Positions 1 to 64,000 of a DNA stretch of 64,000 nucleotides are shown one piece after another. Under the pieces are notes generated by a model, which saw only the letters and a program-made list of their open reading frames with translations, was not told the DNA's origin and did no database searches. A program made the position numbers and the translations under genes. The DNA lies in contig JANQAD010000001.1 of NCBI GenBank assembly GCA_024707205.1, positions 496,001-560,000 of the forward strand, read 5' to 3'. The DNA is from Demequina sp. GTDB lineage: Bacteria; Actinomycetota; Actinomycetes; Actinomycetales; Demequinaceae. Positions within the stretch are counted from its first letter, which is position 1, and each line of letters begins with the position of its first letter.

Positions 1-537
1 TACCAGGTACGAGACGCGTCAAAGGTGGCTCACGGCGTTCGCATGGCCGCGGCGGCGGGCTGCACCACCCTTGTGGTCACGAACGGCTGCGGCTCCTCGC
101 GGCCCGAGGTGGGCCCCGGCTCGGTGGTCCTCATCAGCGACCACCTCAACTTCACCGGCGCCACCCCGCTCGAGGGCGCCACCTTCGTGGACCTCACCAC
201 TGCCTATTCGCAGCGACTTCGCGACCTCGCACATGAGATCGATCCCACACTCCCGGAGGGCGTGTACATCCAGTTCACGGGCCCGCAGTACGAGACCCCC
301 GCCGAGGTCCGCATGGCCACCCGCTGGGGCGCCGACCTCATCGGCATGTCCACGGCGCTCGAGGTCATCGCGGCGCGCGAGCGCGGCATGGAGGTGCTGG
401 GCCTCTCGCTCGTCACGAACCTCGCGGCCGGGATCGGCGGCGAGGCGCTCCATCACGGCGAGGTGCTCGACGTGGGCCGCGAGTCCGGCCCCCGCATCTC
501 GCGGCTGCTCGCGGATATCGTTGCCAGGCTGTCATGA
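1..537 (+). CDS. deoD: purine nucleoside phosphorylase, 5'-truncated by the window edge
   Basis: The reading frame is open to base 1, so the gene begins upstream. The visible 178 residues are the C-terminal two thirds of a trimeric-type purine nucleoside phosphorylase, which splits (deoxy)inosine and guanosine with phosphate into base and (deoxy)ribose-1-phosphate. Family landmarks are VAHGVRMAAAAGC, TNGCG, GPQYETPAEVR (purine-binding Glu region), GADLIGMST and the SLVTN motif. The stop overlaps the next start as ATGA, so it is translationally coupled to the phosphosugar mutase. M. tuberculosis also pairs deoD with pmmB. The family call is firm; the symbol follows that synteny. Confidence 0.93.
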   Translation, partial: YQVRDASKVAHGVRMAAAAGCTTLVVTNGCGSSRPEVGPGSVVLISDHLNFTGATPLEGATFVDLTTAYSQRLRDLAHEIDPTLPEGVYIQFTGPQYETPAEVRMATRWGADLIGMSTALEVIAARERGMEVLGLSLVTNLAAGIGGEALHHGEVLDVGRESGPRISRLLADIVARLS

Positions 538-2228
538 ACGGCCTGCTTGATACGGCCCGACGCTGGGTTGAGGATGACCCCGACGCTCGCACCCGCGCGG
601 AGCTGGAACAGCTGATCGCCGCCGCCGAGGGCGGCGACGAGGAGGCTCTCGCGGACCTCGAGGATCGCTTCAAGGGCACCTTGGAGTTCGGCACGGCCGG
701 GCTGCGCGGCGCAGTCGGCGCAGGACCCAACCGCATGAACCGCGCCGTGGTGATCCGAGCGGCAGCTGGGCTTGCGCGCTATCTCAGCGACACCGTCGGG
801 CCGTCTTTGGTGGTCATTGGCTACGACGGGCGCCACGGCTCCACCGACTTCGCCGTGGATACCGCGGCGGTCATGACCGCCGCCGGGCACGAGGCGAGGC
901 TCATGCCGCGAATGCTGCCAACTCCCATGCTCGCCTTCGCGACGCTTGCCCTCAATGCCGACGCCGGCGTGATGGTGACGGCGTCGCACAACCCTCCGCG
1001 AGACAACGGATACAAGGTCTACCTGGGAGGACGCGCGGTTTCCGACTCGGGGCAGGGGTCGCAGATCGTGCCGCCGTACGACGGCGAGATCGCCTCGCGC
1101 ATCAAGGCGGTGCCGTCCGTGCTGGGGGTTCCGCGCGCTGAGGACGGCTGGACGATCATCCCCGACTCCGTCGTCGACGACTTTGTGCACGCCGCGGCCT
1201 CCGTGCGCCCGGACCCCGACGGGCGGCGCGCGAACACGCGCGTGGTCATCACCTCGATGCATGGCGTGGGCTCCGAGTGCATGCAGCGGGCGCTCGCCGA
1301 GGCGGGCTTCACGGACGTGCACGAGGTGGCCGAGCAGGCCGTCCCGGACCCGGACTTCCCCACCGTCGCGTTCCCCAATCCGGAGGAGAAGGGCGCGATC
1401 GACCTCTCGCTCGCGCTCGCTCGCGAGGTGGGGGCGGACGTGGTCATCGCCAACGACCCCGACGCCGATCGGTGCGCCGTCGCCACAGTCATCGACGGCG
1501 AGTGGCGCATGCTCCACGGCGACGTGGTGGGCTCGCTGCTTGGCGAGAAGGTCGCGGCCCACAGGGCGCTGCTGCGCATGGCGCCTGGCTCGCAGGTGCT
1601 CGCGAACTCGATCGTGTCCTCGCGCCAGCTCAAGGCCATTGCCGAACGGCACGGCCACAGCCACGTCAACACCCTCACCGGGTTCAAGTGGATCAGCCGC
1701 GTGCCGGGCCTCGTCTACGGCTATGAGGAGGCGATCGGGTACTGCGTGGACCCCGCCCACGTTCGCGATAAGGATGGGATCAGCGCGGGGACGCTCATGG
1801 CCGTGCTCGTCGCGGACCTCAAGGCCGAGGGCCGCACTCTCTCGGACGCGATCGACGACCTCGCGCGCCAGTACGGGGTCTATCTGACGCGCCAGGTGGC
1901 CGTTCGCTACTCCGATCTGGCCGAGATACCAGCCACGATGGCTCGAGTGCTCGGCGCTCCGCCAGAGCGGCTCGCGGGCTCGGCTGTCACCTCGACCGAC
2001 GACATGGGCGAGGGATTCGCTGGACTGTTGCCGACCACGGGCCTCCACCTTGCGACCGCGTCAAACGCGCGCGTCATCATCCGGCCCTCGGGAACCGAGC
2101 CCAAGGTCAAGGCGTACCTCGAGGTCATCAAGCCGGTGGCCGACGGCGATGTCGCCTCCGCGCGGGCGCTCGCCGAAGAGGAGATGATGGCTTTGGAGGC
2201 CGACGTCAGGGCGGTCTTGGGCGTCTAG
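534..2228 (+). CDS. phospho-sugar mutase (phosphoglucomutase/phosphomannomutase family), probable phosphopentomutase
   Basis: 564 aa, full length for the alpha-D-phosphohexomutase superfamily. The four signature sites are present: the phosphoserine loop TASHNPPRDNGYKVY (Ser about 151), the metal loop DPDADR (about 308-313), the sugar loop GYEEAIGY and the C-terminal phosphate loop RPSGTEPKVK. The ATG overlaps the stop of the PNP gene by 4 bp. Members of this subgroup (human PGM2 for example) work as phosphopentomutases, and no separate deoB is visible here, so conversion of (deoxy)ribose-1-P to the 5-phosphate is the likely job; this is inference from context. The mutase class itself is certain. 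It converges on the aldehyde dehydrogenase-like gene with only 4 bp between the stops. Confidence 0.9.
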   Translation: MNGLLDTARRWVEDDPDARTRAELEQLIAAAEGGDEEALADLEDRFKGTLEFGTAGLRGAVGAGPNRMNRAVVIRAAAGLARYLSDTVGPSLVVIGYDGRHGSTDFAVDTAAVMTAAGHEARLMPRMLPTPMLAFATLALNADAGVMVTASHNPPRDNGYKVYLGGRAVSDSGQGSQIVPPYDGEIASRIKAVPSVLGVPRAEDGWTIIPDSVVDDFVHAAASVRPDPDGRRANTRVVITSMHGVGSECMQRALAEAGFTDVHEVAEQAVPDPDFPTVAFPNPEEKGAIDLSLALAREVGADVVIANDPDADRCAVATVIDGEWRMLHGDVVGSLLGEKVAAHRALLRMAPGSQVLANSIVSSRQLKAIAERHGHSHVNTLTGFKWISRVPGLVYGYEEAIGYCVDPAHVRDKDGISAGTLMAVLVADLKAEGRTLSDAIDDLARQYGVYLTRQVAVRYSDLAEIPATMARVLGAPPERLAGSAVTSTDDMGEGFAGLLPTTGLHLATASNARVIIRPSGTEPKVKAYLEVIKPVADGDVASARALAEEEMMALEADVRAVLGV

Positions 2229-2232
2229 GCGG

Positions 2233-3088
2233 TCAGATCAGCGCCTTCGTGTGCCAGACCGTCTTGGTCTCGGTGAAGAAGGTGATGCGTCCGAGCGTTG
2301 CGGCGGGCACCCCCGGCTCCGGCGGAAGTACACGCTTGAGCGTCTCCGCCGCGGTGATCTGCAGGTCCACCCAGTCGAGGTTGCCAGCGCCCGCGAGGTC
2401 GAGCGCATTGACATCGGCGTGGCCCGCGAGCCACGGCGCAATCTCCGCCGCGGAACCCGTGAGGATATTCACCACCCCCGCCCGGCACGTCGCTCGTCGC
2501 GAGCACCTCCGAGAGGGTGATGGCGCTCAGCGGCGAGGCTTCGCTCGCCACCACGACCACAGTATTGCCCGCGACGAGCGCGGGGGCGATGACGCTCACC
2601 AGGCCGAGCAGCCCCTGGCCCTCGGGGGCGATGATCGCGACCACACCCGTCGGCTCCGGAACCGAGATGTTGAAGTACGGGCCGCTCATGGCGTTGCCGT
2701 TGCCTGCCACCTGCACATATTTGTCGGCCCAGCCCGCATACCAGACCCAGGTGTCGATAGCCGCCTCCACCTGCTTGAGGGCGGCCGACACCGTGATGCC
2801 GTCGGTGAGCTGAAGCTCCTCGACAAACTGGGCCCTGCGCCCCTCGAGCAGCTCGGCGATGCGGTACAGCACCTGACCGCGGTTGTACGCCGTGGCGCCC
2901 GACCAGCCCGCGAAGGCCGCCCGCGCGGCAACGACCGCGTCTCTCGCGTCCTTTCGTGACGCCTTCGCCGCGTTCGCGAGGAAGGCTCCCTTGGCCGTCG
3001 TGACCTCGTAGACGCGGCCCGACTCGCTGCGCGGGAAGGCACCGCCGATGTACAGCTTGTAGGTCTTGGGAATGGGGAGGTGGCTCAT
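2233..3088 (-). pseudogene. short aldehyde dehydrogenase-like protein lacking the catalytic domain, frameshifted
   Basis: Starts MSHLPIPKTYK, its ATG overlapping the stop of the full-length ALDH as ATGA. The N-terminal ALDH fold is clear (YAGWADKYVQ, APALVAGNTVVV). Reading through one extra C in the run 2475-2479 restores SDVPGGVVNILTGSAAE and a natural end TKTVWHTKALI at 2233. Corrected length is about 284 aa, against about 480 for a normal ALDH. The ELGGK and GQxC catalytic region is absent, not just shifted, so even the intact protein would have no catalytic cysteine. Similar short partners follow a full ALDH after deoC in other actinobacteria (from memory). It is probably a structural or regulatory subunit. 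Without correction the frame ends at 2225. Confidence 0.72.
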
Positions 3089-4548
3089 CGTTCTGCCTTT
3101 CCGCTGGCGAGGTAGGCGGCCAATCCGTGCCGACCGCCCTCGCGCCCGTACCCGGACTCCTTGTAGCCGCCGAAGGGCGACGCGGGATCGAAGCGGTTGT
3201 AGGTGTTGGCCCACACCACGCCGGCGCGCAGCTGGTCCGCGACCGCGAGAATCTTGGAGCCCTTGTCCGTCCACACCCCTGCGGAAAGCCCGAACGGGGT
3301 GTTGTTGGCCTTGGAGATCGCCTCTGCAGGGGTCCGGAAGGTCAGGACGCTGAGCACGGGGCCGAAGATCTCCTCCCTCGCGATGCGGTGGCTGGTCTCG
3401 ACTCCCGTGAAGATCGTGGGGGCGAACCAGAATCCCTTGGCCGGGATCTCGCACGGGGCGCTCCACCGTGTGGCGCCCTCGGCCTCGCCGATGTCGGAGA
3501 GCTCGCGGATCCGGTCCAGTTGGGCGCGCGAGTTGATGGCGCCGATGTCCGTGTTCTTGTCCAGTGGGTCGCCGAGGCGGAGCGTGGAGAGCCGGTCCTT
3601 GAGACGCTCCACCACTTCGTCCTCGATGTTCTCCTGCACGAGCAGCCGGGAACCGGCGCAGCACACGTGACCCTGATTGAAGAAGATGCCGTTGACGATG
3701 CCCTCGATCGCCTGATCGAGCGGGGCGTCATCGAAGACGATGTTCGCGGCCTTGCCGCCAAGCTCGAGCGTGACCTTCTTGCCGGTGCCGGCGACGGACT
3801 TCGCGATGATCCGCCCAACGGGCGTTGAGCCGGTGAAGGCCACGGCGTTGACGTCGACGTGGTTGACGAGCGCCGCGCCCGTGTCGCCGCCGCCGTTGAT
3901 GATGTTCACCACGCCAGGAGGCAGGTCCGCCTGCTGCAGGATCTCGGCGAATATCAGGGCCGACAGCGGCGTGGTGTCGGCCGGCTTGATCACCACGGTG
4001 TTGCCCGCGGCCAACGCGGGCGCGATCTTCCACGCAAGCATCAGCAGCGGGAAGTTCCACGGCACCACCTGAGCCGCAACACCGAGGGCGCGCGGGTTGG
4101 GGCCCAACCCGGCGTGCTCGAGTTTGTCCGCCCAGCCTGCGTAGTAGAAGAACCACGCGGCTACTAGGGGCACGTCGACGTCGCGGCTCTCCTTGATGGG
4201 CTTGCCGTTGTCGAGCGACTCGGCAACCGCCAGCTCGCGGGCGCGCTCCTGCACCAGGCGCGCGATGCGGAACAGGTACTTTCCGCGATCGGCTCCGCTG
4301 AGAGTGGACCAGGACCGCTCGTAGGCCTTGCGCGCAGCGGCCACCGCGCGATCAACGTCTTTGGGGTCCGCGTAAGCGATCTCGGCGATCTTCTTCTCGG
4401 TGGCGGGAGAGATGGTGGAGAAGGCCTTGCCGCTGCCGTCAACGAACTCGCCGTCGATGAACAGCCCGTACGAGTCCTTCAGGTGAAGGATCGACGACGA
4501 CTCCGGGGCCGGCGCGTAGTCAAGGAAGCGCTGCTTGGAAGGTGCCAT
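3085..4548 (-). CDS. NAD(P)-dependent aldehyde dehydrogenase
   Basis: 487 aa, full length. The NAD-binding part carries VVPWNFPLLM and AGNTVVIKPA, followed by FTGSTPVGR, the general-base region LELGGKAANIVF and the nucleophile region FFNQGHVCCAGSR. It lies 4 bp after deoC and overlaps the short ALDH-like gene by 4 bp. The likely substrate is acetaldehyde released from deoxyribose-5-phosphate by DeoC, giving acetate; this comes from context, since ALDH sequence alone does not fix substrate. The start at 4548 is an ATG just downstream of the deoC stop. Confidence 0.9.
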   Translation of the reverse strand: MAPSKQRFLDYAPAPESSSILHLKDSYGLFIDGEFVDGSGKAFSTISPATEKKIAEIAYADPKDVDRAVAAARKAYERSWSTLSGADRGKYLFRIARLVQERARELAVAESLDNGKPIKESRDVDVPLVAAWFFYYAGWADKLEHAGLGPNPRALGVAAQVVPWNFPLLMLAWKIAPALAAGNTVVIKPADTTPLSALIFAEILQQADLPPGVVNIINGGGDTGAALVNHVDVNAVAFTGSTPVGRIIAKSVAGTGKKVTLELGGKAANIVFDDAPLDQAIEGIVNGIFFNQGHVCCAGSRLLVQENIEDEVVERLKDRLSTLRLGDPLDKNTDIGAINSRAQLDRIRELSDIGEAEGATRWSAPCEIPAKGFWFAPTIFTGVETSHRIAREEIFGPVLSVLTFRTPAEAISKANNTPFGLSAGVWTDKGSKILAVADQLRAGVVWANTYNRFDPASPFGGYKESGYGREGGRHGLAAYLASGKAER

Positions 4549-4552
4549 GGTC

Positions 4553-5566
4553 TCAGTCCACCGTTACGTAGTCGGGGCCGCTGTACTGGCCGGTTGCGAG
4601 TTTCTGGCGCTGCAGCAGCACGTCATTGAGCAGGCTCGAGGCGCCGAAGCGGAACAGGTGCGGGTCCAGCCAGTCCTCGCCTACGGTCTCGGCGACCGTC
4701 ACGAGATACTTGATGGCGTCTTTGGAGTGGCGAATGCCGCCCGCGGGCTTCACGCCAATGCGCTCGCCCGTGAGGCGGTACCAGTCGCGCACCACCTGCA
4801 GCATGAGCAGGGTCACCGGCAGGGTCGCAGCCGATGGCACCTTGCCCGTTGACGTCTTGATGAAGTCACCGCCTGCGAGGATCGACAGCCACGACGCCCT
4901 GAGCACGTTGTCGTAGGTCACGAGCTCGCCGGTCTCGAGGATCACCTTGAGATGGGCGTACGAGCCGTCGTCACGCCTGCACGCCTCCTTGACGGCCACA
5001 ATCTCGTCGAATACCAGGCCATAGTGGCCCGCGAGGAACGCGCCGCGATCGATCACCATGTCGATCTCGTCAGCGCCGGCCGCCACCGCGTCCCGGGTGT
5101 CCGCGAGCTTGATGGGGAGCGCCGCGCGGCCGCTGGGGAACGCGGTGGCGACCGCGGCGACGTTGACGCCGCTGTCCGTGCCGAGCGCCGCCCTGGCGTA
5201 CTGCACCATGTCTCCGTAGACGCAGACCGCCGCCACCCGGGGCGTCGTCAGGTCGGAGGCGTCGGGAGTGAGCGCCTTGGCCACGAGAGACTGCACCTTG
5301 CCAGGGGTGTCAGCGCCCTCAAGGGTGGTCAGGTCGATCATGCGGATGATCGCGTCGAGCGCCCACGCCTTCGACGTGGTCTTGATCGATCGAGTCCCAA
5401 GCGAGGCCGCGCGGGCCTGGAGGCCAACGGCGTCGACGCCGGGCAGACCCTCGAGATAGACGCGCAGGCTCTTCTCCGTCAGGTCGCCCCCGATGACCTC
5501 CATGGCACGCGCGGTGGGCGCGAGGACGACCGGTTCTACGCCGGTGGATGGGGATGCGCCAGTCAC
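4553..5566 (-). CDS. deoC: deoxyribose-phosphate aldolase
   Basis: 337 aa class I aldolase that cleaves 2-deoxyribose-5-phosphate to glyceraldehyde-3-phosphate and acetaldehyde. The Schiff-base lysine lies in FIKTSTGK and the second active-site lysine in VKPAGGIR; ADEIDMVIDRG is also typical. The frame extends further upstream, but the GTG at 5566 is chosen because AAGGAG lies 5 bp before it and the upstream extension is low-complexity Arg/Ser-rich, as expected for an antisense shadow. It is first in the unit deoC-ALDH-short ALDH. Products enter glycolysis and acetate metabolism. Confidence 0.93.
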   Translation of the reverse strand: MTGASPSTGVEPVVLAPTARAMEVIGGDLTEKSLRVYLEGLPGVDAVGLQARAASLGTRSIKTTSKAWALDAIIRMIDLTTLEGADTPGKVQSLVAKALTPDASDLTTPRVAAVCVYGDMVQYARAALGTDSGVNVAAVATAFPSGRAALPIKLADTRDAVAAGADEIDMVIDRGAFLAGHYGLVFDEIVAVKEACRRDDGSYAHLKVILETGELVTYDNVLRASWLSILAGGDFIKTSTGKVPSAATLPVTLLMLQVVRDWYRLTGERIGVKPAGGIRHSKDAIKYLVTVAETVGEDWLDPHLFRFGASSLLNDVLLQRQKLATGQYSGPDYVTVD

Positions 5567-5648
5567 AGTGTCTCCTTGCGTCGCATGCCTCCAGCCTATG
5601 CCGGTGGCGAGCTGGTTGCGCCGCGAACGTCGATTGCCGGATATGGGG

Positions 5649-6716
5649 CTAGAGCGCCTCGTACGCCTCGAGGATGGCCTCCGCGAGATCGCCGCGCTCG
5701 TCGTACGGCATGAAGGCCGACCACGCGGCTGTGAGGGTCGCCTCGAGGAAGTCCTCCGTGGTCCAGCCGGCACCCTGGAGCGCCTCGAACTCCCCGCTCA
5801 CCGACACGTTGGAGACCAGCCGGTTGTCCGTGTTGATGGTGACCGCGAAGCCAAGGTCCCGCAGCCCGTGGATGGGGTGCTCGGCAATCGATTTCGCCGC
5901 CGCCGTGTGCACATTGGACGTTGGGCTGCACTCGAGAGCGATCTGGCGATCCACCGCGTCCTGCGCGATCACGCCCAGCACCGCGTCGTCGGTGCCGAAG
6001 CCTTCGATGTCCTCCCAGATGCGAACGCCGTGCCCAAGACGGCGAGCCGAGCCCAAGCCGAGCGCCTCGCCACAACTGGCCGCGCCGTCGGCCTCTCCCG
6101 CATGGATGGTGACGGGCATGAGCGCCTCCCGCAGCAGCTGGAACGCCTCTCGGTGCTGCGAGGGCGGGAAGCCGAACTCCGGCCCCGCGATGTCGAAGCC
6201 GACGCAGCACTCGCCCCTGTTGTCGAGCGCGAGCTGGGCGATCTCGAGCGATCGGTCAAGGTGGCGCATGGCGCATAGCAGCGCCGCACCGCGGATCCCG
6301 AACCCCTCCTCCGCCGCCTGGGCAACGCCCTCCTCAATGCCGGCCTGGACCGCCTCGACTACCTCTTGAAGGGACAAACCTCCTGCTAGATGCTGCTCGG
6401 GGGCGTAGCGCAACTCCGCGTAGACAACGCCGTCCCTCGCGAGATCCACGATCGCCTCCCGCGCAACGCGGCGCAGATTCGGCTCGCTCTGCATGACCGC
6501 CGTGGTGTGCGCGAAGGCCTCGAGGTAGCGAACGAGGTCGCCCGAGTTCGCGTTCTCGGTGAAGATGCGCTGGAGCTCCACCGGATCCGTGGAGGGCAAC
6601 TCGTGGCCGATCTCTGCGGCGAGTTCGATCACGGTCGCCGGGCGCAGCCCGCCATCGAGGTGGTCGTGGAGCAGGACCTTGGGCAGGGCGACAATCTGGT
6701 CGTGGGAGAGGGTCAT
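5649..6716 (-). CDS. add: adenosine deaminase
   Basis: 355 aa, amidohydrolase superfamily; hydrolyses (deoxy)adenosine to (deoxy)inosine, feeding PNP. Zn ligands and catalytic residues are visible: HDHLDGG (His17, His19), TIHAGEA, GHGVR, CSPTSNVHT and TINTDNR. The ATG at 6716 is preceded by TAGCCT and 6 bases, so the mRNA is probably leaderless. It is divergent from the DUF2200 gene across 46 bp and upstream of deoC in the same direction, with 82 bp between. M. tuberculosis also keeps add near deoA and cdd. Confidence 0.94.
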   Translation of the reverse strand: MTLSHDQIVALPKVLLHDHLDGGLRPATVIELAAEIGHELPSTDPVELQRIFTENANSGDLVRYLEAFAHTTAVMQSEPNLRRVAREAIVDLARDGVVYAELRYAPEQHLAGGLSLQEVVEAVQAGIEEGVAQAAEEGFGIRGAALLCAMRHLDRSLEIAQLALDNRGECCVGFDIAGPEFGFPPSQHREAFQLLREALMPVTIHAGEADGAASCGEALGLGSARRLGHGVRIWEDIEGFGTDDAVLGVIAQDAVDRQIALECSPTSNVHTAAAKSIAEHPIHGLRDLGFAVTINTDNRLVSNVSVSGEFEALQGAGWTTEDFLEATLTAAWSAFMPYDERGDLAEAILEAYEAL

Positions 6717-6722
6717 GGCTCA

Positions 6723-6756
6723 AGGCTAGCCGGGCTTGGAGCAGCCCGCGTAGGCT
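6723..6756. promoter_or_regulatory. divergent leaderless promoters for add and the DUF2200 gene
   Basis: On the minus strand TAGCCT (6728-6723) stands 6 bases before the add ATG. On the plus strand TAGGCT (6751-6756) stands 6 bases before the ATG at 6763. Neither start has a Shine-Dalgarno sequence. The -35 regions are not obvious, as is common in actinobacteria. Confidence 0.5.
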
Positions 6757-6762
6757 GACCGG

Positions 6763-7116
6763 ATGGCAGACCGCGCGCAGAAGATCTTCGCGATGCCCGT
6801 GGCCTCGGTGTACCCGCACTACGAGACCAAGCTCGCGAAGAAGGGCCACACCACCGCGGAGCTCGACGAGATCATCCGCTGGCTCACCGGCTACACGGAG
6901 CCGCAGCTGCGCAAGCACCTCAGCGAAGGCACCTCATTCGCCGACTTCTTCGCCCAGGCGCGGCTCAACCCCAAGGCGAGCGAGATCACCGGGGTCATCT
7001 GCGGCATGCGCGTCGAGGAGATCGAGGACCCGCTCATGCAGAGGATTCGCTACCTCGACAAGCTCGTCGACGAGCTCTACAAGGGCAAGGCGATGGAGAA
7101 GGTGCTCAGGGCCTAG
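6763..7116 (+). CDS. DUF2200 family protein
   Basis: 117 aa cytoplasmic protein matching DUF2200 over its whole length: [69 protein letters not shown] and KAMEKVLR. The biochemical role of the family is unknown. The gene stands alone on the plus strand, with a leaderless-type start (TAGGCT, 6 bases, ATG), between the add/deoC and deoA/cdd blocks and converging with the C39-like gene 6 bp away. Confidence 0.88.
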
Positions 7117-7122
7117 CGGGCC

Positions 7123-8139
7123 TCACGCGCGGGGCGACGGCAGCACGAGCCACACGAGCCGCGTCCAGTTCCCGAGAGCCGGGAGCCTCCCATGCGGCGA
7201 CGACAGCGCCGCGATGGGCAGCGCATGCACGGCACCGGAGCCGGGCTCATAGATCCGCAGCGTCTCTCCCTCGCGGCCCACGATGAGCACCACGTGTCGC
7301 GGCACCGCGGCCTCGAGACCCATCGAGACGTCGCCGCCAACGTAGGCGGGCACGGGGATTCCGTCGCGAAGCGCGGCCGATGCGTGCGCGAGGCCCGCCA
7401 CTACGTCCCCTGGAACGCCGTCGTCGATCACGAATCCCCGCAGGCGCAGCCCTGCGCACCGCGCCACGTTGTCCACTCGCCACGGCGGCGTCCCGAGCGC
7501 CTGCGGCCACGGAAGCGGCCCCACGGCCCCGGTGGTCGTCGCCCTGTGCGTCGCCCTCTGCAGCGCGTTCCAGCGCTCGGTGACGGTGTGCGCGGGGAGT
7601 CGGTCCACCTCCACGCGCAGCACCTCGGGCGGCATATAGTCGCCGATGGTCTGCCCGGTCGCCACCCACAGCGCCACGAACGGGTCCGTGACCATCGCCA
7701 TGATGGTCATGCTCGCCGCGCCACACGTTGTCTGGTCCACCTGGGTCGCGTGCGTCGTGCCCCATTTCACCGGCCCGACGCTTCCCGCCTTGAGCGGCGC
7801 CCTCACCATTGCACGGGCTGGGGCTGGCAGCGACTCCCACTTGGCCGCGAGCCCCGCAACCGCCGCTACCGGCGCCCATGAGGCCGCGGCCCGCTCCACG
7901 ACAGCCCTATCCACCCCGACTTCCGCGAGGGCGGTCTCAAAGGCCTTTCGGTCGGCGGGGTTCGCGGTGGCGAGGCGGCGCGAGAAGACGCGGGCGAAGA
8001 TGTCGTCCTCCGGCCTCTCTCCTCGCTGTGCCAGGCCCGATGCCCGCGCAACGGACGCCGCGGACGTCCACCGCCGTCGGCCGCCGAACACGTCTGCGAC
8101 GTGAGCCGCGACGGCGGTGATGTTCCAGCCAGGGGTCAA
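7123..8139 (-). CDS. C39-like (papain-like) peptidase-fold protein, last gene of the nucleoside operon
   Basis: 338 aa. A C39-type active site is suggested by QVDQTTCGAASM (Cys) near residue 135 and PRHVVLIVG followed by YEPGSG (His and downstream polar residue) in the last quarter. No signal peptide or transmembrane segment is evident, so it appears cytoplasmic. The start is uncertain: TTG at 8139 overlaps the deoA stop (TTGA), which would keep the 4-bp coupling seen throughout this operon. Nothing in the family explains its place with nucleoside catabolism genes. The fold call rests on two motifs only. Confidence 0.6.
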   Translation of the reverse strand: MTPGWNITAVAAHVADVFGGRRRWTSAASVARASGLAQRGERPEDDIFARVFSRRLATANPADRKAFETALAEVGVDRAVVERAAASWAPVAAVAGLAAKWESLPAPARAMVRAPLKAGSVGPVKWGTTHATQVDQTTCGAASMTIMAMVTDPFVALWVATGQTIGDYMPPEVLRVEVDRLPAHTVTERWNALQRATHRATTTGAVGPLPWPQALGTPPWRVDNVARCAGLRLRGFVIDDGVPGDVVAGLAHASAALRDGIPVPAYVGGDVSMGLEAAVPRHVVLIVGREGETLRIYEPGSGAVHALPIAALSSPHGRLPALGNWTRLVWLVLPSPRA

Positions 8140-9443
8140 GAGCGCGTGCCAACCGAGTCAAGGAAGAGCGTGCGCTCCACGGGAGTGCCGCTCACCTCCA
8201 CGGCCCCGGCGCCGTCGCAGGCCTCGCCGAGGGCTCCGAGGCCCCGCGCCATGCGCTCCGGCGACTCCGCGTGGAAGGTCATGATGACGTCGCCCTTGCG
8301 GACCGGGTCGCCGAGCTGCTTCTTGAGCATGATCCCTGCACCGGCGACCACCGGGTCCTCCTTGCGCTCGCGGCCCGCGCCGAGGCGCCAGGCGGCGATT
8401 CCGAGGCCCAGGGCGTCGAGGCGGGTGACGTAGCCGTCGGCCTCTGCGCGGACCTCCTCCGTGATCGGCGAGAGCGGGAGCGGAGTGTCGGGGTCGCCGC
8501 CCTGCGCCTCGATCATGCGCCGCCACGAGTCCATCGCGCGGCCGTCCTTGAGGGCGTCCGCTGGGTCTACGTCCGTGCGCCCCACGCCGGCGAGCATCTC
8601 ACGGGCAAGGGCGAGGGTCAGCTCGACCACGTCCGCGGGGCCGCCCCCCGCGAGCACCTCGATGGACTCCGCGACCTCGTTCGAGTTGCCGATCGCGAGG
8701 CCAAGGGGCGTGGACATATCGGTGAGCAGCGCGGAGGTGGTGACCCCGGCGTCGGTCCCAAGGTCGACCATGGTGCGCGCGAGCTCGCGCGCCTGGTCAA
8801 GGTCCTTCATGAACGCCCCGGTGCCCACCTTGACGTCGAGGACGAGCACGCCCGTGCCCTCCGCGATCTTCTTGGACATGACCGACGCGGCGATCATGGG
8901 GATCGACTCCACGGTTCCGGTCACGTCCCTGAGCGCGTAGAGCTTTTTGTCCGCGGGCGCCAGCTGAGCTCCGGCCGCGCAGATCACGGCGCCCACGTCC
9001 CGCAGCTGCGCGTGCATCTCCTCGTTCGTGACGTCCGCTCGCCACCCGGTGAGCGACTCGAGCTTGTCGAGCGTGCCGCCCGTGTGGCCGAGCCCGCGCC
9101 CGCTGAGCTGCGGCACGGCAACGCCGAAGGAGGCGACGAGCGGGGCGAGCGGCAGCGTGATCTTGTCGCCGACGCCGCCCGTGGAGTGCTTGTCCGCGGT
9201 CGGCTTGCCCAGACCGGAGAAGTCCAGCCGCACGCCGGTGTTGATCATCGCCTGGGTCCAGCGTGCGATCTCACCGCGCGTCATTCCGCGCTGCAGGATG
9301 GCCATGGTGAGCGAGCTCATCTGCTCGTCGGCGACAACGCCCCTCGTATAGGCGTCAACCATCCAGTCGATCTGGGCGTCGGGAATCACGTGACCGTCGC
9401 GCTTGGTGACGATCACCTGCACTGCATCGAACGGCTCGCTCAT
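8136..9443 (-). CDS. deoA: thymidine phosphorylase
   Basis: 435 aa, normal length for the bacterial pyrimidine-nucleoside phosphorylase family, which converts thymidine or deoxyuridine plus phosphate to base and deoxyribose-1-phosphate. Family signature: SGRGLGHTGGTLDKLES; phosphate site: KHSTGGVGDK. The start MSEPFDAVQVI at 9443 is taken because its ATG overlaps the cdd stop (ATGA) and an SD-like GGAG lies upstream; the longer frame upstream is only the antisense of cdd. Its product is handed to the phosphosugar mutase and DeoC. Confidence 0.94.
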   Translation of the reverse strand: MSEPFDAVQVIVTKRDGHVIPDAQIDWMVDAYTRGVVADEQMSSLTMAILQRGMTRGEIARWTQAMINTGVRLDFSGLGKPTADKHSTGGVGDKITLPLAPLVASFGVAVPQLSGRGLGHTGGTLDKLESLTGWRADVTNEEMHAQLRDVGAVICAAGAQLAPADKKLYALRDVTGTVESIPMIAASVMSKKIAEGTGVLVLDVKVGTGAFMKDLDQARELARTMVDLGTDAGVTTSALLTDMSTPLGLAIGNSNEVAESIEVLAGGGPADVVELTLALAREMLAGVGRTDVDPADALKDGRAMDSWRRMIEAQGGDPDTPLPLSPITEEVRAEADGYVTRLDALGLGIAAWRLGAGRERKEDPVVAGAGIMLKKQLGDPVRKGDVIMTFHAESPERMARGLGALGEACDGAGAVEVSGTPVERTLFLDSVGTRS

Positions 9444-9838
9444 GACTCCTCCAGGTTGTCCGGACCAAATGCCCACGGAAGCATCGATGCCATGGTGACG
9501 GGGCCGTCGGGCCCATCGAGAAGCAGGTCGGGACCGCCGTGCTCGAAGAGCAGCTGGCGGCACCGCCCGCACGGTGCAAGAGGGGCGCCGTGCCCGTCGA
9601 CGCACGCGAACGCGATGAGGCGCTTGCCAAGCGCATCGGTGTGCAGCTTGGACACGAGCGCACACTCCGCGCACAGGGTGAGGCCAAAGCTCGCGTTCTC
9701 GACGTTGGCGCCCGTGACGATGGCTCCCGTGTCCGTGAGCGCGGCCACGCCCACGGGGAAGTGCGAATACGGAACGTACGCACGCTCGCTAGCGGCCCGC
9801 GCCTCGCGGCGCAGCGCCTCCCAGTCGATCTCAGTCAT
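9440..9838 (-). CDS. cdd: cytidine deaminase
   Basis: 132 aa, homotetrameric-type cytidine deaminase giving uridine. Zn-binding and catalytic motifs are present: CAECAL with the preceding NVENASFG substrate loop, and PCGRCRQLLFE. The ATG at 9838 overlaps the upstream permease stop by 4 bp, and its own stop overlaps deoA by 4 bp, so cdd is expressed as a link between importer and phosphorylase. Confidence 0.95.
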   Translation of the reverse strand: MTEIDWEALRREARAASERAYVPYSHFPVGVAALTDTGAIVTGANVENASFGLTLCAECALVSKLHTDALGKRLIAFACVDGHGAPLAPCGRCRQLLFEHGGPDLLLDGPDGPVTMASMLPWAFGPDNLEES

Positions 9839-11121
9839 TTCTTGTACGGGATGCCTTCGGAGGCCGGTGGCTTCGCGTGCCCGACGAAGCCCGCAACCGC
9901 GAGGATCGTGGCGAGGTACGGGAGCATCGCGAGGAACTGCGAAGGGATGCTCGATCCGATGATGCCAAGTTGATCCTTGAGCGAGTAGGCGAAGCCGAAC
10001 AGCAGCGCCGCCGACAGCGCGCCGGTGGGACGCCACCGGCCGAGGATCATGGCAGCCAGCGCGATATAGCCCGCGCCACTCGTCATCTCCTTGCCGAACG
10101 CGAGGCCCGACGCCACGGTGAAGAACGCGCCGCCGAGGCCGGCGATGGCGCTGCCGAGCATGGTGTTGCGCACCCGGGTGCGGTTGACCTTGATGCCGAC
10201 GGTGTCCGCGGCCTTGGGGTGCTCGCCGACAGCGCGGACGCGCAGGCCCCAGCGCGAGCGGAACAGCATGACCGCGAGGATCGCGACCGTCGCGTACATC
10301 AGGTAGACGAGAAGCGTCGCGTTGAACAGCGTGGGTCCGATCACCGGGATGTCGCCGAGGATCGGGATCTTGATCTTCGCGAGCGGCATGGGCTGGTTGA
10401 GCGCCGTGTTCTCGCGAAGCAGCGTGCCGAACAGGAAGTTGGTGATGCCGACCACGAGCACGTTGACGACCACACCGACCACGATCTGGTTGACCCAGTA
10501 CTTGACCGCGAACAGCGCCAGCAGGGCGCCTACAAGCGCGCCCGCGATGGGCGCCGCGATCAGGCCCACGTAAGGGTTGTGGACGGCAGACGCGACCACG
10601 GCCGCGGTGAAGGCTCCGGCGAGCAGCTGACCCTCGATGGCGATGTTGATGATTCCGGAGCGCTCACACACGAGGCCGGACAGCGCACCGAACACGAGCG
10701 GCACGGCGCGCACAACGGCAACCGTGAGCAGTCCAGTCACCGCGACGTTGGTGCCCTCTTTGCCGGCCCCGGCCCATGCGAGCAGCGCGAACATGACCGC
10801 GACGCCGTAAAGCACGGAGGCCCACCAGGGGAACTTCCTTGCCGTCTGCACGCACCAGAACGAGTAGCCGGCGAGCCCGAGCGCGACGATCGAGAGCAGG
10901 ATCGCGGTGATCTGCGAGGGAACCTCGAGCACGGGAATCTGGATGGCGTCGGCCTTGCTCGAGAAGGCGAACGAGGTGGAGACCCCGCTGGGAGCCCCCA
11001 AGCCGAAGAACACGAAGGAGAGCACGGCGATCACGCCGAGCGTGATGGGCAGGCCCCATTGCTTGGCCGCGCGGATGTCGGGCATGGGCACGGCCGGGGC
11101 CGATGTGGTCACGGCGGTCAT
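9835..11121 (-). CDS. nucleoside-type ABC transporter permease 1
   Basis: 428 aa, BPD_transp_2 (branched-chain/ribose-type) permease with about ten hydrophobic segments; the central GALSGLVCERSGIINIAIEG stretch is typical of permeases paired with BMP-family binding proteins. The ATG at 11121 (MTAVTTSAP) overlaps the second permease's stop as ATGA. It forms the channel for nucleoside uptake with the second permease. Substrate is inferred from the BMP protein and the co-transcribed cdd and deoA. Confidence 0.9.
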   Translation of the reverse strand: MTAVTTSAPAVPMPDIRAAKQWGLPITLGVIAVLSFVFFGLGAPSGVSTSFAFSSKADAIQIPVLEVPSQITAILLSIVALGLAGYSFWCVQTARKFPWWASVLYGVAVMFALLAWAGAGKEGTNVAVTGLLTVAVVRAVPLVFGALSGLVCERSGIINIAIEGQLLAGAFTAAVVASAVHNPYVGLIAAPIAGALVGALLALFAVKYWVNQIVVGVVVNVLVVGITNFLFGTLLRENTALNQPMPLAKIKIPILGDIPVIGPTLFNATLLVYLMYATVAILAVMLFRSRWGLRVRAVGEHPKAADTVGIKVNRTRVRNTMLGSAIAGLGGAFFTVASGLAFGKEMTSGAGYIALAAMILGRWRPTGALSAALLFGFAYSLKDQLGIIGSSIPSQFLAMLPYLATILAVAGFVGHAKPPASEGIPYKK

Positions 11122-12353
11122 GCCACAACCTCCTTGACCTTGCGGGGGGTGGGCAATCGGAACAGGAACCTCACGAGCGGCGGCGCCGCGATGAACAGCA
11201 CGATCAGCGACTGGATGACCAGCACGATGTCGATGGGGAGGTCCGCCTGCACCTGAAGCGTCGGCCCGGCCGCCTTCAGGCCCCCGAACAGCGTGGCCGC
11301 GAGCACGATGCCAACGGGTCTCGATGCTCCAAGGAGCGCCACCGTGATCGCGTCGAAGCCGATGGAGCCCGCGATGCCAATGGTCAGCGAGGGCTGAGTG
11401 CCGAGGATCTGGGCCGAGGCCGCGAGTCCAGACAGCGCACCGGAGACGGTCATGACCAGGATGATCACCAGCGGCACCTTCATGCCAGCGGTCTTGGCCG
11501 CACTGGCGTTGGCCCCGACCGCGCGGAATTGGAAGCCAAGGGTGGACCGCTCCATGAGCCACCACGCGAAGAAGGCCGCCACGAGCGCCAGAACGAAGCC
11601 CCAGTGCAGCTGGAACTGGCTGCCGAACAGCGTGGGGTACTGCGCGCTCTTGTCGAGCACGGGCGACTGGGGGTTGTTGCTGCCAGGACGCTGGAACGCC
11701 TCAAGCGTCAGGAGCCAGCTCAACAGGTACAGCGCCACGTAGTTGAGCATGATCGTGGAGATGACCTCGTGAGCGCCCGTCTTGGCCTTCAGCCAGCCGG
11801 GGATGAAGCCCCAGCCTGCGCCACCGAGGGCACAGCCGACGATCGCGAGAATCAGGTGCAGCGGGAAGGGCAGGTGCCACATGAAGCCGACCATGGCGCC
11901 GACGGTGGCGCCGATCATGATCTGGCCCTGAGCGCCGATGTTGAACATGCCGGCGCGGAATCCGATGCCGATTCCGAGACCCGCGAAGATCAGCGGCGTG
12001 GCGCTCGTGAGCGTCTGCATGAACGGCGCGATCTTCTGCGAGAAGGTGTCCCCGCCGCCGTTGTAGACGGCGCCCTGCCAGATGGCGCTGTAGGCGGACC
12101 CGAGAGCGTCGGCCGCGGCCTGGAACGTGTCAGCGGGCCGTGAGAAGAAATACTGGAGCGCCGTGCGGAACTCGGGGTCCGCGAAGAGGATCAGGATGCC
12201 GCTGAGGACGAGCGAGGCGACGACCGCGAGGATGATCACCACGGCGGTGCTCTCGGCGATCTCCCGCAGGAGCGAGCGGGAGTCGCCCTGGGCCTTGGCC
12301 GCGGGCTCTGACGGGGCCGGCTGCTCCGGCGCCGGGGCTTGGTCGACGGTCAC
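11118..12353 (-). CDS. nucleoside-type ABC transporter permease 2
   Basis: 411 aa, second permease of the same BPD_transp_2 family. It has a charged, proline-rich cytoplasmic N-terminus of about 35 residues, then multiple membrane segments, including the motif region GIGFRAGMFNIGAQGQ characteristic of this family. The GTG at 12353 overlaps the ATPase stop (GTGA) and the 3' end overlaps permease 1 by 4 bp. Two different permeases, one double ATPase and one BMP lipoprotein are the standard composition of nucleoside importers. Confidence 0.9.
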   Translation of the reverse strand: MTVDQAPAPEQPAPSEPAAKAQGDSRSLLREIAESTAVVIILAVVASLVLSGILILFADPEFRTALQYFFSRPADTFQAAADALGSAYSAIWQGAVYNGGGDTFSQKIAPFMQTLTSATPLIFAGLGIGIGFRAGMFNIGAQGQIMIGATVGAMVGFMWHLPFPLHLILAIVGCALGGAGWGFIPGWLKAKTGAHEVISTIMLNYVALYLLSWLLTLEAFQRPGSNNPQSPVLDKSAQYPTLFGSQFQLHWGFVLALVAAFFAWWLMERSTLGFQFRAVGANASAAKTAGMKVPLVIILVMTVSGALSGLAASAQILGTQPSLTIGIAGSIGFDAITVALLGASRPVGIVLAATLFGGLKAAGPTLQVQADLPIDIVLVIQSLIVLFIAAPPLVRFLFRLPTPRKVKEVVA

Positions 12354-13867
12354 GCCGCATCCTCCTCAGTGTGGGCGCCGGCCATCATGAGGCCGAGCGT
12401 GTCACGGCTCGTGTTCGGGGGCACCACGCCAACGATCTGACCGTGATACATCACGGCGATGCGGTCGGCGAGCGCTACGACCTCGTCAAGTTCCGCGCTG
12501 ACGATGAGAACTGCCGCGCCAGAATCCCGCTCCTCGATGATGCGCTTATGGACGAACTCGATCGACCCCACGTCCAGACCGCGGGTCGGGTTCGATGCGA
12601 TGAGCAGCTTGAGCGGCCGCGACAGCTCGCGCGCAAGGACCACCTTCTGCTGGTTGCCGCCGGAGAGTGAGCCTGCGGTCAGGTAGACGGAGGTGGTGCG
12701 GATGTCGAACTGCTCAACGGCCTTCTTCGCGGCCTCGTCGATCACCCCTGGCTTGAGCGCGCCCGCCTTCGAATACGGAGGCTTGTCGTAGACGTCGAGG
12801 ATGAGATTGTTCGCGATGGTGAACGCGGAGACGAGGCCATCCTCGTTGCGGTCCTCGGGGACGAACCCGATCCCGGATTCGAGCACTTGCTTGATCTTCA
12901 GGCCGGTGATGGTCTTCCCCGCGAGCGTGGCCGTGCCGGCGACGGGCGTGATCCCGCCGAGCAGCGCCTCGGTGAGTTCCGTCTGGCCATTGCCTTGGAC
13001 GCCGGCAATCGCGAGGATCTCCCCCGCCCTCACGTCGAACGATACGTTGTTCAGCTGGACGACGCCAAGGTCGTCGATCACGGACATGCCCTCGACCTCG
13101 AGCACGACCTCGCCTGGCGTCGCCACGCCCTTGTCGACCGTCATCGTGACCGCGCGGCCAACCATCTTGGAGGCAAGCTCCTCGCGCGAGGCCGTTGGCA
13201 GGGCCGTTCCGACCACCTTGCCGCGGCGGATGACCGTGATGGTGTCGGCGATCGCCTGCACCTCGCGCAACTTGTGGGTGATGAGCACGACCGCGGTGCC
13301 AGAGTCGCGCAGCTGGCGGACGATCTCGAGGAGCTCGTCCGTCTCCTGCGGGGTCAGCACCGCCGTCGGCTCGTCGAGAATCAGCACCTCGGCGCGCTGC
13401 GAGAGCGCTTTGATGATCTCCACGCGCTGTTGCACGCCCACAGGGAGATCCTCGATCACCGCGTCGGGATCCACGTTGAACCCGAAGCGCGCGGAGATTT
13501 CGCGGACCTTGTCCCGCGCCGCGTTGATGTCCAGCAGGCGGAACGGACCCCTTACCTGCTCGTGGCCGAGCATGACATTCTCGGCGACCGTGAAGGGGTG
13601 AACCAGCATGAAGTGCTGGTGAACCATCGCGATGCCGGCTGCCATCGCGTCTCCGGGTCCCACGAAGCTGACGGGCTTGTCATCGATCAGGATCTCGCCG
13701 CCGTCTGGATCGTAGAGTCCGAACAGCACATTCATGAGAGTTGACTTGCCCGCGCCGTTCTCACCCAACAGTGCGTGGACCGTTCCTGGCTCGATGACCA
13801 AGTCGATCGCGTCGTTGGCCGTGAAATCTCCAAAACGCTTGGTAATCCCCCTGAGTTCGAGTTTCAC
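12350..13867 (-). CDS. nucleoside-type ABC transporter, double ATP-binding protein
   Basis: 505 aa with two ABC domains in one chain. Domain 1: Walker A GENGAGKST, signature LPVGVQQRVEI, Walker B ILDEPTAVLTP. Domain 2: a degenerate P-loop GVQGNGQTEL without the GK(S/T) lysine, signature LSGGNQQKVVLAREL and ASNPTRGLDVG. A weakened second P-loop is usual in ribose/nucleoside-type ATPases. The GTG at 13867 has AAGGAG five bases before it. It energises the two permeases. 112 bp containing a strong hairpin separate it from the BMP gene. Confidence 0.92.
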   Translation of the reverse strand: MKLELRGITKRFGDFTANDAIDLVIEPGTVHALLGENGAGKSTLMNVLFGLYDPDGGEILIDDKPVSFVGPGDAMAAGIAMVHQHFMLVHPFTVAENVMLGHEQVRGPFRLLDINAARDKVREISARFGFNVDPDAVIEDLPVGVQQRVEIIKALSQRAEVLILDEPTAVLTPQETDELLEIVRQLRDSGTAVVLITHKLREVQAIADTITVIRRGKVVGTALPTASREELASKMVGRAVTMTVDKGVATPGEVVLEVEGMSVIDDLGVVQLNNVSFDVRAGEILAIAGVQGNGQTELTEALLGGITPVAGTATLAGKTITGLKIKQVLESGIGFVPEDRNEDGLVSAFTIANNLILDVYDKPPYSKAGALKPGVIDEAAKKAVEQFDIRTTSVYLTAGSLSGGNQQKVVLARELSRPLKLLIASNPTRGLDVGSIEFVHKRIIEERDSGAAVLIVSAELDEVVALADRIAVMYHGQIVGVVPPNTSRDTLGLMMAGAHTEEDAA

Positions 13868-13910
13868 GCCTGCTCCTTTGCTACGCCAACTGAACGTTCC
13901 CATCCAAGCA

Positions 13911-13947
13911 CGAGGGGCGCGCCACGTCCACGCAGCGCGCGCCCTCG
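13911..13947 (-). terminator. strong hairpin between the binding-protein gene and the ATPase gene
   Basis: CGAGGGGCGCGC and GCGCGCGCCCTCG can pair around a loop of about a dozen bases. It lies just after the BMP stop within the operon, where partial termination or 3'-end protection would make the binding protein more abundant than the membrane components. There is no clear U tract. Confidence 0.5.
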
Positions 13948-13979
13948 ATTCTTGGGTCAGGGCGACCCTTCTCGCTTGG

Positions 13980-15041
13980 CTAGGAGACCTTGACGGAAAT
14001 CGATCCGTCGATGATGCCCGCCTTGAGCTCGTCGATCTTCGACAGGACATCAGCGGGAACCACGGAGGCCGTGGTGCCGAGGCCAACGCCACCGTTCTCG
14101 AGCGTGCCAACGTAGTTCTCGTTGGTGAAGCCCGCACCGGTGGCGGCCTCGCTCACGACGTCGTACACGGCCGGTCCCATGAGCTTCATGACCGAGGTGA
14201 GGATGATGTCCGAGTAGTCGGTGGTCTGCGTCCAGTCGGAGTCAACACCGATGATCCAGGTGTTGCCTGCGGCCTTTGCGGCAGCAGCCGCACCGAGTCC
14301 AACGGGGCCGGCGACGGGCATGATGATGTCCGCGCCCTGGTCGATGAAGCCCTGGGCGAGGTTCTGGCCCTTGGTCTGGTCATCGAAGTCGTCCGTGAAC
14401 GAGCCGTCCTTGCCGTCCCAGCCAAGAACCTTGACCGACGTGCCGTTCTCGCTGTTGAAGTAGTTCACACCAGCAAGGAATCCGTCCATGAAGATCGTGA
14501 CGGTGGGGATGTTCATGCCACCGAACGTCGCGACGGTGCCGGTCTGCGTGGAGCCTGCAGCGGCGTAGCCCGCGAGGAACGCGGCCTGGTCGGTCTCGAA
14601 GGTGAGGCCCTTGACGTTGGAGATCGGCGGGTCGAACGCGAAGTCGATGATCGCGAAGTTCGTGTTCGGGTTCGCCTCTGCGGCCGCCTTGGTGGCGTCG
14701 CCGAGCAGGAATCCGACCGTGATGATCAGGTCGCAGTTCGCGGACACCATCGCGTTGATGTTGGTGGCGTAGTCCGCCTCATCCGTGGACTCCGCCGTCG
14801 CAGACTGGAGGCCGAGGTCGTTGACCACGGACTGCAGCCCCTCGTAACCGGCCTGGTTGAACGACTTGTCGTCGAAGCCACCGGCGTCCGAGACCATGCA
14901 GGCCTTGTAGTCGATGGGCTCGGCCGTGCTGGTGGGGGCCGGGCTGTTCGTCGCCGTGGTCTCCTCGGGCGCACTGGAGCACGCCGCGAGCGCGAGCGCC
15001 GCGACTGCCCCGAGGGCGCCGAAGCGAATCGTGTTCTTCAT
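13980..15041 (-). CDS. BMP-family nucleoside-binding lipoprotein
   Basis: 353 aa. Type II signal peptide with lipobox LAAC (ALALAACSS), a Thr/Pro-rich linker, then the periplasmic-binding fold of the BmpA/Med family: DAGGFDDKSFNQAGYEG, NTNFAIIDFAF, FLAGYAAA, GGMNIPTVTIFMDGF. BMP proteins with this operon context bind purine and pyrimidine nucleosides. The ATG at 15041 follows GAGG at good spacing; an upstream GTG at 15056 would place that SD inside the coding region. It leads the seven-gene uptake and catabolism operon. Confidence 0.92.
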   Translation of the reverse strand: MKNTIRFGALGAVAALALAACSSAPEETTATNSPAPTSTAEPIDYKACMVSDAGGFDDKSFNQAGYEGLQSVVNDLGLQSATAESTDEADYATNINAMVSANCDLIITVGFLLGDATKAAAEANPNTNFAIIDFAFDPPISNVKGLTFETDQAAFLAGYAAAGSTQTGTVATFGGMNIPTVTIFMDGFLAGVNYFNSENGTSVKVLGWDGKDGSFTDDFDDQTKGQNLAQGFIDQGADIIMPVAGPVGLGAAAAAKAAGNTWIIGVDSDWTQTTDYSDIILTSVMKLMGPAVYDVVSEAATGAGFTNENYVGTLENGGVGLGTTASVVPADVLSKIDELKAGIIDGSISVKVS

Positions 15042-15063
15042 GAGTGATGTCCTCACTGATAGG

Positions 15064-15098
15064 GCCCGTTGTAACGGGCAGTGGGTAGTTCCACTCTA
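15064..15098 (-). promoter_or_regulatory. promoter and candidate operator of the nucleoside operon
   Basis: A -10-like TAGAGT (15098-15093) lies about 50 bp before the BMP start. Between them GCCCGTTGTAACGGGC (15064-15079) is a perfect 7-bp inverted repeat with a 2-base centre, well placed for a repressor or for a leader hairpin. No regulator gene is adjacent, so its ligand is unknown. Confidence 0.4.
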
Positions 15099-15142
15099 GC
15101 GAGGCTTTGTTGCACGTTCTCGCCGGAGATGTTGCGAAACGG

Positions 15143-16225
15143 CTACGAAATGGTGCCCGACGCTGTGGTACCGGCGTCCTTGACCAGTTGGCTCGCCGAT
15201 TTGCTCACCACGAGAATCGCGTCCTCCGTCTGGACCACGACAACATCGCTCAACCCGACCACCGCGAGGGTGCGCTCAGCACCTATCGACACCACGCCGT
15301 CGGACCCAACGGCGCGAACCTCGCCTTCGCCCGCGATGCGCACCACGCCGTCTGCGTCAGGGGTGGCGAGCTCGGCCAGGGAGGCGAAGTCGCCGATGTC
15401 GTGCCAGTCGAACGTGGACGGCACCACCGCGACTCCGCCCTGGGCGGCGATTGGCTCCGCGATCGCGTGATCGATCGAGATGCGCTCGAGCTGCGGCCAT
15501 TCGCGCGCGAGCACCTCGGGACCCTCCGCGGTGTCCCAGGCACGCGCAATTCGGCGAATCCCCGCCTCGAGCTCAGGGTGCAGGGCCGCGAGATGATTGA
15601 GCAGCACGTCGGTGCGGACCACGAACATGCCCGCGTTCCACACGTAGCCACCGTGAGCGACCATGGCGCGCGCGGTGTGGACGTCCGGCTTCTCGGCGAA
15701 CTTGTTGACGCGCGATACGCCAGGCGAATGGGGCACGCCCACCTCGATGTAGCCGAACGCCGTGGACGGGGCGGTGGGCTCGATGCCGATGGTCACCAGG
15801 AAGCCTTCGCGGGCGGGGCCGACGGCCGTACGCACCGCGGCGCGGAACGCGACGTCGTCGCGAATCACGTGGTCCGCGGCGAACGAGCCGATGATGCGCG
15901 GGCCGTGCCGCTGCTCCACCACCGCGGCCGCGAGCGCGATAGCCGCCATCGAGTCCCGCGGGCTTGGCTCTGCCAGGAGGTTCTCGCGGGCCAGGGTTGG
16001 CGCCTGGGCGAGCACGGCGTCGGCGTGCAACGCACCCGTGACCACCACCACCTCCGGGGTGAGGGGTGCAAGCCGCGCGAGCGTGTCCTGGAGCAGGCTG
16101 CTCCCTGTCCCAAGGAGGTCAAGCAGGAACTTGGGGCGATCGGGGCGCGACAGGGGCCACAGGCGAGAGCCGATGCCCCCTGCCGGGACGACGGCGACGA
16201 AGTCTGCGAGCGGCGTTTCGGTCAT
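15143..16225 (-). CDS. manC: mannose-1-phosphate guanylyltransferase
   Basis: 360 aa nucleotidyltransferase making GDP-mannose from mannose-1-phosphate and GTP. Motifs: AVVPAGGIGSRLWPLSRPD.PKF (nucleotide loop), AADHVIRD, GIEPTAPSTAFGYIEVG, NKFAEKPD, WNAGMFVVR and DWHDIGDF. There is no C-terminal isomerase domain, as usual for actinobacteria. The ATG at 16225 is preceded by TAATCT and 7 bases, so it is probably leaderless. It is divergent from sdhC. The last codons contain one copy of the dispersed 11-mer (15155-15165). Confidence 0.9.
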   Translation of the reverse strand: MTETPLADFVAVVPAGGIGSRLWPLSRPDRPKFLLDLLGTGSSLLQDTLARLAPLTPEVVVVTGALHADAVLAQAPTLARENLLAEPSPRDSMAAIALAAAVVEQRHGPRIIGSFAADHVIRDDVAFRAAVRTAVGPAREGFLVTIGIEPTAPSTAFGYIEVGVPHSPGVSRVNKFAEKPDVHTARAMVAHGGYVWNAGMFVVRTDVLLNHLAALHPELEAGIRRIARAWDTAEGPEVLAREWPQLERISIDHAIAEPIAAQGGVAVVPSTFDWHDIGDFASLAELATPDADGVVRIAGEGEVRAVGSDGVVSIGAERTLAVVGLSDVVVVQTEDAILVVSKSASQLVKDAGTTASGTIS

Positions 16226-16232
16226 GGCGACC

Positions 16233-16242
16233 AGATTATGAT
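16233..16242. promoter_or_regulatory. interlocked -10 elements for manC and sdhCDAB
   Basis: TAATCT on the minus strand (16238-16233) serves manC as a leaderless start. TATGAT on the plus strand (16237-16242) is a good -10 for the sdh operon, with a leader of about 28 nt ending in AGGGAG before the sdhC GTG. The two elements overlap, so the promoters probably compete. Confidence 0.45.
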
Positions 16243-16277
16243 GCTTAGCGAGGGGAACGAGCCTGTAGGGAGACAAA

Positions 16278-16652
16278 GTGCCGTCGATGCCGACGCTCTA
16301 TCGTGGCCGCGAGGGCATGTGGATGTGGGTGGTGCATCGCACCACAGGGGTCGCGATCTTCTTCTTCCTGCTCATTCACATCCTCGACACCTCGCTCGTG
16401 CGCATCTCGCCGGTGGACTACAACGACGTGATCGGCTCGTACCACACGCCGCTGTACGGGATCGTGGAGGCCGGGCTCGTAGCCGCGATCATCCTGCACG
16501 CCTTCAACGGCGTGCGCATCATCCTCGTTGACCGCTGGACGTGGGCGCTGCGTCACCAGCGCATGCTGTCGTGGATCGTGTGGGGCATCTTCATCGTCTT
16601 GATGGCCGGGTTCCTGCCGCGCCACCTCATGTCCGTGTTTGGGGGTGAGTGA
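16278..16652 (+). CDS. sdhC: succinate dehydrogenase cytochrome b556 subunit
   Basis: 124 aa membrane anchor with three transmembrane helices. RTTGVAIFFFLLIHILD carries the conserved heme-side histidine; LHAFNGVRIILVD is the family's second helix end. The GTG at 16278 is used because AGGGAGACAAA precedes it. It anchors SdhAB in the membrane, passing electrons from succinate to menaquinone. Its stop overlaps the sdhD ATG (TGATG). Confidence 0.92.
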   Translation: MPSMPTLYRGREGMWMWVVHRTTGVAIFFFLLIHILDTSLVRISPVDYNDVIGSYHTPLYGIVEAGLVAAIILHAFNGVRIILVDRWTWALRHQRMLSWIVWGIFIVLMAGFLPRHLMSVFGGE

Positions 16653-17095
16653 TGGCCTCCGTGGCACCAGAGCTGACGCCGATCCCGTCGCGACGCACCA
16701 TTGGCAACGTGCAACGCTGGGCGTGGATGTTCCAGCGCATCTCCGGGCTGATTCTCATCGTGCTGATCTTCACGCACCTCATCTTCAACCTGGTGCTCGG
16801 TGACGGCGTGAGCCAGATCGACTTCGGCTTCGTCGCGGGCAAGTGGGCGGCGCCCCTGTGGCGGTGGTGGGACTTCGCCCTGCTGGTCCTCGCGCTCGCC
16901 CACGGGTACAACGGCATGCGGATGATCGTCGACGACTACGCGCACGGACGCGTCTGGCCCAAGGTGCTGCACTGGTCGCTTCGCCTCTCGGTGCTCGCGC
17001 TCGTGATCCTGGGCACCCTCGTGATCTTCACCTTTGACCCGTGCCCCGCCGGCGTGGATCCGTCCCTCATTCCCAGCTTCTGCGCCGACCTGTAA
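16652..17095 (+). CDS. sdhD: succinate dehydrogenase membrane anchor subunit
   Basis: 147 aa with three hydrophobic segments; [20 protein letters not shown] and [15 protein letters not shown] hold the histidines expected for heme and quinone sites. The ATG at 16652 overlaps the sdhC stop; a GTG one codon upstream is possible. The 3' end is followed by an AAGGAA ribosome site for sdhA. Order sdhC-sdhD-sdhA-sdhB is that of M. tuberculosis, where the operon also neighbours cdd-deoA-add. Confidence 0.9.
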
Positions 17096-17106
17096 GGAAC
17101 CTCTCC

Positions 17107-18876
17107 ATGGCCGAATTTGAGTTCGACGTCGTCATCGTTGGCGCCGGCGGTGCGGGGATGCGCGCGGCGCTCGAGTCGTCGCAGCGCGCGAAGACCGCGT
17201 GTCTCACCAAGCTGTATCCCACTCGGTCGCACACCGGAGCGGCTCAGGGAGGCATGGCGGCCGCGCTCGGCAACGTCGAGGACGACAACATCGAGTGGCA
17301 CGTCTTCGACACCGTCAAGGGCGGCGACTACCTCGTGGACCAGGACGCGGCGGAGATCCTCTGCACCGAGGCCGTGGACGCGGTGCTCGATCTGGAGAAG
17401 ATGGGCCTTCCGTTCAACCGCACGGAGGACGGGCACATCGACCAGCGCCGGTTCGGCGGCCACACTCGCCAGCACGGCGAGGCGGCCGTGCGTCGCGCCT
17501 GCTATTCGGCCGACCGCACGGGCCACATGATCTTGCAGACCCTCTACCAGCAGTGCATCAAGCAAGAGGTGGAGTTCTTCAACGAGTACTACGTGCTCGA
17601 CCTGATCCTCACCGAAGACCCGCAGGCGGCGGCCCCCGGTGCGGAGGTGAGCGTTTCCGGCGTGGTGGCGCTCGAGCTCTCGACCGGCGAGATCCACACG
17701 TTCCGCGCCAAGGCCGTGATCTTCGCGACCGGCGGCGCCGGCAAGGTGTTCAAGACCACCTCGAACGCGCACACGCTCACGGGCGACGGCATGGCGATCG
17801 CGCTGCGAGCCGGCCTCCCCCTCGAGGACATGGAGTTCTTCCAGTTCCACCCGACGGGTCTGGCTGGCTTGGGCATCCTGCTGTCCGAGGCCGCGCGCGG
17901 CGAGGGCGGCATCCTGCGCAACTCCGAGGGCGAGCGCTTCATGGAGCGCTACGCGCCCACCATCAAGGACCTCGCGCCGCGAGACATGGTGGCGCGAGCG
18001 ATGGCCAACGAGGTCCGCGAAGGCCGCGGCGCGGGCCCACACAAGGACTACGTGCTGCTGGACCTCACTCACCTCGAGCCCGCGCACATCGACGAGAAGC
18101 TCCCCGACATCACCGAGTTCGCGCGCACCTATCTCGGAGTGGAGCCGTACACGGAGCCCGTGCCCGTCTACCCCACCGCGCACTACGCGATGGGCGGCAT
18201 CCCCACCACCGTGCAGGGAGAGGTGCTGCGCAACAACACCGACGTCGTGAAGGGGCTCTACGCCGCAGGCGAGTGCGCGTGCGTGTCCGTGCATGGCGCC
18301 AACCGCCTGGGCACCAACTCGCTGCTCGACATCAACGTGTTCGGGCGCCGCGCCGGCATCGCCGCCGCGGACTACGCGAACTCCGTCGCCGAAGCCGCAC
18401 CCATGCCAAGCGGCGCTGACGCGGCACTGGTGGAGGCCGTCGGGCGGCTGAAGGCGACCGTGGGAACAACCGGAGCCGAGCGCATCGCCGAGCTGCGCAA
18501 GGCCCTCCAGGAGACCATGGACCGCAACTGCCAGGTGTTCCGCGACGCCGCGTCGCTCGAGGAGGCGACCGCGGCGGTCGCCGAACTGCGCGAGCGATAC
18601 AAGAACATCGCCATCCACGACCGCGGCAGCCGCTTCAACACGGACCTGCTCGAGGCGATGGAGCTCGGGTTCCTGTTGGACCTCGCGGAGGTCGTCGTCG
18701 CCGGCGCCCTCGCGCGCGAGGAGAGCCGCGGCGGGCACTACCGCGAGGACTTCCCCACGCGCGACGACGAGAAGTTCATGGTGCACACGATGGCGTACGC
18801 GTCCGACGCTGGGGTGAGGCTGGACTACAAGCCGGTCGTCGTGACCAAGTATCAGCCGATGGAGAGGAAGTACTGA
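17107..18876 (+). CDS. sdhA: succinate dehydrogenase flavoprotein subunit
   Basis: 589 aa. N-terminal FAD fold [18 protein letters not shown] contains the histidine (about His42) that binds FAD covalently; catalytic landmarks are [28 protein letters not shown] and [15 protein letters not shown]. It oxidises succinate to fumarate and is the upstream partner of the fumarase at the end of the window. The ATG at 17107 follows AAGGAACCTCTCC. It ends 2 bp before sdhB. Confidence 0.96.
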
Positions 18877-18878
18877 GC

Positions 18879-19646
18879 ATGACGACGGTTGCTGACTCCC
18901 CTGTCGAGACCGGCACGGTGCCCACGATCGAGGTCACGCTGCGCATCCGCCGGCAGGATCCGGAGGGAACCGAGGACAGCGCTCCCGGCGAGGAGTACTG
19001 GTCGCAGTTCACGCTCACGATGCACGCCACCGACCGCGTGCTCGACGCGCTGCACAAGATCAAGTGGGAGCGCGACGGATCGCTGGCGTTCCGCCGCTCG
19101 TGCGCGCACGGGGTGTGCGGATCAGACGCGATGCGCATCAACGGCAAGAACCGCCTCGCGTGCAAGACGCTGCTCAAGGACCTCAACCCGGCGCGGCCCA
19201 TCACCGTGGAGCCGATCGCGGGTCTGCCCGTGGAGAAGGACCTCATCGTGGACATGGAGCCGTTCTTCGCCTCCTACCGCGAGATCATGCCGTTCCTCAT
19301 CACCACCGGGCCCGCTCCCGAGCGCGAGCGGCTGCAGTCTCCTGAGCAGCGCGCGCGGTTTGACGACACCACCAAGTGCATCCTGTGCGCCGCGTGCACC
19401 ACCGCATGCCCCGTGTTCTGGACCGACGGCCAGTACTTTGGCCCGCAGGCCATCGTTGGCGCGCACCGGTTCATCTTCGACTCCCGCGACGAGGGACAGT
19501 GGGATCGGCTGGAGATCCTCAACGACAAGGCCGGCGTGTGGAAGTGCCGCACGGCCTTCAACTGCACCGAGGCGTGCCCGCGCGGCATCGAGGTGACGAA
19601 GGCGATCTCCGAGGTCAAGCGCGCGCTTAATACCGGCGAGATCTAG
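18879..19646 (+). CDS. sdhB: succinate dehydrogenase iron-sulfur subunit
   Basis: 255 aa. The 2Fe-2S ligands are in RRSCAHGVCGSDA with LAC downstream; Asp replaces the third Cys, a known variant in this family. The 4Fe-4S/3Fe-4S ligands are CILCAACTTACP and CRTAFNCTEACPRGI. It passes electrons from FAD to the SdhCD quinone site. The ATG lies directly after the sdhA stop. The operon ends here. Confidence 0.96.
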   Translation: MTTVADSPVETGTVPTIEVTLRIRRQDPEGTEDSAPGEEYWSQFTLTMHATDRVLDALHKIKWERDGSLAFRRSCAHGVCGSDAMRINGKNRLACKTLLKDLNPARPITVEPIAGLPVEKDLIVDMEPFFASYREIMPFLITTGPAPERERLQSPEQRARFDDTTKCILCAACTTACPVFWTDGQYFGPQAIVGAHRFIFDSRDEGQWDRLEILNDKAGVWKCRTAFNCTEACPRGIEVTKAISEVKRALNTGEI

Positions 19647-19836
19647 GCCCGCCGTCATCCTGCGACCGCACGGCGGAGCGCAGGACCTCGCCCCGGCGTC
19701 GGCTCCTGAGGGACCATGCGGCGTTCCATCCCTCCTAAGCCCCAGAAGCCGCCGCCCAGAGGGACCAACCGGCCTTCCATCCGTCTGGCTGGCAACGACG
19801 GGGTGAGCCTGCGACCGTGCGAGAAGGCGGGCCCGG
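19647..19836. other. intergenic region between convergent sdhB and brkB-like genes
   Basis: 190 bp with no supported gene. Near the left end CCGCCGT (19649-19655) and ACGGCGG (19670-19676) could form a weak terminator for sdh. Further right an imperfect 24-bp direct repeat occurs at 19708-19731 and 19759-19782 (21 of 24 bases equal, beginning GAGGGACCA and ending TTCCATCC). Confidence 0.45.
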
Positions 19837-20817
19837 TCAGTCCTGCGGGCCGGGCTCGACCTCGCGCACGGAGGCCGCCGTGGGGCGCGGAGGCAGCACC
19901 TCTCCCGCGGCGAGACGCGCCTCGTGCTCGGCGATGGCGCCGATCCACGCCGCGGCGATGAGGAGCGTCCGTGCGGTGAGGTCAACGAACAGCATGAGCG
20001 CGATAATCGCGGCGAAGGGCGCGAGCACGGAGTTGTTCGATGCAGACGCCACGAGCAATCCGGAAGCCGCCTGCAGCAGCGCGAACGCGAAGCCGGCCAT
20101 GAGCACCGTGGGTAGCATCACGCGCCGCGTGCTCTGCGCGCGCCCAAGCACCAGCAGCACGAGGGCCACGAACACGCAGTCCATGAGGAAGCCAACCAGG
20201 AACGCGGCGAGGCTCACCACCCACGTGCTGACAACGTCGTCCCCGATGAGGCGAGCCACGAATTGGGCGAGGGTCACCGCGATGACCTGCAGCGCGGTTC
20301 CCACCACGGCGAGCAGCACGAGCGCGAACAGCACGATGATGTCGCGCAGGGTGCCAGGGATCTTCTTGCCCGCCGCGTCACCGAGCATGACGCGCACACC
20401 GGCGCGCAGACCCCTCATGTAGCGGGTGGCAGTGTAGATCAGCACGAAGAAGGCGATGATGCCCACGATCCCGCTCGTCGTTGGCGCCTGGATAGATTCG
20501 GGATCGATGAGACCCGGCTGGTCCCCCTCGGGGAAGAGCCCAGGGATCGCCTGGCCCACGTAGTCGATGATGCTGTCGCGGAACGCCTCGTTGTTGAACA
20601 CCGCGAAGCTCGCGATCGTGACGGCGAGCACGATGGCAGCAGCTATCGACGCCAAGGAGTAGTACGCGATGCCGCCGGCGAGCACGTTGCCGTTCTGGCG
20701 CACGTACCGCGTCCCCGCCACGCCGACCGGCCGGTTCTGGAGCCAAAGCGCGAGCTCCTTGAGGTACACGAAGCGGCCCCGCGCTGCGGCGGTCGCTTTC
20801 TGCCTTCGTTCCCCCAT
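19837..20817 (-). CDS. YihY/BrkB family inner-membrane protein
   Basis: 326 aa. Family order is clear: a short basic N-terminus, LAGGIAYYSLASIAAA, then about six transmembrane helices including TTSGIVGIIAFFVLIYTATRYM and PFAAIIALMLFVDLTART, with a short acidic C-terminal tail. The family was once called ribonuclease BN, but that activity is not supported for it; its role in the envelope is unknown. It follows trpS by 5 bp, and the same pair is seen in M. tuberculosis. Confidence 0.85.
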   Translation of the reverse strand: MGERRQKATAAARGRFVYLKELALWLQNRPVGVAGTRYVRQNGNVLAGGIAYYSLASIAAAIVLAVTIASFAVFNNEAFRDSIIDYVGQAIPGLFPEGDQPGLIDPESIQAPTTSGIVGIIAFFVLIYTATRYMRGLRAGVRVMLGDAAGKKIPGTLRDIIVLFALVLLAVVGTALQVIAVTLAQFVARLIGDDVVSTWVVSLAAFLVGFLMDCVFVALVLLVLGRAQSTRRVMLPTVLMAGFAFALLQAASGLLVASASNNSVLAPFAAIIALMLFVDLTARTLLIAAAWIGAIAEHEARLAAGEVLPPRPTAASVREVEPGPQD

Positions 20818-20822
20818 GCCCG

Positions 20823-21833
20823 CTACCCGCGACGTGGCGGCAGCAGCCCCACCCGGTCGTAGATGCGCGCGAGCGTGTTGCGCGCGATGGCGGACGCCTT
20901 GGCCGCCCCCTCCGCGAGCACCGCGTCGAGCTTGTCCGGAGCCTCCATCCAGTCGAGCGTGCGCTCGCGCACCGGTGCCAGCTCCGCGACCACGATGTCC
21001 GCGAGGTCGCCCTTGAGGTGGCCGTACATCTTGCCTTCGTAGTCGGCGACGATGTCCGCGATGGCGCGGCCCGTGAGCGCCGAGTAGATGGTGAGCAGGT
21101 TGGAGACGCCCGCCTTGTTCTCGGGGTCGAACGCGATCACGGTGTCCGAGTCGGTGGTCGCGGACTTGATGTTCTTGGCCAGCACCTTGGGGTCCTCGAG
21201 GATCTCGATGATCCCGCGCGGGCTAGAGAACGACTTCGACATCTTCTTCGTCGGCTCCTGGAGGTCGAAGATCTTCGCGGTCTCCTTGACGATGTGCGGC
21301 TCCGGCACCACGGCCGTGCCGTCGCCCAGGCGCGCGTTGAGGCGCTGCGCGAGGTCTCGCGACAGCTCCAGGTGCTGGCGCTGGTCCTCGCCAACGGGCA
21401 CCAGGTTCGTGTCGTACAGCAGGATGTCCGCGGCCATGAGCACGGGATAGGTGAACAGGCCCACGTTGACGCCCGACTCCCCCACTTGCGCCGACTTGTC
21501 CTTGAACTGGGTCATGCGCCCGGCCTCGCCCATCCCCGTGAATGTGGACAGGATCCACGTGAGCTCCGCGTGCTCGTGGACGTGCGACTGCACAAAGAGC
21601 AGCGAGTTCTCCGGGTCCACGCCGGCAGCGAGGAACTGCGCGGCCGTCAGGCGGGTGCGGCGGGTCAGCACGGCGGGATCGGGCGCGACCGTGAGTGCGT
21701 GCAGGTCAACCACGCAGTAGACGGCCTCGCGTCCGTCCTGGAGCGCCACCCACTGCTGCAGCGCGCCAAGGTAGTTGCCGAGCTGAAGGGAGTCCGAGGT
21801 GGGCTGCATACCCGAGAAGACGCGCTGAGTCAT
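20823..21833 (-). CDS. trpS: tryptophanyl-tRNA synthetase
   Basis: 336 aa class I synthetase that charges tRNA-Trp. The HIGH-type region reads [15 protein letters not shown] and the KMSKS loop is intact in [31 protein letters not shown] is the family's Trp-site segment. The start MTQRVFSG at 21833 has GGAAG ten bases upstream; an ATG three codons earlier (21842) is also possible. A 115-bp inverted-repeat element lies just upstream. Confidence 0.94.
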
Positions 21834-21859
21834 GACGGACATTCTTCCAGGTCCAGCCA

Positions 21860-21974
21860 CCGCGGCCCTCCTCCACACAATCTGGCTCGCCACAGCGTCG
21901 GGCATTTTCAAGATGCCTGGTAGATCGGCTTGGCTCAAGTGGAGCAGCGCAAATTGTGTGGAGGAGGGCCGCGG
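21860..21974. repeat. 115-bp intergenic element A with perfect 22-bp terminal inverted repeats
   Basis: Arms at 21860-21881 and 21953-21974 are exact reverse complements (core CCCTCCTCCACACAAT / ATTGTGTGGAGGAGGG). The 71-base interior contains one inverted copy of the dispersed 11-mer (21893-21903); a second copy lies just outside (21990-22000), and the two extend to a 13-bp inverted pair. It sits 43 bp downstream of the tatB stop and upstream of trpS. No coding capacity or transposase. Same length and arms as element B at 37751. Confidence 0.85.
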
Positions 21975-22016
21975 CGGCCACCTGGGCATGCCCGACGCTG
22001 GGGCCGGGTGGCGCAG

Positions 22017-22346
22017 CTACGTTGCGTCGTCGTCGAATGGCGCGTGCTGGGGAGCCTGCCCCGACGCCGGCCCCGCGGTGTTCACGGGGCCCGGCGTCGG
22101 CAGCGGCTCGTACAGGGCCTCACGCACGATGCGGCGAGGGTCGTACTGGCGAGGGTCAAGCGACTTCCAGTCGATGTCCTCGCCCACCTCGGCCTGAATT
22201 TGCTGCTTGCCCTGCTGCCACATCTGGCGCCCCCTGACGATCCACTCGCGGAGCTGCCGCGAGTAGGAGGGCAGGCGCTCGGGACCGATGACGATGATCG
22301 CCACGAGCGCGAGGAGTGCAAACTCCCCGGGGTTGATGCCAAACAT
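22017..22346 (-). CDS. tatB: twin-arginine translocase subunit TatB
   Basis: 109 aa: one N-terminal transmembrane helix EFALLALVAIIVIGPERLP, then an amphipathic helix and a charged, Pro-rich soluble tail. The glutamate in the membrane segment and GPERLP hinge are typical. TatB recognises folded Tat substrates with TatC, which is not in this window. It follows htrA by 17 bp, as in the conserved actinobacterial order sigE-rseA-htrA-tatB. The start may be leaderless (CACAAT, 6 bases, ATG). Confidence 0.88.
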   Translation of the reverse strand: MFGINPGEFALLALVAIIVIGPERLPSYSRQLREWIVRGRQMWQQGKQQIQAEVGEDIDWKSLDPRQYDPRRIVREALYEPLPTPGPVNTAGPASGQAPQHAPFDDDAT

Positions 22347-22363
22347 GGCTCTATTGTGCCCGG

Positions 22364-23713
22364 CTAGTTGCTCGGAGTCGGCTGCGGAGTGGCGTTCTCG
22401 TCACCGAAGTTGACCTCGGAGTCGGCGGCGAGCGTCACCGTGATGTCCTGCTCCTTGCCGTCGCGCTTGACGGTGAGCACAACAGTGTCGCCCGGTGCCT
22501 TGGCCCGGATCGCGATGATCAGGTCCTCGGAGCGCGCGATGGCACGGCCGTCGATCTTGGTGATCACGTCACCGGGCTTGATGCCCGCCTGCTCCGCGGG
22601 GCTGCCGGGGATGACGCCGGGCTGGCCGTTGACCTCCTTGGCCACGAGCACGCCCTCGCCCTGGTTGCTCGAGTCGACCATGATGCCGATCACCGGGTAC
22701 GTGGCGTGACCCGAGGTGATGAGCTCTTCCACCGTGCGGCGCACCTGGTTCGACGGGATCGCGAAGCCGAGGCCGACGGAGCCCGCCTGCCCGCCAGTCG
22801 TGTTCGTGGACGCGATGGCGGAGTTGATGCCGATGACCTGGCCCGCGGAGTCCAGCAGCGGACCGCCCGAGTTGCCGGGGTTGATCGCCGCGTCGGTCTG
22901 GATCGCGTCGATGAACGCGTTCCCGTTGCCGGTCTCGGACGACGTGGTGACCGCGCGGTGCAGCGCGGAGACGATGCCCGTGGTGACCGTGGAGTCAAGG
23001 CCGAGCGGGGAGCCGATAGCGATGACGGGGTCGCCGACGACCACCTGGGAGGAGTCGGCGAGCGTGAGGGGCGTGAGGCCGGTCTTGTCGACCTTGAGCA
23101 CGGCGAGGTCGTAGTCCTCGGTGCTGCCCACGACCTTGGCATCCACGACGGTGCCGTCGGAGAACAGCACCTTGATGGCACCATCGGCGCCGTCGATCAC
23201 GTGGTTGTTGGTGACGATGTAGCCGTCCTGGCGGACCACGAAGCCGGAGCCCGTGGAGGTGCGGCCCTCCGAGCTCGACGCCTCGATCGACACGACGGAC
23301 GGGAGCACGGCTGCCGAAACAGCGGCGACGGATCCCGCCTGAACGTCGAGCGACGAGTCGTGCTGGTTGGCCGCGGGCAGGGCCGCAGTGGTCGACGCTG
23401 GGGTCGACTCGCCGTTGAGCTCGTCGTAGGCGAAGGCCGCGCCAAAGCCGCCGATGGCGCCGAGAATCAGGGCGCCGCCCGCGATCGCGGTGACCGCGCC
23501 CGCGCCGATGCGTCCGCGAGCCGGCTTGTCCTCTACGCGCGTCTGCGGCGCCTGCGTGACGACGACGTCTGGTGAGGTCGCGGGAACGGCGGCCACAGCG
23601 TCGGGCGCCTCCTGGACCGCAATGCTGGAGGGCGACGCGGGCTCGGCAGGTGCGCCAGCGTCGGAAACCTGCGCCGAGAGGTCATCCGGCGAGGCGAAGG
23701 GGTTGTCAGACAT
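22364..23713 (-). CDS. htrA: HtrA-type membrane-anchored serine protease with PDZ domain
   Basis: 449 aa. About 85 cytoplasmic residues, one transmembrane helix (AVTAIAGGALILGAIGGFGAAF region), a linker, then a trypsin-like domain with His in VTNNHVIDGA, Asp in EDYDLAVLKV and Ser in INPGNSGGPLLD, and a C-terminal PDZ domain (GSPAEQAGIKPGDVITKIDG). It degrades or refolds damaged envelope proteins and is expected to belong to the sigma-E stress regulon. It lies just after the anti-sigma gene. The N-terminal tail holds one 11-mer copy (23596). Confidence 0.92.
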   Translation of the reverse strand: MSDNPFASPDDLSAQVSDAGAPAEPASPSSIAVQEAPDAVAAVPATSPDVVVTQAPQTRVEDKPARGRIGAGAVTAIAGGALILGAIGGFGAAFAYDELNGESTPASTTAALPAANQHDSSLDVQAGSVAAVSAAVLPSVVSIEASSSEGRTSTGSGFVVRQDGYIVTNNHVIDGADGAIKVLFSDGTVVDAKVVGSTEDYDLAVLKVDKTGLTPLTLADSSQVVVGDPVIAIGSPLGLDSTVTTGIVSALHRAVTTSSETGNGNAFIDAIQTDAAINPGNSGGPLLDSAGQVIGINSAIASTNTTGGQAGSVGLGFAIPSNQVRRTVEELITSGHATYPVIGIMVDSSNQGEGVLVAKEVNGQPGVIPGSPAEQAGIKPGDVITKIDGRAIARSEDLIIAIRAKAPGDTVVLTVKRDGKEQDITVTLAADSEVNFGDENATPQPTPSN

Positions 23714-23734
23714 GAGATTCCTTAACTTGGGGGC

Positions 23735-24571
23735 TCAATGGCCGGTCAGGGCGTCGCCGAAGACGCTGAGGCCCTCGCCGATCTGATCCATGACACCTGG
23801 GGTGTCGGCCTTGGGGAAAGCGGCGACTGCGATCACGAGCGTGTCGGCCGCACATGTGCATGTTGCGGCCACAACAACGGACCCTGACTGCCACAGCATC
23901 TGGAGCGGTGCCGTGCTCACCACGTAGACGTCGACGCCGTTGACCACAACCAGTGGAGCCTGCTCCACGACGCTGTGCGCCAGACGGCCGCGCTTCTCGA
24001 TGATCATGACGGGGTCGAGCCCAACGAGAAGCGAGGCGACGAGGATGTCTGCGTCCTGGTGACGCATGATCTTCGCCTCGACAGGGATGAGTCCGCTGGC
24101 CTGCCAGTCCGGCTGAACCCATTGCGCCATCGAGTCCTGGTCCATGTACCGGGTTTCGATGACGGCCGTGCTGCGATCGCCGGAATCGGCCATCGCCACG
24201 AGCGTTCCGTCAACGGGGTCAGGCGTGCCGACAAAGTACGCCGCCGTGACGGTGAATCCGAGAATGATCGCGAGGGCAGCCGCGATGGTGGTTGGTCGCT
24301 TGTCGCGGCCCTTCGCCGCTCTCGCGACGTGCTTCGACTCACCCTTGGCGATCTGCGCCATGCGCTCCTTGTCGAGGAGCATCTGCGCAAAGCTCATGTC
24401 GATGCCCGCGGGTGACGAGTTCAGTGCCTCCCGGTCGGCCCGGAGCTGCTGGAATCGCGTGTCGCACTGTTCGCATTCGGCAAGGTGCGCCATAGCAGCG
24501 GCGGAGTCCTCGCGGGACAGTCGCCCGTCGAGAAGGTCGTGGATGCGTTCGCCGAGGTGCTTTTCCGTCAC
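23735..24571 (-). CDS. rseA: membrane anti-sigma factor (zinc-finger type) of the SigE system
   Basis: 278 aa. The cytoplasmic ZAS domain has the HxxxCxxC motif in HLAECEQC; a single transmembrane helix ([19 protein letters not shown]) follows near residue 100, with an extracytoplasmic domain of about 150 residues. It should hold SigE inactive until stress. The GTG at 24571 overlaps the sigE stop (GTGA), giving coupled synthesis of the pair. The extracytoplasmic part is longer than in the M. tuberculosis protein. Confidence 0.85.
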
Positions 24572-25164
24572 GCATCCCCCCGCACCGGCGCGCGGTGAGC
24601 CAAAGACTCACGCAGCTTTGCACGGGCGCGGGAAAGGCGGGAACGGACGGTGCCCATCTTGATACCAAGAGTGGCGGCGATTTCCTCGTACGAGAGACCC
24701 TCGATGTCGCTCAGCACAACGGCTGCGCGGTACTCAGGGGGAAGCTCGGCGAGAGCCTGAACGATGTCGTCACCGAGGTGGGACATGTCGAAGGCGTCCT
24801 CCGGCTGACCCGAACGCTCGTGGCGGTCAAAACTGTCCGACGTGGACACAGCCGCGTCGTCGTCCGCCATGAAGTCGAACCGAATGCGCTTCTTGCGGCG
24901 CATGCGATCCAAGAAGAGGTTCGTGGTGATGCGGTGGAGCCAGCCTTCGAACGTGCCGGGCTTGTACTGGCTGAGCGAGTTGAACACCCGGATGAAGACA
25001 TCCTGGGTGAGATCCTCTGCGTCGTGCTGGTTGCCCGTCAGGTGGTAAGCCAGACGGTACACACGGGCCGAGTGCTGCTCAACGATGTTCTCCCACGTGA
25101 GATCCGCGGGAAGGGTCGCCTCAGGCGCGGCGGTCGCAGAACTCGTTGCGACAGACGTCGTCAT
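24568..25164 (-). CDS. sigE: ECF RNA polymerase sigma factor, SigE type
   Basis: 198 aa. Region 2 is seen in [25 protein letters not shown] and [23 protein letters not shown], region 4 in [23 protein letters not shown] and [15 protein letters not shown]. The ATG at 25164 is fixed by GGAGGAGGCAGC just upstream. It is followed without a gap by its anti-sigma factor and htrA, the conserved envelope-stress cluster of actinobacteria. A sigma-E-type promoter lies directly upstream, so it is probably autoregulated. Confidence 0.93.
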
Positions 25165-25184
25165 GCTGCCTCCTCCACGGCGTG

Positions 25185-25213
25185 AGAACGGTTGGGTGTT
25201 TATCCATGTTCCC
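25185..25213 (-). promoter_or_regulatory. ECF (sigma-E type) promoter of sigE
   Basis: Reading toward sigE: GGGAAC (25213-25208), a 17-bp spacer, then CGTTCT (25190-25185). This matches the known actinobacterial SigE/SigH consensus of a GGAAC-type -35 and CGTT -10. The expected transcript start is about 14 bp before the ATG, leaving the SD intact. Confidence 0.75.
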
Positions 25214-25283
25214 ATGTTTCGGCCCGGAGCGGCACCCCCCTCGCCAGAGTGTGACCGATACCATGCTCATGAAGGAGGCGGCC

Positions 25284-25916
25284 ATGAGCACCGACGCAGC
25301 GAACTGGGCATACGTGGAGGACTTTGTCCCCGAAGACCGAGTGCTGCTCGCCGCGCGCGACGCCGCCGACCAGCTTGGCTGCGTGCCGGTGCTGCCTGGG
25401 GCGGGCCGAGCGCTGCAGCTCTTCGCCGCCGCGCTCGGCGCCCACACGGCCGTGGAGATCGGGACCGGAGCGGGCGTATCGCTGATCTACCTGTTGCGCG
25501 GCATGGCGGCCGACGCCGTGGTCACCACGATCGACGTCGAGGCCGAGCATCAGAAGGCCGCCAAGGAGACTCTGAGGGCCGCCGGATTCGCGCCCGAGAG
25601 GGCGCGAATGATCACTGGCAGGGCGCTGGACGTGCTCCCCCGGCTCGCGGACGGCGCGTACGACCTGGTGCTCATCGACGCCCGCAAGAAGGAGTACCCC
25701 CAGTACGTGGAGCAGGCCATTCGCCTGGTCCGCGTGGGCGGGTTGATCGCGATCGACAACGCGCTGTGGCACTCGCGCGTTGCGGATCCCGCTCAGCGGG
25801 ACCCGGACACGACCGCGGTGCGCACCGCGCTTAAGGCCGTCAAAGACAACGACAACCTCGAGCCGGTGCTCCTTGGGTCCGGCGACGGTCTGCTCGTCGC
25901 CATGCGCACCGCCTAG
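25284..25916 (+). CDS. O-methyltransferase (class I SAM-dependent)
   Basis: 210 aa, methyltransferase family 3 (catechol-type). SAM motif AVEIGTGAGVSLIYLL, acidic strand TTIDVEAEHQKAA, and LIDARKKEYPQYV followed by GGLIAIDNALW. The ATG at 25284 follows GAAGGAGG; two earlier in-frame ATGs are less well placed. It is divergent from sigE, the same arrangement as Rv1220c and sigE in M. tuberculosis. The substrate is unknown. Confidence 0.88.
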   Translation: MSTDAANWAYVEDFVPEDRVLLAARDAADQLGCVPVLPGAGRALQLFAAALGAHTAVEIGTGAGVSLIYLLRGMAADAVVTTIDVEAEHQKAAKETLRAAGFAPERARMITGRALDVLPRLADGAYDLVLIDARKKEYPQYVEQAIRLVRVGGLIAIDNALWHSRVADPAQRDPDTTAVRTALKAVKDNDNLEPVLLGSGDGLLVAMRTA

Positions 25917-25919
25917 GGC

Positions 25920-25932
25920 GGCGCAAAGCGCC
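25920..25932. terminator. short hairpin between convergent O-methyltransferase and DUF3117 genes
   Basis: GGCGC, AAA, GCGCC: a 5-bp perfect stem that overlaps both 3' ends. It could act in both directions, but it is short and has no U tract. Confidence 0.3.
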
Positions 25933-26108
25933 TACGCGCTGGGGTTGAGCGCGCCCAGAAGAGCGTCGCCCAGTTCCTTGACCTCGTCCGCCGTGATCTC
26001 GACGACGAGGCGGCCACCGCCCTCAAGCGGAACGCGCATCACGTAACTGCGGCCCTCCTTGACGACCTCCATGGGGCCGTCTCCGGTGCGGGGCTTCATC
26101 GCAGCCAT
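25932..26108 (-). CDS. DUF3117 small protein
   Basis: 58 aa. The family is recognisable from MAAMKPRTGDGPMEVVKEGR and RLVVEITADEVKELGDAL. It is a short, conserved actinobacterial protein of unknown function. The start at 26108 is chosen from GAGGAGATCACA directly upstream; a 16-residue N-terminal extension is possible but unlikely. It has its own promoter-like TAGAAT at 26160-26155. Confidence 0.85.
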   Translation of the reverse strand: MAAMKPRTGDGPMEVVKEGRSYVMRVPLEGGGRLVVEITADEVKELGDALLGALNPSA

Positions 26109-26154
26109 TGTGATCTCCTCGCGGGTAGGCGCGCCTGTGCGCGGCAATGTCACC

Positions 26155-26160
26155 ATTCTA
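26155..26160 (-). promoter_or_regulatory. -10 element of the DUF3117 gene
   Basis: TAGAAT on the minus strand, about 46 bp before the start codon. The same hexamer stands upstream of typA and ychF. The rest of this 155-bp intergenic region (26109-26263) holds one 11-mer copy at 26245 and nothing else recognised. Confidence 0.45.
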
Positions 26161-26263
26161 CCCGTGGTCGGGCGCCGCCAAAAAACCGCGGCCCCTCAAG
26201 CAACCGCACTCGTGAGGAACCCGACACGACCGCTCGGCCGCCAACAGCGTCGGGCCGCCTTGC

Positions 26264-27019
26264 TCAGCTCTGCCCGCGCGAGGGCTCCCCCTCCGGTTCC
26301 GTGGCCGCGGGGGTGGTGGCGAGCCTGACGGCCTCCACTGGATCGTCGGTGATCGCGAACAGGTCGAGATCCGGGCTGGCGATCTTGCCGCTCGGCTCCA
26401 CGGTTGACCGCAGCCAATCGGCGAGCCCATCCCAGTAGTCGTGGCCGAACAGCACGATCGGGAAGCGCGTGATCGTGCGCGTCTGGACCAGGGTCAGCGC
26501 CTCGAAGAGTTCGTCGAAGGTGCCGAAGCCTCCCGGGAGCACGATGAACCCCTGCGAGTACTTGACGAAGCACGTCTTGCGCGCGAAGAAATACCGGAAG
26601 TTGATGCCGAGGTTGACGAACTTGTTGACGCCCTGCTCGTGCGGAAGCTCGATGCCCAGGCCAACGGATACGCCGCCCGCGTCGAAGGCGCCCCTGTTGG
26701 CGGCCTCCATGACGCCCGGCCCGCCGCCCGTGATCACCGCGAAGCCGGCATCGACCAGGAGGCGACCGATCTCGCGTCCCGCCTCGTATTCCTTGGTTCC
26801 GCGACGCGTGCGCGCGGAGCCGAACACCGAGATCGCGGGGCCGAGCTCGGCGAGCGCGCCAAAGCCCTCAACGAACTCCGACTGGATCCGCAACACCCGC
26901 CAGGGGTCGTGATGCAGCCAGTCGACGTTCTCCTGGTCCTTGAGCAGCGCGCCGGTCGTTGAGGTCTTCGGGACGTTCTTGCCGCGCAGAATCACGGGGC
27001 CCTTGCGGTACGTCGGCAT
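26264..27019 (-). CDS. LOG-family (TIGR00730) Rossmann-fold protein
   Basis: 251 aa. Diagnostic motifs: GGGPGVMEAANRGA and PGGFGTFDELFEALTLVQ. Family members hydrolyse cytokinin-type or purine nucleoside 5'-monophosphates to free base and ribose-5-phosphate; the natural substrate in bacteria is unsure. AAGGAG precedes the ATG at 27019. It follows dapE by 9 bp, a linkage also found in M. tuberculosis. Confidence 0.87.
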   Translation of the reverse strand: MPTYRKGPVILRGKNVPKTSTTGALLKDQENVDWLHHDPWRVLRIQSEFVEGFGALAELGPAISVFGSARTRRGTKEYEAGREIGRLLVDAGFAVITGGGPGVMEAANRGAFDAGGVSVGLGIELPHEQGVNKFVNLGINFRYFFARKTCFVKYSQGFIVLPGGFGTFDELFEALTLVQTRTITRFPIVLFGHDYWDGLADWLRSTVEPSGKIASPDLDLFAITDDPVEAVRLATTPAATEPEGEPSRGQS

Positions 27020-27028
27020 GCGTGCTCC

Positions 27029-28111
27029 TTAGGAAAGCCAGGCCGCGAGCGCCACGCGGCAGTTCTCGATATCGCTGACGGGGCACGCCTCGTTGTCTGC
27101 GTGCGCGAGTTCGGGATCACCAGGGCCAAAGTTCACGGCGGGGATGCCCAGTTCGCCGAAGCGTGCCACGTCCGTCCAGCCAAGCTTGGCTCTGGGTTCA
27201 CTGCCCGACGCTGTGGTCACCGCTCGCACGAAGTCCTTCGCGATCTCGGCGTCCAGTCCCGGGCGTGCGCCCGCGGAGAGGTCGGTGAAGGTCAGGTCCC
27301 AGTCGGACAGTCCGGCCCCGGAGACCACGTGCTTGAGCCGGTCCTGGGCCTCCTCGATGGACCACGCAGGCGCAAAGCGGTAGTTCACGGTCACGATGCA
27401 CTCGTCGGGCACCACGTTGCCAGCGATGCCGCCGCGAATGCCCACCGCGTTCAGGCCCTCGCGGTAGTCGAGGCCGTCAACGGCGATGGTCTCTGCCGGG
27501 TGGGCCGCGAGCTTCGCGAGCAGCGGCGTCGCGCCGTGAATCGCGTTCACGCCCTTCCACGAACGCGCAGAGTGAGCCGCCACTCCCCCGATCCGCACCT
27601 CCGCGCGCAGGGTGCCGTTGCATCCGCCCTCGATCTGGCAGGAGGTTGGCTCGCCGAGGATCGCGAAGTCTCCCGCGAGCCACTCCGGGTGGTTGCGCGC
27701 CACCCGGCCCAACCCGTTGCGACTGGCCTCAACCTCCTCGAGGTCGTAGAAGATCCAGGTGACGTCGTGACGGGGCGCGGAGAGTTCCACCGCGAGGGAC
27801 AGGGCAACGGCGACGCCCGCCTTCATGTCCACAGATCCGCGGCCCACCAGCGAATCGCCGTCGAGGCGAGCGGGAACGTTGTTCTTGATCGGCACCGTGT
27901 CGAGGTGCCCGGCGATGAGGATGCGGTGCTCGCGACCGAGCGCGGTGCGGGCGAGCACCGCGTTGCCGTCTCGAAGCACCTCGAGGTGCGATGCGCCGCG
28001 CAGCGCCGCCTCAACGGCGTCGGCGATTGCTGCCTCGTCCCCGCTCACGGAGGGGATGTCGATGAGGTGCCGCGCCAGCTCGGCGACAGGGGCGTGCGCG
28101 TCCAGCTCCAT
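27029..28111 (-). CDS. dapE: succinyl-diaminopimelate desuccinylase
   Basis: 360 aa M20 metallopeptidase that releases L,L-diaminopimelate and succinate in lysine and peptidoglycan synthesis. Metal and catalytic regions: [33 protein letters not shown] and [14 protein letters not shown]. The ATG at 28111 is preceded by TAGGCT and 7 bases (leaderless type). It is divergent from dapD across 49 bp, so the two successive enzymes share one control region. Confidence 0.92.
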
Positions 28112-28118
28112 GCAGGCC

Positions 28119-28153
28119 AGCCTAGCGAGGCGCGGGCGCGCTCCCCGTACCAT
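28119..28153. promoter_or_regulatory. divergent leaderless promoters of dapE and dapD
   Basis: TAGGCT on the minus strand (28124-28119) is 7 bases before the dapE ATG. TACCAT on the plus strand (28148-28153) is 7 bases before the dapD ATG at 28161. Neither gene has an SD sequence. Confidence 0.5.
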
Positions 28154-28160
28154 TGACGCC

Positions 28161-29102
28161 ATGACCCGCACCGCCCACGGCTACGGCCTCGCGACCATCG
28201 CCGCCGACGGCACCGTCCTCGACACCTGGTATCCGGCCCCCGCTCTCGGCGAGCCGGAGGCAGGCCACGAGGCCCCCGAGTGGCTCAAGGGCCACGTGGA
28301 CGCGGTGCGCGGAGTAAGCGTGGAGGTGGTGTTCACCGAGGTGGACCTCGACGCTCCGCCCGCCACGGCGTCGGATGCCTACCTGCGGCTGCACCTGCTG
28401 AGCCACCGGCTCGCCCAGCCCCGCACCGTCAATCTGGACGGGCTGTTCGCGCGGCTCGCCAACGTTGTGTGGACGTCCGCGGGGCCGTGCGCCGTGGAGG
28501 GCTTCGAGTCGGTTCGCGCCCGCCTGCGCGCCGCGGGACAGCACGTGACCGTGTACGGCGTGGACAAGTTCCCGCGCATGGTCGACTACGTGGTGCCCAC
28601 GGGCGTGCGCATCGCCGACGCCGACCGGGTTCGCCTTGGGGCGCACCTCGCCGAGGGGACCACCGTGATGCACGAGGGCTTCGTCAATTACAACGCGGGC
28701 ACGCTCGGCGTGAGCATGGTCGAGGGCCGCATCAGCGCGGGCGTCGTGGTGGGGGACGGCTCCGACATCGGCGGGGGCGCGTCGATCATGGGGACGCTCT
28801 CCGGCGGGGGCAAAGAGGTCATCACGATCGGCAAGCGCTCGCTGCTGGGCGCGAACTCCGGGCTCGGCATCCCGCTCGGCGACGACTGCGTCGTGGAGGC
28901 CGGCCTCTACGTGACCGCCGGCGCCAAAGTGCTGCTGGTCGGCCAGAGCAACGACGATGGCACGGCACGCATCGTCAAGGCGCGCGACCTTGCGGGCCTC
29001 GACGGCCTGCTGTTCCGCCGGAACTCGCAGTCCGGCGCGCTCGAGGTGGTGCAGCGGCAAGGGGCCGGAGTGGAGCTCAACGCGGCGCTGCACGCGAACT
29101 GA
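28161..29102 (+). CDS. dapD: tetrahydrodipicolinate N-succinyltransferase
   Basis: 313 aa, the actinobacterial type of DapD. An N-terminal domain is followed by a left-handed beta-helix ([51 protein letters not shown]) and a C-terminal domain. It succinylates tetrahydrodipicolinate ahead of DapC and DapE, both also in this window. Its stop overlaps the next gene's ATG (TGATG). Confidence 0.93.
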
Positions 29103-29980
29103 TGGCTCGCTCCGGAGGCTTCTGGGCGAGCATCGTCTTTGGCGGCGCCGCGCTCGGGGCCGTGGTCGGCACCGCCTACTTCGTGTCGCACTACCAACCG
29201 GTCACCCACGACAACATGTGCGTCGTGACGGCGCAGGACGGCAGCACGTACGTGCGCACGGCGGAGGCCGCGAACAATGCGGCGCTCGTCGCCGCCACGG
29301 GCGTGCGTCGCGACATGAGCACGTTCGCCTCCACGATCGCTGTCGCCACGGCCATCCAGGAGTCCGGGCTCCGCAACCTCGACTACGGCGACCGGGACTC
29401 GCTTGGGCTGTTCCAGCAGCGCGCCTCTCAAGGCTGGGGCACCGAGGAGCAGATCCAGGATCCCCACTACGCCACGAACACCTTTTACAGGCGCCTCAAG
29501 AACATCGACGGCTGGGAGCAGATGCGCGTGACCGACGCCGCCCAGGCCGTGCAGCGGAGCGGCTTTCCTGAGGCCTACGAGGAGCACGCCGCCGAGGGTG
29601 CCGCTTGGGCCGGTGCCGTCCGCGGTGAGACCCCCTTCGCCGCGATCGAGTGCGACCTCGACGCGGCGGACAGCGTAAACACCGCGCAGGCGTTCGTGGA
29701 GCGCATCGAGGCCGACTACGGGCACTTCCACTACACGGTGGTCATCCTCGCCCGCAATGACAGGGCGGTGCTGCTCGGCATCACCGCCGATTCGGGCGAG
29801 CCCAAGGACCTCGACGCGATCGCCAACTGGTCCGTCGCCGTAGCCGACGAGGAATCGGTCGCGTCCGTGCGCTACGGAGACGTGGAGTGGCTCAGGGAGC
29901 AGGGCGTGGCCGACGCGGAGAGTCCCCTGGCTTTCGACGGCGTTCGGGTTGGCCTGATGACGGCCCTTCCCGCCGACTAG
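29102..29980 (+). CDS. membrane-anchored lysozyme-like-fold protein, coupled to dapD
   Basis: 292 aa. One N-terminal transmembrane or signal-anchor helix (SIVFGGAALGAVVGTAYFV), then an extracytoplasmic domain. The block AIQESGLRNLDYGDRDSLG and LFQQRASQGWGTEEQI resembles the lysozyme-like domain of actinobacterial cell-wall proteins, with a glutamate in the expected catalytic position. The C-terminal half is not recognised. Translational overlap with dapD suggests a link between precursor supply and wall remodelling; that is inference. It overlaps the converging PH-domain gene by 4 bp. Confidence 0.62.
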   Translation: MARSGGFWASIVFGGAALGAVVGTAYFVSHYQPVTHDNMCVVTAQDGSTYVRTAEAANNAALVAATGVRRDMSTFASTIAVATAIQESGLRNLDYGDRDSLGLFQQRASQGWGTEEQIQDPHYATNTFYRRLKNIDGWEQMRVTDAAQAVQRSGFPEAYEEHAAEGAAWAGAVRGETPFAAIECDLDAADSVNTAQAFVERIEADYGHFHYTVVILARNDRAVLLGITADSGEPKDLDAIANWSVAVADEESVASVRYGDVEWLREQGVADAESPLAFDGVRVGLMTALPAD

Positions 29981-30435
29981 CGCGCCCGGGCCGCGGCCTT
30001 GGCGGCGCGCACGGCCTCCACCCAGCCGTCCACGGTGTCCTCCGAGCCGGCGGCATTGGCCTGCATCTTCAGGGCAAGGATGTCGCGCTCCTCGCCGTCC
30101 CGGTAGACGATCTGCACCGCGAGGAAGTGCACCCTGCCTTTGGTGAGGTGCTTGCGGACCTGGGAGATCTCGCTCCAGGGGGTGACGTAGTTGAGGCGGA
30201 AGGGGTTCGGCTCCCACAGCCCGTCCTCGTCGAGCCGAACGCGCAGCGTGGCGGTGCGCACGCACAGGTACGCGAAGAACACCGCGGGGATGGCGAGGAC
30301 GAGGGCGAAGAGCTTGAACCAGCCTTGGTTGAACGTTGCACCGCCCACGGCGAGCGCTCCCGTGATGATGGCCAGCATGCCCATGAGCAGCGACTGGCGC
30401 GTCGCCTTGGGGTGGCGGAGGTAGCCCGGTGTCAT
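29977..30435 (-). CDS. membrane protein with bacterial PH-like domain
   Basis: 152 aa. Two hydrophobic segments near the N-terminus (LLMGMLAIITGALAVGGATF and FKLFALVLAIPAVFFAYLCV) are followed by a soluble domain, TATLRVRLDEDGLW with WSEISQVRKH, that looks like the PH-like fold of actinobacterial membrane proteins. The ATG overlaps the gltA stop (ATGA). Function unknown. Confidence 0.65.
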   Translation of the reverse strand: MTPGYLRHPKATRQSLLMGMLAIITGALAVGGATFNQGWFKLFALVLAIPAVFFAYLCVRTATLRVRLDEDGLWEPNPFRLNYVTPWSEISQVRKHLTKGRVHFLAVQIVYRDGEERDILALKMQANAAGSEDTVDGWVEAVRAAKAAARAR

Positions 30436-31727
30436 TCCTCGCGGTCGGCGAGGGCAACGTAGTCGCGCTCGACCTCTCCTACATAGATCTGCCGGGGGCG
30501 ACCGATCTTGGTGCGCGGGTCGAGCAGCATCTCGCGGTAATGCGCGATCCAGCCCGGCATCCTGCCGAGCGCGAAGAGCGGCGTGAACATGGGGGTCGGG
30601 AAGCCCATCGCCGAGTACAGCAGGCCCGTGTAGAAGTCCACGTTCGGGTACAGCTTGCGCTCGATGAAGTAGTCGTCGGACAGTGCGATGGCCTCGAGCC
30701 GCTTCGCCATCTCGAACGTCTCGCCGTCGGCGCCAAGGTGGTCCAGCACCTCGTCCGCGACCTTCTTCACCACGGCACCGCGCGGGTCGTACGACTTGTA
30801 CACGCGGTGGCCGAAGCCCATCAGCCGAGCACCCTCAGCCTTGTCCTTGACCTTGGCGACGAACTGCTCGACCGTGTCCCCAGAGGCCTTGATCTCGTCG
30901 AACATGCGAAGCGCCGCCTCGTTGGCGCCGCCGTGGAGCGGCCCGGAGAGGGCCCCGACTCCGGCCGAGACCGACGCGTAGATGTTCGCGCGCGAGGAGC
31001 CCACGATCCGCACCGTGGACGTGGAGCAGTTCTGCTCGTGGTCCGCGTGCAGAATCAGCAGGAGGTCGAGCGCGCGGCGCACCACGGGGTCCACGTCGAG
31101 CGCACCCGCGTCGTCGGAGAAGGCGATCCGCAGGAACTCGGTGACGTAGTGGCCGCCAGCGAACGGCTCGATCAGGTCACGGCCTGTTGACCGGCGCTGC
31201 AGGTAGGCGACCACGGTTGCGCTCTTCGCGAGCAGCAGCACGGTCGCGAGCTCGATCGCGTCCTCGTCCTCTCCAACGGACTCCGGGTAGAACGTCGAGA
31301 GCGCACTGATGGCCCCAGACAGGATCGCCATGGGGTGCGCGTCGCGCGGGAACGCCTCGAGGAACGACTTGATGCCCGAGTGGACGTGCATGTGGCGTGC
31401 GACGCGGTTGTTGAAGGCCTGCAACTGATCAACCGACGGCAGCTCGCCGTGGATCAGCAGGTAGGCGACCTCGAGGAAGGTCGAGTGCTCCGCGAGCTGC
31501 TCGATGGGGTAACCGCGGTAGCGCAGGATGCCCGCGTCGCCGTCGATGTACGTGATGGAGCTCTCGCACGAGGACGTGTTCATGAACCCGGGATCCACGG
31601 TCACGAGCCCCGTGTCCCGCAGCAGCGTCGTGATCGCGATTCCGTCGTTGCCGACCGTCGCGCGCTCGAGTCCGAGTTCCTTTGTGCTGCCGTCGATCGT
31701 GAGTCGAGCATCAACCACGGTGCCCAT
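30432..31727 (-). CDS. gltA: citrate synthase
   Basis: 431 aa type II (hexameric-type) citrate synthase: oxaloacetate plus acetyl-CoA to citrate. Motifs: ILRYRGYPIEQLAE, HADHEQNCSTSTVR, SGPLHGGANEAAL with the catalytic His, GFGHRVYKSYDPRG and the C-terminal FALGRMPGWIAHYRE. GGAGGTTGC precedes the ATG at 31727; the longer upstream frame is rejected. It feeds the same cycle as sdhCDAB and fumC in this window. Confidence 0.95.
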   Translation of the reverse strand: MGTVVDARLTIDGSTKELGLERATVGNDGIAITTLLRDTGLVTVDPGFMNTSSCESSITYIDGDAGILRYRGYPIEQLAEHSTFLEVAYLLIHGELPSVDQLQAFNNRVARHMHVHSGIKSFLEAFPRDAHPMAILSGAISALSTFYPESVGEDEDAIELATVLLLAKSATVVAYLQRRSTGRDLIEPFAGGHYVTEFLRIAFSDDAGALDVDPVVRRALDLLLILHADHEQNCSTSTVRIVGSSRANIYASVSAGVGALSGPLHGGANEAALRMFDEIKASGDTVEQFVAKVKDKAEGARLMGFGHRVYKSYDPRGAVVKKVADEVLDHLGADGETFEMAKRLEAIALSDDYFIERKLYPNVDFYTGLLYSAMGFPTPMFTPLFALGRMPGWIAHYREMLLDPRTKIGRPRQIYVGEVERDYVALADREE

Positions 31728-31764
31728 GCAACCTCCAGGCAGTTTCGCTTGAGAATTTGTAGTT

Positions 31765-31770
31765 AGTTTA
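31765..31770 (-). promoter_or_regulatory. -10 element of gltA
   Basis: TAAACT on the minus strand in an unusually AT-rich stretch, overlapping the dapC stop codon, about 38 bp before the gltA ATG. No convincing -35. Confidence 0.35.
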
Positions 31771-32880
31771 CCTGGCGTTGGTGAGCCGCAAAGCCGCTGT
31801 CTGCACCCGCTCGTCAGTCGCCGTGAGCGCCACGCGCACATGCCTGCGGCCGGCCGCCCCGTAGAAAGAACCTGGTGCGGCGAGGATGCCGAGCGACGCG
31901 AGCCAAGCGATCGACTCCCAGCAGTCCTCGTCTCGCGTCGCCCACAGATAGAGCCCCGCGCGCGAGTGATCTATGCGGAAACCGGCCGTTTCTAGGCCCG
32001 ACGCCAGGGTCGCCCGCCTGCGTCCGTACAGTTCGCGTTGGGCCGCCACATGCTCGTCGTCTCCAAGCGCGGCGGTCATCGCCACCTGCACGGGGCCGGG
32101 CACGATGAAGCCCGCATGCTTGCGCACCTCGAGAAGGCGAGAGATGACGGCGGGGTCTCCCGCGGCGAAGGCCGCGCGATATCCGGCGAGGCTGGACTGC
32201 TTCGACAGCGAGTACACGGCCACGACGCCTTCCGTGGACCCGCCGCACACGTCGGGATCGAGGATCGATGGCGCGCCTCCCTCGCCCGACCACGTGAGCT
32301 CCGCGTAGCACTCGTCGGAGAACACGACGGCGCCGATGGACCGAGCGGCGCCAACAACGGCCGCAAGTTCCTCGCGGGTGGAGACCGCGCCCGTGGGGTT
32401 GGACGGCGAGTTGACCCACACCACCTTCACCCCCGGCACATCCACCCACTCCGCGGGGGTGTCCGAGGGCAGCGACGTGGCCCCGGCGAGCCGCGCGCCC
32501 ACGTCGTAGGTGGGGTACGCGACGGTCGGGTGCACGATGACGTCGCCCTCGCCGAACCCGAGCAGCGCGGGAGCGAGCGCCACGAACTCCTTTGACCCAA
32601 CCGTCGGCAGGACCGCGGAAGGGTCCAGATCCGCCACGCCCCGGCGTCGGGCAAACCAGGCGACAACGGCCTCCCTGAGCGCGGCCGTGCCGTGCGTCGT
32701 CGGGTACCCAGGGGAATCTGCGGCGGCGCGCAGCGCATCCTGAATCACCGCCGGGGTGGGATCGACGGGCGTGCCCACGGACAGGTCAACCAAGCCGTCA
32801 GGGTGGCGCGCTGCCGTGGTGCGGTACGGCGTCAGCGAGTCCCAGGGAAAGTCAGGGAGCGATTCGGGCTTGAGGCCCAT
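31768..32880 (-). CDS. dapC: succinyldiaminopimelate transaminase
   Basis: 370 aa fold-type I aminotransferase. The PLP lysine is in SLSKQSSLAGYR; other landmarks are PSNPTGAV, FSDECYAELTW and the start motif FPWDSLTPY. It transfers an amino group from glutamate to N-succinyl-ketopimelate. The adjacent ferredoxin gene ends 3 bp upstream, the same fdxC-dapC pair known from mycobacteria and streptomycetes, which supports dapC over other aminotransferase names. Confidence 0.88.
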   Translation of the reverse strand: MGLKPESLPDFPWDSLTPYRTTAARHPDGLVDLSVGTPVDPTPAVIQDALRAAADSPGYPTTHGTAALREAVVAWFARRRGVADLDPSAVLPTVGSKEFVALAPALLGFGEGDVIVHPTVAYPTYDVGARLAGATSLPSDTPAEWVDVPGVKVVWVNSPSNPTGAVSTREELAAVVGAARSIGAVVFSDECYAELTWSGEGGAPSILDPDVCGGSTEGVVAVYSLSKQSSLAGYRAAFAAGDPAVISRLLEVRKHAGFIVPGPVQVAMTAALGDDEHVAAQRELYGRRRATLASGLETAGFRIDHSRAGLYLWATRDEDCWESIAWLASLGILAAPGSFYGAAGRRHVRVALTATDERVQTAALRLTNAR

Positions 32881-32883
32881 CGC

Positions 32884-33207
32884 CTACTCGTGATTCTGCG
32901 GCGGGAGCGCCTTGATGATGTCGTGATCGTGCTCGATGAGCCCCATCTTGGCGGCACCGCCAGGCGACCCGATCTCCGAGAAGAACTCGACGTTCGCGGT
33001 GTAGAACTCGGCCCACTTGTCGGGCACGTCATCCTCGTAGTAGATCGCCTCCACCGGGCACACCGGCTCGCACGCGCCGCAGTCGACGCACTCGTCCGGG
33101 TGGATGTAGAGCGAACGTTCGCCCTCGTAGATGCAGTCCACGGGACACTCGTCGATGCATGCCTTGTCCTTGACATCAACACAGGGCAGGGCGATGACGT
33201 ACGTCAC
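32884..33207 (-). CDS. fdxC: 7Fe-type ferredoxin
   Basis: 107 aa. The 3Fe-4S site is in CVDVKDKACIDECPVDC and the 4Fe-4S site in CVDCGACEPVCPVEAI; the C-terminal extension (DKWAEFYTANVEFF) is typical of actinobacterial FdxA/FdxC. It is a low-potential electron carrier, often for cytochromes P450 or as a general donor. The start is GTG at 33207 with GGAGA upstream. A -10-like TATGAT lies at 33247-33242. Confidence 0.9.
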   Translation of the reverse strand: MTYVIALPCVDVKDKACIDECPVDCIYEGERSLYIHPDECVDCGACEPVCPVEAIYYEDDVPDKWAEFYTANVEFFSEIGSPGGAAKMGLIEHDHDIIKALPPQNHE

Positions 33208-33241
33208 TTACGGTCTCCTCGAACTCTGGCTGGCACTTGTC

Positions 33242-33247
33242 ATCATA
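33242..33247 (-). promoter_or_regulatory. -10 element of the fdxC-dapC unit
   Basis: TATGAT on the minus strand, 34 bp before the fdxC GTG, in a locally AT-rich stretch (CATCATATCG). No clear -35. Confidence 0.4.
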
Positions 33248-33286
33248 TCGCGCGGGTTTGGGGTGCCCGACGGCGTGGCTGGGCGG

Positions 33287-34273
33287 TCAGCCCGTGCACT
33301 TCTGGCCGTTGTCGGGCTTGTATGTCCAGGTCCACGAACGCTTCTCGATGAGCTCATCGTCGTGGTACACCCAGCGAGTGTTGGTGATCTTGAATCCCGG
33401 CTCGCCGTTGCCTTTAGGGACACATCCGGCGCCCGCCACCTCGACCACGTGGGGCTGCACAAAGTTGGTCTTCGGCGAGGCCTTGGTCTTGACCGTGTAG
33501 TACGGCGTGGACCAGATGTCGACGTAGAGATAGCCGTTCTCTACGTAGGAGTTCATGATCGCCGCATACGGAGTGGTGTTCGTGAACACCACGTTGATCT
33601 GGCCAACGTAGATGGTGCTCTCGCGGCCCGCCGGATAGCGCGGGAACCAAACCGAGTGGGGGCGGTGAGTGACGTCGTGGTAGCCCGCGAAGTACCCCGC
33701 GTTGTAGGTGGTGGTCGCCATCTGGGACAGCCCGCCGCCAATGCCGTTGGTGAGGACGCCGTTCACGATGACGTGCGCCTGGAAGTAACCGTTCTGCGCC
33801 GTGACCGGCCCGATGGTCTTGGTGAGGTCAAAGTCCTCTCCCGGCTTGATGACCGTGCCCGTGATGAGTTCGGCAGCGCGTACGAGGTTCTTGGTGCGGA
33901 CCGGTTCCGGGGTCAGGGGCGTCCTGAAGTGCGAGATGAGCGTGGTGAAGTCCTGCGTGGGGAGGTCCTCCGCGGTCACCTCCGGCTGCGTCTCGATGTA
34001 CGGAATGGGCGCGCTGCGGGAAGTGGTCTTGCCCGCCGCAATCACCGCGTCGTCCACACTGTCGACGTCGAGCTGGCGGCCCACCTCTCCCGTGGTCACC
34101 TTGAGCTTGTGTGCCTTGGTGAAGTAGTAGCTGGCCTCGCCCGGCTCGTTCTCGATCTTGGGGTACGCGGTGAGGATGAAGTCCGAGATCGGCTGACCTT
34201 GGACGGACCACACCAGGGCGCCGTCTTGCGCGGTGATGGTGGAGCTGGATGCGACGAGGGCGGCCGGGATCAC
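33287..34273 (-). pseudogene. VanW-family protein, C-terminal part separated by a frameshift
   Basis: 328 codons from a GTG at 34273 that overlaps the preceding stop (GTGA). It holds a peptidoglycan-binding-type repeat and then the VanW domain (GPVTAQNGYFQAHVIVNGV, GGGLSQMATTTYNAGYFAG, ESTIYVGQ). On its own it has no signal or anchor, although VanW domains act outside the cell. One missing base near 34298-34306 would join it to the upstream frame as PTLTGPNGDAVIPAAL, restoring a 681-aa protein. It is therefore read as the second half of one gene, though a coupled two-gene arrangement cannot be excluded. Confidence 0.72.
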
Positions 34274-35331
34274 GGCGTCGCCGTTGGGGCCGGTGAGCGT
34301 GGTGGGGCGGCGAAGACGTGCGCGTTGAGCGCCGCGGCAAGGGTCTTGGCCTCCTGGGTGGTGACGTCGGGGTCGGACACCTCCGCGGTCAGCGCGACCG
34401 GCTGCTTCGTTGGCCAGACCGCGAGGATGTCCTCGCGCGCGGCATTGCGATCCACCGTGATGGCCTGACTGCCCTCGGTGACGACGGCCGAGGCACCCGT
34501 GATCGTCACGCTAGCGTCGGCCCTGTTGGAGTCGAGCTGATCCGCGGCGGCGTTCACGGCGTCGGTGAAGGCCGGCTCCGCCACGGCGACAACCACATCG
34601 TGGTCGGTGCCCTCGCCTCGCCAGCGGTGCCACAGCACCGACGGGTCCAAGGTGAAGCCGCCCGCAGCGCTCACCGTGGCGTCCACATCCACGCTGAGCC
34701 CGGCTGTGGTCGCGTCCATCGTCGTCGACGCATCCCCCGCGGTGAGCGTGATGGGCGTCTGTGCCGCGATGGCGGCGAAGTCCCGCGTGATCTTGGTCGC
34801 CTCCGCCACCGTGTCTCCCGCGGGAACCCCCTCGATCGTGGTGCCGCTCGGGATCGCGTCGCGAAGGAAGAATGCGGCCGCCCCGTAGGCGACGAGCACG
34901 ATGGCGAGCACTCCCAGCCAGCCGAGCCACCGGCGGCGCTTCTTTGGCGGGTTGGAACCGAGCGCGATCGCGAACGACTCCGTGGGAGTCGGGTCCGTGG
35001 GATCGGGCTCCGGGACGGGGTACGGGGAGATCGCTGTGGCCGACGCCTCCTCCTGAACGGCGATCTCGCTCGTCTCCACCGCTTCGGGAGTCTCGAGAAC
35101 CTCGACCGCCGCCGGAGCCGCCAATGAGGCGCGCAAGGGCGAGATCGCCGGCGTCTCAACCACCGCCGTCTCAACCACAGACTGCTCGGCGGTCACCGCG
35201 GCGGCGACAACAGCGTCGGGCCTCTCGCGTGCCCCAGTGCGCTTGCGGAGCCCGCGGTGGGCGGGCGAGTTGCGGCGCGCGGCTATGCGGCGCTGGGCCT
35301 CAGCGTTGCGGTCGTCACGCGCCCGGGACAT
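34270..35331 (-). pseudogene. VanW-family protein, N-terminal part (membrane anchor and repeat domain)
   Basis: From the ATG at 35331: about 175 cytoplasmic residues rich in Ala, Glu and Pro, one transmembrane helix (WLGWLGVLAIVLVAYGAAAFF), then an extracytoplasmic region with TIEGVPAGDTVAEA and an LDSNRADASVTITG block like the YoaR-type repeats that precede VanW domains. The frame runs into AAPPRSPAPTATP and stops at 34270, out of frame with the VanW half. The start overlaps the upstream membrane-protein gene by 17 bp. The N-terminal tail carries one 11-mer copy (35211). Confidence 0.7.
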
Positions 35332-35701
35332 GTGCGGCCTCCCCCGTTGCGGGCGCCGCCGGCCGTCCCCGCCCAAGGAGGCGCGGGGGCAGCACGCAGG
35401 CGACCACGAATGCCGCGGTGCTCGCGTAGATCCACGCGTAGCCGAGACCGTCGCCAGCGATGAGCAGCGAGCCTCCAGGGCCGGGACGCGAGAAGAGGAA
35501 CGTCAGCGCGACGAACGGAACGGCGAACGCGATGATCGCGGACCAGCCGCCCCAGGCGCGGACGAAGACCGCTGCCATCAGTACCAGCAGAACAGCCAGG
35601 ATCACGCCGATCGGCGGGTAGCTCCTGTGCGCGATCGCGCCAACGCACGCGACGATGGCGCCCAGGACCGCGGAGACGACGATTTCGAGGGCGCGGCGCA
35701 T
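35315..35701 (-). CDS. small integral membrane protein, DUF6113-like
   Basis: 128 aa with four hydrophobic helices (LEIVVSAVLGAIVACVGAI, GVILAVLLVLMAAVFV, SAIIAFAVPFVALTFLF, IYASTAAFVVACVL). Its place between typA and the fdxC-dapC unit fits the DUF6113 family of actinobacteria, whose function is unknown; the family name is tentative. The ATG at 35701 is preceded by TATCCT and 7 bases (leaderless type). A 16-residue upstream extension is possible. Confidence 0.6.
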   Translation of the reverse strand: MRRALEIVVSAVLGAIVACVGAIAHRSYPPIGVILAVLLVLMAAVFVRAWGGWSAIIAFAVPFVALTFLFSRPGPGGSLLIAGDGLGYAWIYASTAAFVVACVLPPRLLGRGRPAAPATGEAAHVPGA

Positions 35702-35767
35702 GCGCTCAAGGATAGGCGAGGCGTGTCGCGGTCCCCGCCAGGCGAGCACGCGCGCCGGGGCCTTCGA

Positions 35768-37678
35768 CTACTTGGCCGCGGCGTCCTGGCGCTTGGCGCG
35801 GCTCGCGGCGCGGGCGCGCTCCGTCTGATCGAGGATGACCTTGCGGATGCGCACCTTCTCGGGCGTCACCTCCACACACTCGTCATCGTTCGCGAATTCG
35901 AGCGACTCCTCGAGAGTGAGGCGGCGTGGCGGGGCCATGCGCTCGAGCTCCTCGCTCGTTGACGAGCGGATGTTGTTGAGCTTCTTCTCCTTGGTGATGT
36001 TGAGGTCCATGTCCTCGCCGCGGCTGTTCTCGCCGATCACCATTCCCTCGTACACGTCCTCCGTCGGCGCCACGAAGAAGGTGCCGCGCTGGGCCAGGTC
36101 GGTGAGCGCGTTGCTCGTGACGACGCCCTGGCGGTCGGCGACGAGGGAGCCGGAGGAGCGGTACTCGATGGCGCCCGCCCACGGCTCGTACCCGTGCGCG
36201 ATCGAGGACGCGATGCCGGTGCCGCGCGTGTCGGTGAGGAACGTTGAGCGGAAACCGATTAGGCCCCTAGCAGGCACGATGAACTCCATGCGCACCCAGC
36301 CGGTGCCGTGGTTGGACATCGACTCCATGCGGCCCTTGCGGCCGGCGAGCAGCTGCGTGACGGCGCCGAGGTGCTCCTCGGGGACGTCGATCGTCATGTG
36401 CTCCATGGGCTCGTGGACCTTGCCGTCCACGACCTTCGTGACCACCTGCGGCTTGCCGACGGTGAGCTCGAAGCCCTCGCGGCGCATCTGCTCCACGAGG
36501 ATCGCGAGCGCGAGCTCGCCGCGGCCCTGCACCTCCCACGTGTCGGGACGCTCCGTGTTCAGCACGCGGATGGAGACGTTGCCGATGAGTTCGCGGTCGA
36601 GGCGGTCCTTGACCTGGCGCGCGGTCACCTTGGCGCCCTTGACGCGGCCGGCAAGCGGTGACGTGTTGATGCCGATCGTGACCGAGATCGCGGGGTCGTC
36701 CACCGTGATGAGGGGCAGCGGGCGGGGGTCGTCTAGGTCGGTGAGGGTCTCGCCGATGGTGATGTCCTCGATGCCCGCTACGGCGACGATGTCGCCCGGA
36801 CCTGCGGACTCCGCGGGAACGCGCTCCAGGCCCTTGGTCTCGAGCAGCTCGGTGATCTTCACCTGCTTGGTGGTCCCGTCGGCGCGCACCCATGCCACCT
36901 GCTGGCCCTTGCGTATCTCGCCGTTGTAGACGCGCAGCAGCGCGAGGCGGCCGAGGAACGGCGACGCGTCGAGGTTGGTGACGTGCGCCTGCAGGGGGTG
37001 GCCCTCCTCAAAGGACGGCGCGGGGATGCGCGTCATGATCGTCTCGAACAGCGGCTCGAGGTTGGTGCCCTCGGGGAGCGTGCCGTCCGCGGGCTCGGTG
37101 AGGGAGGCGATTCCGGCCTTCGCGGACGCGTAGATGACGGGCACCTCGAGAAGTGCGTCGATGTCGAGATCGGGGACCTCGTCGTGGAGGTCGCTCGCGA
37201 GCCCGAGCAGAAGGTCGTGGGTCTCCTCAACGACCTCCTTGATGCGGGAGTCCGGGCGGTCAACCTTGTTCACGACGATGATCACGGGCAGGTGGGCGGC
37301 AAGCGCCTTGCGCAGCACAAAGCGGGTCTGCGGCAGTGGACCCTCGGACGCGTCCACGAGCAGCACAACGCCGTCCACCATCGACAGGCCGCGCTCCACC
37401 TCGCCGCCAAAGTCCGCGTGGCCGGGGGTGTCGATGACGTTGATGGTGACCCCGCCGTCGGCCGCCGCCTTGCCCGTGTAGCGAATGGCGGTGTTCTTCG
37501 CGAGGATGGTGATGCCCTTCTCGCGCTCGAGGTCGCCAGAGTCCATGGCGCGCTCGTTGACGTGGGCGTGCTCGCCGAAGGCGCCGCCCTGCCACAGCAT
37601 GGCGTCCACGAGGGTGGTCTTGCCGTGGTCCACGTGGGCGACGATTGCGACATTGCGCAGGTCTGAGCGCAAGGGCAT
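35768..37678 (-). CDS. typA: translational GTPase TypA/BipA
   Basis: 636 aa. G1 AHVDHGKTTLVDAML, the switch region EREKGITILAKNTA, G3 DTPGHADFGGEV, G4 NKVDRPD; then the EF-G-like C-terminal domains and the TypA-specific RGLIGFRSTFLTDTRGTG. It binds the ribosome and helps 50S assembly and growth under stress. The ATG at 37678 is the first residue matching the family (MPLRSDLRN); the longer frame runs into an intergenic repeat. Its promoter has TAGAAT at 37736-37731. Confidence 0.95.
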   Translation of the reverse strand: MPLRSDLRNVAIVAHVDHGKTTLVDAMLWQGGAFGEHAHVNERAMDSGDLEREKGITILAKNTAIRYTGKAAADGGVTINVIDTPGHADFGGEVERGLSMVDGVVLLVDASEGPLPQTRFVLRKALAAHLPVIIVVNKVDRPDSRIKEVVEETHDLLLGLASDLHDEVPDLDIDALLEVPVIYASAKAGIASLTEPADGTLPEGTNLEPLFETIMTRIPAPSFEEGHPLQAHVTNLDASPFLGRLALLRVYNGEIRKGQQVAWVRADGTTKQVKITELLETKGLERVPAESAGPGDIVAVAGIEDITIGETLTDLDDPRPLPLITVDDPAISVTIGINTSPLAGRVKGAKVTARQVKDRLDRELIGNVSIRVLNTERPDTWEVQGRGELALAILVEQMRREGFELTVGKPQVVTKVVDGKVHEPMEHMTIDVPEEHLGAVTQLLAGRKGRMESMSNHGTGWVRMEFIVPARGLIGFRSTFLTDTRGTGIASSIAHGYEPWAGAIEYRSSGSLVADRQGVVTSNALTDLAQRGTFFVAPTEDVYEGMVIGENSRGEDMDLNITKEKKLNNIRSSTSEELERMAPPRRLTLEESLEFANDDECVEVTPEKVRIRKVILDQTERARAASRAKRQDAAAK

Positions 37679-37730
37679 GCGAGGGCTCGTTTCGTTTTTC
37701 TTGGGTGTCGGCGGCGGTTGCCAGCGTTCC

Positions 37731-37736
37731 ATTCTA
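37731..37736 (-). promoter_or_regulatory. -10 element of typA
   Basis: TAGAAT on the minus strand, giving a leader of about 45 nt that is A-rich near its end (AAGAAAAACGAAACGAG). The inverted-repeat element B starts 15 bp further upstream. Confidence 0.45.
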
Positions 37737-37750
37737 CCGGGCGCGCCCCT

Positions 37751-37865
37751 CCGCGGCCCTCCTCCACACAAATTGGGTTGCGGGGCACGTGGTCGTGTGC
37801 AAAGTGCCTGGTATACAGACTGCCCACTTTCTGGACCGCCCGGATTGTGTGGCGGAGGGCCGTGG
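37751..37865. repeat. 115-bp intergenic element B, relative of element A
   Basis: Left arm 37751-37771 is identical to the left arm of element A over 21 bases; right arm 37844-37865 is its reverse complement with two changes. The total length equals element A, and TGCCTGGTA is shared inside. A direct copy of the 11-mer follows at 37868-37878. It lies about 50 bp downstream of the lipoprotein stop and upstream of typA. Confidence 0.85.
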
Positions 37866-37914
37866 CTGCCCGACGCTGTGGCCGGTTCCTGCGAGCACGG
37901 CAACACCGCGGCTG

Positions 37915-38599
37915 CTACCAGTTGATTCCCGCGTCGATGATGCAGTCCTTGTCACGCGAGTACCCGTAGTCCTCACCCCCGAACGACTGATCCTTCAGCG
38001 CCTCCCACATTTCGTTGATCGTCATGTCGTCCACATCGTGCCCACCCATCTCCTTGAGACAGGACTTCAGCTGCTGTTCATGGGCCTGCAAGGTCGCCAC
38101 AAGTGCTTCCTGGGCTTGGGGCTGTTGGCCGTAGACGTTCATGAGGTAGACCCGGTTCTTGTTCTCGCAGTCGTCGTAGAGCCTCGAAAACTCGTCCTCT
38201 GACACTCCTGGTGGGCCGGCGTAGGTGAAGTTCGGGAACCATAGGCCCCTCGAAGTCGTGTCCGTCATGGGACTCGTGGTTCCGCCGAGATCCTGGATGC
38301 ACTGGGCAACCGCTTCCGTTGCCTCACGCACCTGGGCCTCTGTGACACCTCCGCTCGCCTTAGCTGCGGTCAGTGCGTCGAGTTGCGCCTGGGAGGCTTT
38401 GTTCGCCTGCGCGGAGCTGATTGCGCGGTCGATCTGGTCCTGAAAAGGCCACGTCTCGGGGTTGTTTGGGTCATAACTGGCCGCGATCACCAGAACCCGC
38501 GTTGTCCGAGCATCCGGCGATGACGAATGCGAGCACCACAATCGCTGTGGTGGCGAGCACCGCTCTAGCGCTCGCTCCCGCCTTCTTCGCAATCCGCAT
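37915..38599 (-). pseudogene. secreted lipoprotein of unknown function, frameshifted after the signal peptide
   Basis: From an ATG at 38599 with GGAGGG upstream, the first 40 codons give a type II signal peptide (basic start MRIAKKAG, hydrophobic core, lipobox IAGC) followed by SDNAGSGDRGQ and a stop. The mature domain continues in another frame as YDPNNPETWPFQDQIDRA down to 37915; removing one T from the pair near 38475 joins them exactly (corrected length about 227 aa). The mature part is helical and Gln/Glu-rich with CIQDLGG and CLKEMGG repeats, two similar Cys-containing segments. No family recognised. Confidence 0.62.
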
Positions 38600-38631
38600 G
38601 GCCACCCTCCATTCTCAGGCAATGGACGACG

Positions 38632-39348
38632 CTATGGCCGGGTAGTGCGGAACGCGTGGGTGACGTAGGGCATGGCAACGGCGTCCGTGCCGAGAGCCGC
38701 GAGCACCTCGTCGACGCCCGCGTCGATGCGCGCGCGAAAATCTGCATCGCCAGCGATGTAGTAACTGCGCGAGCGGACCATCGCGCGCACCTGCTCGTGC
38801 GTCATGGGGTTCTCCCAACGGAATACTCGCTCCTCGAGCGGGCCGAAGGGCGCTCCGACCTCAACCTCGTCCGAGGAGATCATCGACTCGGCCTTGGAAG
38901 ATCCCATCGCCTCGCCCAGCGCGGCCACCCAGTCAACAGACTCGTCGCGGACGTTCCAGATGAGGCCCAACACTCCCCCAGGAGTCAGCACGCGGGCCGC
39001 CTCCGCGCTTGCGGCCGGAACATCCACCCAGTGCCACGCCTGGCCGAACGTCACCGCGCCCACGCTCCCATAATCGAGCGGAAGGGACTCGGCTGTACCG
39101 ACAGCGTGCGGCACCTGGGGAAGGTCCGCGGCAAGCGAGGCAAGCATCGCGGCGTCTGGGTCTATCGCCGTGACGGCGAAGCCCTGGCGTGCTATCTCGG
39201 CGGTGAGCTTGCCGGTGCCGGCGCCAGTGTCGGCCACCGCCCCGGTGACGCCGCCGAGCAACCAGGCCACAGCGTCGGGCGGATAGCTTGGGCGGCCTTT
39301 GGAGTAGTCCCCGGCAGCGGTGCCGAATCTGGTTCCGAGGGAGCTCAC
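38632..39348 (-). CDS. class I SAM-dependent methyltransferase
   Basis: 238 aa. Motif I VADTGAGTGKLTAEIA, acidic loop AIDPDAAML, post-I GTAESLPLDYGSV, and FGQAWHWVD, typical of the UbiE/Tam-like group. The GTG at 39348 is preceded by TAGGCT and 6 bases (leaderless type). The substrate is not predictable. One 11-mer copy lies in the N-terminal part (39270). Confidence 0.85.
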   Translation of the reverse strand: MSSLGTRFGTAAGDYSKGRPSYPPDAVAWLLGGVTGAVADTGAGTGKLTAEIARQGFAVTAIDPDAAMLASLAADLPQVPHAVGTAESLPLDYGSVGAVTFGQAWHWVDVPAASAEAARVLTPGGVLGLIWNVRDESVDWVAALGEAMGSSKAESMISSDEVEVGAPFGPLEERVFRWENPMTHEQVRAMVRSRSYYIAGDADFRARIDAGVDEVLAALGTDAVAMPYVTHAFRTTRP

Positions 39349-39368
39349 GGGATCAGCCTAAGGCTGGG

Positions 39369-39468
39369 CCACCCTCCACCAGATCCGGGGACATGCGCTT
39401 GCGGCTCTGGCGACGCCCCTGGCAGGTGGGAGTCAGCGGCAGAGCCGGGCGAATCTGGTGGAGGACGG
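39369..39468. repeat. 100-bp inverted-repeat element C downstream of the EamA gene
   Basis: Arms 39369-39387 and 39450-39468 pair at 16 of 19 positions (core CCTCCACCAGAT / ATCTGGTGGAGG). A nested 8-bp stem, CGGCTCTG / CAGAGCCG, lies inside. It starts 9 bp after the EamA stop. The arm core resembles, but is not equal to, that of elements A and B. It may work as a transcription terminator. Confidence 0.6.
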
Positions 39469-39476
39469 CACGGGTG

Positions 39477-40508
39477 TTACGCGGCGATGGGCTCCGATGC
39501 CTCGTCGCGGCCGCCGACCGGAAGCGGCTCGACCGTGGTCTCCGCCGAGTCCAGCGACGGCTCGCCGAGTTTCACGATCACGACGCCGGCGAGCACGAGA
39601 GCGGCTCCCGTGATCTGAATAGGCGCGGGGACCTGGCCAAGGAACAGCCATGCGAAGACAGTCGCCGCGAGCACCTCGACGAGAGCGACGAACGAGCCGA
39701 GCCGCGCACCAAGGCGGCGCGTCGCGGCGATACCCGCGACGTAGGCGATGGCCGCCGTCACGACACCGAGGATCGTCACGATGAGCCAGGCGGGCATGGC
39801 GAACGGCACGAACTGCACGTCGCCGGAGCCGAAGCCCATGGGCAGGAACCCGATGAGCGCGGCAACCGCGAGCACCACTGCCGCGACCGTGAGCCCAGAC
39901 GCCGCGAGCGTGATGGGCGGCAGCGGGTTGGAGGTGTCGGCGGAGATGATGAAGTAGACGGTTGCGCCCACCATCGCGCCAAGTGCCCACCCGATGCCAA
40001 CGAGGCTGATCTGCGCGCCACCGAAGACGTTGATGAGCAGCACAAGGCCGGCGGCGGCGATCACCGCGCCGATTGCGGTCATGCGCGACGGCTTCTGGCC
40101 CTTGCGCGCCCAGAGGTAGAGCACCACGGCCACGGGCGCGAGGTACTCGAGCAGCATGGCGATTCCCACATCAAGCGTGCGGACGGCCATGAAGTAGAAG
40201 AGCTGAGCGCCGGCAACGGCGAAGATGCCGTAGGCGATGATGGCACCGAGGTTGCTGCGCAGCAGGCTCCAGCGCCCGCGCAGGGCGAGAGCGCCGGGGA
40301 TGGCGAGCACGAGGGCGGCGATGGTCACGCGCACGAGCACTGCGGACCCAGCGGTCCAGCCAAGCGCCATGAGCCCCTTCGCGAGGCTCCCGGACAGGCC
40401 GAACGAGGCTGCAGCAAGGAGCGCGAATCCAAGGCCAGACGCGAGCTGCGGGGATGCTCCGCCAGAGGTAGCGACCGTCATCCGCGCGTCATTAGTCATC
40501 GTGCTCAT
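39477..40508 (-). CDS. EamA/RhaT-family transporter
   Basis: 343 aa with two EamA repeats and about ten transmembrane helices (FALLAAASFGLSGSLAKGLM at the start; LEVLAATVFAWLFLGQVPAP near the end), the drug/metabolite exporter layout. An acidic cytoplasmic tail follows. A near-consensus promoter TTGACA, 17 bp, TAATGT ends 8 bases before the ATG at 40508. It is divergent from a CGNR regulator that probably controls it. Substrate unknown; an in-frame ATG at 40499 is an alternative start. Confidence 0.87.
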   Translation of the reverse strand: MSTMTNDARMTVATSGGASPQLASGLGFALLAAASFGLSGSLAKGLMALGWTAGSAVLVRVTIAALVLAIPGALALRGRWSLLRSNLGAIIAYGIFAVAGAQLFYFMAVRTLDVGIAMLLEYLAPVAVVLYLWARKGQKPSRMTAIGAVIAAAGLVLLINVFGGAQISLVGIGWALGAMVGATVYFIISADTSNPLPPITLAASGLTVAAVVLAVAALIGFLPMGFGSGDVQFVPFAMPAWLIVTILGVVTAAIAYVAGIAATRRLGARLGSFVALVEVLAATVFAWLFLGQVPAPIQITGAALVLAGVVIVKLGEPSLDSAETTVEPLPVGGRDEASEPIAA

Positions 40509-40512
40509 GGCT

Positions 40513-40545
40513 CATTACATTAGCGGAAATGTGGTAATGTGTCAA
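40513..40545. promoter_or_regulatory. divergent promoters and palindromic operator of the EamA/CGNR pair
   Basis: Minus strand: TTGACA (40545-40540), 17-bp spacer, TAATGT (40522-40517). Plus strand: TAATGT (40535-40540) 6 bases before the CGNR ATG. CATTAC (40513-40518) and GTAATG (40534-40539) form an inverted repeat covering both -10 regions, so one bound regulator would control both genes. Confidence 0.6.
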
Positions 40546-40546
40546 A

Positions 40547-41083
40547 ATGACCTTCGCACATGACACCGTGGAGGCTCTCGAGTCCGCAGTGTTCCTCGCG
40601 AACTCCGAACTAGAGCCCGACACTCTCACGACCCTCGGGGAGCTTCGCAGCTTCTTCACCGGCTTCGGCTACACGGGCGAACTGCCCTCAGCAAGTGAGC
40701 TCGAGCCCATCCGCGCCATTCGCAGCCAGCTCCGGGAACTGTTCCTCTCCACCCGCGATGAGGCGGTCCCCATCGTGAATCGGATCCTCGCGAAGCAGCG
40801 CGCGCTCCCCCAGCTCGTTCGCCACGGCGACGTCGACTGGCACATCCACGCAACGAGTGACGACCGCCCGCTCGCGGAGCGCGTCCTCGTGGAATCCGCG
40901 ATGGCGATGATCGACGTCATCCGCGCGGACGAGATGAGCCGCTTCTCCCATTGCGCCATGGCGGATTGCGGCGGCGTGGTGTTCGACATGTCGCGCAACC
41001 GCTCCAAGAAGTACTGCACGGTGACGTGCACCAACCGCGCGGCCCAGAATGCGTTCCGCGCACGTCAGGGGAACGACGCGTAG
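40547..41083 (+). CDS. CGNR zinc-finger transcriptional regulator (ABATE domain)
   Basis: 178 aa. The N-terminal helical ABATE-type domain (AVFLANSELEPDTLTTLGEL, ELEPIRAIRSQLRELF) precedes a C-terminal zinc finger CAMADCGGVVFD followed by KKYCTVTCTNR; the CGNR motif reads CTNR here. It is probably a stress- or ligand-responsive regulator of the divergent EamA exporter. The mRNA appears leaderless. Confidence 0.85.
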   Translation: MTFAHDTVEALESAVFLANSELEPDTLTTLGELRSFFTGFGYTGELPSASELEPIRAIRSQLRELFLSTRDEAVPIVNRILAKQRALPQLVRHGDVDWHIHATSDDRPLAERVLVESAMAMIDVIRADEMSRFSHCAMADCGGVVFDMSRNRSKKYCTVTCTNRAAQNAFRARQGNDA

Positions 41084-41092
41084 GAGTCTCAG

Positions 41093-42776
41093 TCAGCCAA
41101 GCCGGGGCGTGAGCGGCGGCTCGGTTCGCCGCCGGCCCGTCGCCTCGAACGCGGCCGCGAGCGACAGCAGGGCGCTGTCGTCGTAGGCGCGCCCCGCGAA
41201 GGTGAGGCCAACGGGCATGCCCGTGCCGGCCATGGTCCCCATCGGCACGGTCACCGTGGGAATCCCGAGGTGGCGGATCGCCAGATTGCCGTTCGCCACC
41301 CACACGCCGTTGCGCCACCCGTCGTCAGCGGAGGCCGGGTTCACATCCATGTCGGCACGCCCAACGTCGGCCACCGCGGGGAAGATCACCGCGTCCAGGC
41401 CCAGTCCGTCCATCCAGTCCTCGAGGTCGAGGCGCCGGGTCCTCTCCAACCCGGCCAGGCCGTCGGGCAGGTGAGGGGAAGCTCGTGAACGCGTCCGGGA
41501 GACCCGCGCGGACGAGCGCCGGGTATTCGGCGATGTCATCGTCAAAGCCCGTGTACCGGTGCGGTAGCGCGCCGGGAGGCGGAGGGAAGATGGTCGCGCC
41601 ATCCACCCCGGCAAGGGTGCTGAGCGAGGGGTCGCCGTTGGCCGCGAGAAAGTCCTCCCACGCCCAGGCGCTCAAGGAAGTGATCTCCTCCCCCAGAAAT
41701 GCGTGTGAGACCAGGCCGCGCGTGCGAATGTTCGGCGCTCCCGCGCGGTCCCCCTCGTAGTTGGAGACCACCGGGAAGTCGGTCTCGATGACGACGGCTC
41801 CCGCGGCCTCGAGGTCCCTGCGCGCGGCATCCATGAGCTCCAGCTCGGCCGGGTTGGGCACAATCCGCTCACCCGTGGGCCCGCCGATCCCCGTTCCCGT
41901 TCCCGCCGCCTCATCCGTGCCCAGGTACATCCGGGGGAGCCCTAAGCGCTTGCCCTCCAGGCTGCCCGACGCCAGGGCCGGGTAGTCCCGCGGCCGCACC
42001 TGCGAGGCGGCAGGGATGGGCACCCACGGCTGGGCGCGCCACAGGTCTCCCCTGGTGTCGTGATCGTCGGCGACGATGACGTCAAGCACCTCGAGCAGGT
42101 CGGCCATGGTGCGGGCGTGCGGCACCACCACGTCCATGGTCGGCACGAGCGGCCAATTGCCGCGGGTGGAGATCACGCCGCGGCTTGGGGTGTACGCACA
42201 TAGTGCGTTGTTGCTCGCGGGACCGCGCCCGGACGACCACGTCTCCTCGCCAAGGCCGAATGCGGCGAAGCTCGCCGCGGCCGCCGTACCGGACCCGTTG
42301 CTCGAGCCCGAGGCGAACGGAGCCGTGAGGTACGCGGAGTTATACGGACTCTCCGCGCGGCCGTACAGGCCGCGCTGCATCCCGCCGTTGGCCATGGGAG
42401 GCATGTTGGTGAGGCCAAGGCAGATCGCGCCGGCGGCCCGCAACCGCTCGATCGTGAACGCGTCCTTCTGCGCCACGAGGCTCGCGAACGCCGGCGAGCC
42501 GGCGGCGGCCGTCAGTCCCTTGACCAGGTAGGAGTCCTTGGCCGTGTAGGGGATGCCCTCGAGCGATCCCCTGCCGGCCCCCGCGGCCCGACGCTCGTCG
42601 GACTCCCGGGCCTCGTCCCGTGCCCTTGGGTTGGGTACGACGATCGAGTTCAGTTCGCCGTCGAAGGCCGCGATGCGGTCCTCATAGAGGCCCACGAGCT
42701 CGACCGCGGTCAACTCGCCGGCCTCGAGGGCCGCCCGGAGCTGCGCGATCGTCGCCTCGACAACATCGAACGTCAC
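41093..42776 (-). pseudogene. amidase (amidase-signature family), frameshifted near the 3' end
   Basis: The GTG at 42776 overlaps the agmatine deiminase stop (GTGA). The Ser-Ser-Lys site is intact: Lys in PYTAKDSYLVKG, Ser in FASGSSNGSGTAAA and EETWSSGRGPASNN. One extra base in the G run 41475-41478 shifts the frame; removing it gives SFPHLPDGLAGLE and continues through DGLGLDAVIFPAVADVG to a natural end at 41093 (560 aa). Together with the deiminase it may complete conversion of agmatine to putrescine by hydrolysing N-carbamoylputrescine, a step normally done by a nitrilase-type AguB; this is inference. Confidence 0.75.
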
Positions 42777-43789
42777 GTGTTCACCGCCGGCTCCTGCTGG
42801 GTGATGCAGTGGATGCCGCCACCTCGGGCGAAGATCTCCCTTGCGTCGACGGTGACGACCTCGCGCCCTGGGTAGGCGGCGGCGAGGATCTCCCTGGCCC
42901 TGGCGTCGGCCGCGTGCTCGCCGAAGCCGCACGCGATGACGCCGCCGTTGACCACGTAGTGATTGACGTACGAGTAGTCCACGGGCCCGTGCTCGTCGCT
43001 GAGCGTGTCAGGGGCCGGCAGCGGGATGACCTCGAGGTCGTTCGCCGTGAGGTGATCGGCGAGGTCGAGACTCACCTGGTAATCGGGGTGTTCGGGGCTC
43101 TCCTGGGCGTGGAGCAGCACGGCACCCGAGTCCGCGAAGCACGCCACGATGTCCACGTGGCCGCTCGTGCCGAAGTCGTCGTAGTCCCTCGTGAGCCCGC
43201 GGGGCAGCCAGACGGCGCGCGTCGCGCCGATGGTTCGTGCCAGCTCCCGCTCAACCTGCTCGCGACTCCAGCCGGGATTGCGTCGCTGCCCCAACTGCAC
43301 GGTGTCGGTGAGGAGCACCGTGCCACGCCCGTCCACGTGGATGCCGCCGCCCTCGTTGACCAGATCGCTCGAGATGAGCTCGGCGCCCGCCGCCTGAGCG
43401 ATGACCCGGCCAAGCCGCGCGGACTTGTCCCACACGGCCCACTCGTTGGCGCCCCACCCGTTGAAGACCCAGTCCACGGCGCCGAGCGTGCCGGGCCGGT
43501 CCGCGTCCACCACGAAGGTGGGGCCTACATCGCGCGCCCAGAACTCGTCTACGGGTGCCTCAAGCAACTCAAAGTCACCGCCGAGCAGGTCCCGCGCCCG
43601 CGCCGTCTCGCTCGGATCCGCCACCATGGTGACGGGCTCGAACTCGGCGACCGCGAGAGCTACCGAAACCCACGCCCTATACCCGGCGGCACGTTCGGCG
43701 TCACTGGACCCCAGCGTCGGGCCCTCGCAGGGGAAGACCATCCACGTGCGGGCGTGCGGAGCGGACTCCGCGGGCATGCGCCAGGCCAT
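42773..43789 (-). CDS. aguA: agmatine deiminase (peptidylarginine deiminase family)
   Basis: 338 aa. Catalytic landmarks: DEFWARDVGPTFVVD, LVNEGGGIHVDGRGTVLLTD, GTSGHVDIVACF (His) and the nucleophile region GGGIHCITQQEPA near the C-terminus. It converts agmatine to N-carbamoylputrescine and ammonia. It is coupled by GTGA to the amidase. Start at 43789; an ATG four codons later is possible. Confidence 0.88.
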   Translation of the reverse strand: MAWRMPAESAPHARTWMVFPCEGPTLGSSDAERAAGYRAWVSVALAVAEFEPVTMVADPSETARARDLLGGDFELLEAPVDEFWARDVGPTFVVDADRPGTLGAVDWVFNGWGANEWAVWDKSARLGRVIAQAAGAELISSDLVNEGGGIHVDGRGTVLLTDTVQLGQRRNPGWSREQVERELARTIGATRAVWLPRGLTRDYDDFGTSGHVDIVACFADSGAVLLHAQESPEHPDYQVSLDLADHLTANDLEVIPLPAPDTLSDEHGPVDYSYVNHYVVNGGVIACGFGEHAADARAREILAAAYPGREVVTVDAREIFARGGGIHCITQQEPAVNT

Positions 43790-43829
43790 GGGCCCAGCAT
43801 GCCAGCCCGCGAACTGAGCCGTCTGCTAA

Positions 43830-44459
43830 CTAGGCGGCTGGCTTGGTGAGACGCACCTTCCAGGCGTCGGGGCCCTCCTGGAGCACCTCGTAACCGAACT
43901 CGGTGCGCTCGGCGAGCTCGTCGAGCAGGTGGCGGGGCAGGTGGCCCGCGATGACCACCAGCGAGCCGCCCGGAGGCAGGGACTCGAATGCGCCGATGAT
44001 CGCCGGGTGGCGGATCAGGCCCGGCAGCGTGCGGGCGTCGATGTGCGGCTCGGAGCCGTCATCGTGGCCGCACTCGCACGTGGTCTCCTCGGCGAGCAGG
44101 TTGGTGCGGGCGCCGCCCGCGTTGGGCAGGGTGGGCTGGATGCGTGCGTCGATCATGATGAGCGCGAGCTTCGCGTCCGTGACGGCCTCCACCGCGTGCG
44201 GCAGGCGGGTGTCGAAGTGGATCACGTCGCCGGGAAGCAGCCGGTCTGTGCGGCCGTCTGCGGTGATGAGGAACTCGCCCTCAACGGCGAGCAGCAGCAC
44301 CGGCATCGCGGCCGTGTGCTCGGTGAGCACCTGTCCCGCGGCGAAGCCGAACAGGACGATGCGCGCGCCGTCGTTCTTGAGCACGGTGCGCGAGACCGTC
44401 GCCTCGTCCTGGACCTGCACCAGTGAGGCGAGGTCGGGGATGGTGGTCATGGCTGGCAT
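43830..44459 (-). CDS. cupin plus DUF2249 two-domain protein
   Basis: 209 aa. N-terminal cupin: GQVLTEHTAAMPVLLLAVEGE, LLPGDVIHFDTRLPHAVEA (metal His). A Cys/His-bearing linker CECGHDD leads to a C-terminal DUF2249 domain, IDARTLPGLIRHPAIIGAFE and PGGSLVVIAGHLPRHLL. DUF2249 occurs with cupins in nitrogen-oxide and stress related contexts. Its upstream partner is a methyltransferase 9 bp away. Exact role unknown. Confidence 0.75.
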   Translation of the reverse strand: MPAMTTIPDLASLVQVQDEATVSRTVLKNDGARIVLFGFAAGQVLTEHTAAMPVLLLAVEGEFLITADGRTDRLLPGDVIHFDTRLPHAVEAVTDAKLALIMIDARIQPTLPNAGGARTNLLAEETTCECGHDDGSEPHIDARTLPGLIRHPAIIGAFESLPPGGSLVVIAGHLPRHLLDELAERTEFGYEVLQEGPDAWKVRLTKPAA

Positions 44460-44468
44460 GGAGACTCC

Positions 44469-45281
44469 TTAAGGCTTAGAGGGTGTGGAGGGCTTTCGTG
44501 CCACGAGCGCGATGCCCGTGAGCGAGTTCTTGTGGCGGCGGAACGTGGCGCGCATCGCGAGTACGCGGCGGCGGGCGTCGCGGTCCCTCAGCACGTTGCG
44601 GACGATGCGGGCGGTGCCGCGAAGGCCCTCGTCGTGAAGATTGCGGCGCGGCTCGAGCAGCGACATGGGAGCCGTGTCCACCCACTCGACCTCCAGGCCG
44701 GCGTCCGTGAGGACGGCCCGCCACTCTGCTTCGGTCAGTGGACGTGCGTTGACGCGAATCGTGTGAGCGAGCTCGCGACGGATCTCGTCCGAGATGGCCT
44801 CGTCGATGTCGTCGGGGGCGAGGCCCAACTCGTGAATCGCGTAGCGACCGCCTGGGCGCAGCAGTCGCGCGGCCTCGGCGACGATCGCCCGCTTGCCCTT
44901 CTCGCCTTGCATGGTGAGCATGGCCTCACCGATCACCACATCGGCCGACGCGGTGGGCACGCCGGTCTCGGAGGCGTCGGCTGTGACCGTGGTTCCGCGG
45001 TCGCCGACCACAGCGCCTACGGTGGCGGCGGCGTCGGGATCCGCGTCGACGCCGGTGTAACTGGCCGGGCCGCGCTCGAGGATCCACGCGGCGGTCTTGC
45101 CCAGTCCGGGGGCGAACTCCACGACGGCGGCGCCGTCGATGTGGGCGGCGTCGAGCAGCTTGGCGGTGAGTTCCTTGCCGCCGGGCCGCAGCACGCGCTT
45201 GCCCAAGCGAGCGAGCAGCCAGTGGCCCTGCACCTGGTCGGTCGGTCGGTTGGCCATGGGGACGTGCACAGAATCGGTCAC
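44469..45281 (-). CDS. class I SAM-dependent methyltransferase in operon with the cupin-DUF2249 gene
   Basis: 270 aa. Motif I VVEFAPGLGKTAAWILE, TGVDADPDAAATV, then DVVIGEAMLTMQGEKGK and ARLLRPGGRYAIHELGL. The GTG at 45281 has TACGGT 6 bases upstream (leaderless type); an ATG eight codons on is an alternative. Pairing with a cupin-DUF2249 protein suggests a joint detoxification or small-molecule role, but the substrate is unknown. Confidence 0.78.
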   Translation of the reverse strand: MTDSVHVPMANRPTDQVQGHWLLARLGKRVLRPGGKELTAKLLDAAHIDGAAVVEFAPGLGKTAAWILERGPASYTGVDADPDAAATVGAVVGDRGTTVTADASETGVPTASADVVIGEAMLTMQGEKGKRAIVAEAARLLRPGGRYAIHELGLAPDDIDEAISDEIRRELAHTIRVNARPLTEAEWRAVLTDAGLEVEWVDTAPMSLLEPRRNLHDEGLRGTARIVRNVLRDRDARRRVLAMRATFRRHKNSLTGIALVARKPSTPSKP

Positions 45282-45354
45282 GCTTTTACCGTAGAAGGTT
45301 GCTTTTTATTCTGTCCAGGACTCAAGTCCCGGTTCTCCGACTAACGTGGAATGT

Positions 45355-45777
45355 ATGGGAGAGAACTTCAGCGAAGAAGAGAAGGCCGCGATGCGGGAGA
45401 CCGTTGCCGAGAGGCAGCGGTCAAAGAAGGCCGACGCCGCGGCAGCAGAGGCCGAAGCGTGCGCCGAGAAGATCGCGGAGATGCCCGACGGCGACAGGGC
45501 GATCGCCCAGAAGGTTCACGATCTCGTAACTTCCGCGGCCCCCGAGCTCGCCGTGAGCACCTGGTACGGGATGCCCGCGTACAAACTCGACGGCAAGGTG
45601 GTCGTGTTCTTCAAGCCAGCGGAGAAGTTCAAGTCGCGGTACTGCACGCTCGGCTTCGAGGACGCGGCGCGAGTCGACGACGGGACGTTCTGGCCCACCT
45701 CGTACGCGGTGACCGCGATCGGGGCCGCCGAGGAGAAGGCGATCACCGCTCTCGTGAAGAAGGCGGTTGCGCGCTGA
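45355..45777 (+). CDS. DUF1801-family protein
   Basis: 140 aa. An N-terminal charged Ala/Glu-rich helix is followed by the DUF1801-type core: HDLVTSAAPELAVSTWYGMPAY, KVVVFFKPAEKFKSRYCTLGF and EKAITALVKKAV. The family includes the Bacillus FraI/YdhG frataxin-like protein, but function here is open. TAACGT and 7 bases precede the ATG (leaderless type). It is divergent from the methyltransferase gene. Confidence 0.75.
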   Translation: MGENFSEEEKAAMRETVAERQRSKKADAAAAEAEACAEKIAEMPDGDRAIAQKVHDLVTSAAPELAVSTWYGMPAYKLDGKVVVFFKPAEKFKSRYCTLGFEDAARVDDGTFWPTSYAVTAIGAAEEKAITALVKKAVAR

Positions 45778-46162
45778 CCGGTGTGCGACGTGCCATCGCC
45801 ACGGAAGTTCTCTGGAAAGAGCTGGCCCGCATCAATCGCAATCGTCGAAGCAAATTACCGTGACTTCGCAACGCCGACTGTCGACCTCCACCACTGACAA
45901 GGAGTTGTGCAAGGACTCCATCGAAGGTGAGCGCACCAGTTCCGACTTGTTCCCAATCGATCCCACTAAGTGCGAGCGATTCCGGGATATTCAGCTCCGC
46001 AAGCTCGCCGCGCACCGCTGCGCTGGAGAGGAATTCCTGAAAGAAACGTCCGTCGCGAATGCGCGGGCTAGCGAGGAGGAATTCCTTGGCCCGATCGGGG
46101 CCGACCGCGCGGAATCGACCTACCACACAACCGCCGCTGTCAGCGAGAGATCCAAGCGCGCG
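45743..46162 (-). CDS. doubtful hypothetical protein in a lower-GC stretch
   Basis: A 139-codon frame starting MRALGSLADSGG. The middle (DRAKEFLLASPRIRDGRFFQ, ELNIPESLALSGIDWEQVG) looks protein-like, but the last 35 residues are Arg/Ser-rich, no family is recognised, and codon third positions are not GC-rich as in the neighbours. It overlaps the 3' end of the DUF1801 gene. Either an acquired gene, the remains of one, or chance. The surrounding 45778-46330 holds nothing else recognised. Confidence 0.25.
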   Translation of the reverse strand, partial: RALGSLADSGGCVVGRFRAVGPDRAKEFLLASPRIRDGRFFQEFLSSAAVRGELAELNIPESLALSGIDWEQVGTGALTFDGVLAQLLVSGGGRQSALRSHGNLLRRLRLMRASSFQRTSVAMARRTPVSAQPPSSRER

Positions 46163-46330
46163 CATACTGGGCAAGTTCCGGACCGACCTCGGCAATGGGC
46201 TGCCACGTCAACGTGCTCGCCGCTCGCGCCCCTGCCTCTTGCTCCAGGCGATGCGTCTCGACTCCAGCGCAGAACGACTCGGGAAGACCCATGCCTAACT
46301 ACTACCACTCGGCGGCGAGCGCTCCGCACA

Positions 46331-46726
46331 TCAAGTTAGGTTGATCTGCCAGGAGACACCGAAGCGGTCGTTCACCCATGCGAAGCGGCTGCTGAAGCCA
46401 TAGTTGTCGAGCGGCATGAGCAGGTCCCCGCCCTCGCCGAGCTTCTCCACCAAAGCCGTCTGAGCGTCGGCCGAATCGGCCTCGATCCAGATCGACAGTG
46501 ACGGCGTGAAGTCGAAGGCGTGCTCCACGAAACTGTCGGAGACGTAGAACTCCTGGCCCGCGATGCGAAAGCGGCCGCGCATGATCGAACCCTCTGGAGC
46601 AGGTCCGCCTGCGGGGTATGTTACGAGGTCGAGAACCGCGCCGTCATCAAACAAGGAGAGGTAGAAGTCGAGAGCCTCTCGGCCGACGCCGTGCTGAAAC
46701 ATGAGGAAGGGGGTTGCAGTGGTCAT
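46331..46726 (-). CDS. VOC-family (PhnB-like) protein
   Basis: 131 aa. PhnB/3-demethylubiquinone methyltransferase-like layout: FLMFQHGVGREALDFYLSLF, MRGRFRIAGQEFYVSDS, WIEADSADAQTALVEKLGEG and WVNDRFGVSWQINL. Probably a small metal-binding or ligand-binding enzyme of unknown substrate. TAACGT and 6 bases precede the ATG (leaderless type). Confidence 0.83.
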   Translation of the reverse strand: MTTATPFLMFQHGVGREALDFYLSLFDDGAVLDLVTYPAGGPAPEGSIMRGRFRIAGQEFYVSDSFVEHAFDFTPSLSIWIEADSADAQTALVEKLGEGGDLLMPLDNYGFSSRFAWVNDRFGVSWQINLT

Positions 46727-46735
46727 GCGACCACG

Positions 46736-47404
46736 TTACGCATTCACCTCGCGCCACGTGCCCTCGGACACGACCTCCTCGACGCCGTCCACCACCTTGA
46801 TGGCCGTGTTCACGTCGGTGAGGTAGGCGCGGCGGCCGATCATGGACGCCCACTTCTCGCAGATCTCCACGGAATTGCCGTCGCCGCCGTCGAAGGCGAC
46901 GTGCGGGCACAGCGAAAACGGCACCAGGCCCAGGGTGGTGTGGTCGCCGTCGGGAGGCGGCCAGCTCTCGAAGGCTGCGCCGATGCTGGGCGTCATCACC
47001 ATGGATCCCGCGCTGAGGCCCACATAGGTGAGGTTCTCGAGCTCCGGCAGCAGCCGGTCCAGGCCGCACGCGCGCATGCAGTGCGCGAGGAACAGCGCGT
47101 CGCCGCCGTCCACGAGCAGCACATCCGCCTCGCGCAGCACGGGCTCCCAGCGGTCCTGCCCCACAGCCGCGAGCGCGGCGATCTCGAACAGCCCGGCGCT
47201 CTTCCATCCCAACTGGATCATGGGAGCGCGCTCCTCCTCGCCGGCGACCACCCGCCGGGCTTGCACGGCGCTGCGCGGGTTGGCATGCAGCGCCGTGGGC
47301 GCGAAGAGCGCGGTGCACTCCTCGATGGGCTTGCCGAGCAGGCCCACGAGCGCGGTTCGGATCGAGTCGTTCCTGACCCCGGAGTCCGTCAGCAGGAGCT
47401 TCAT
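46736..47404 (-). CDS. peptidase E-type serine hydrolase (S51 family)
   Basis: 222 aa. Class I glutamine-amidotransferase-like fold with Ser nucleophile in LTYVGLSAGSMVM, preceded by LLVDGGDALFLAH; SLCPHVAF carries a conserved His. The family includes aspartyl dipeptidase PepE and cyanophycinase. The ATG overlaps the mug stop by 4 bp, so it follows the glycosylase in one transcript. Confidence 0.8.
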   Translation of the reverse strand: MKLLLTDSGVRNDSIRTALVGLLGKPIEECTALFAPTALHANPRSAVQARRVVAGEEERAPMIQLGWKSAGLFEIAALAAVGQDRWEPVLREADVLLVDGGDALFLAHCMRACGLDRLLPELENLTYVGLSAGSMVMTPSIGAAFESWPPPDGDHTTLGLVPFSLCPHVAFDGGDGNSVEICEKWASMIGRRAYLTDVNTAIKVVDGVEEVVSEGTWREVNA

Positions 47405-48030
47405 GACTCCTGTCTACTCTGCGCGACCGCCCACACGCTCGCCCAGCGCTCGGCGAGGGAGTCGATGTTCTCGTGAGCGTTGAGCCCACTGGGCTGCGGC
47501 ACCACGAACAGGGTGACGCCTGGCGGCCACCCGGCCACAGCGTCGGGCAGCTGCTCACCCAACTGCGCCTTGGGGAGGCCGAACGCCGTGCGGAAGGCCG
47601 TAATGCCTGCTATCGCCACGACTTTGGGGCGGAGTTCGCGGAGTCGCTCCACGAGCCTGGCGCCGCCGTCGCGCAGCTCGGCAGCCGTGAGCTCGTCCGC
47701 GCGCACCGTGGCGCGGCCAACGAGATTCGTGATGCCGATCCCGCGCTCGGCGAGGTGGCGCTCGTCTTCGGCGCTGAGCCCGCGCGAGGCGTCGATCTCG
47801 TAATCCGTGAGCCCCCCGCGTTGCAGCGACGGCCAGAAGCGGTTGCCCGGCCGCGCGAAAGGCGCGTTGACGGCCGCGGTCCACAGGCCGGGGTTGATGC
47901 CCACGATGAGTAGGCGCAGGCCCGACGCTGGGAGGACGTCGTCGATCGCGTCGGGGTTGTCGGTGGCAAAGCGGGCGAGGTCGGCGCGGGTTGGGCGCGC
48001 GCCGGCGAGTGGGGAGGGGCGGCGGGTCAC
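47401..48030 (-). CDS. mug: mismatch-specific DNA glycosylase (G:T/U)
   Basis: 209 aa. Uracil-DNA glycosylase superfamily, Mug type: GINPGLWTAAVNAPFARPGN and the C-terminal VPQPSGLNAHE, corresponding to the canonical GINPG and NPSGLN motifs. It removes uracil or thymine mispaired with guanine. The GTG at 48030 overlaps the GNAT stop (GTGA); a 12-residue longer form is possible. Two 11-mer copies lie inside (47538, 47920). Confidence 0.87.
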   Translation of the reverse strand: MTRRPSPLAGARPTRADLARFATDNPDAIDDVLPASGLRLLIVGINPGLWTAAVNAPFARPGNRFWPSLQRGGLTDYEIDASRGLSAEDERHLAERGIGITNLVGRATVRADELTAAELRDGGARLVERLRELRPKVVAIAGITAFRTAFGLPKAQLGEQLPDAVAGWPPGVTLFVVPQPSGLNAHENIDSLAERWASVWAVAQSRQES

Positions 48031-48503
48031 GCGTTCGAGACTATGGGTTTCACCATGATGAGGCACGGTGTGTCCTCGCCCCAGAGGTCCGTCTCCTCAA
48101 GGGGAAGGAAACCCACCGACTCGTAGAACCGCCGCGTGCGCGCGTACTCCGGGTTCGGGTCGGAGGCCCCTAGGGTCTTGACCTCGAGAAGCGCGACCCC
48201 TTGCGCGCGCCCGTCGGCCTCGAGAGCCGAGACCAAGGCCGTCCCCACGCCCATCCCTTGGAGTGAGCGCTCCACCACCATCAGGTGGATCTCGGCGACG
48301 TGCGGGAAGTGCCGTTCCACGAGCAAGACGCCGACCACTCGGTCTTGTGCATCAGAGACGGCCCAGGTCTCCATGGTGCGAGCCGCCTCGAGATACTCGG
48401 CGTTTGATTCCTCGCGCCCGAACCACTCAGGGACTCCTTCCAGCAACCGTTGCACGTCCGCGCGAAGGGGCTGTGCGCGGGCGGCGATCCAAGGAATTGC
48501 CAC
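48027..48503 (-). CDS. GNAT-family N-acetyltransferase
   Basis: 158 aa. Acetyl-CoA fold with VVGVLLVERHFPHVAEIHLMVV, motif A LQGMGVGTALVSALE, and ARTRRFYESVGFLPLEE. Substrate unknown. The GTG at 48503 has GGAG 8 bases upstream, inside the end of the HEPN gene. It forms a run with HEPN upstream and mug downstream. Confidence 0.85.
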   Translation of the reverse strand: MAIPWIAARAQPLRADVQRLLEGVPEWFGREESNAEYLEAARTMETWAVSDAQDRVVGVLLVERHFPHVAEIHLMVVERSLQGMGVGTALVSALEADGRAQGVALLEVKTLGASDPNPEYARTRRFYESVGFLPLEETDLWGEDTPCLIMVKPIVSNA

Positions 48504-48976
48504 TATTCGCGCTCCTTGGAGTCGAGCGCGTTCTCGCACGCTGCAACTATCGAGCGACCGGCAGCTATCGCCTCACGCACGTCTTCGCGAGTCGCCACTG
48601 GACGCGCGTCTTCTGGATATTCGGTGGTGTTGCGGATCTGCCGCATCCAGTCGAAGTCGGCGATCGTCGAGGCCGCCCCTGGCATGAGGGCTGCTGCGGC
48701 GAGTCCCGTATTGCGGTGTGCGCCACCAACGGGCCGCGCTCGAAGCCCATAAGCCGCAAGCACGGCCACCAAGGCCTTTCGCGCGCCGTCGTAGGCGGCG
48801 GTGAATGCCATCGCCACGTCGTCGGTGTCTGCGACGGTCGCTGCGGTGCGGAGGTGGAGTTGCGCGGTCTCGAGAACCGCCTTCGCGTGAGTTCGGTTCA
48901 CGGCCACTCGCTCAATCCGGCCCGAATCGAGCATCCGAGTGATGTCGTGAGGTAGTTCAGCCAATTGACGACCCAT
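48503..48976 (-). CDS. HEPN-domain protein, candidate toxin of an MNT/HEPN pair
   Basis: 157 aa, all-helical. The helices AVLETAQLHLRTAATVA and AYDGARKALVAVLAAYGL with FDWMRQIRNTTEYPED resemble HEPN proteins of the SAV_6107-like group. The classical RX4-6H RNase motif is not clear: the RN segment reads RNTTEY without His, while RPVGGAH is a possible alternative. It starts inside the end of the nucleotidyltransferase gene (20-bp overlap), the usual antitoxin-toxin arrangement. Confidence 0.62.
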   Translation of the reverse strand: MGRQLAELPHDITRMLDSGRIERVAVNRTHAKAVLETAQLHLRTAATVADTDDVAMAFTAAYDGARKALVAVLAAYGLRARPVGGAHRNTGLAAAALMPGAASTIADFDWMRQIRNTTEYPEDARPVATREDVREAIAAGRSIVAACENALDSKERE

Positions 48977-49572
48977 CGCTGATAGCGATCATGGGCCGGT
49001 CCTTCACAGTGGCAAGAAACGGCGTCGGTGACGACGATGCCCACTCCTCAAGCGACACCCGAGAGACGTTCACGTCGATTCCGGCCCTCTCGGAAAGCTG
49101 CGCGAGCGATGTCGGCCAACTCTCGCTGGGGGGCAGACCCGACCACCAGAACGTCGACGTCGTGAGGAAACTCGCCGGGTTCGCCTGCGCGCCTGGCGGC
49201 CCACGAACCGTAGATGTACACGGCCTCGACACCCGGCGCTGCCAAGAGCAGTTCGCGCAACACCGGAACAGGTCCGTAGGTCGCCGAGATGAGATCCCTC
49301 ATGAGCGCGAAGAGTGGGTGGTCTTGGTTGGCGCGCACCATGCGGTTCCGCCCGACGCTTCGGTCACGCAGTACGCCCGCGCTGACTAGGCGACCAACCT
49401 CTTTGTGCACCACGCTCGTCCCCGCGCCGGTGAGCCGAGCTAGCTCGGCGAGCGAGAACTCCGCGTCGGGGCGCCCAAGCGTCTCCGCCAGCAAGGCGCC
49501 AGACACATCTGACCTCACGAACGGAGTCAGCGCCGAAGGAAGAGTCTTCACAAAACGTGAATATATCTCCAC
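48957..49572 (-). pseudogene. winged-helix plus minimal nucleotidyltransferase protein, frameshifted; candidate antitoxin
   Basis: N-terminal winged helix (FSLAELARLTGAGTSVVHKE, VGRLVSAGVLRDRSVGRN), then a polymerase-beta-type nucleotidyltransferase with YIYGSWAARR and HDVDVLVVG (GS...DxD metal site). After ADIARAAF one extra base near 49092-49096 throws the frame; removing it continues as ERAGIDVNVSRVSLEEW to a stop at 48957 (204 aa). MntA-type proteins modify HEPN toxins by AMPylation. The GTG start lies in a 22-bp palindrome. If the frameshift is real, the antitoxin loses its C-terminal third. Confidence 0.65.
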
Positions 49573-49575
49573 GTT
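49554..49575. promoter_or_regulatory. 22-bp palindrome over the start of the wHTH-nucleotidyltransferase gene
   Basis: AACGTGRA, 6 bases, TTCACGTT pairs at 7 of 8 positions and covers the GTG start codon at 49572-49570, in an AT-rich pocket. A dimeric winged-helix protein could bind it and repress its own gene, as toxin-antitoxin modules often do. Confidence 0.5.
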
Positions 49576-49596
49576 AAGAGAATGGTCAAGGGAGTG

Positions 49597-50682
49597 CTAG
49601 ACGTTGAAGCGGAACTCCACGACATCGCCGTCGTGCATCACATAGTCCTTGCCCTCGATGCGCACCTTGCCTGCGGCCTTGGCCGCGGCCATCGACCCGG
49701 CATCAAGAAGGTCCGCGAAGTGCACCACCTCGGCCTTGATGAAGCCCTTCTGGAAGTCCGTGTGAATGACCCCGGCGGCCTGCGGTGCGGTCCAGCCCTT
49801 GTGGATGGTCCACGCACGCGCCTCCTTGGGTCCCGCGGTGAGATACGTCTGCAGGCCTAGTGTGTCGAAGCCAACTCGCGCCAACTGGTCCAGCCCGGAC
49901 TCGCTCTGCCCGTTGGCCTCGAGCATCTCGCGCGCCTCGTCCTCCGTGAGGTCCACGAGCTCGCTCTCGAACTTCGCATCGAGGAAGATCGCGGGCGCCG
50001 GTGCCACCTGGGCCGCGAGCTCAGCCTTGCGTGCATCGTCGACCAGCCCAGCGTCGTCCGTATTGAAGACAAAGATGAACGGCTTGGCCGTGAGCAAGTT
50101 GAACTCGCGAACGTCGTCGAGGTCGAGCTTGGCGCCCGCCGCCCCGGCCGACAGCGCCGTGCCGGACTCGAGGATCTCTCGCGCGGTGTTCGCCGCGGCC
50201 AGCAGCGCGGGCTCCGCCTTGCGGTTGCGCACCTCCTTCTCAAGGCGCGCGATCACCTTCTCGATGGTCTGCAGGTCGGCGAGGATCAGCTCGGTGTTGA
50301 TGGTCTCGATGTCGCTCGCGGCATCGACGCGCCCGTCCACGTGCACCACGTCCGGGTCCTCGAACGCGCGAGTCACCTGGCAGATCGCGTCTGCCTCGCG
50401 GATGTTGGCGAGGAACGCGTTGCCGAGCCCCTCCCCCTCGGACGCGCCCTTGACGATGCCGGCGATGTCCACGAACGACACCGTCGCCGGAACCTCTCGC
50501 TCAGAGTGGAAAACCTCTGCCAGCTGACCCAAGCGAGCGTCGGGCAGGGGCACCACGCCAACGTTCGGCTCGATGGTCGCGAACGGGTAGTTCGCCGCGA
50601 GCACCTCCGCACGGGTGAGCGCGTTGAACAGAGTGGATTTGCCGACGTTGGGCAGGCCGACGATGCCGATAGTGAGTGCCAC
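49597..50682 (-). CDS. ychF: redox-regulated ATPase/GTPase YchF (Obg family)
   Basis: 361 aa, normal length. P-loop GIVGLPNVGKSTLFNALT, then FATIEPNVGVVPLPD, DIAGIVKGASEGEGLGN, FVFNTDD, and the C-terminal TGS domain ending VMHDGDVVEFRFNV. It is a universal ribosome-associated ATPase. The GTG at 50682 is preceded by TAGAAT and 8 bases, with no SD, so it is probably leaderless; the longer upstream frame is rejected. Confidence 0.94.
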   Translation of the reverse strand: MALTIGIVGLPNVGKSTLFNALTRAEVLAANYPFATIEPNVGVVPLPDARLGQLAEVFHSEREVPATVSFVDIAGIVKGASEGEGLGNAFLANIREADAICQVTRAFEDPDVVHVDGRVDAASDIETINTELILADLQTIEKVIARLEKEVRNRKAEPALLAAANTAREILESGTALSAGAAGAKLDLDDVREFNLLTAKPFIFVFNTDDAGLVDDARKAELAAQVAPAPAIFLDAKFESELVDLTEDEAREMLEANGQSESGLDQLARVGFDTLGLQTYLTAGPKEARAWTIHKGWTAPQAAGVIHTDFQKGFIKAEVVHFADLLDAGSMAAAKAAGKVRIEGKDYVMHDGDVVEFRFNV

Positions 50683-50690
50683 GGGCGGCA

Positions 50691-50749
50691 ATTCTACCGG
50701 CGCCCGACGCTGCCACCACCTATCGCGCTTGCCTCGCCTCGCGTACGGT
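50691..50749. promoter_or_regulatory. divergent leaderless promoters of ychF and the small acidic ORF
   Basis: TAGAAT (50696-50691, minus) is 8 bases before the ychF GTG. TACGGT (50744-50749, plus) is 6 bases before the ATG at 50756. One 11-mer copy (50702-50712) lies between them. Confidence 0.45.
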
Positions 50750-50755
50750 GGCGGT

Positions 50756-50985
50756 ATGAGCGAACTGGCGAACATCTTTGGAGGGGGCGCCGAGCACGCC
50801 CACGAGCAGCAGGCACGAGAGAAGATCCTTCCGGCGCCGCCCCCATCTCTGCTGACGCGGCGGACGATAAGGCCAAAGTGCCGGGAGTGGACATCCCCGC
50901 GATCGGGCTTCCGGGTGAGGCGGTCGTGTACGAGCCGTTCAAGCTCGAAGAGCCCGAGGACGACGAAACGCCGAGTGGAAGCTGA
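50756..50985 (+). pseudogene. small acidic hypothetical protein, frameshifted
   Basis: ATG at 50756 gives MSELANIFGGGAEHAHEQQA; after one missing base near 50837-50845 the sequence continues ISADAADDKAKVPGVDIPAI and ends in an acidic tail at 50985 (about 76 aa when corrected). A leaderless-type -10 and protein-like composition in both halves support a real gene, but no family is recognised. Convergent with the oppDF gene. Confidence 0.42.
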
Positions 50986-51078
50986 GTCCCGGCCCCCCGG
51001 CTTCCCGGCTCCGGAGTGGAGTGCCTGTTCCACACCGGAGTGACGCCGCCTCGCGCCGCTGCCTATCGCGACCGGTGA

Positions 51079-51136
51079 GGAACTGAGGCTCCACTCGGCC
51101 ACGGTTCCCGGTCACAACCGGAACTGAGGCTCCACT
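51079..51136. repeat. pair of 17-bp direct repeats between the small ORF and the oppDF gene
   Basis: GGAACTGAGGCTCCACT occurs exactly at 51079-51095 and 51120-51136. Degenerate reversed copies, AGTGGAAGCTGAGT and AGTGGAGTGCCTGTTCC, lie just upstream (about 50974 and 51016), so the 200-bp interval looks like a decayed repeat cluster. No gene is seen in 50986-51181. Confidence 0.6.
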
Positions 51137-51142
51137 TGAGCA

Positions 51143-51175
51143 AGAAGGCCCGGAGCAGAAGCTCCGGGCCCTTCT
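51143..51175 (-). terminator. Rho-independent terminator of the dipeptide ABC operon
   Basis: GGCCCGGAGC and GCTCCGGGCC form a perfect 10-bp stem around a 4-base loop (51157-51160); on the minus strand it is followed by TTCTTGCT. It starts just after the oppDF stop at 51182. Confidence 0.75.
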
Positions 51176-51181
51176 CACTAC

Positions 51182-52984
51182 CTACGCGTTGGCCGCCGCG
51201 CGGCGGCGCTCCTGCTCCGCCGGATCCGGCACCGGAACGGCCGCGATGAGCCGCTGCGTGTACGGGTCCTTGGGGTTCTGGATGATCTGCGCCGTGGTGC
51301 CCTGCTCCACGATGAGGCCGTCCTTCATAACCGCGATGCGGTCGGACAGCTGCTCCACGACGGCAAGGTCGTGGCTCACGAAGAGGCAGCCGAACCCGTG
51401 CTTGCGCTGCAGATCCGTGAAGATCTCCAGCACGCGCGCCTGCACCGAGACATCCAGTGCCGAGGTGGGCTCGTCGGCGATGAGCAGCGTCGGCTCCAGG
51501 GCGAGCGCGCGGGCGATGCCAACGCGCTGACGCTGACCGCCGGACAGCTCGTGCGGATACCGGTTGCGGAAGTTGCGCGGCAACTCCACCTGGTCCATCA
51601 GCTCAGACACGCGCGCCACGCGACGGTCCTTATCCCAACCGGCCAGCTGCATCGGCTCGGCGATGGACTGCCCGATGGGCCACCGCGGGTTGAGGGATGA
51701 GCCCGGGTCCTGGAACACGATGGAGAACTGCTTTCGCAACTCCGCGAGATCGTGACGCGAGATCCCCTTCATGTTCTTGCCCACGACGGTGAGGTCACCC
51801 TCGGCCACGGGGAGCAGGCCAACGGCGGCACGGCCGACTGTGGTCTTGCCGGAACCGGACTCGCCGACGAGCGAGACGATCTCGCCTTCCTTGATGACCA
51901 GGTCGATGCCCTTGACCGCGCGGAACGCTGGGTTGCGTCCCTGCTTGGGGTACTCGATGACGAGGCCCTTGGCCTCGAACACCGCCTTCGCCTTCTTAGG
52001 CACCCGGTTGGGGTCCTTGTCCTTGAGCGTGGAGCCGAGGTGCGGGACGGCGCTCAGGAGCGCCTTCGTGTACTCGTGTTGCGGCCGCTCGAAGATGTCC
52101 TTTGACGAGCCCTCCTCGACGATCCGCCCGTCCTTCATGACGATGATGCGGTCGGACATGTCTGCCACCACGCCCATGTCGTGCGTGATGAGCACAATGC
52201 CGGCGTTGATGCGCGACTTAAGGTCACGGATGAGGTTGAGGATCTCCGCCTGGACGGTGACGTCGAGGGCGGTGGTGGGCTCGTCCGCGAACAGCAGGGC
52301 CGGGTCGCACGCAAGCGCCTGGGCGATCATCGCACGTTGCCGCTGGCCGCCAGACAACTGGTGAGGATACGAGTCGAAGCGCCGCTCCGGCTCCGGGATC
52401 TCAACGAGCTTGAGTAGCTCGATGGCGCGATTCTTCGCGTCCTCCGGCCGCATCCCGGTGTGCTCGCGCAGCTCCTCGACGATCTGGAAACCCACCGTGA
52501 GCACGGGGTTCATCGCGGTCATCGGCTCCTGGAAGATGACCCCGACCTCGGGTCCGCGCACAGACGTCAGCTTGCGCTGCGGCAGTCCCACGAGTTCGCG
52601 GCCGCGCAGCTTCGCCGAGCCAGAGGCCCGTCCGTTGCGCGGCAGCAGGCCGATGATCGACATCGACGACTGCGTCTTGCCCGAGCCGGACTCGCCGACA
52701 ATCGCGACGACCTCACCGGCCTTGACCTGGTAACTGACATCGATAGCCGCCGGGACCCAGATTCCATCGACATAGAAGTCGACGTTGAGGTCCTCGACGT
52801 CGAGCACGATGTCGCCCACCTCAACGGCGTGCGAAGCGCCGATGACGGGAACCTCGCCAATCTCAGGGACCGCGTCAGGCGTCACTTCGCCGCCAATGAC
52901 CTCCGCGGGGCCCGACGCTGTCGTGACCTCTTCCGCCGAAGCGGCCGCGGCGTCGGGCTGCGTCTTTACTTTGCGGGGGCTCAC
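51182..52984 (-). CDS. dipeptide/oligopeptide ABC transporter, fused DppD-DppF ATP-binding protein
   Basis: 600 aa with two complete ABC domains. Domain 1: GESGSGKTQSSMSIIG, LSGGQRQRAMIAQAL, LLFADEPTTALD. Domain 2: GESGSGKTTVGRAAVG, LSGGQRQRVGIARAL, LLIADEPTSALD. Both carry oligopeptide-type C-terminal extensions. The N-terminal 60 residues are an acidic, low-complexity extension containing one 11-mer copy (52910). The ATG overlaps the dppC stop by 4 bp. It powers uptake by the two permeases upstream. Confidence 0.93.
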   Translation of the reverse strand: MSPRKVKTQPDAAAASAEEVTTASGPAEVIGGEVTPDAVPEIGEVPVIGASHAVEVGDIVLDVEDLNVDFYVDGIWVPAAIDVSYQVKAGEVVAIVGESGSGKTQSSMSIIGLLPRNGRASGSAKLRGRELVGLPQRKLTSVRGPEVGVIFQEPMTAMNPVLTVGFQIVEELREHTGMRPEDAKNRAIELLKLVEIPEPERRFDSYPHQLSGGQRQRAMIAQALACDPALLFADEPTTALDVTVQAEILNLIRDLKSRINAGIVLITHDMGVVADMSDRIIVMKDGRIVEEGSSKDIFERPQHEYTKALLSAVPHLGSTLKDKDPNRVPKKAKAVFEAKGLVIEYPKQGRNPAFRAVKGIDLVIKEGEIVSLVGESGSGKTTVGRAAVGLLPVAEGDLTVVGKNMKGISRHDLAELRKQFSIVFQDPGSSLNPRWPIGQSIAEPMQLAGWDKDRRVARVSELMDQVELPRNFRNRYPHELSGGQRQRVGIARALALEPTLLIADEPTSALDVSVQARVLEIFTDLQRKHGFGCLFVSHDLAVVEQLSDRIAVMKDGLIVEQGTTAQIIQNPKDPYTQRLIAAVPVPDPAEQERRRAAANA

Positions 52985-54000
52985 TCGGCCACCTCCGTCT
53001 CGGTCTTCACGATGGCCTGCTGCTTGAGTTCCTTCGTCTTGGGAATGCGCCGCTGGCGCGGATCGAAGGCGTCGCGCAAGCCGTCACCAATCAGGTTGAT
53101 GGTGAGGGCGTAGACGATGATGAAGAAGCCGGGCCACCAGAACAGCCAAGGCCGCGTGGAGAACGAGGTCTGGTACTCGTTGATGAGCTGGCCCAAGGAG
53201 ACGTTCGGGGGCTGGATGCCGAAGCCAAGGTAGGACAGGGCCGCCTCAAGGATCGTGGCGGTCGCCATGAGCAGGGTCGCATTGACGATGATGACGCCCA
53301 TGGCATTCGGCAGGATGTGCCGGAACATGATGGACCTGTCGCCCGCACCCGCGACCCGGGCGGCGTCGACGAATTCTCGCTCCCGCAGCGACAGATACTC
53401 AGCTCGCACGAGTCGAGTGAGGCCCGGCCACAGAAGCAGTCCCAGGACGATGCCGAACAGCGCCGGATTTGAGGACCCGAACTTCTGCCCGATGACGGCC
53501 GTCACGACGATGGTCGGGATCGCGATGACGACCTCGGTGCCGCGCTGGAGCACAAAGTCCGTGCGGCCGCGGTAGAAGCCCGAGTAGGCGCCGATGATCA
53601 CGCCGACGAACGTGGCGATGATGCCCATGAGGATCATGACGAGCAGCGAGACCTGCGCGCCGCGCATGGTGCGGGCGAAGACGTCACGACCGATCTGGTC
53701 CTGACCGAACGGATGCTCGCCGAAGCTCGGGATGATCCCGTTCCAGGTGAACGTGGGGTGACCGTTGTTGACGATCGTCGGGTCGATCGCGGTTGGGGAC
53801 CAGATCCACCAGCCGGGAATGGGCCCGACGCCGATCGACGTAAGCACGATGATGATGGTCACTGCCAGCACGATGGCGGAGATCATCGCCGCCTTGTGCC
53901 GGACAAAGCGTCCCCACACGATCTTGCCGAGGGACATGCCCTGCGTCTCGTTCGCCGCTAGGGCGAAGGCCACCTGGGGGCCCGGGTTGCTTTCGGTCAT
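52981..54000 (-). CDS. dipeptide/oligopeptide ABC transporter permease, DppC type
   Basis: 339 aa, normal length. The N-terminal OppC_N helix (FVRHKAAMISAIVLAVTIII) is followed by a periplasmic stretch and BPD_transp_1 with the EAA-like loop REREFVDAARVAGAGDRSIMFRHILPN. ATG at 54000 overlaps the dppB stop (ATGA). Confidence 0.92.
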   Translation of the reverse strand: MTESNPGPQVAFALAANETQGMSLGKIVWGRFVRHKAAMISAIVLAVTIIIVLTSIGVGPIPGWWIWSPTAIDPTIVNNGHPTFTWNGIIPSFGEHPFGQDQIGRDVFARTMRGAQVSLLVMILMGIIATFVGVIIGAYSGFYRGRTDFVLQRGTEVVIAIPTIVVTAVIGQKFGSSNPALFGIVLGLLLWPGLTRLVRAEYLSLREREFVDAARVAGAGDRSIMFRHILPNAMGVIIVNATLLMATATILEAALSYLGFGIQPPNVSLGQLINEYQTSFSTRPWLFWWPGFFIIVYALTINLIGDGLRDAFDPRQRRIPKTKELKQQAIVKTETEVAE

Positions 54001-55535
54001 GATTCCACCCGGATTCGCGGGTCAAGCAGGACGTACAGGACGTCTGCGATGATGTTGCCGATGAGCAGCAGGATGCCGGTCACCAGGAAGTAACCCATGA
54101 GCACGTTGACGTTCACCGTGCGGAGGGCGTCCACGAACAGGCGTCCCATGCCATTCCAGCCGAACACGGTCTCCGTGATGATCGCACCGCCGAAGAGCGC
54201 GGCGAGGTCGAGCGGAATGAGCGTCGCGATGGGGATGAGCGCGTTGCGGAAGCCGTGACGCATCACAACTGTCCGCTCCGGCATTCCCTTCGCACGCGCC
54301 GTGCGAATGTAGTCGAGATTCATGACCTCGAGCATCGAGCCGCGCATGTAACGCGTGTAGCCAGCCAACGAGATCAGGATCAGCGCGGAGATCGGCAGCA
54401 CCATGTGCGTGAACGTGTCAATGGTGCCGATCCAGTACCCGGAACCCTCAAGCTCCGGAGTCGAGGAACCGACCGTGGCGATGGGCCGGCCGTTGATCGC
54501 GCTCGTGTTCGAGTACTTCAACCACCAGCCCATGAGGTAGTCGAGCCACAGGAACGCATACATGAAGCCACCGACGATGGCGCCAACGCGAGCGCTGATC
54601 CACTTGTCGGGCCCGCGGAACAGCAGGCCGATGCCAAGGCCTGCACCAACGAAGACGAAGAACAGCCCAATGGCCGCCCAGAAGCCCGTGTACGCGAACA
54701 CGCCGGTGAGCTGGTTCATGCAGAACGGCACCCACGCCACAACGCCAAGGCCAACCACGGTGAACGCCGTGTACAGCGCACGCTTGTTGTTCAGCCCCGT
54801 GGTAAGGAACACAACCACGTAGGCGACGCCGAGCCCGAGGAACAGGATGACGACCGGGCCGAGGCCCGGGTCAAGGAACCACCCTGTAACCGACATGACG
54901 CCGAGGATCACGGCCGTCATCACGCCCGCTATGCCGCCGAACACTGCGCGCCGTTTCCACTCGCCGCCAAGCGCGGCACCAACGACGATGCCCATCACTA
55001 TGCCTATGAGCAGGAGTGTTACCGGTGGTATGTGTGGATCCGCTAAGAAGTCGTTGAAGCCGATGGCGCCCCATTGCTTGAGCAGCACGGCCACCCAGAA
55101 CGAGGGCAGCGAGTACATGAGGAACGTCATCAGCGTGATGCCGTAGTCAAAGCCCGAGTACTGGCGCAGCGCGGAGATGATTCCGATGAGCACACCGAAC
55201 ACGATGGCGGCAACAGACGCGAAGCCGACGAGCTTGATGGTCTGCCCCATTGCATCGCCAAGCATCGTGGTGACCGGCTGCCCGGTCTTGTAGTCGTTGC
55301 CGAGGTCGCCGTGGAGGGCGCCCCCGAGCCAGTAGAAGTACCGAAGGAAGGGGTTGACGTCGAGGTGCAGTTCAGCCGTTCGCTGAGCGATGAGCTGCTC
55401 GCGATTCGGCTGGGTCGATGCCCTCAGGTCCTCGAGCGGGTCGCCGGCGTTGGCGGCGAGGATAAAGAACAGATATGTGGCGGCGAAGAGCACGCCGACG
55501 GCCGTGATGAGACGGCGCGTGATGAACCGAAGCAT
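53997..55535 (-). CDS. dipeptide/oligopeptide ABC transporter permease, DppB type, with a large membrane insertion
   Basis: 512 aa, against about 310-340 for ordinary DppB. The family N-terminus (MLRFITRRLITAVGVLFAAT), GLGG-type start of the permease domain (GQTIKLVGFASVAAIVFGVL) and the C-terminal EAA loop (RTARAKGMPERTVVMRHGFRN) and GGAIITETVFGWNGMGRL are all present. Between them about 180 extra residues with roughly six hydrophobic helices are inserted (GIVMGIVVGAALGG to FMYAFLWLDYLMGWW). The start at 55535 matches the family. Confidence 0.88.
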   Translation of the reverse strand: MLRFITRRLITAVGVLFAATYLFFILAANAGDPLEDLRASTQPNREQLIAQRTAELHLDVNPFLRYFYWLGGALHGDLGNDYKTGQPVTTMLGDAMGQTIKLVGFASVAAIVFGVLIGIISALRQYSGFDYGITLMTFLMYSLPSFWVAVLLKQWGAIGFNDFLADPHIPPVTLLLIGIVMGIVVGAALGGEWKRRAVFGGIAGVMTAVILGVMSVTGWFLDPGLGPVVILFLGLGVAYVVVFLTTGLNNKRALYTAFTVVGLGVVAWVPFCMNQLTGVFAYTGFWAAIGLFFVFVGAGLGIGLLFRGPDKWISARVGAIVGGFMYAFLWLDYLMGWWLKYSNTSAINGRPIATVGSSTPELEGSGYWIGTIDTFTHMVLPISALILISLAGYTRYMRGSMLEVMNLDYIRTARAKGMPERTVVMRHGFRNALIPIATLIPLDLAALFGGAIITETVFGWNGMGRLFVDALRTVNVNVLMGYFLVTGILLLIGNIIADVLYVLLDPRIRVES

Positions 55536-55558
55536 GTGGTTTCCGATGTAAGGGACGT

Positions 55559-55593
55559 TGTGGGGCCGCCGCCGTTTCGGCGACGGCCCCACA
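55559..55593 (-). terminator. strong hairpin between the substrate-binding and DppB genes
   Basis: TGTGGGGCCG...CGCCG and CGGCG...CGGCCCCACA pair at 15 of 16 positions around TTT. Within the operon it would favour higher levels of the binding protein, as does the hairpin after the BMP gene at 13.9 kb. Confidence 0.6.
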
Positions 55594-55614
55594 CCATCAT
55601 GACCTACCGATCAA

Positions 55615-57426
55615 CTATTCCTTGACCGGAGCCTTCCACTCCCAGTAGTTCCAGAAGAACGTGGGCGACAGTGCGGAGGACGAGATTCCCGTCAGCTCCG
55701 TGTTGTACGCGGTGATCTGCGGGAACAGGAACACCGTGACGCCGTAGGCGTCGTCGTACAGGGTCTTGTCGATCGTCTTCAGGATTTCCTGCTGGCGGTC
55801 AGCATCGAAGGTGGAGGAGAGCTCCGCCCACAGCTTGTCCGAGTCAGGGTTCGAGTAACCGGTGAAGTTGTTTCCACCCTCACTGTCGAACGTCGCACGC
55901 GAGCTGGTGACACCCGTGGACGTCGACTGCCAACCGAACAGCGACGCGTCGTAGGTGCCGGAGCCCAGCAGGGCGCCCCAGTTGTCATCGCCACCGTCGA
56001 TCAGGTTGAAGCCAGCGGCCTTCACCTGCTCGGCGTACAGCGCGTACTCCTGGGCACGGCGGGTGTTCGACTTCCCGTACAGGAAGCGAACGTCGACGGG
56101 CTGCGTCACGCCGGCCTGGTCGAGCAGTGCCTTAGCAGCAGCCGCGTCACCCTTGCCGTACGCCTCGTGACCGTTTGCCTCGGACGAGGCGTCGTAGTTC
56201 TTCGCACCAGGCAGGAACAGCTGAGAGGTCAGCGGCTTGGAGTCGGGGCTGAGCGGGGTGATCAGCTTGTCGACGATCTCCTGCGTGTTGAGCGCGGTGA
56301 GGAACGCCTGGCGAACGAGCTTCGCCTTCGCCTCGTCGCCGCCATACGTGGCGGGGTCGAACGGACCGCCGTTGTTGAACACGAGGTCAACGTGCTCATA
56401 CGTCCACTCGGACTGCTGGAGGATGTCCACGCCGCTGATCTTCTTCGCGGCGTCGAGGACGTCGGTGGTGGCCTGCGGCTGGGTCACGGAGACCTCGCCG
56501 TTCTGCAGGGCGGTCACCGACGCCATGGCGTCCGGGATCCAGCGCACGGTGACGGTCTCGACCGAAGGCTGCGGGCCGGACTTGTAGTCGTCCGTGCGAG
56601 CCTTCAGCGTGATGTACTCGTCCTTCTTGAAGGACTCGACCGTGTAGGCGCCGTTGCCGAGCGTGATGTCCGCGTTGTCGCCCGTAGGCATCTCCACGGC
56701 GTCAAAGCCGATGCTCCAGAAGTCCGCGAGGGGCTTCAGCTTGGCAGCGTCCTTGTTGTTGATCGCGTCGATCACGGCCTGCTTGGCCTCGGTCGGGTCA
56801 GAGATCTTCAGGGCGTGCTTCGCCACCACGTGCGCGGGGACACCGACGCCCGTGAAGAGGAGCTCCCAGTCAACCTGGGGGGTGTCGTAGACCATCGTGA
56901 TGGAGCGGCCGTCGTCACCGATCTTGGGGGTCTGCGTGACCTGCTCGATGCCCGTGCCGATGGCAACGGAGTCGAACCACACGTTAGATCCAGGGATCAG
57001 GACACCGGTCTCCTCGTCGTACGCAGGCTCGCCCTCGTTCATGGCGCCCGAGAGGGCCACCCAGTTGAGGAGCAGGTCGGCCGCGTCCACCTGGACGCCG
57101 TCGGACCATGTCACGCCCTTGTTGACGGTGTACTTGACCGTCAGCGGGTCGTCCGAAACCTTCTCGTACGTGCCGAAGTCAGTGTTCTTCACGAGGTTGA
57201 ACTCGTTGTCGTAGTAGTTGAAGCCCTGCTGCGTGAGGTTGAGAACCACTGCGTTGGCCGTCGCGTTACCGGTCGTCGTGTTCTGGTTGAACGAATACAA
57301 CGGCTGGTTCCATGCGACGGACACGGTGGTGTTCTCGACCACTCCCGTCTGTGCAGAGCAAGCTGCCAGGGACAGGGCCGCGACTGCCGCGACGACTGCT
57401 CCCTTGCTCAAAGCGCCGAGCTTCAT
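55615..57426 (-). CDS. ABC transporter substrate-binding lipoprotein, family 5 (peptide type)
   Basis: 603 aa. Lipoprotein signal with lipobox LAAC (VAALSLAACSAQ), then an SBP_bac_5 domain: WSDGVQVDAADLLLNWVAL, NGAYTVESFKKDEYITLKA, VRQAFLTALNTQEIVDKL and a C-terminal WEWKAPVK. It captures di- or oligopeptides for DppBC-DF. The ATG at 57426 follows GGAAGGAGTCG. It is first in the operon; a CRP-type box lies about 165 bp upstream. Confidence 0.92.
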   Translation of the reverse strand: MKLGALSKGAVVAAVAALSLAACSAQTGVVENTTVSVAWNQPLYSFNQNTTTGNATANAVVLNLTQQGFNYYDNEFNLVKNTDFGTYEKVSDDPLTVKYTVNKGVTWSDGVQVDAADLLLNWVALSGAMNEGEPAYDEETGVLIPGSNVWFDSVAIGTGIEQVTQTPKIGDDGRSITMVYDTPQVDWELLFTGVGVPAHVVAKHALKISDPTEAKQAVIDAINNKDAAKLKPLADFWSIGFDAVEMPTGDNADITLGNGAYTVESFKKDEYITLKARTDDYKSGPQPSVETVTVRWIPDAMASVTALQNGEVSVTQPQATTDVLDAAKKISGVDILQQSEWTYEHVDLVFNNGGPFDPATYGGDEAKAKLVRQAFLTALNTQEIVDKLITPLSPDSKPLTSQLFLPGAKNYDASSEANGHEAYGKGDAAAAKALLDQAGVTQPVDVRFLYGKSNTRRAQEYALYAEQVKAAGFNLIDGGDDNWGALLGSGTYDASLFGWQSTSTGVTSSRATFDSEGGNNFTGYSNPDSDKLWAELSSTFDADRQQEILKTIDKTLYDDAYGVTVFLFPQITAYNTELTGISSSALSPTFFWNYWEWKAPVKE

Positions 57427-57589
57427 ACTCGACTCCTTCCTGTTGGTCACGCGTCCTCTGTGCCTTGTTGACACCCTGCCAAGACGCGCGTGAACCCCGG
57501 GGAGTTTCCCCGTAGTACCTGAATGGTATGAAACCTTAGGTAACAATCAGATTACTTGCGGTCACGAGTTCGCGTCGGGTGAGAGGAAA

Positions 57590-57605
57590 TGTGACCCAGG
57601 TCACA
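57590..57605. promoter_or_regulatory. CRP-type binding site between dppA and rmuC
   Basis: TGTGACCCAGGTCACA is a perfect match to the TGTGA-N6-TCACA consensus of CRP-family regulators, including mycobacterial CRP. It is 66 bp before rmuC and 164 bp before dppA. A -10-like TACCAT for dppA lies about 70 bp away (near 57530), consistent with activation from an upstream site. The rest of 57427-57670 shows no gene. Confidence 0.55.
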
Positions 57606-57670
57606 ACAAACCCGCGTCCACACGGTCCTTCACGCACGATCGTGTCGGACCCCCATGAAAGAGTCGTCGC

Positions 57671-58990
57671 ATGATCGAAGCAATCATCGCCATTGTGGCC
57701 CTCGCGGCCGGCCTTGTCATCGGGTTCCTGGTGGCTCGCAATGGCAGTTCTGCGGCACTTTCGAAGGCAGAGACCGACGCCGCGGTCGCCCAGGCGAGGG
57801 CCGACGCCGCCGAGGCTCGGGTGGCGGAGGTAACCACAGCGTCGGGCAGGCGGGAGGAAGAACTGCGGGCCGAGCACGAGCGATACGTCGCCCAGGTGCG
57901 CGCGGACCAGGAGGCCCTCAAGACCGAGTTCAAGGCGCTGAGCGCGGAGGCGCTCGAGGCGCAGTCACGGGAATTCCTTGCTCGAGCCGACGAGAGGTTC
58001 ACGCGCGCCAACGAGGCCAACAAGGTGGAGCTCGAGAAGCGCGAGCAGTCCGTGAAACAACTCGTCGAGCCCATGAAGGTCGCGCTCGACGAGGTCAAGC
58101 GGCAGACCACGGAGGCCGACAAGGGCCGGCTGGCAGGGCAGGCCGCACTTGCGGAACAGGTGCGCCAGATGGTCGACGCGTCCTCCAAACTGGACAAGCG
58201 AACCTCGGACTTCATCAACACTCTTCGCCGCTCAGACGTGCGCGGCAACTGGGGCGAGGTCCAGCTCAAGCGCGTAGTCGAACTTTCGGGGATGCTCAAC
58301 CACGTCGACTTCACCGAGCAGGACAACGTAAAGGACAGCGAGGGCAAGAATCTCCGGCCGGACATGACGATCCACCTGGCGGGTGGTCGGTCTATCGTCG
58401 TCGACTCCAAGGTTGCGCTCGCAGGCCTCCAAGAGGCGTTTGAAACCGACGACGAGCGAGTTCGCGTCGAACGCCTTGCGGCGCATGCGCGCCAGTTCCG
58501 CAAGCACATCGACGATCTGGCGAGCAAGAAGTACTGGGAGCAGTTCGATTCTGCGCCGGAGTTCGTCGTCATGTTTGTGCCCGCAGAAGGGTTCTTCCAG
58601 TCTGCGATCGAGCAGGACGACACCCTGCAGGAGTACGCCTTCACCAAACGCGTCGTCATCGCGACCCCGACCACGCTCGTCGCGTTGCTGCGCGCGGTCG
58701 CGCACGCATGGAAGGAAGACGCTCTCGCGAAGAACGCTCAACAGGTGCTCGCGACCGGGAAGGACCTTTTCGACCGCCTCACTGTCATGGGCAATCACCT
58801 GTCGCGTGTGGGGCGCGCCATCGACAGCGCATCAAAGGCCTACAACCAGACGGTCGCATCCATGGAATCTCGCGTCATGGTGACGGCCCGCAAGTTCGGC
58901 GAGATGCAGCACATCGAAGCCGAGCTGCCGCAGCTTGACGTTGTCGAGACCGAGGTCCGCCTGATTGGCGGCCCGGACGAGGACGCCTAG
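57671..58990 (+). CDS. rmuC: DNA recombination protein RmuC homologue
   Basis: 439 aa. One N-terminal transmembrane helix ([19 protein letters not shown]), a coiled coil of about 130 residues ([21 protein letters not shown] on), then the RmuC nuclease-like domain with [33 protein letters not shown] and [14 protein letters not shown]. RmuC limits inversions at short repeats in E. coli. It overlaps the ispH gene end by 4 bp. The coiled coil contains one 11-mer copy (57837). Confidence 0.9.
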
Positions 58991-59949
58991 GAAGCCGCGC
59001 GGGCCTTCATGTCGGCGCGGATCTCGCGCGGCAGGGAGAACATGAGGTCCTCCGTGGCCGTGCGGACCTCCTCAACGTCCACGTAGCCGCGGTCCGCGAG
59101 CGCGTCCAGCAGGTCGCGCACGAGGATCTCCGGCACCGAGGCCCCGGACGTCACGCCGACCGTGGCGACGCCGTCGAACCATGAATCCTGCAGCTCGGTG
59201 GCGCGGTCGATGCGGTGGGACGTACGTGCGCCCGACTGCAAAGCCACCTCGACGAGCCTCACGGAGTTCGAGGAGTTCGCGGAACCCACCACGATCACCA
59301 GATCACATTCCGGCGCGAGCTTCTTGACCGCCACCTGACGGTTCTGGGTGGCGTAGCAGATGTCGTCGCTCGGCGGGTCCTGGAGCGCGGGGAAGCGCTC
59401 GCGCAGGCGGCGTACCGTCTCCATCGTCTCGTCAACGGACAGCGTGGTCTGCGACAGCCACACCACGTTCTGCGGGTCGGGCACCTCAATGCCGTCGACG
59501 TCGTCCGGCGAGTTCACGATGATCGTGTGCTCCGGGGCCTCCCCCGCAGTGCCCTCGACCTCCTCGTGCCCCGTGTGCCCAATGAGCAGGATGGTCTGGT
59601 CCTCGCGGGCGAACCGCACCGCCTCCTTGTGCACCTTGGTGACGAGCGGGCAGGTGGCGTCGATGGTGAGCAGGTTGCGGGCGTCGGCCGCCTCGCGGAC
59701 CGCGGGCGAGACGCCGTGGGCGCTGAAGACCACGCGCGCGCCCTCGGGCACCTCGTCCGTCTCCGAGACGAAGATCGCTCCCCGCTCGCTCAAGGTCTCC
59801 ACCACGTATTTGTTGTGGACGATCTCCTTGCGCACGTAGATCGGCGCCCCGTGCAGCTCGAGCGCCTTCTCCACGGCGATGACCGCGCGATCCACTCCAG
59901 CGCAGTATCCACGGGGGGCGGCGAGCAGCACACGCTTGTCGGTCGCCAT
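58987..59949 (-). CDS. ispH: 4-hydroxy-3-methylbut-2-enyl diphosphate reductase
   Basis: 320 aa. 4Fe-4S ligand cysteines lie in [25 protein letters not shown] and [23 protein letters not shown] and VTSGASVPE complete the site. It is the last enzyme of the MEP pathway, giving IPP and DMAPP. The ATG at 59949 is preceded by TAGACT and 7 bases, with a GGGGGG stretch that might also serve as SD. Divergent from xseA across 31 bp. Confidence 0.94.
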
Positions 59950-59980
59950 GCCCCCCAGTCTACGTGGCACCCTGGTGACC

Positions 59981-61249
59981 ATGACCCTGCCCGACGCTGG
60001 TGCCAGCCTCCCCGAAGCGTCGGCCAGTCTTCCCGCCACGGCCGCGGAAACGACGCGCGAGAGGCCGTGGCCCGTGCGTCACCTGAGCCCCAAGATCGGT
60101 GACTACATCTCGAAGATGGCACCGGTGTGGGTCGAGGGCCAACTGCTCAACGTGAAGCGCTGGAAGCACCTCGTGTTCGTGACACTCAGGGACACCGACC
60201 AGAACATGTCGCTGCGGGCCACCGTGCCGGCCGCGCAGTTCGACGCGCTTGGGCCGGACGTCACGGACGGCTCACGCGTGGTGCTTCACGCGCGTCCCAC
60301 CTGGTATCAGCGCGATGGCTCGCTCACGCTGGACACCAAAGAGATCGCGACCGTTGGCATCGGGGACCTGCTTGCCCGCCTCGAGGCGCTCAAAGAGGCG
60401 CTCGCGCAAGAGGGGCTGTTCGCGCCGGAACGGAAGGTGCCGCTGCCGTTCGTGCCGCGGCTCGTTGGGCTGATCTGCGCCAACCAAGGGGACGCCGAGC
60501 ACGACGTGGTGGAGAACGCGCAGCGGCGCTGGCCGGCGGTGCGCTTCGAGATCCGCCGCGTCACGGTGCAGGGCGCGCGCTGCGTGCCGGAGACCACGGC
60601 CGCCATTCGCGAGCTCGACGCGAATCCGGAGGTGGACGTCATCGTCGTGGCGCGCGGCGGCGGGTCATTCGAGGATCTGCTCCCATTCAGCGATGAGACC
60701 CTCGTGCGCGTAGCGGCGGCGTGTGAGACGCCGCTCGTGAGCGCGATCGGCCACGAGAAGGACAGCCCTCTGCTGGACCTCGTCGCGGACTACCGCGCGT
60801 CCACGCCAACCGACGCAGGCAAGCGCATCGTGCCCGACGCCGCGCAGGAGCTCGCGGGCGTCGAGTGGGCGCGCGAGTCCATGGCGCGGGCGCTGCTCAA
60901 TCGCGTGGCGCGCTCCGCCCACGAGGTCGCGACCCTCGCCTCTCGCCCGGTGCTTGCGCGCCCCGCCGCGCTGCTGGCCCCGTTTGCGGATGCCGCCACC
61001 GCACTCCATGAGCGATCGGGGCGGGCGCTGGTCGGCGTCATGCAGGTCGTCGACGCAACGGTGCGCGAGACCGTCGCCACGCTGCGCGCGCTGAGCCCGC
61101 AGGCGACACTCGACCGCGGCTTCGCCGTGGTTCAGGACGCCAAAGGCGCGGTGGTCAGGGATCCGGACGCCATTGCCGAAGGCGCGCCATTGCGCCTACG
61201 GCTGGCGCGCGGCGAACTCGCCGCACGCGCAGTGAAACCCGGCCGCTGA
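59981..61249 (+). CDS. xseA: exodeoxyribonuclease VII large subunit
   Basis: 422 aa. N-terminal OB fold ([21 protein letters not shown]), then the catalytic core: [48 protein letters not shown] and [12 protein letters not shown]. It degrades single-stranded DNA with XseB. The first 25 residues are a loose Ala/Pro/Ser tail holding one 11-mer copy (59989). ATG at 59981. Confidence 0.93.
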
Positions 61250-61276
61250 CCTTCAGCCCCAGCGTCGGGCCTGCTG

Positions 61277-61720
61277 TTACTGCGAGACGACGGAGACGTC
61301 GAGCTCGATGCCGGACCGGGCTGCGGACTTGCGCTTGTTCAGAGCCTCCTTGGCCGCCACGGCGTAGTCGCGGTGGAAGGAGCGGGTGAACTTGCTCAGG
61401 ATCGAGTCGGGCGTTGCCGGGTTGTCGATGAGCGCGTAGACCACCTCGGACGACTTGTCCTTGGCGAGGTCCTGACGCATCTCGACGGGGAGGTCGGGGC
61501 GCGGGTTGCGGGCAACGCCGGCACGCACCGCGGGAGCCACGTCCTGCGCGAGCAGGAGCAGCGACGTGAGCGGGGTGTTGACGCGCTCGGCAACAGCCGC
61601 GCGAACCTTGGCCTCTTCGGACCGTGCGAGCGTCGCAAGCTCGTGGTCGGTGAGGTCGGCAGCGAGGACCTTGGTGGCGCTCGCGATCGCCGTCTGGCGA
61701 GAGTAGTTCTCAGAAAACAT
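61277..61720 (-). CDS. HEAT/variant leucine-rich-repeat-like protein
   Basis: 147 aa. Short helical repeats with the recurring pattern LA-R-x-EEAKVRAAVAERVNTPL, LAQDVAPAVRAGVARNPR and LAKDKSSEVVYALIDNPATP, each about 23-26 residues, suggest a variant LRR or HEAT solenoid. It is probably a protein-interaction module; no enzyme motif. GGAG precedes the ATG at 61720. Divergent from xseB across a perfect palindrome. Confidence 0.6.
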   Translation of the reverse strand: MFSENYSRQTAIASATKVLAADLTDHELATLARSEEAKVRAAVAERVNTPLTSLLLLAQDVAPAVRAGVARNPRPDLPVEMRQDLAKDKSSEVVYALIDNPATPDSILSKFTRSFHRDYAVAAKEALNKRKSAARSGIELDVSVVSQ

Positions 61721-61765
61721 GGTGTCACTCCGTTGTGAACAGTTGAACGTTGTACCCCATGAGAG

Positions 61766-61777
61766 GGACGTACGTCC
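61766..61777. promoter_or_regulatory. 12-bp palindrome between the repeat protein gene and xseB
   Basis: GGACGTACGTCC is a perfect palindrome in the 84-bp divergent region. A TACAAC -10-like element for the minus gene lies close by (about 61748-61753). Candidate operator; no regulator known. Confidence 0.3.
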
Positions 61778-61804
61778 TAGCTATGACGCTGTAGTTTGAG
61801 GATC

Positions 61805-62038
61805 ATGCCAGCGAAAGACATCGGCGCCTACAGTTTCGAGACCGCGCGTGACGAACTCCTCACGATCGTCGCCCGGCTGGAGGAGGGCAACGCGACCCTT
61901 GACGAGGCGCTCGAGCTGTGGGAGCGCGGCGAGAAGCTCGCGGCACGCTGCCAGGAGATCCTCGACGGGGCGCGCGAGCGGATCGCGGCCGTTCGGGGCG
62001 TTGACACCGACGTCGAGGCCGCCGAGGACGGCGAGTGA
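61805..62038 (+). CDS. xseB: exodeoxyribonuclease VII small subunit
   Basis: 77 aa, normal length. Family core YSFETARDELLTIVARLEEG and LDEALELWERGEKLAARCQEIL. It forms the helical small subunit bound to XseA. The ATG at 61805 has GAGG close upstream and TAGTTT 7 bases before. The stop overlaps the next GTG (GTGA). Here xseA and xseB are split by a gene on the opposite strand. Confidence 0.92.
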   Translation: MPAKDIGAYSFETARDELLTIVARLEEGNATLDEALELWERGEKLAARCQEILDGARERIAAVRGVDTDVEAAEDGE

Positions 62039-62976
62039 GCGAGCACGCCCTCGTCATCGGCGAGGCGCTCGTGGACGTCGTCGTGTCCGTTGACGGCACG
62101 ACGGAGGCGCACCCAGGCGGTTCGCCAGCCAACGTCGCGATTGGGCTCGGCAGGCTGGGTCGGGACGTGGAGCTGCTCGCCTACCTGGCTGACGACGACA
62201 ACGGGGCGATGGTCCAGGAGCACCTCGCGGCCTCGCAGGTTGAGCTCGCTGCCGGATCCTTGGGCGCGCCACGCACGTCGGTGGCGACGGCGCACCTCGA
62301 CGAGTCCGGGGCTGCGACGTACGACTTCGACCTCGAGTGGGCGCTCGCCGACGGTGCGGCACCGCGCCCGGATCCGCTCGTGGTCCACACGGGGTCCATC
62401 GCGACCGTGCTCGCGCCGGGGGCGGCGTCGGTGCGCTCTCTTGTTACGTCGCTACGGGACGCCGCAACCGTCACCTACGACCCCAACGCCCGCCCATCCT
62501 TGATGGGTTCGCCACAGGACGCGCGCGTTGCTATCGAGGAGATGGTCGCGCTAGCGGACGTGGTCAAGGTGTCCGATGAGGACCTCGCGTGGCTCGCGTC
62601 GACGGACGACGTTGACGCGGTGGCGCGAGAGTGGCTCTCGCTTGGGCCCGCGTTCGTGGTGGTGACGCGCGGGGGCTCCGGGGCAACCGCGTTCCTTCCC
62701 GGCGACCGGTCGGTGGCGGTTGAGGCTCCGTCCGTGGAGGTCGCCGACACCGTTGGCGCGGGCGATTCGTTCATGGGCGGACTGATCGACGGGCTGTGGG
62801 GCGCCGGGGTTCTCGGTGGCGCTCAGCGTGAGGCCCTGCGCGGCATCTCGGACGAGACCCTCGTCGCGATCCTCGAGCGCTGCGCACGCATCGCCGCGAT
62901 CACCGTCTCGCGGCCGGGCGCGAACCCGCCCGGCTCCGCCGAGCTGGACGTGGCGCCGGAGGATACCCAACCGTAG
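62035..62976 (+). CDS. PfkB-family carbohydrate kinase (fructokinase-like)
   Basis: 313 aa ribokinase fold. PfkB signature 1: PGGSPANVAIGLGRLG; signature 2: DTVGAGDSFMGGLID with catalytic Asp; VVTRGGSGATAF is the nucleotide region. Fructose or a related sugar is the likely substrate, from the GEALVDVV start typical of fructokinases. The GTG overlaps xseB by 4 bp. A near copy of the 11-mer begins at the stop codon (TAGCGTCGGGC). Confidence 0.87.
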   Translation: MSEHALVIGEALVDVVVSVDGTTEAHPGGSPANVAIGLGRLGRDVELLAYLADDDNGAMVQEHLAASQVELAAGSLGAPRTSVATAHLDESGAATYDFDLEWALADGAAPRPDPLVVHTGSIATVLAPGAASVRSLVTSLRDAATVTYDPNARPSLMGSPQDARVAIEEMVALADVVKVSDEDLAWLASTDDVDAVAREWLSLGPAFVVVTRGGSGATAFLPGDRSVAVEAPSVEVADTVGAGDSFMGGLIDGLWGAGVLGGAQREALRGISDETLVAILERCARIAAITVSRPGANPPGSAELDVAPEDTQP

Positions 62977-63011
62977 CGTCGGGCATTCGCGTCCGCTGAC
63001 ACAATGGACGC

Positions 63012-64000
63012 ATGACCGACTTCCGCATCGAACACGACACCATGGGCGAGGTCCGCGTGCCCGCGAGCGCCCTGTACCGCGCGCAGACGCAGCGCGCCGT
63101 GGAGAACTTCCCCATCAGCGGGATCACACTCGAGCGTCGCCACATCGAGGCGCTCGCGCGCATCAAGAAGGCGGCGGCACGCGCCAATGCCGAGTTGGGG
63201 GTGCTGGACCAGGAGGTGGCCGACGCTGTGGTCGCGGCCGCCGACGAGGTCGCGGGCGGCGCGCACGACGGCGACTTCCCCATCGACATCTTCCAGACCG
63301 GCTCCGGAACCTCGTCGAACATGAACACCAACGAGGTCATCGCGACGCTCGCGACGCGGTCGTTGGGACGCGAGGTGCATCCCAACGACCACGTCAACGC
63401 GTCGCAGTCCTCGAACGACGTGTTCCCCACATCGGTCCATGTAGCTGCGGCGTCGGCCCTGGTAGGCGACCTGATTCCCAAGCTGACCGTGCTCGCGGAG
63501 TCGCTCGAGCGCAAGGCCACGGAGTTTTCCGGCGTCTTCAAGTCCGGCCGCACGCACCTCATGGACGCGACCCCGGTGACGCTCGGTCAGGAGTTCGGCG
63601 GTTACGCGGCGGCCGTGAGGCACGGGATCGAACGGCTCGAGGCAGCGCTCCCGCGCGTGGCCGAGGTGCCGCTCGGCGGCACCGCGGTTGGCACCGGCAT
63701 CAACACGCCCAAGGGCTTCCCTCAGCGGGTCATCGCCCTGCTCGCGGAGGACACTGGCCTGCCGATCACCGAGGCGAGGGACCACTTCGAGGCGCAGTCC
63801 GCGCGGGACTCCCTGGTGGAGCTGAGCGGCGCGCTCAAGGTGATCGCCGTGAGCCTCACCAAGATCTGCAACGACCTGCGCTGGATGGGCTCCGGGCCCA
63901 ACACGGGACTCGGCGAGATCGCGCTGCCGGACCTGCAGCCGGGGTCGTCGATCATGCCCGGGAAGGTCAACCCCGTGGTTCCGGAAGCCGTGCTGATGGT
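63012..64000 (+). CDS. fumC: class II fumarate hydratase, 3'-truncated by the window edge
   Basis: At least 329 codons, open at base 64000. [26 protein letters not shown] start, [55 protein letters not shown], and the superfamily signature [12 protein letters not shown]. It hydrates fumarate to malate, following SDH. M. tuberculosis also keeps fum near xseAB, ispH and ychF. The ATG at 63012 may be leaderless (CACAAT, 6 bases). Confidence 0.95.

Follow-up and report, generated by a model that had tools for sequence, protein, structure and literature searches.

Dialects of a dispersed motif in Demequina: a candidate DNA uptake sequence in Actinomycetota

Uptake sequences have been described in Pasteurellaceae and Neisseriaceae (PMC7811141, PMC1939737, PMC12616744). 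In Neisseriaceae, the sequence (DUS) occurs as dialects that share an invariant core and follow phylogeny, is the most over-represented word of the genome, and is reported with two dialects in S. muelleri (Frye 2013, PMC3630211). The Pasteurellaceae counterpart (USS, with Hin and Apl types) is presented as a core with a weaker downstream part, two dialects and many copies; a minor pilin is predicted to be its long-sought receptor, and coevolution of proteins with dialect has been analysed in that family (PMC12616744). Among the matches listed from the open-licence literature, no uptake sequence in Actinobacteria was found. Pasteurellaceae and Neisseriaceae are diderm Proteobacteria, Campylobacter offers a case of methylation-dependent uptake, and Demequina is taken to be monoderm.

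This study concerns an 11-mer that is repeated throughout a stretch of 64,000 nucleotides of a Demequina genome (hereafter, the window), and follows it through that genome and the genus. The nearest named protein matches of this genome point to Demequinaceae (Actinomycetota), probably Demequina. Judging from sequence comparisons, the 11-mer is likely to be the dialect in which this species carries a DNA uptake sequence; its best explanation would be a sequence that resembles the known ones of Neisseriaceae and Pasteurellaceae but arose separately in Demequinaceae.

With the Neisseriaceae DUS, the motif shares that it is short, non-palindromic, present in hundreds to thousands of copies and the top over-represented word, that its dialects have an invariant core and follow phylogeny (here, in part), and that a two-dialect genome exists (PMC3630211); the organism also has a type IV pilus and ComEC. 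It does not belong to the DUS family proper, however: the core is CGAYGC rather than CTG, and, of the two proteins of this genome compared with ComP_DUS, PilA scores 22.6 bits where the curated cut-off is 27.3, and an orphan pilin has no match. The motif also differs in being GC-rich, conserved over about 20 bases and found in Actinomycetota, and in showing no enrichment of close inverted pairs. A core with a weaker downstream part, dialects and many copies are likewise shared with the USS (PMC12616744). The USS core is GCGG, followed by T-rich downstream tracts, whereas CGAYGC is followed here by a GTGGTCG-like part, so that membership in the Pasteurellaceae family proper was also rejected; the phylum is another as well. 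Chi (RecBCD) and KOPS (FtsK) octamers are over-represented, dispersed short words too, but both are polar along replichores, whereas the motif is balanced with respect to dnaA and has dialects. HIP1 of cyanobacteria, a highly iterated palindromic octamer, similarly lies both inside and outside genes, but the motif is asymmetric, longer and, again, has dialects.

Copies of the 11-mer in the window and in the genome

All 18 exact copies listed by the initial annotation were recovered at the same coordinates and on the same strands, nine forward and nine reverse; by the gene calling of this study, 12 lie within genes and six are intergenic, as follows:

555..565, plus strand: in gene 534-2228 (plus; phosphoglucomutase-like, Pfam), sense, ARRW frame
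15155..15165, plus strand: near the 3' end of gene 15143-16225 (minus; ManC-like, Pfam), antisense, TASG
21893..21903, minus strand: intergenic 21843-22016, direction opposite to the copy at 21990
21990..22000, plus strand: intergenic 21843-22016
23596..23606, minus strand: in gene 22364-23713 (minus; trypsin/PDZ, htrA-like, Pfam), sense, PDAV
26245..26255, minus strand: intergenic 26109-26263
27203..27213, plus strand: in gene 27029-28111 (minus; M20 peptidase, dapE-like, Pfam), antisense, TASG
35211..35221, minus strand: in gene 34270-35331 (minus), sense, PDAV
37868..37878, plus strand: intergenic 37679-37914
39270..39280, minus strand: in gene 38632-39348 (minus; methyltransferase, Pfam), sense, PDAV
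43712..43722, minus strand: in gene 42773-43789 (minus; peptidyl-arginine deiminase, aguA-like, Pfam), sense, PTLG
47538..47548, minus strand: in gene 47401-48030 (minus), sense, PDAV
47920..47930, plus strand: in gene 47401-48030 (minus), antisense, PASG
50702..50712, plus strand: intergenic 50683-50886
52910..52920, plus strand: in gene 51182-52984 (minus; OppDF as named in the initial annotation), antisense, TASG
57837..57847, minus strand: in gene 57671-58990 (plus; RmuC, Pfam), antisense, TASG
59989..59999, plus strand: in gene 59948-61249 (plus; exonuclease VII large subunit, Pfam), sense, LPDA
61260..61270, minus strand: intergenic 61250-61276

A Pfam scan, which covered the copy-bearing genes other than 'mug' (47401-48030) and oppDF, supported the earlier names manC, htrA, dapE, methyltransferase, aguA and rmuC as those of like families, and gave no match at 1e-6 for gene 34270-35331, previously called VanW. 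Dinucleotide shuffles of the window contained 0.20 copies on average and two at most, and none of 100 shuffles reached 18, which bears out the earlier estimate of fewer than one copy by chance.

The 3' extension that had been proposed for the 11-mer is real but looser than first described: eight of the 18 window copies continue with TGG, five of these as TGG(C/T)C, and four continue with GGG. Among the 109 copies of a sample of 464 kb, made up of the window and 20 stretches of 20 kb each, conservation reaches about position +20 and runs T/G, G, G, C/T, C/G, G/A, ..., T. The excess of single-base variants of the 11-mer is mostly confined to base 2 (G, T), base 3 (A, 7 against 1.7 expected) and the last two bases, whereas variants at 0-based positions 3-8 remain near chance (about 17 against 20), i.e., core mutants show no excess.

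In the whole genome, 622 exact copies were counted in 2,538,242 bases (306 forward, 316 reverse), against five copies (two and three by strand) of the reversed pattern. A Markov model of order 5, the background against which the initial annotation had suggested counting, predicts 4.23 copies for the sample that holds 109. Such an excess might simply follow from base composition, from codon pairs or from conserved peptides (PDAV, for instance), and of the 80 in-gene copies of the sample, the PDA frame does account for 35 and the antisense ASG frame for 25. Yet copies occupy all six frames, and synonymous-codon shuffles, which preserve proteins and codon usage, left a mean of 1.75 and a maximum of four copies over 40 rounds, so that codons and proteins do not explain the 11-mer; the constraint acts on the DNA and not on the peptide, as had been supposed. 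Likewise, in 32 of the 33 sampled relatives the genome's own dialect is more frequent than in any of 20 synonymous shuffles (in sum, 689 against 136), G012 being the one that does not pass. Together with the 29 intergenic copies and a Markov prediction of only 4.2 of the 109, this leaves the by-product explanation with practically no probability, and for this genome it is refuted.

The suspected preference for tolerant places was also seen, since intergenic DNA, which makes up 11.3% of the total, holds 29 of the 109 copies (p=1e-5), and the first or last tenth of a gene holds 29 of the 80 in-gene copies (p=7e-4). Even spacing was rejected: the coefficient of variation between copies is 0.94, against 0.97 at random. 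Among the three origins considered in the initial annotation, a repeat-seeded or mobile one did not stand, because the flanks past about +20 are not conserved and 45 of 68 site columns in a cross-genome alignment are occupied in a single genome; a DNA-uptake type is best supported, given that dialects built on a constant core extend over the whole genus, as do pilus and competence genes.

Biased repair, gene conversion or nicking, separate from uptake, would account for spread of the motif without function and for the turnover of sites. This would, however, call for a hypothetical sequence-specific mechanism in every species, with a dialect that shifts by lineage, and it leaves unexplained that genes below 66% GC have fewer excess copies (142 per Mb, against 486 in the remaining genes); we consider it very unlikely. 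As regards a depletion in foreign DNA, besides the fewer excess copies in low-GC genes, copy density shows no rise with gene conservation, in what is a weak test, and two of the three 20-kb stretches with a single copy, from which ten genes were scanned, contain an exopolysaccharide cluster and sugar-transport/endonuclease-like genes.

Dialects across the genus

A motif found throughout the genus, approximately GS[AC]CGAYGCNGTGG, has the 11-mer as one of its dialects; both these dialects and the genus-wide scale go beyond what the initial annotation had observed. Dialects were derived from k-mer counts and compared within the genus, the loci of other genera (syntenic orthologues dominated by shared genes) being set aside. 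Five dialects occur among 34 sampled genomes, with CGAYGC as their common core, and this core is contained in the most enriched 10-mer of 30 of the 34. Of the 8-mers that fit NNCGAYGC, GCCGATGC ranks best in 17 genomes, GACGATGC in 12, CCCGACGC in two, GACGACGC in two and GCCGACGC in one; G018 bears two dialects simultaneously, and the motifs of G012, G023, G027 and G043 are weak. Grouping of dialects by clade is partial in a 21-genome tree read without branch supports, as GACGATGC and GCCGATGC are each present in more than one clade. Switching of dialect at the same site was seen at two sites only, and the sharing of sites in the same dialect is confounded by relatedness.

The pattern GGMCGATGCG, which spans the two commonest dialects, has 1,777 copies in one relative, G010 (899 and 878 by strand, i.e., balanced) against 39 of its reversed form, a lenient control, since outside the genus the pattern is often several-fold above its reversed form too (177 vs 22; 107 vs 10), and control ratios alone therefore overstate. 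In absolute terms, it reaches at most about 64 copies per Mb outside the genus, among 273 sampled genomes of the order. In every one of the 44 genus genomes, a 14-base form of the motif is more frequent than its own reversed control.

Orientation, pairing and protein-binding alternatives

With dnaA at 1,088,877 and a terminus placed, by assumption, across the chromosome from it, the sample copies divide into 57 leading and 52 lagging (p=0.70), and those in genes into 42 sense and 38 antisense. When replichores are instead defined by the sign of the GC skew, which disagrees with dnaA here, the division is 64 to 45 (p=0.08). The strand balance that was first read as speaking against a Chi or KOPS signal is thus upheld relative to dnaA, though less evenly by GC skew. 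A Chi-like site that tunes a RecBCD/AdnAB-type nuclease, or a KOPS-like guide for FtsK, would be over-represented and dispersed, and exact copies come about once per 4 kb, a spacing similar to that of Chi in E. coli; the slight surplus on the leading strand defined by GC skew would also fit. The missing polarity relative to dnaA and the near-even sense and antisense numbers disfavour this reading, as do five dialects in one genus, which are unexpected for Chi, and we regard it as highly improbable.

No enrichment of close inverted pairs was seen, as 12 pairs stand no more than 150 bp apart where chance would give 15.7, and a role as paired terminators was rejected on this count. As a separate observation, 11 of these 12 close pairs point in opposite directions (p=0.006).

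Alternatively, the motif might be bound by a nucleoid protein or another that organises the chromosome; a drift of the protein's DNA preference along the lineages would then have produced the dialects. Hundreds to thousands of asymmetric sites of about 20 bases, spread randomly over genic and intergenic DNA with a fixed core and drifting edges, would agree with this. Known chromosome-architecture motifs, however, are strand- or region-biased, whereas no clear ori/ter pattern is visible over the 21 sampled stretches, and the sites are mostly unshared with relatives, as the 45 single-genome columns of 68 indicate. Overall, this explanation appears unlikely.

Pilus and competence genes and a proposed route of uptake

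A search for com and pil genes, suggested at the outset, detected PilB in 44 of 44 genus genomes and ComEC in 43 of 44. The genome studied has its own pil cluster, in which pilB, pilT, pilC, pilA, pilD, pilM and pilO were recognised by Pfam and pilN scores below the Pfam cut-off; comEA and dprA are present as well. The assembly has comEC broken over different frames and pilC without its 5' part, defects that are probably sequencing indels. No report of competence in this genus was found among the matches listed in a literature search.

As to a receptor, eleven proteins of the type IV pilus locus, compared over 16 genomes, showed no coevolution with dialect, with 18 columns that set the A dialects apart from the C dialects against 21 under swapped labels; the non-pilus control AroC gave three against none. 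The orphan pilin, being acidic (9 K+R, 17 D+E), is a weak candidate. It lies apart from the pil locus in the majority of the 44 genomes; no match was seen in G006, G007, G014, G017, G040 and G042, and that in G037 is unclear.

From the observed motif, its excess and balance, its dialects with their common core, and the pilus and competence genes, we infer an uptake bias, a receptor and a drive that may operate as follows. A component of the type IV pilus that prefers the motif would bind free DNA at the cell surface, and retraction of the pilus by PilT would deliver this DNA to ComEA; ComEC would let a single strand through into the cell for recombination by DprA and RecA. Fragments bearing the motif would enter more often and motif alleles would spread, so that the motif would accumulate in both orientations wherever it is least harmful. 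A shift in the preference of the receptor would cause the whole genome to drift to a new dialect, which would then favour DNA of the same lineage. On these grounds, we lean towards the wider proposal that uptake sequences arose independently in Actinomycetota, as a genus-wide self tag of roughly 20 bases that is read by a pilus-borne receptor from outside the ComP family, and that the five dialects may partly restrict the exchange of genes from one species to another.

If DNA uptake is indeed what the motif serves, Demequina is predicted to be naturally transformable, and adding the motif to DNA would ease its transformation. With Demequina taken as monoderm, an outer membrane would not be needed for uptake bias. 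Many natural dialect swaps would be available for finding the receptor, and comparison across the dialects of the 34 sampled genomes would make the question of why uptake bias evolves a testable one.

Excess and placement of the 11-mer in its own genome

All 18 copies of the 11-mer that the initial annotation had listed in the window were present at their positions. The source genome (G000) is a single contig of 2,538,242 bases, of which the window forms bases 496,001-560,000; judged by the protein encoded at window positions 51182-52984, whose nearest named relatives come from Demequina sp. at 75% identity and from a Demequinaceae MAG at 76%, we place the host in Demequinaceae, probably in Demequina. 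Genome-wide, 622 exact copies were counted (306 forward, 316 reverse), against 5 for the pattern read backwards. In a 464-kb sample (the window and 20 stretches of 20 kb each, distributed over the chromosome; 67.6% GC), 109 copies were found where an order-5 Markov model expects 4.23, in agreement with the excess first noticed. A relaxed core, G[CGT]CCGACGCT, occurred 225 times in this sample, which extrapolates to roughly 1,200 per genome. Among one-base variants, the excess mainly concerned G or T as second base, A as third base, and changes in the last two bases; variants at 0-based positions 3-8 stayed at chance level. The 3' extension, earlier read as ending in (C/T)C or CTGGGG, was recovered in the form TGG(C/T)C(G/A)..T, fading by about +20; the base just upstream is biased (G or T), and the next one out more weakly.

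With genes called by a simple caller of our own based on a codon-usage model, 80 of the 109 sampled copies lay within genes and 29 between them. Since in-gene copies use every reading frame on both strands, and 40 synonymous shuffles (codons permuted, proteins and codon usage kept) left a mean of 1.75 in-gene copies (maximum 4) instead of 80, an origin in codon pairs of one frame is refuted and the constraint lies on the DNA, as had been proposed. The placement in tolerant regions was likewise confirmed: intergenic DNA makes up 11.3% of the sample, yet holds 27% of the copies, and 29 of the 80 in-gene copies fall in the first or last tenth of the gene.

The strand balance also held relative to replication. 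With the origin at dnaA (1,088,877) and the terminus assumed opposite, 57 sampled copies were leading and 52 opposed (p=0.70). GC skew is weak in this genome and assigns strands differently from dnaA; by its sign, copies split 64 to 45 (p=0.08). Within genes, 42 copies were sense and 38 antisense. Spacing in the sample was random-like, with no excess of close pairs, but of the 12 pairs spaced by no more than 150 bp, 11 were oppositely directed (p=0.006).

Two other repeats were noted. An intergenic repeat, GGCCCTCC(T/G)CCACACAA, lies with an inverted copy beside motif copies (window 21856-21978 and 37748-37865), and one half of it recurs at genome position 1,528,981. GGTACCACTG recurs, often in steps of about 267 bases (contig G000:C1, about 1.782, 1.898, 2.027-2.032 and 2.148 Mb); as at 2.03 Mb it lies in or beside what we read as genes for repetitive proteins, it is probably a protein repeat.

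Related forms of the motif across the genus

Among 44 genus genomes, the exact 11-mer is rich only in its own genome (622) and G027 (164), and the remaining 42 hold 0-24 copies each. When words were counted in 20-120 kb sampled from each of 33 relatives, related dialects emerged: with the own genome added, 30 of 34 have CGATGC or CGACGC within the top enriched 10-mer of the sample, the exceptions being G012, G023, G027 and G043. Among candidate words NNCGAYGC, a set chosen by us, the best word was [CG][AC]CGAYGC in all 34, with a small excess in G004, G012, G027 and G043. GTGGT-like enrichment downstream of the core recurs in several dialects.

Dialect 8-mers and number of genomes, of 34, in which each is the best word
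GCCGATGC: 17
GACGATGC: 12
CCCGACGC: 2
GACGACGC: 2
GCCGACGC: 1

Whole-genome counts of GGMCGATGCG were 899+878 in G010 (about 590 per Mb), 836+817 in G015 and 658+666 in G016; the reversed word gave 39, 44 and 25, respectively. Outside the genus (273 genomes of the same order), density was at most about 64 per Mb. The reversed control is lenient, as these genomes also often exceed it several-fold (forward/reversed 177/22 in G249 and 107/10 in G072; 28/57 in G047), so the weight rests on the between-genus comparison and the synonymous shuffles. The 14-base form GSMCGAYGCNGTGG was commoner than its reversed control in all 44 genus genomes, from 12 vs 2 in the incomplete G037 to 551 vs 11 in G026. 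In coding DNA of the 33 relatives, counts of each genome's own dialect 9-mer lay above all 20 synonymous shuffles in 32 (sum 689 vs 136), narrowly in G035 (18 vs 15) and G004 (16 vs 13); G012 fell short of its highest shuffle (5 vs 6). A second short word, CGGGGGAG, was over-represented in samples of several relatives (G009, G014, G018, G027).

On a tree of 21 genomes (PilB, PilT, PilC and AroC; 1,705 columns; FastTree, midpoint root, read without regard to branch support), GACGATGC marks two separate groups and GCCGATGCG marks G001/G002/G016; G005/G007 have GCCGATGC followed by C or T, and their neighbour G017 has GCCGATGC too. In G018 the A and C forms (named for the base before the core) occur in similar numbers. 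This distribution suggests that a dialect shifts one base at a time as lineages diverge. Individual sites show turnover: across aligned pilus and neighbouring genes, 45 of 68 site columns bear the motif in a single genome. At two sites, in what we read as pilD and a shikimate-kinase-like gene, differing dialects occupy the same place.

Pilus and competence genes, and the search for a receptor

Genes of the com/pil type, sought in view of a possible role in DNA uptake, were found in the own genome. A type IV pilus (T4P) cluster is flanked by what we take to be mltG/aroE and aroC. In it, pilB, pilT, pilC, pilA, pilD, pilM and pilO reach or exceed their Pfam cut-offs, and pilN scores below its own. 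The minor-pilin position is taken by three more genes (pilin N-terminus over cut-off in the first and below it in the second; the third without a Pfam match). Away from it lie comEA-comEC-holA, and dprA is present. PilB occurs in 44 of 44 genus genomes and ComEC in 43, with no hit in the incomplete G037. In the own assembly comEC spans two frames, the start of pilC is missing, and mltG and holA look split too (genes with apparent frame changes in G000:C1 2,030,001-2,050,000 and 2,284,001-2,304,000), perhaps all through sequencing indels. ComEC is likewise split in two in G011 and G023. In the pilus clusters (L243-L262), the gene after pilA has two forms, of about 590-665 aa (clade I, G000, G003, G004, G012) or about 133-153 aa (clade II), and the third gene of this group also varies in size between them.

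No motif receptor was found among the pilus proteins and the lone pilin examined. PilA scored 22.6 bits against the ComP_DUS family, under the cut-off of 27.3. Most genus genomes carry relatives of the lone pilin gene (1,017,893-1,018,309; L038:16893-17309) outside the pilus locus, with none found in six; the gene's isolated position recalls ComP, but its product is acidic and gave no match to ComP. In 16 genomes, we counted the alignment columns that tell the two main dialects apart in each of the two major clades. Eleven T4P-locus proteins gave 18 such columns, and swapping the labels in one clade gave 21, so the pilus proteins show no signal of coevolution; for AroC the counts were 3 vs 0.

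Relation to known uptake sequences

The pattern fits the molecular-drive model of uptake sequences: a surface receptor would favour DNA carrying the motif, incoming fragments with it would be recombined more often, and the motif would accumulate at tolerant places. The data show the sequence pattern and gene content that belong to this model; the uptake preference, the receptor and the drive are inferred. Excess copies per Mb numbered 142 in low-GC genes vs 486 in the rest, which would fit recently acquired foreign DNA without the tag, although the observed/expected ratio differs less (13 vs 21). Motif density showed no trend with gene conservation. Three 20-kb stretches hold one copy each; ten genes scanned in two of them belong to an exopolysaccharide-type cluster, or to sugar transport plus an endonuclease-like gene.

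For the DNA uptake sequences (DUS) of Neisseriaceae, one study describes dialects, an invariant core, a phylogenetic pattern and one two-dialect genome (PMC3630211), and the Demequina motif works alike in these respects. A form in the G021 and G032 samples, GATGCGGT, has TGCGGT in common with the Haemophilus-type uptake signal sequence (USS) as given in PMC12616744, probably by chance. Among the papers listed by searches of the open-licence literature, none was seen to report an uptake sequence for Actinobacteria/Actinomycetota, Actinomyces, Gram-positives or Demequina. By core sequence and receptor, the motif falls outside both the Neisseriaceae DUS and Pasteurellaceae USS families, and there is a good chance that an uptake sequence arose independently in this lineage.
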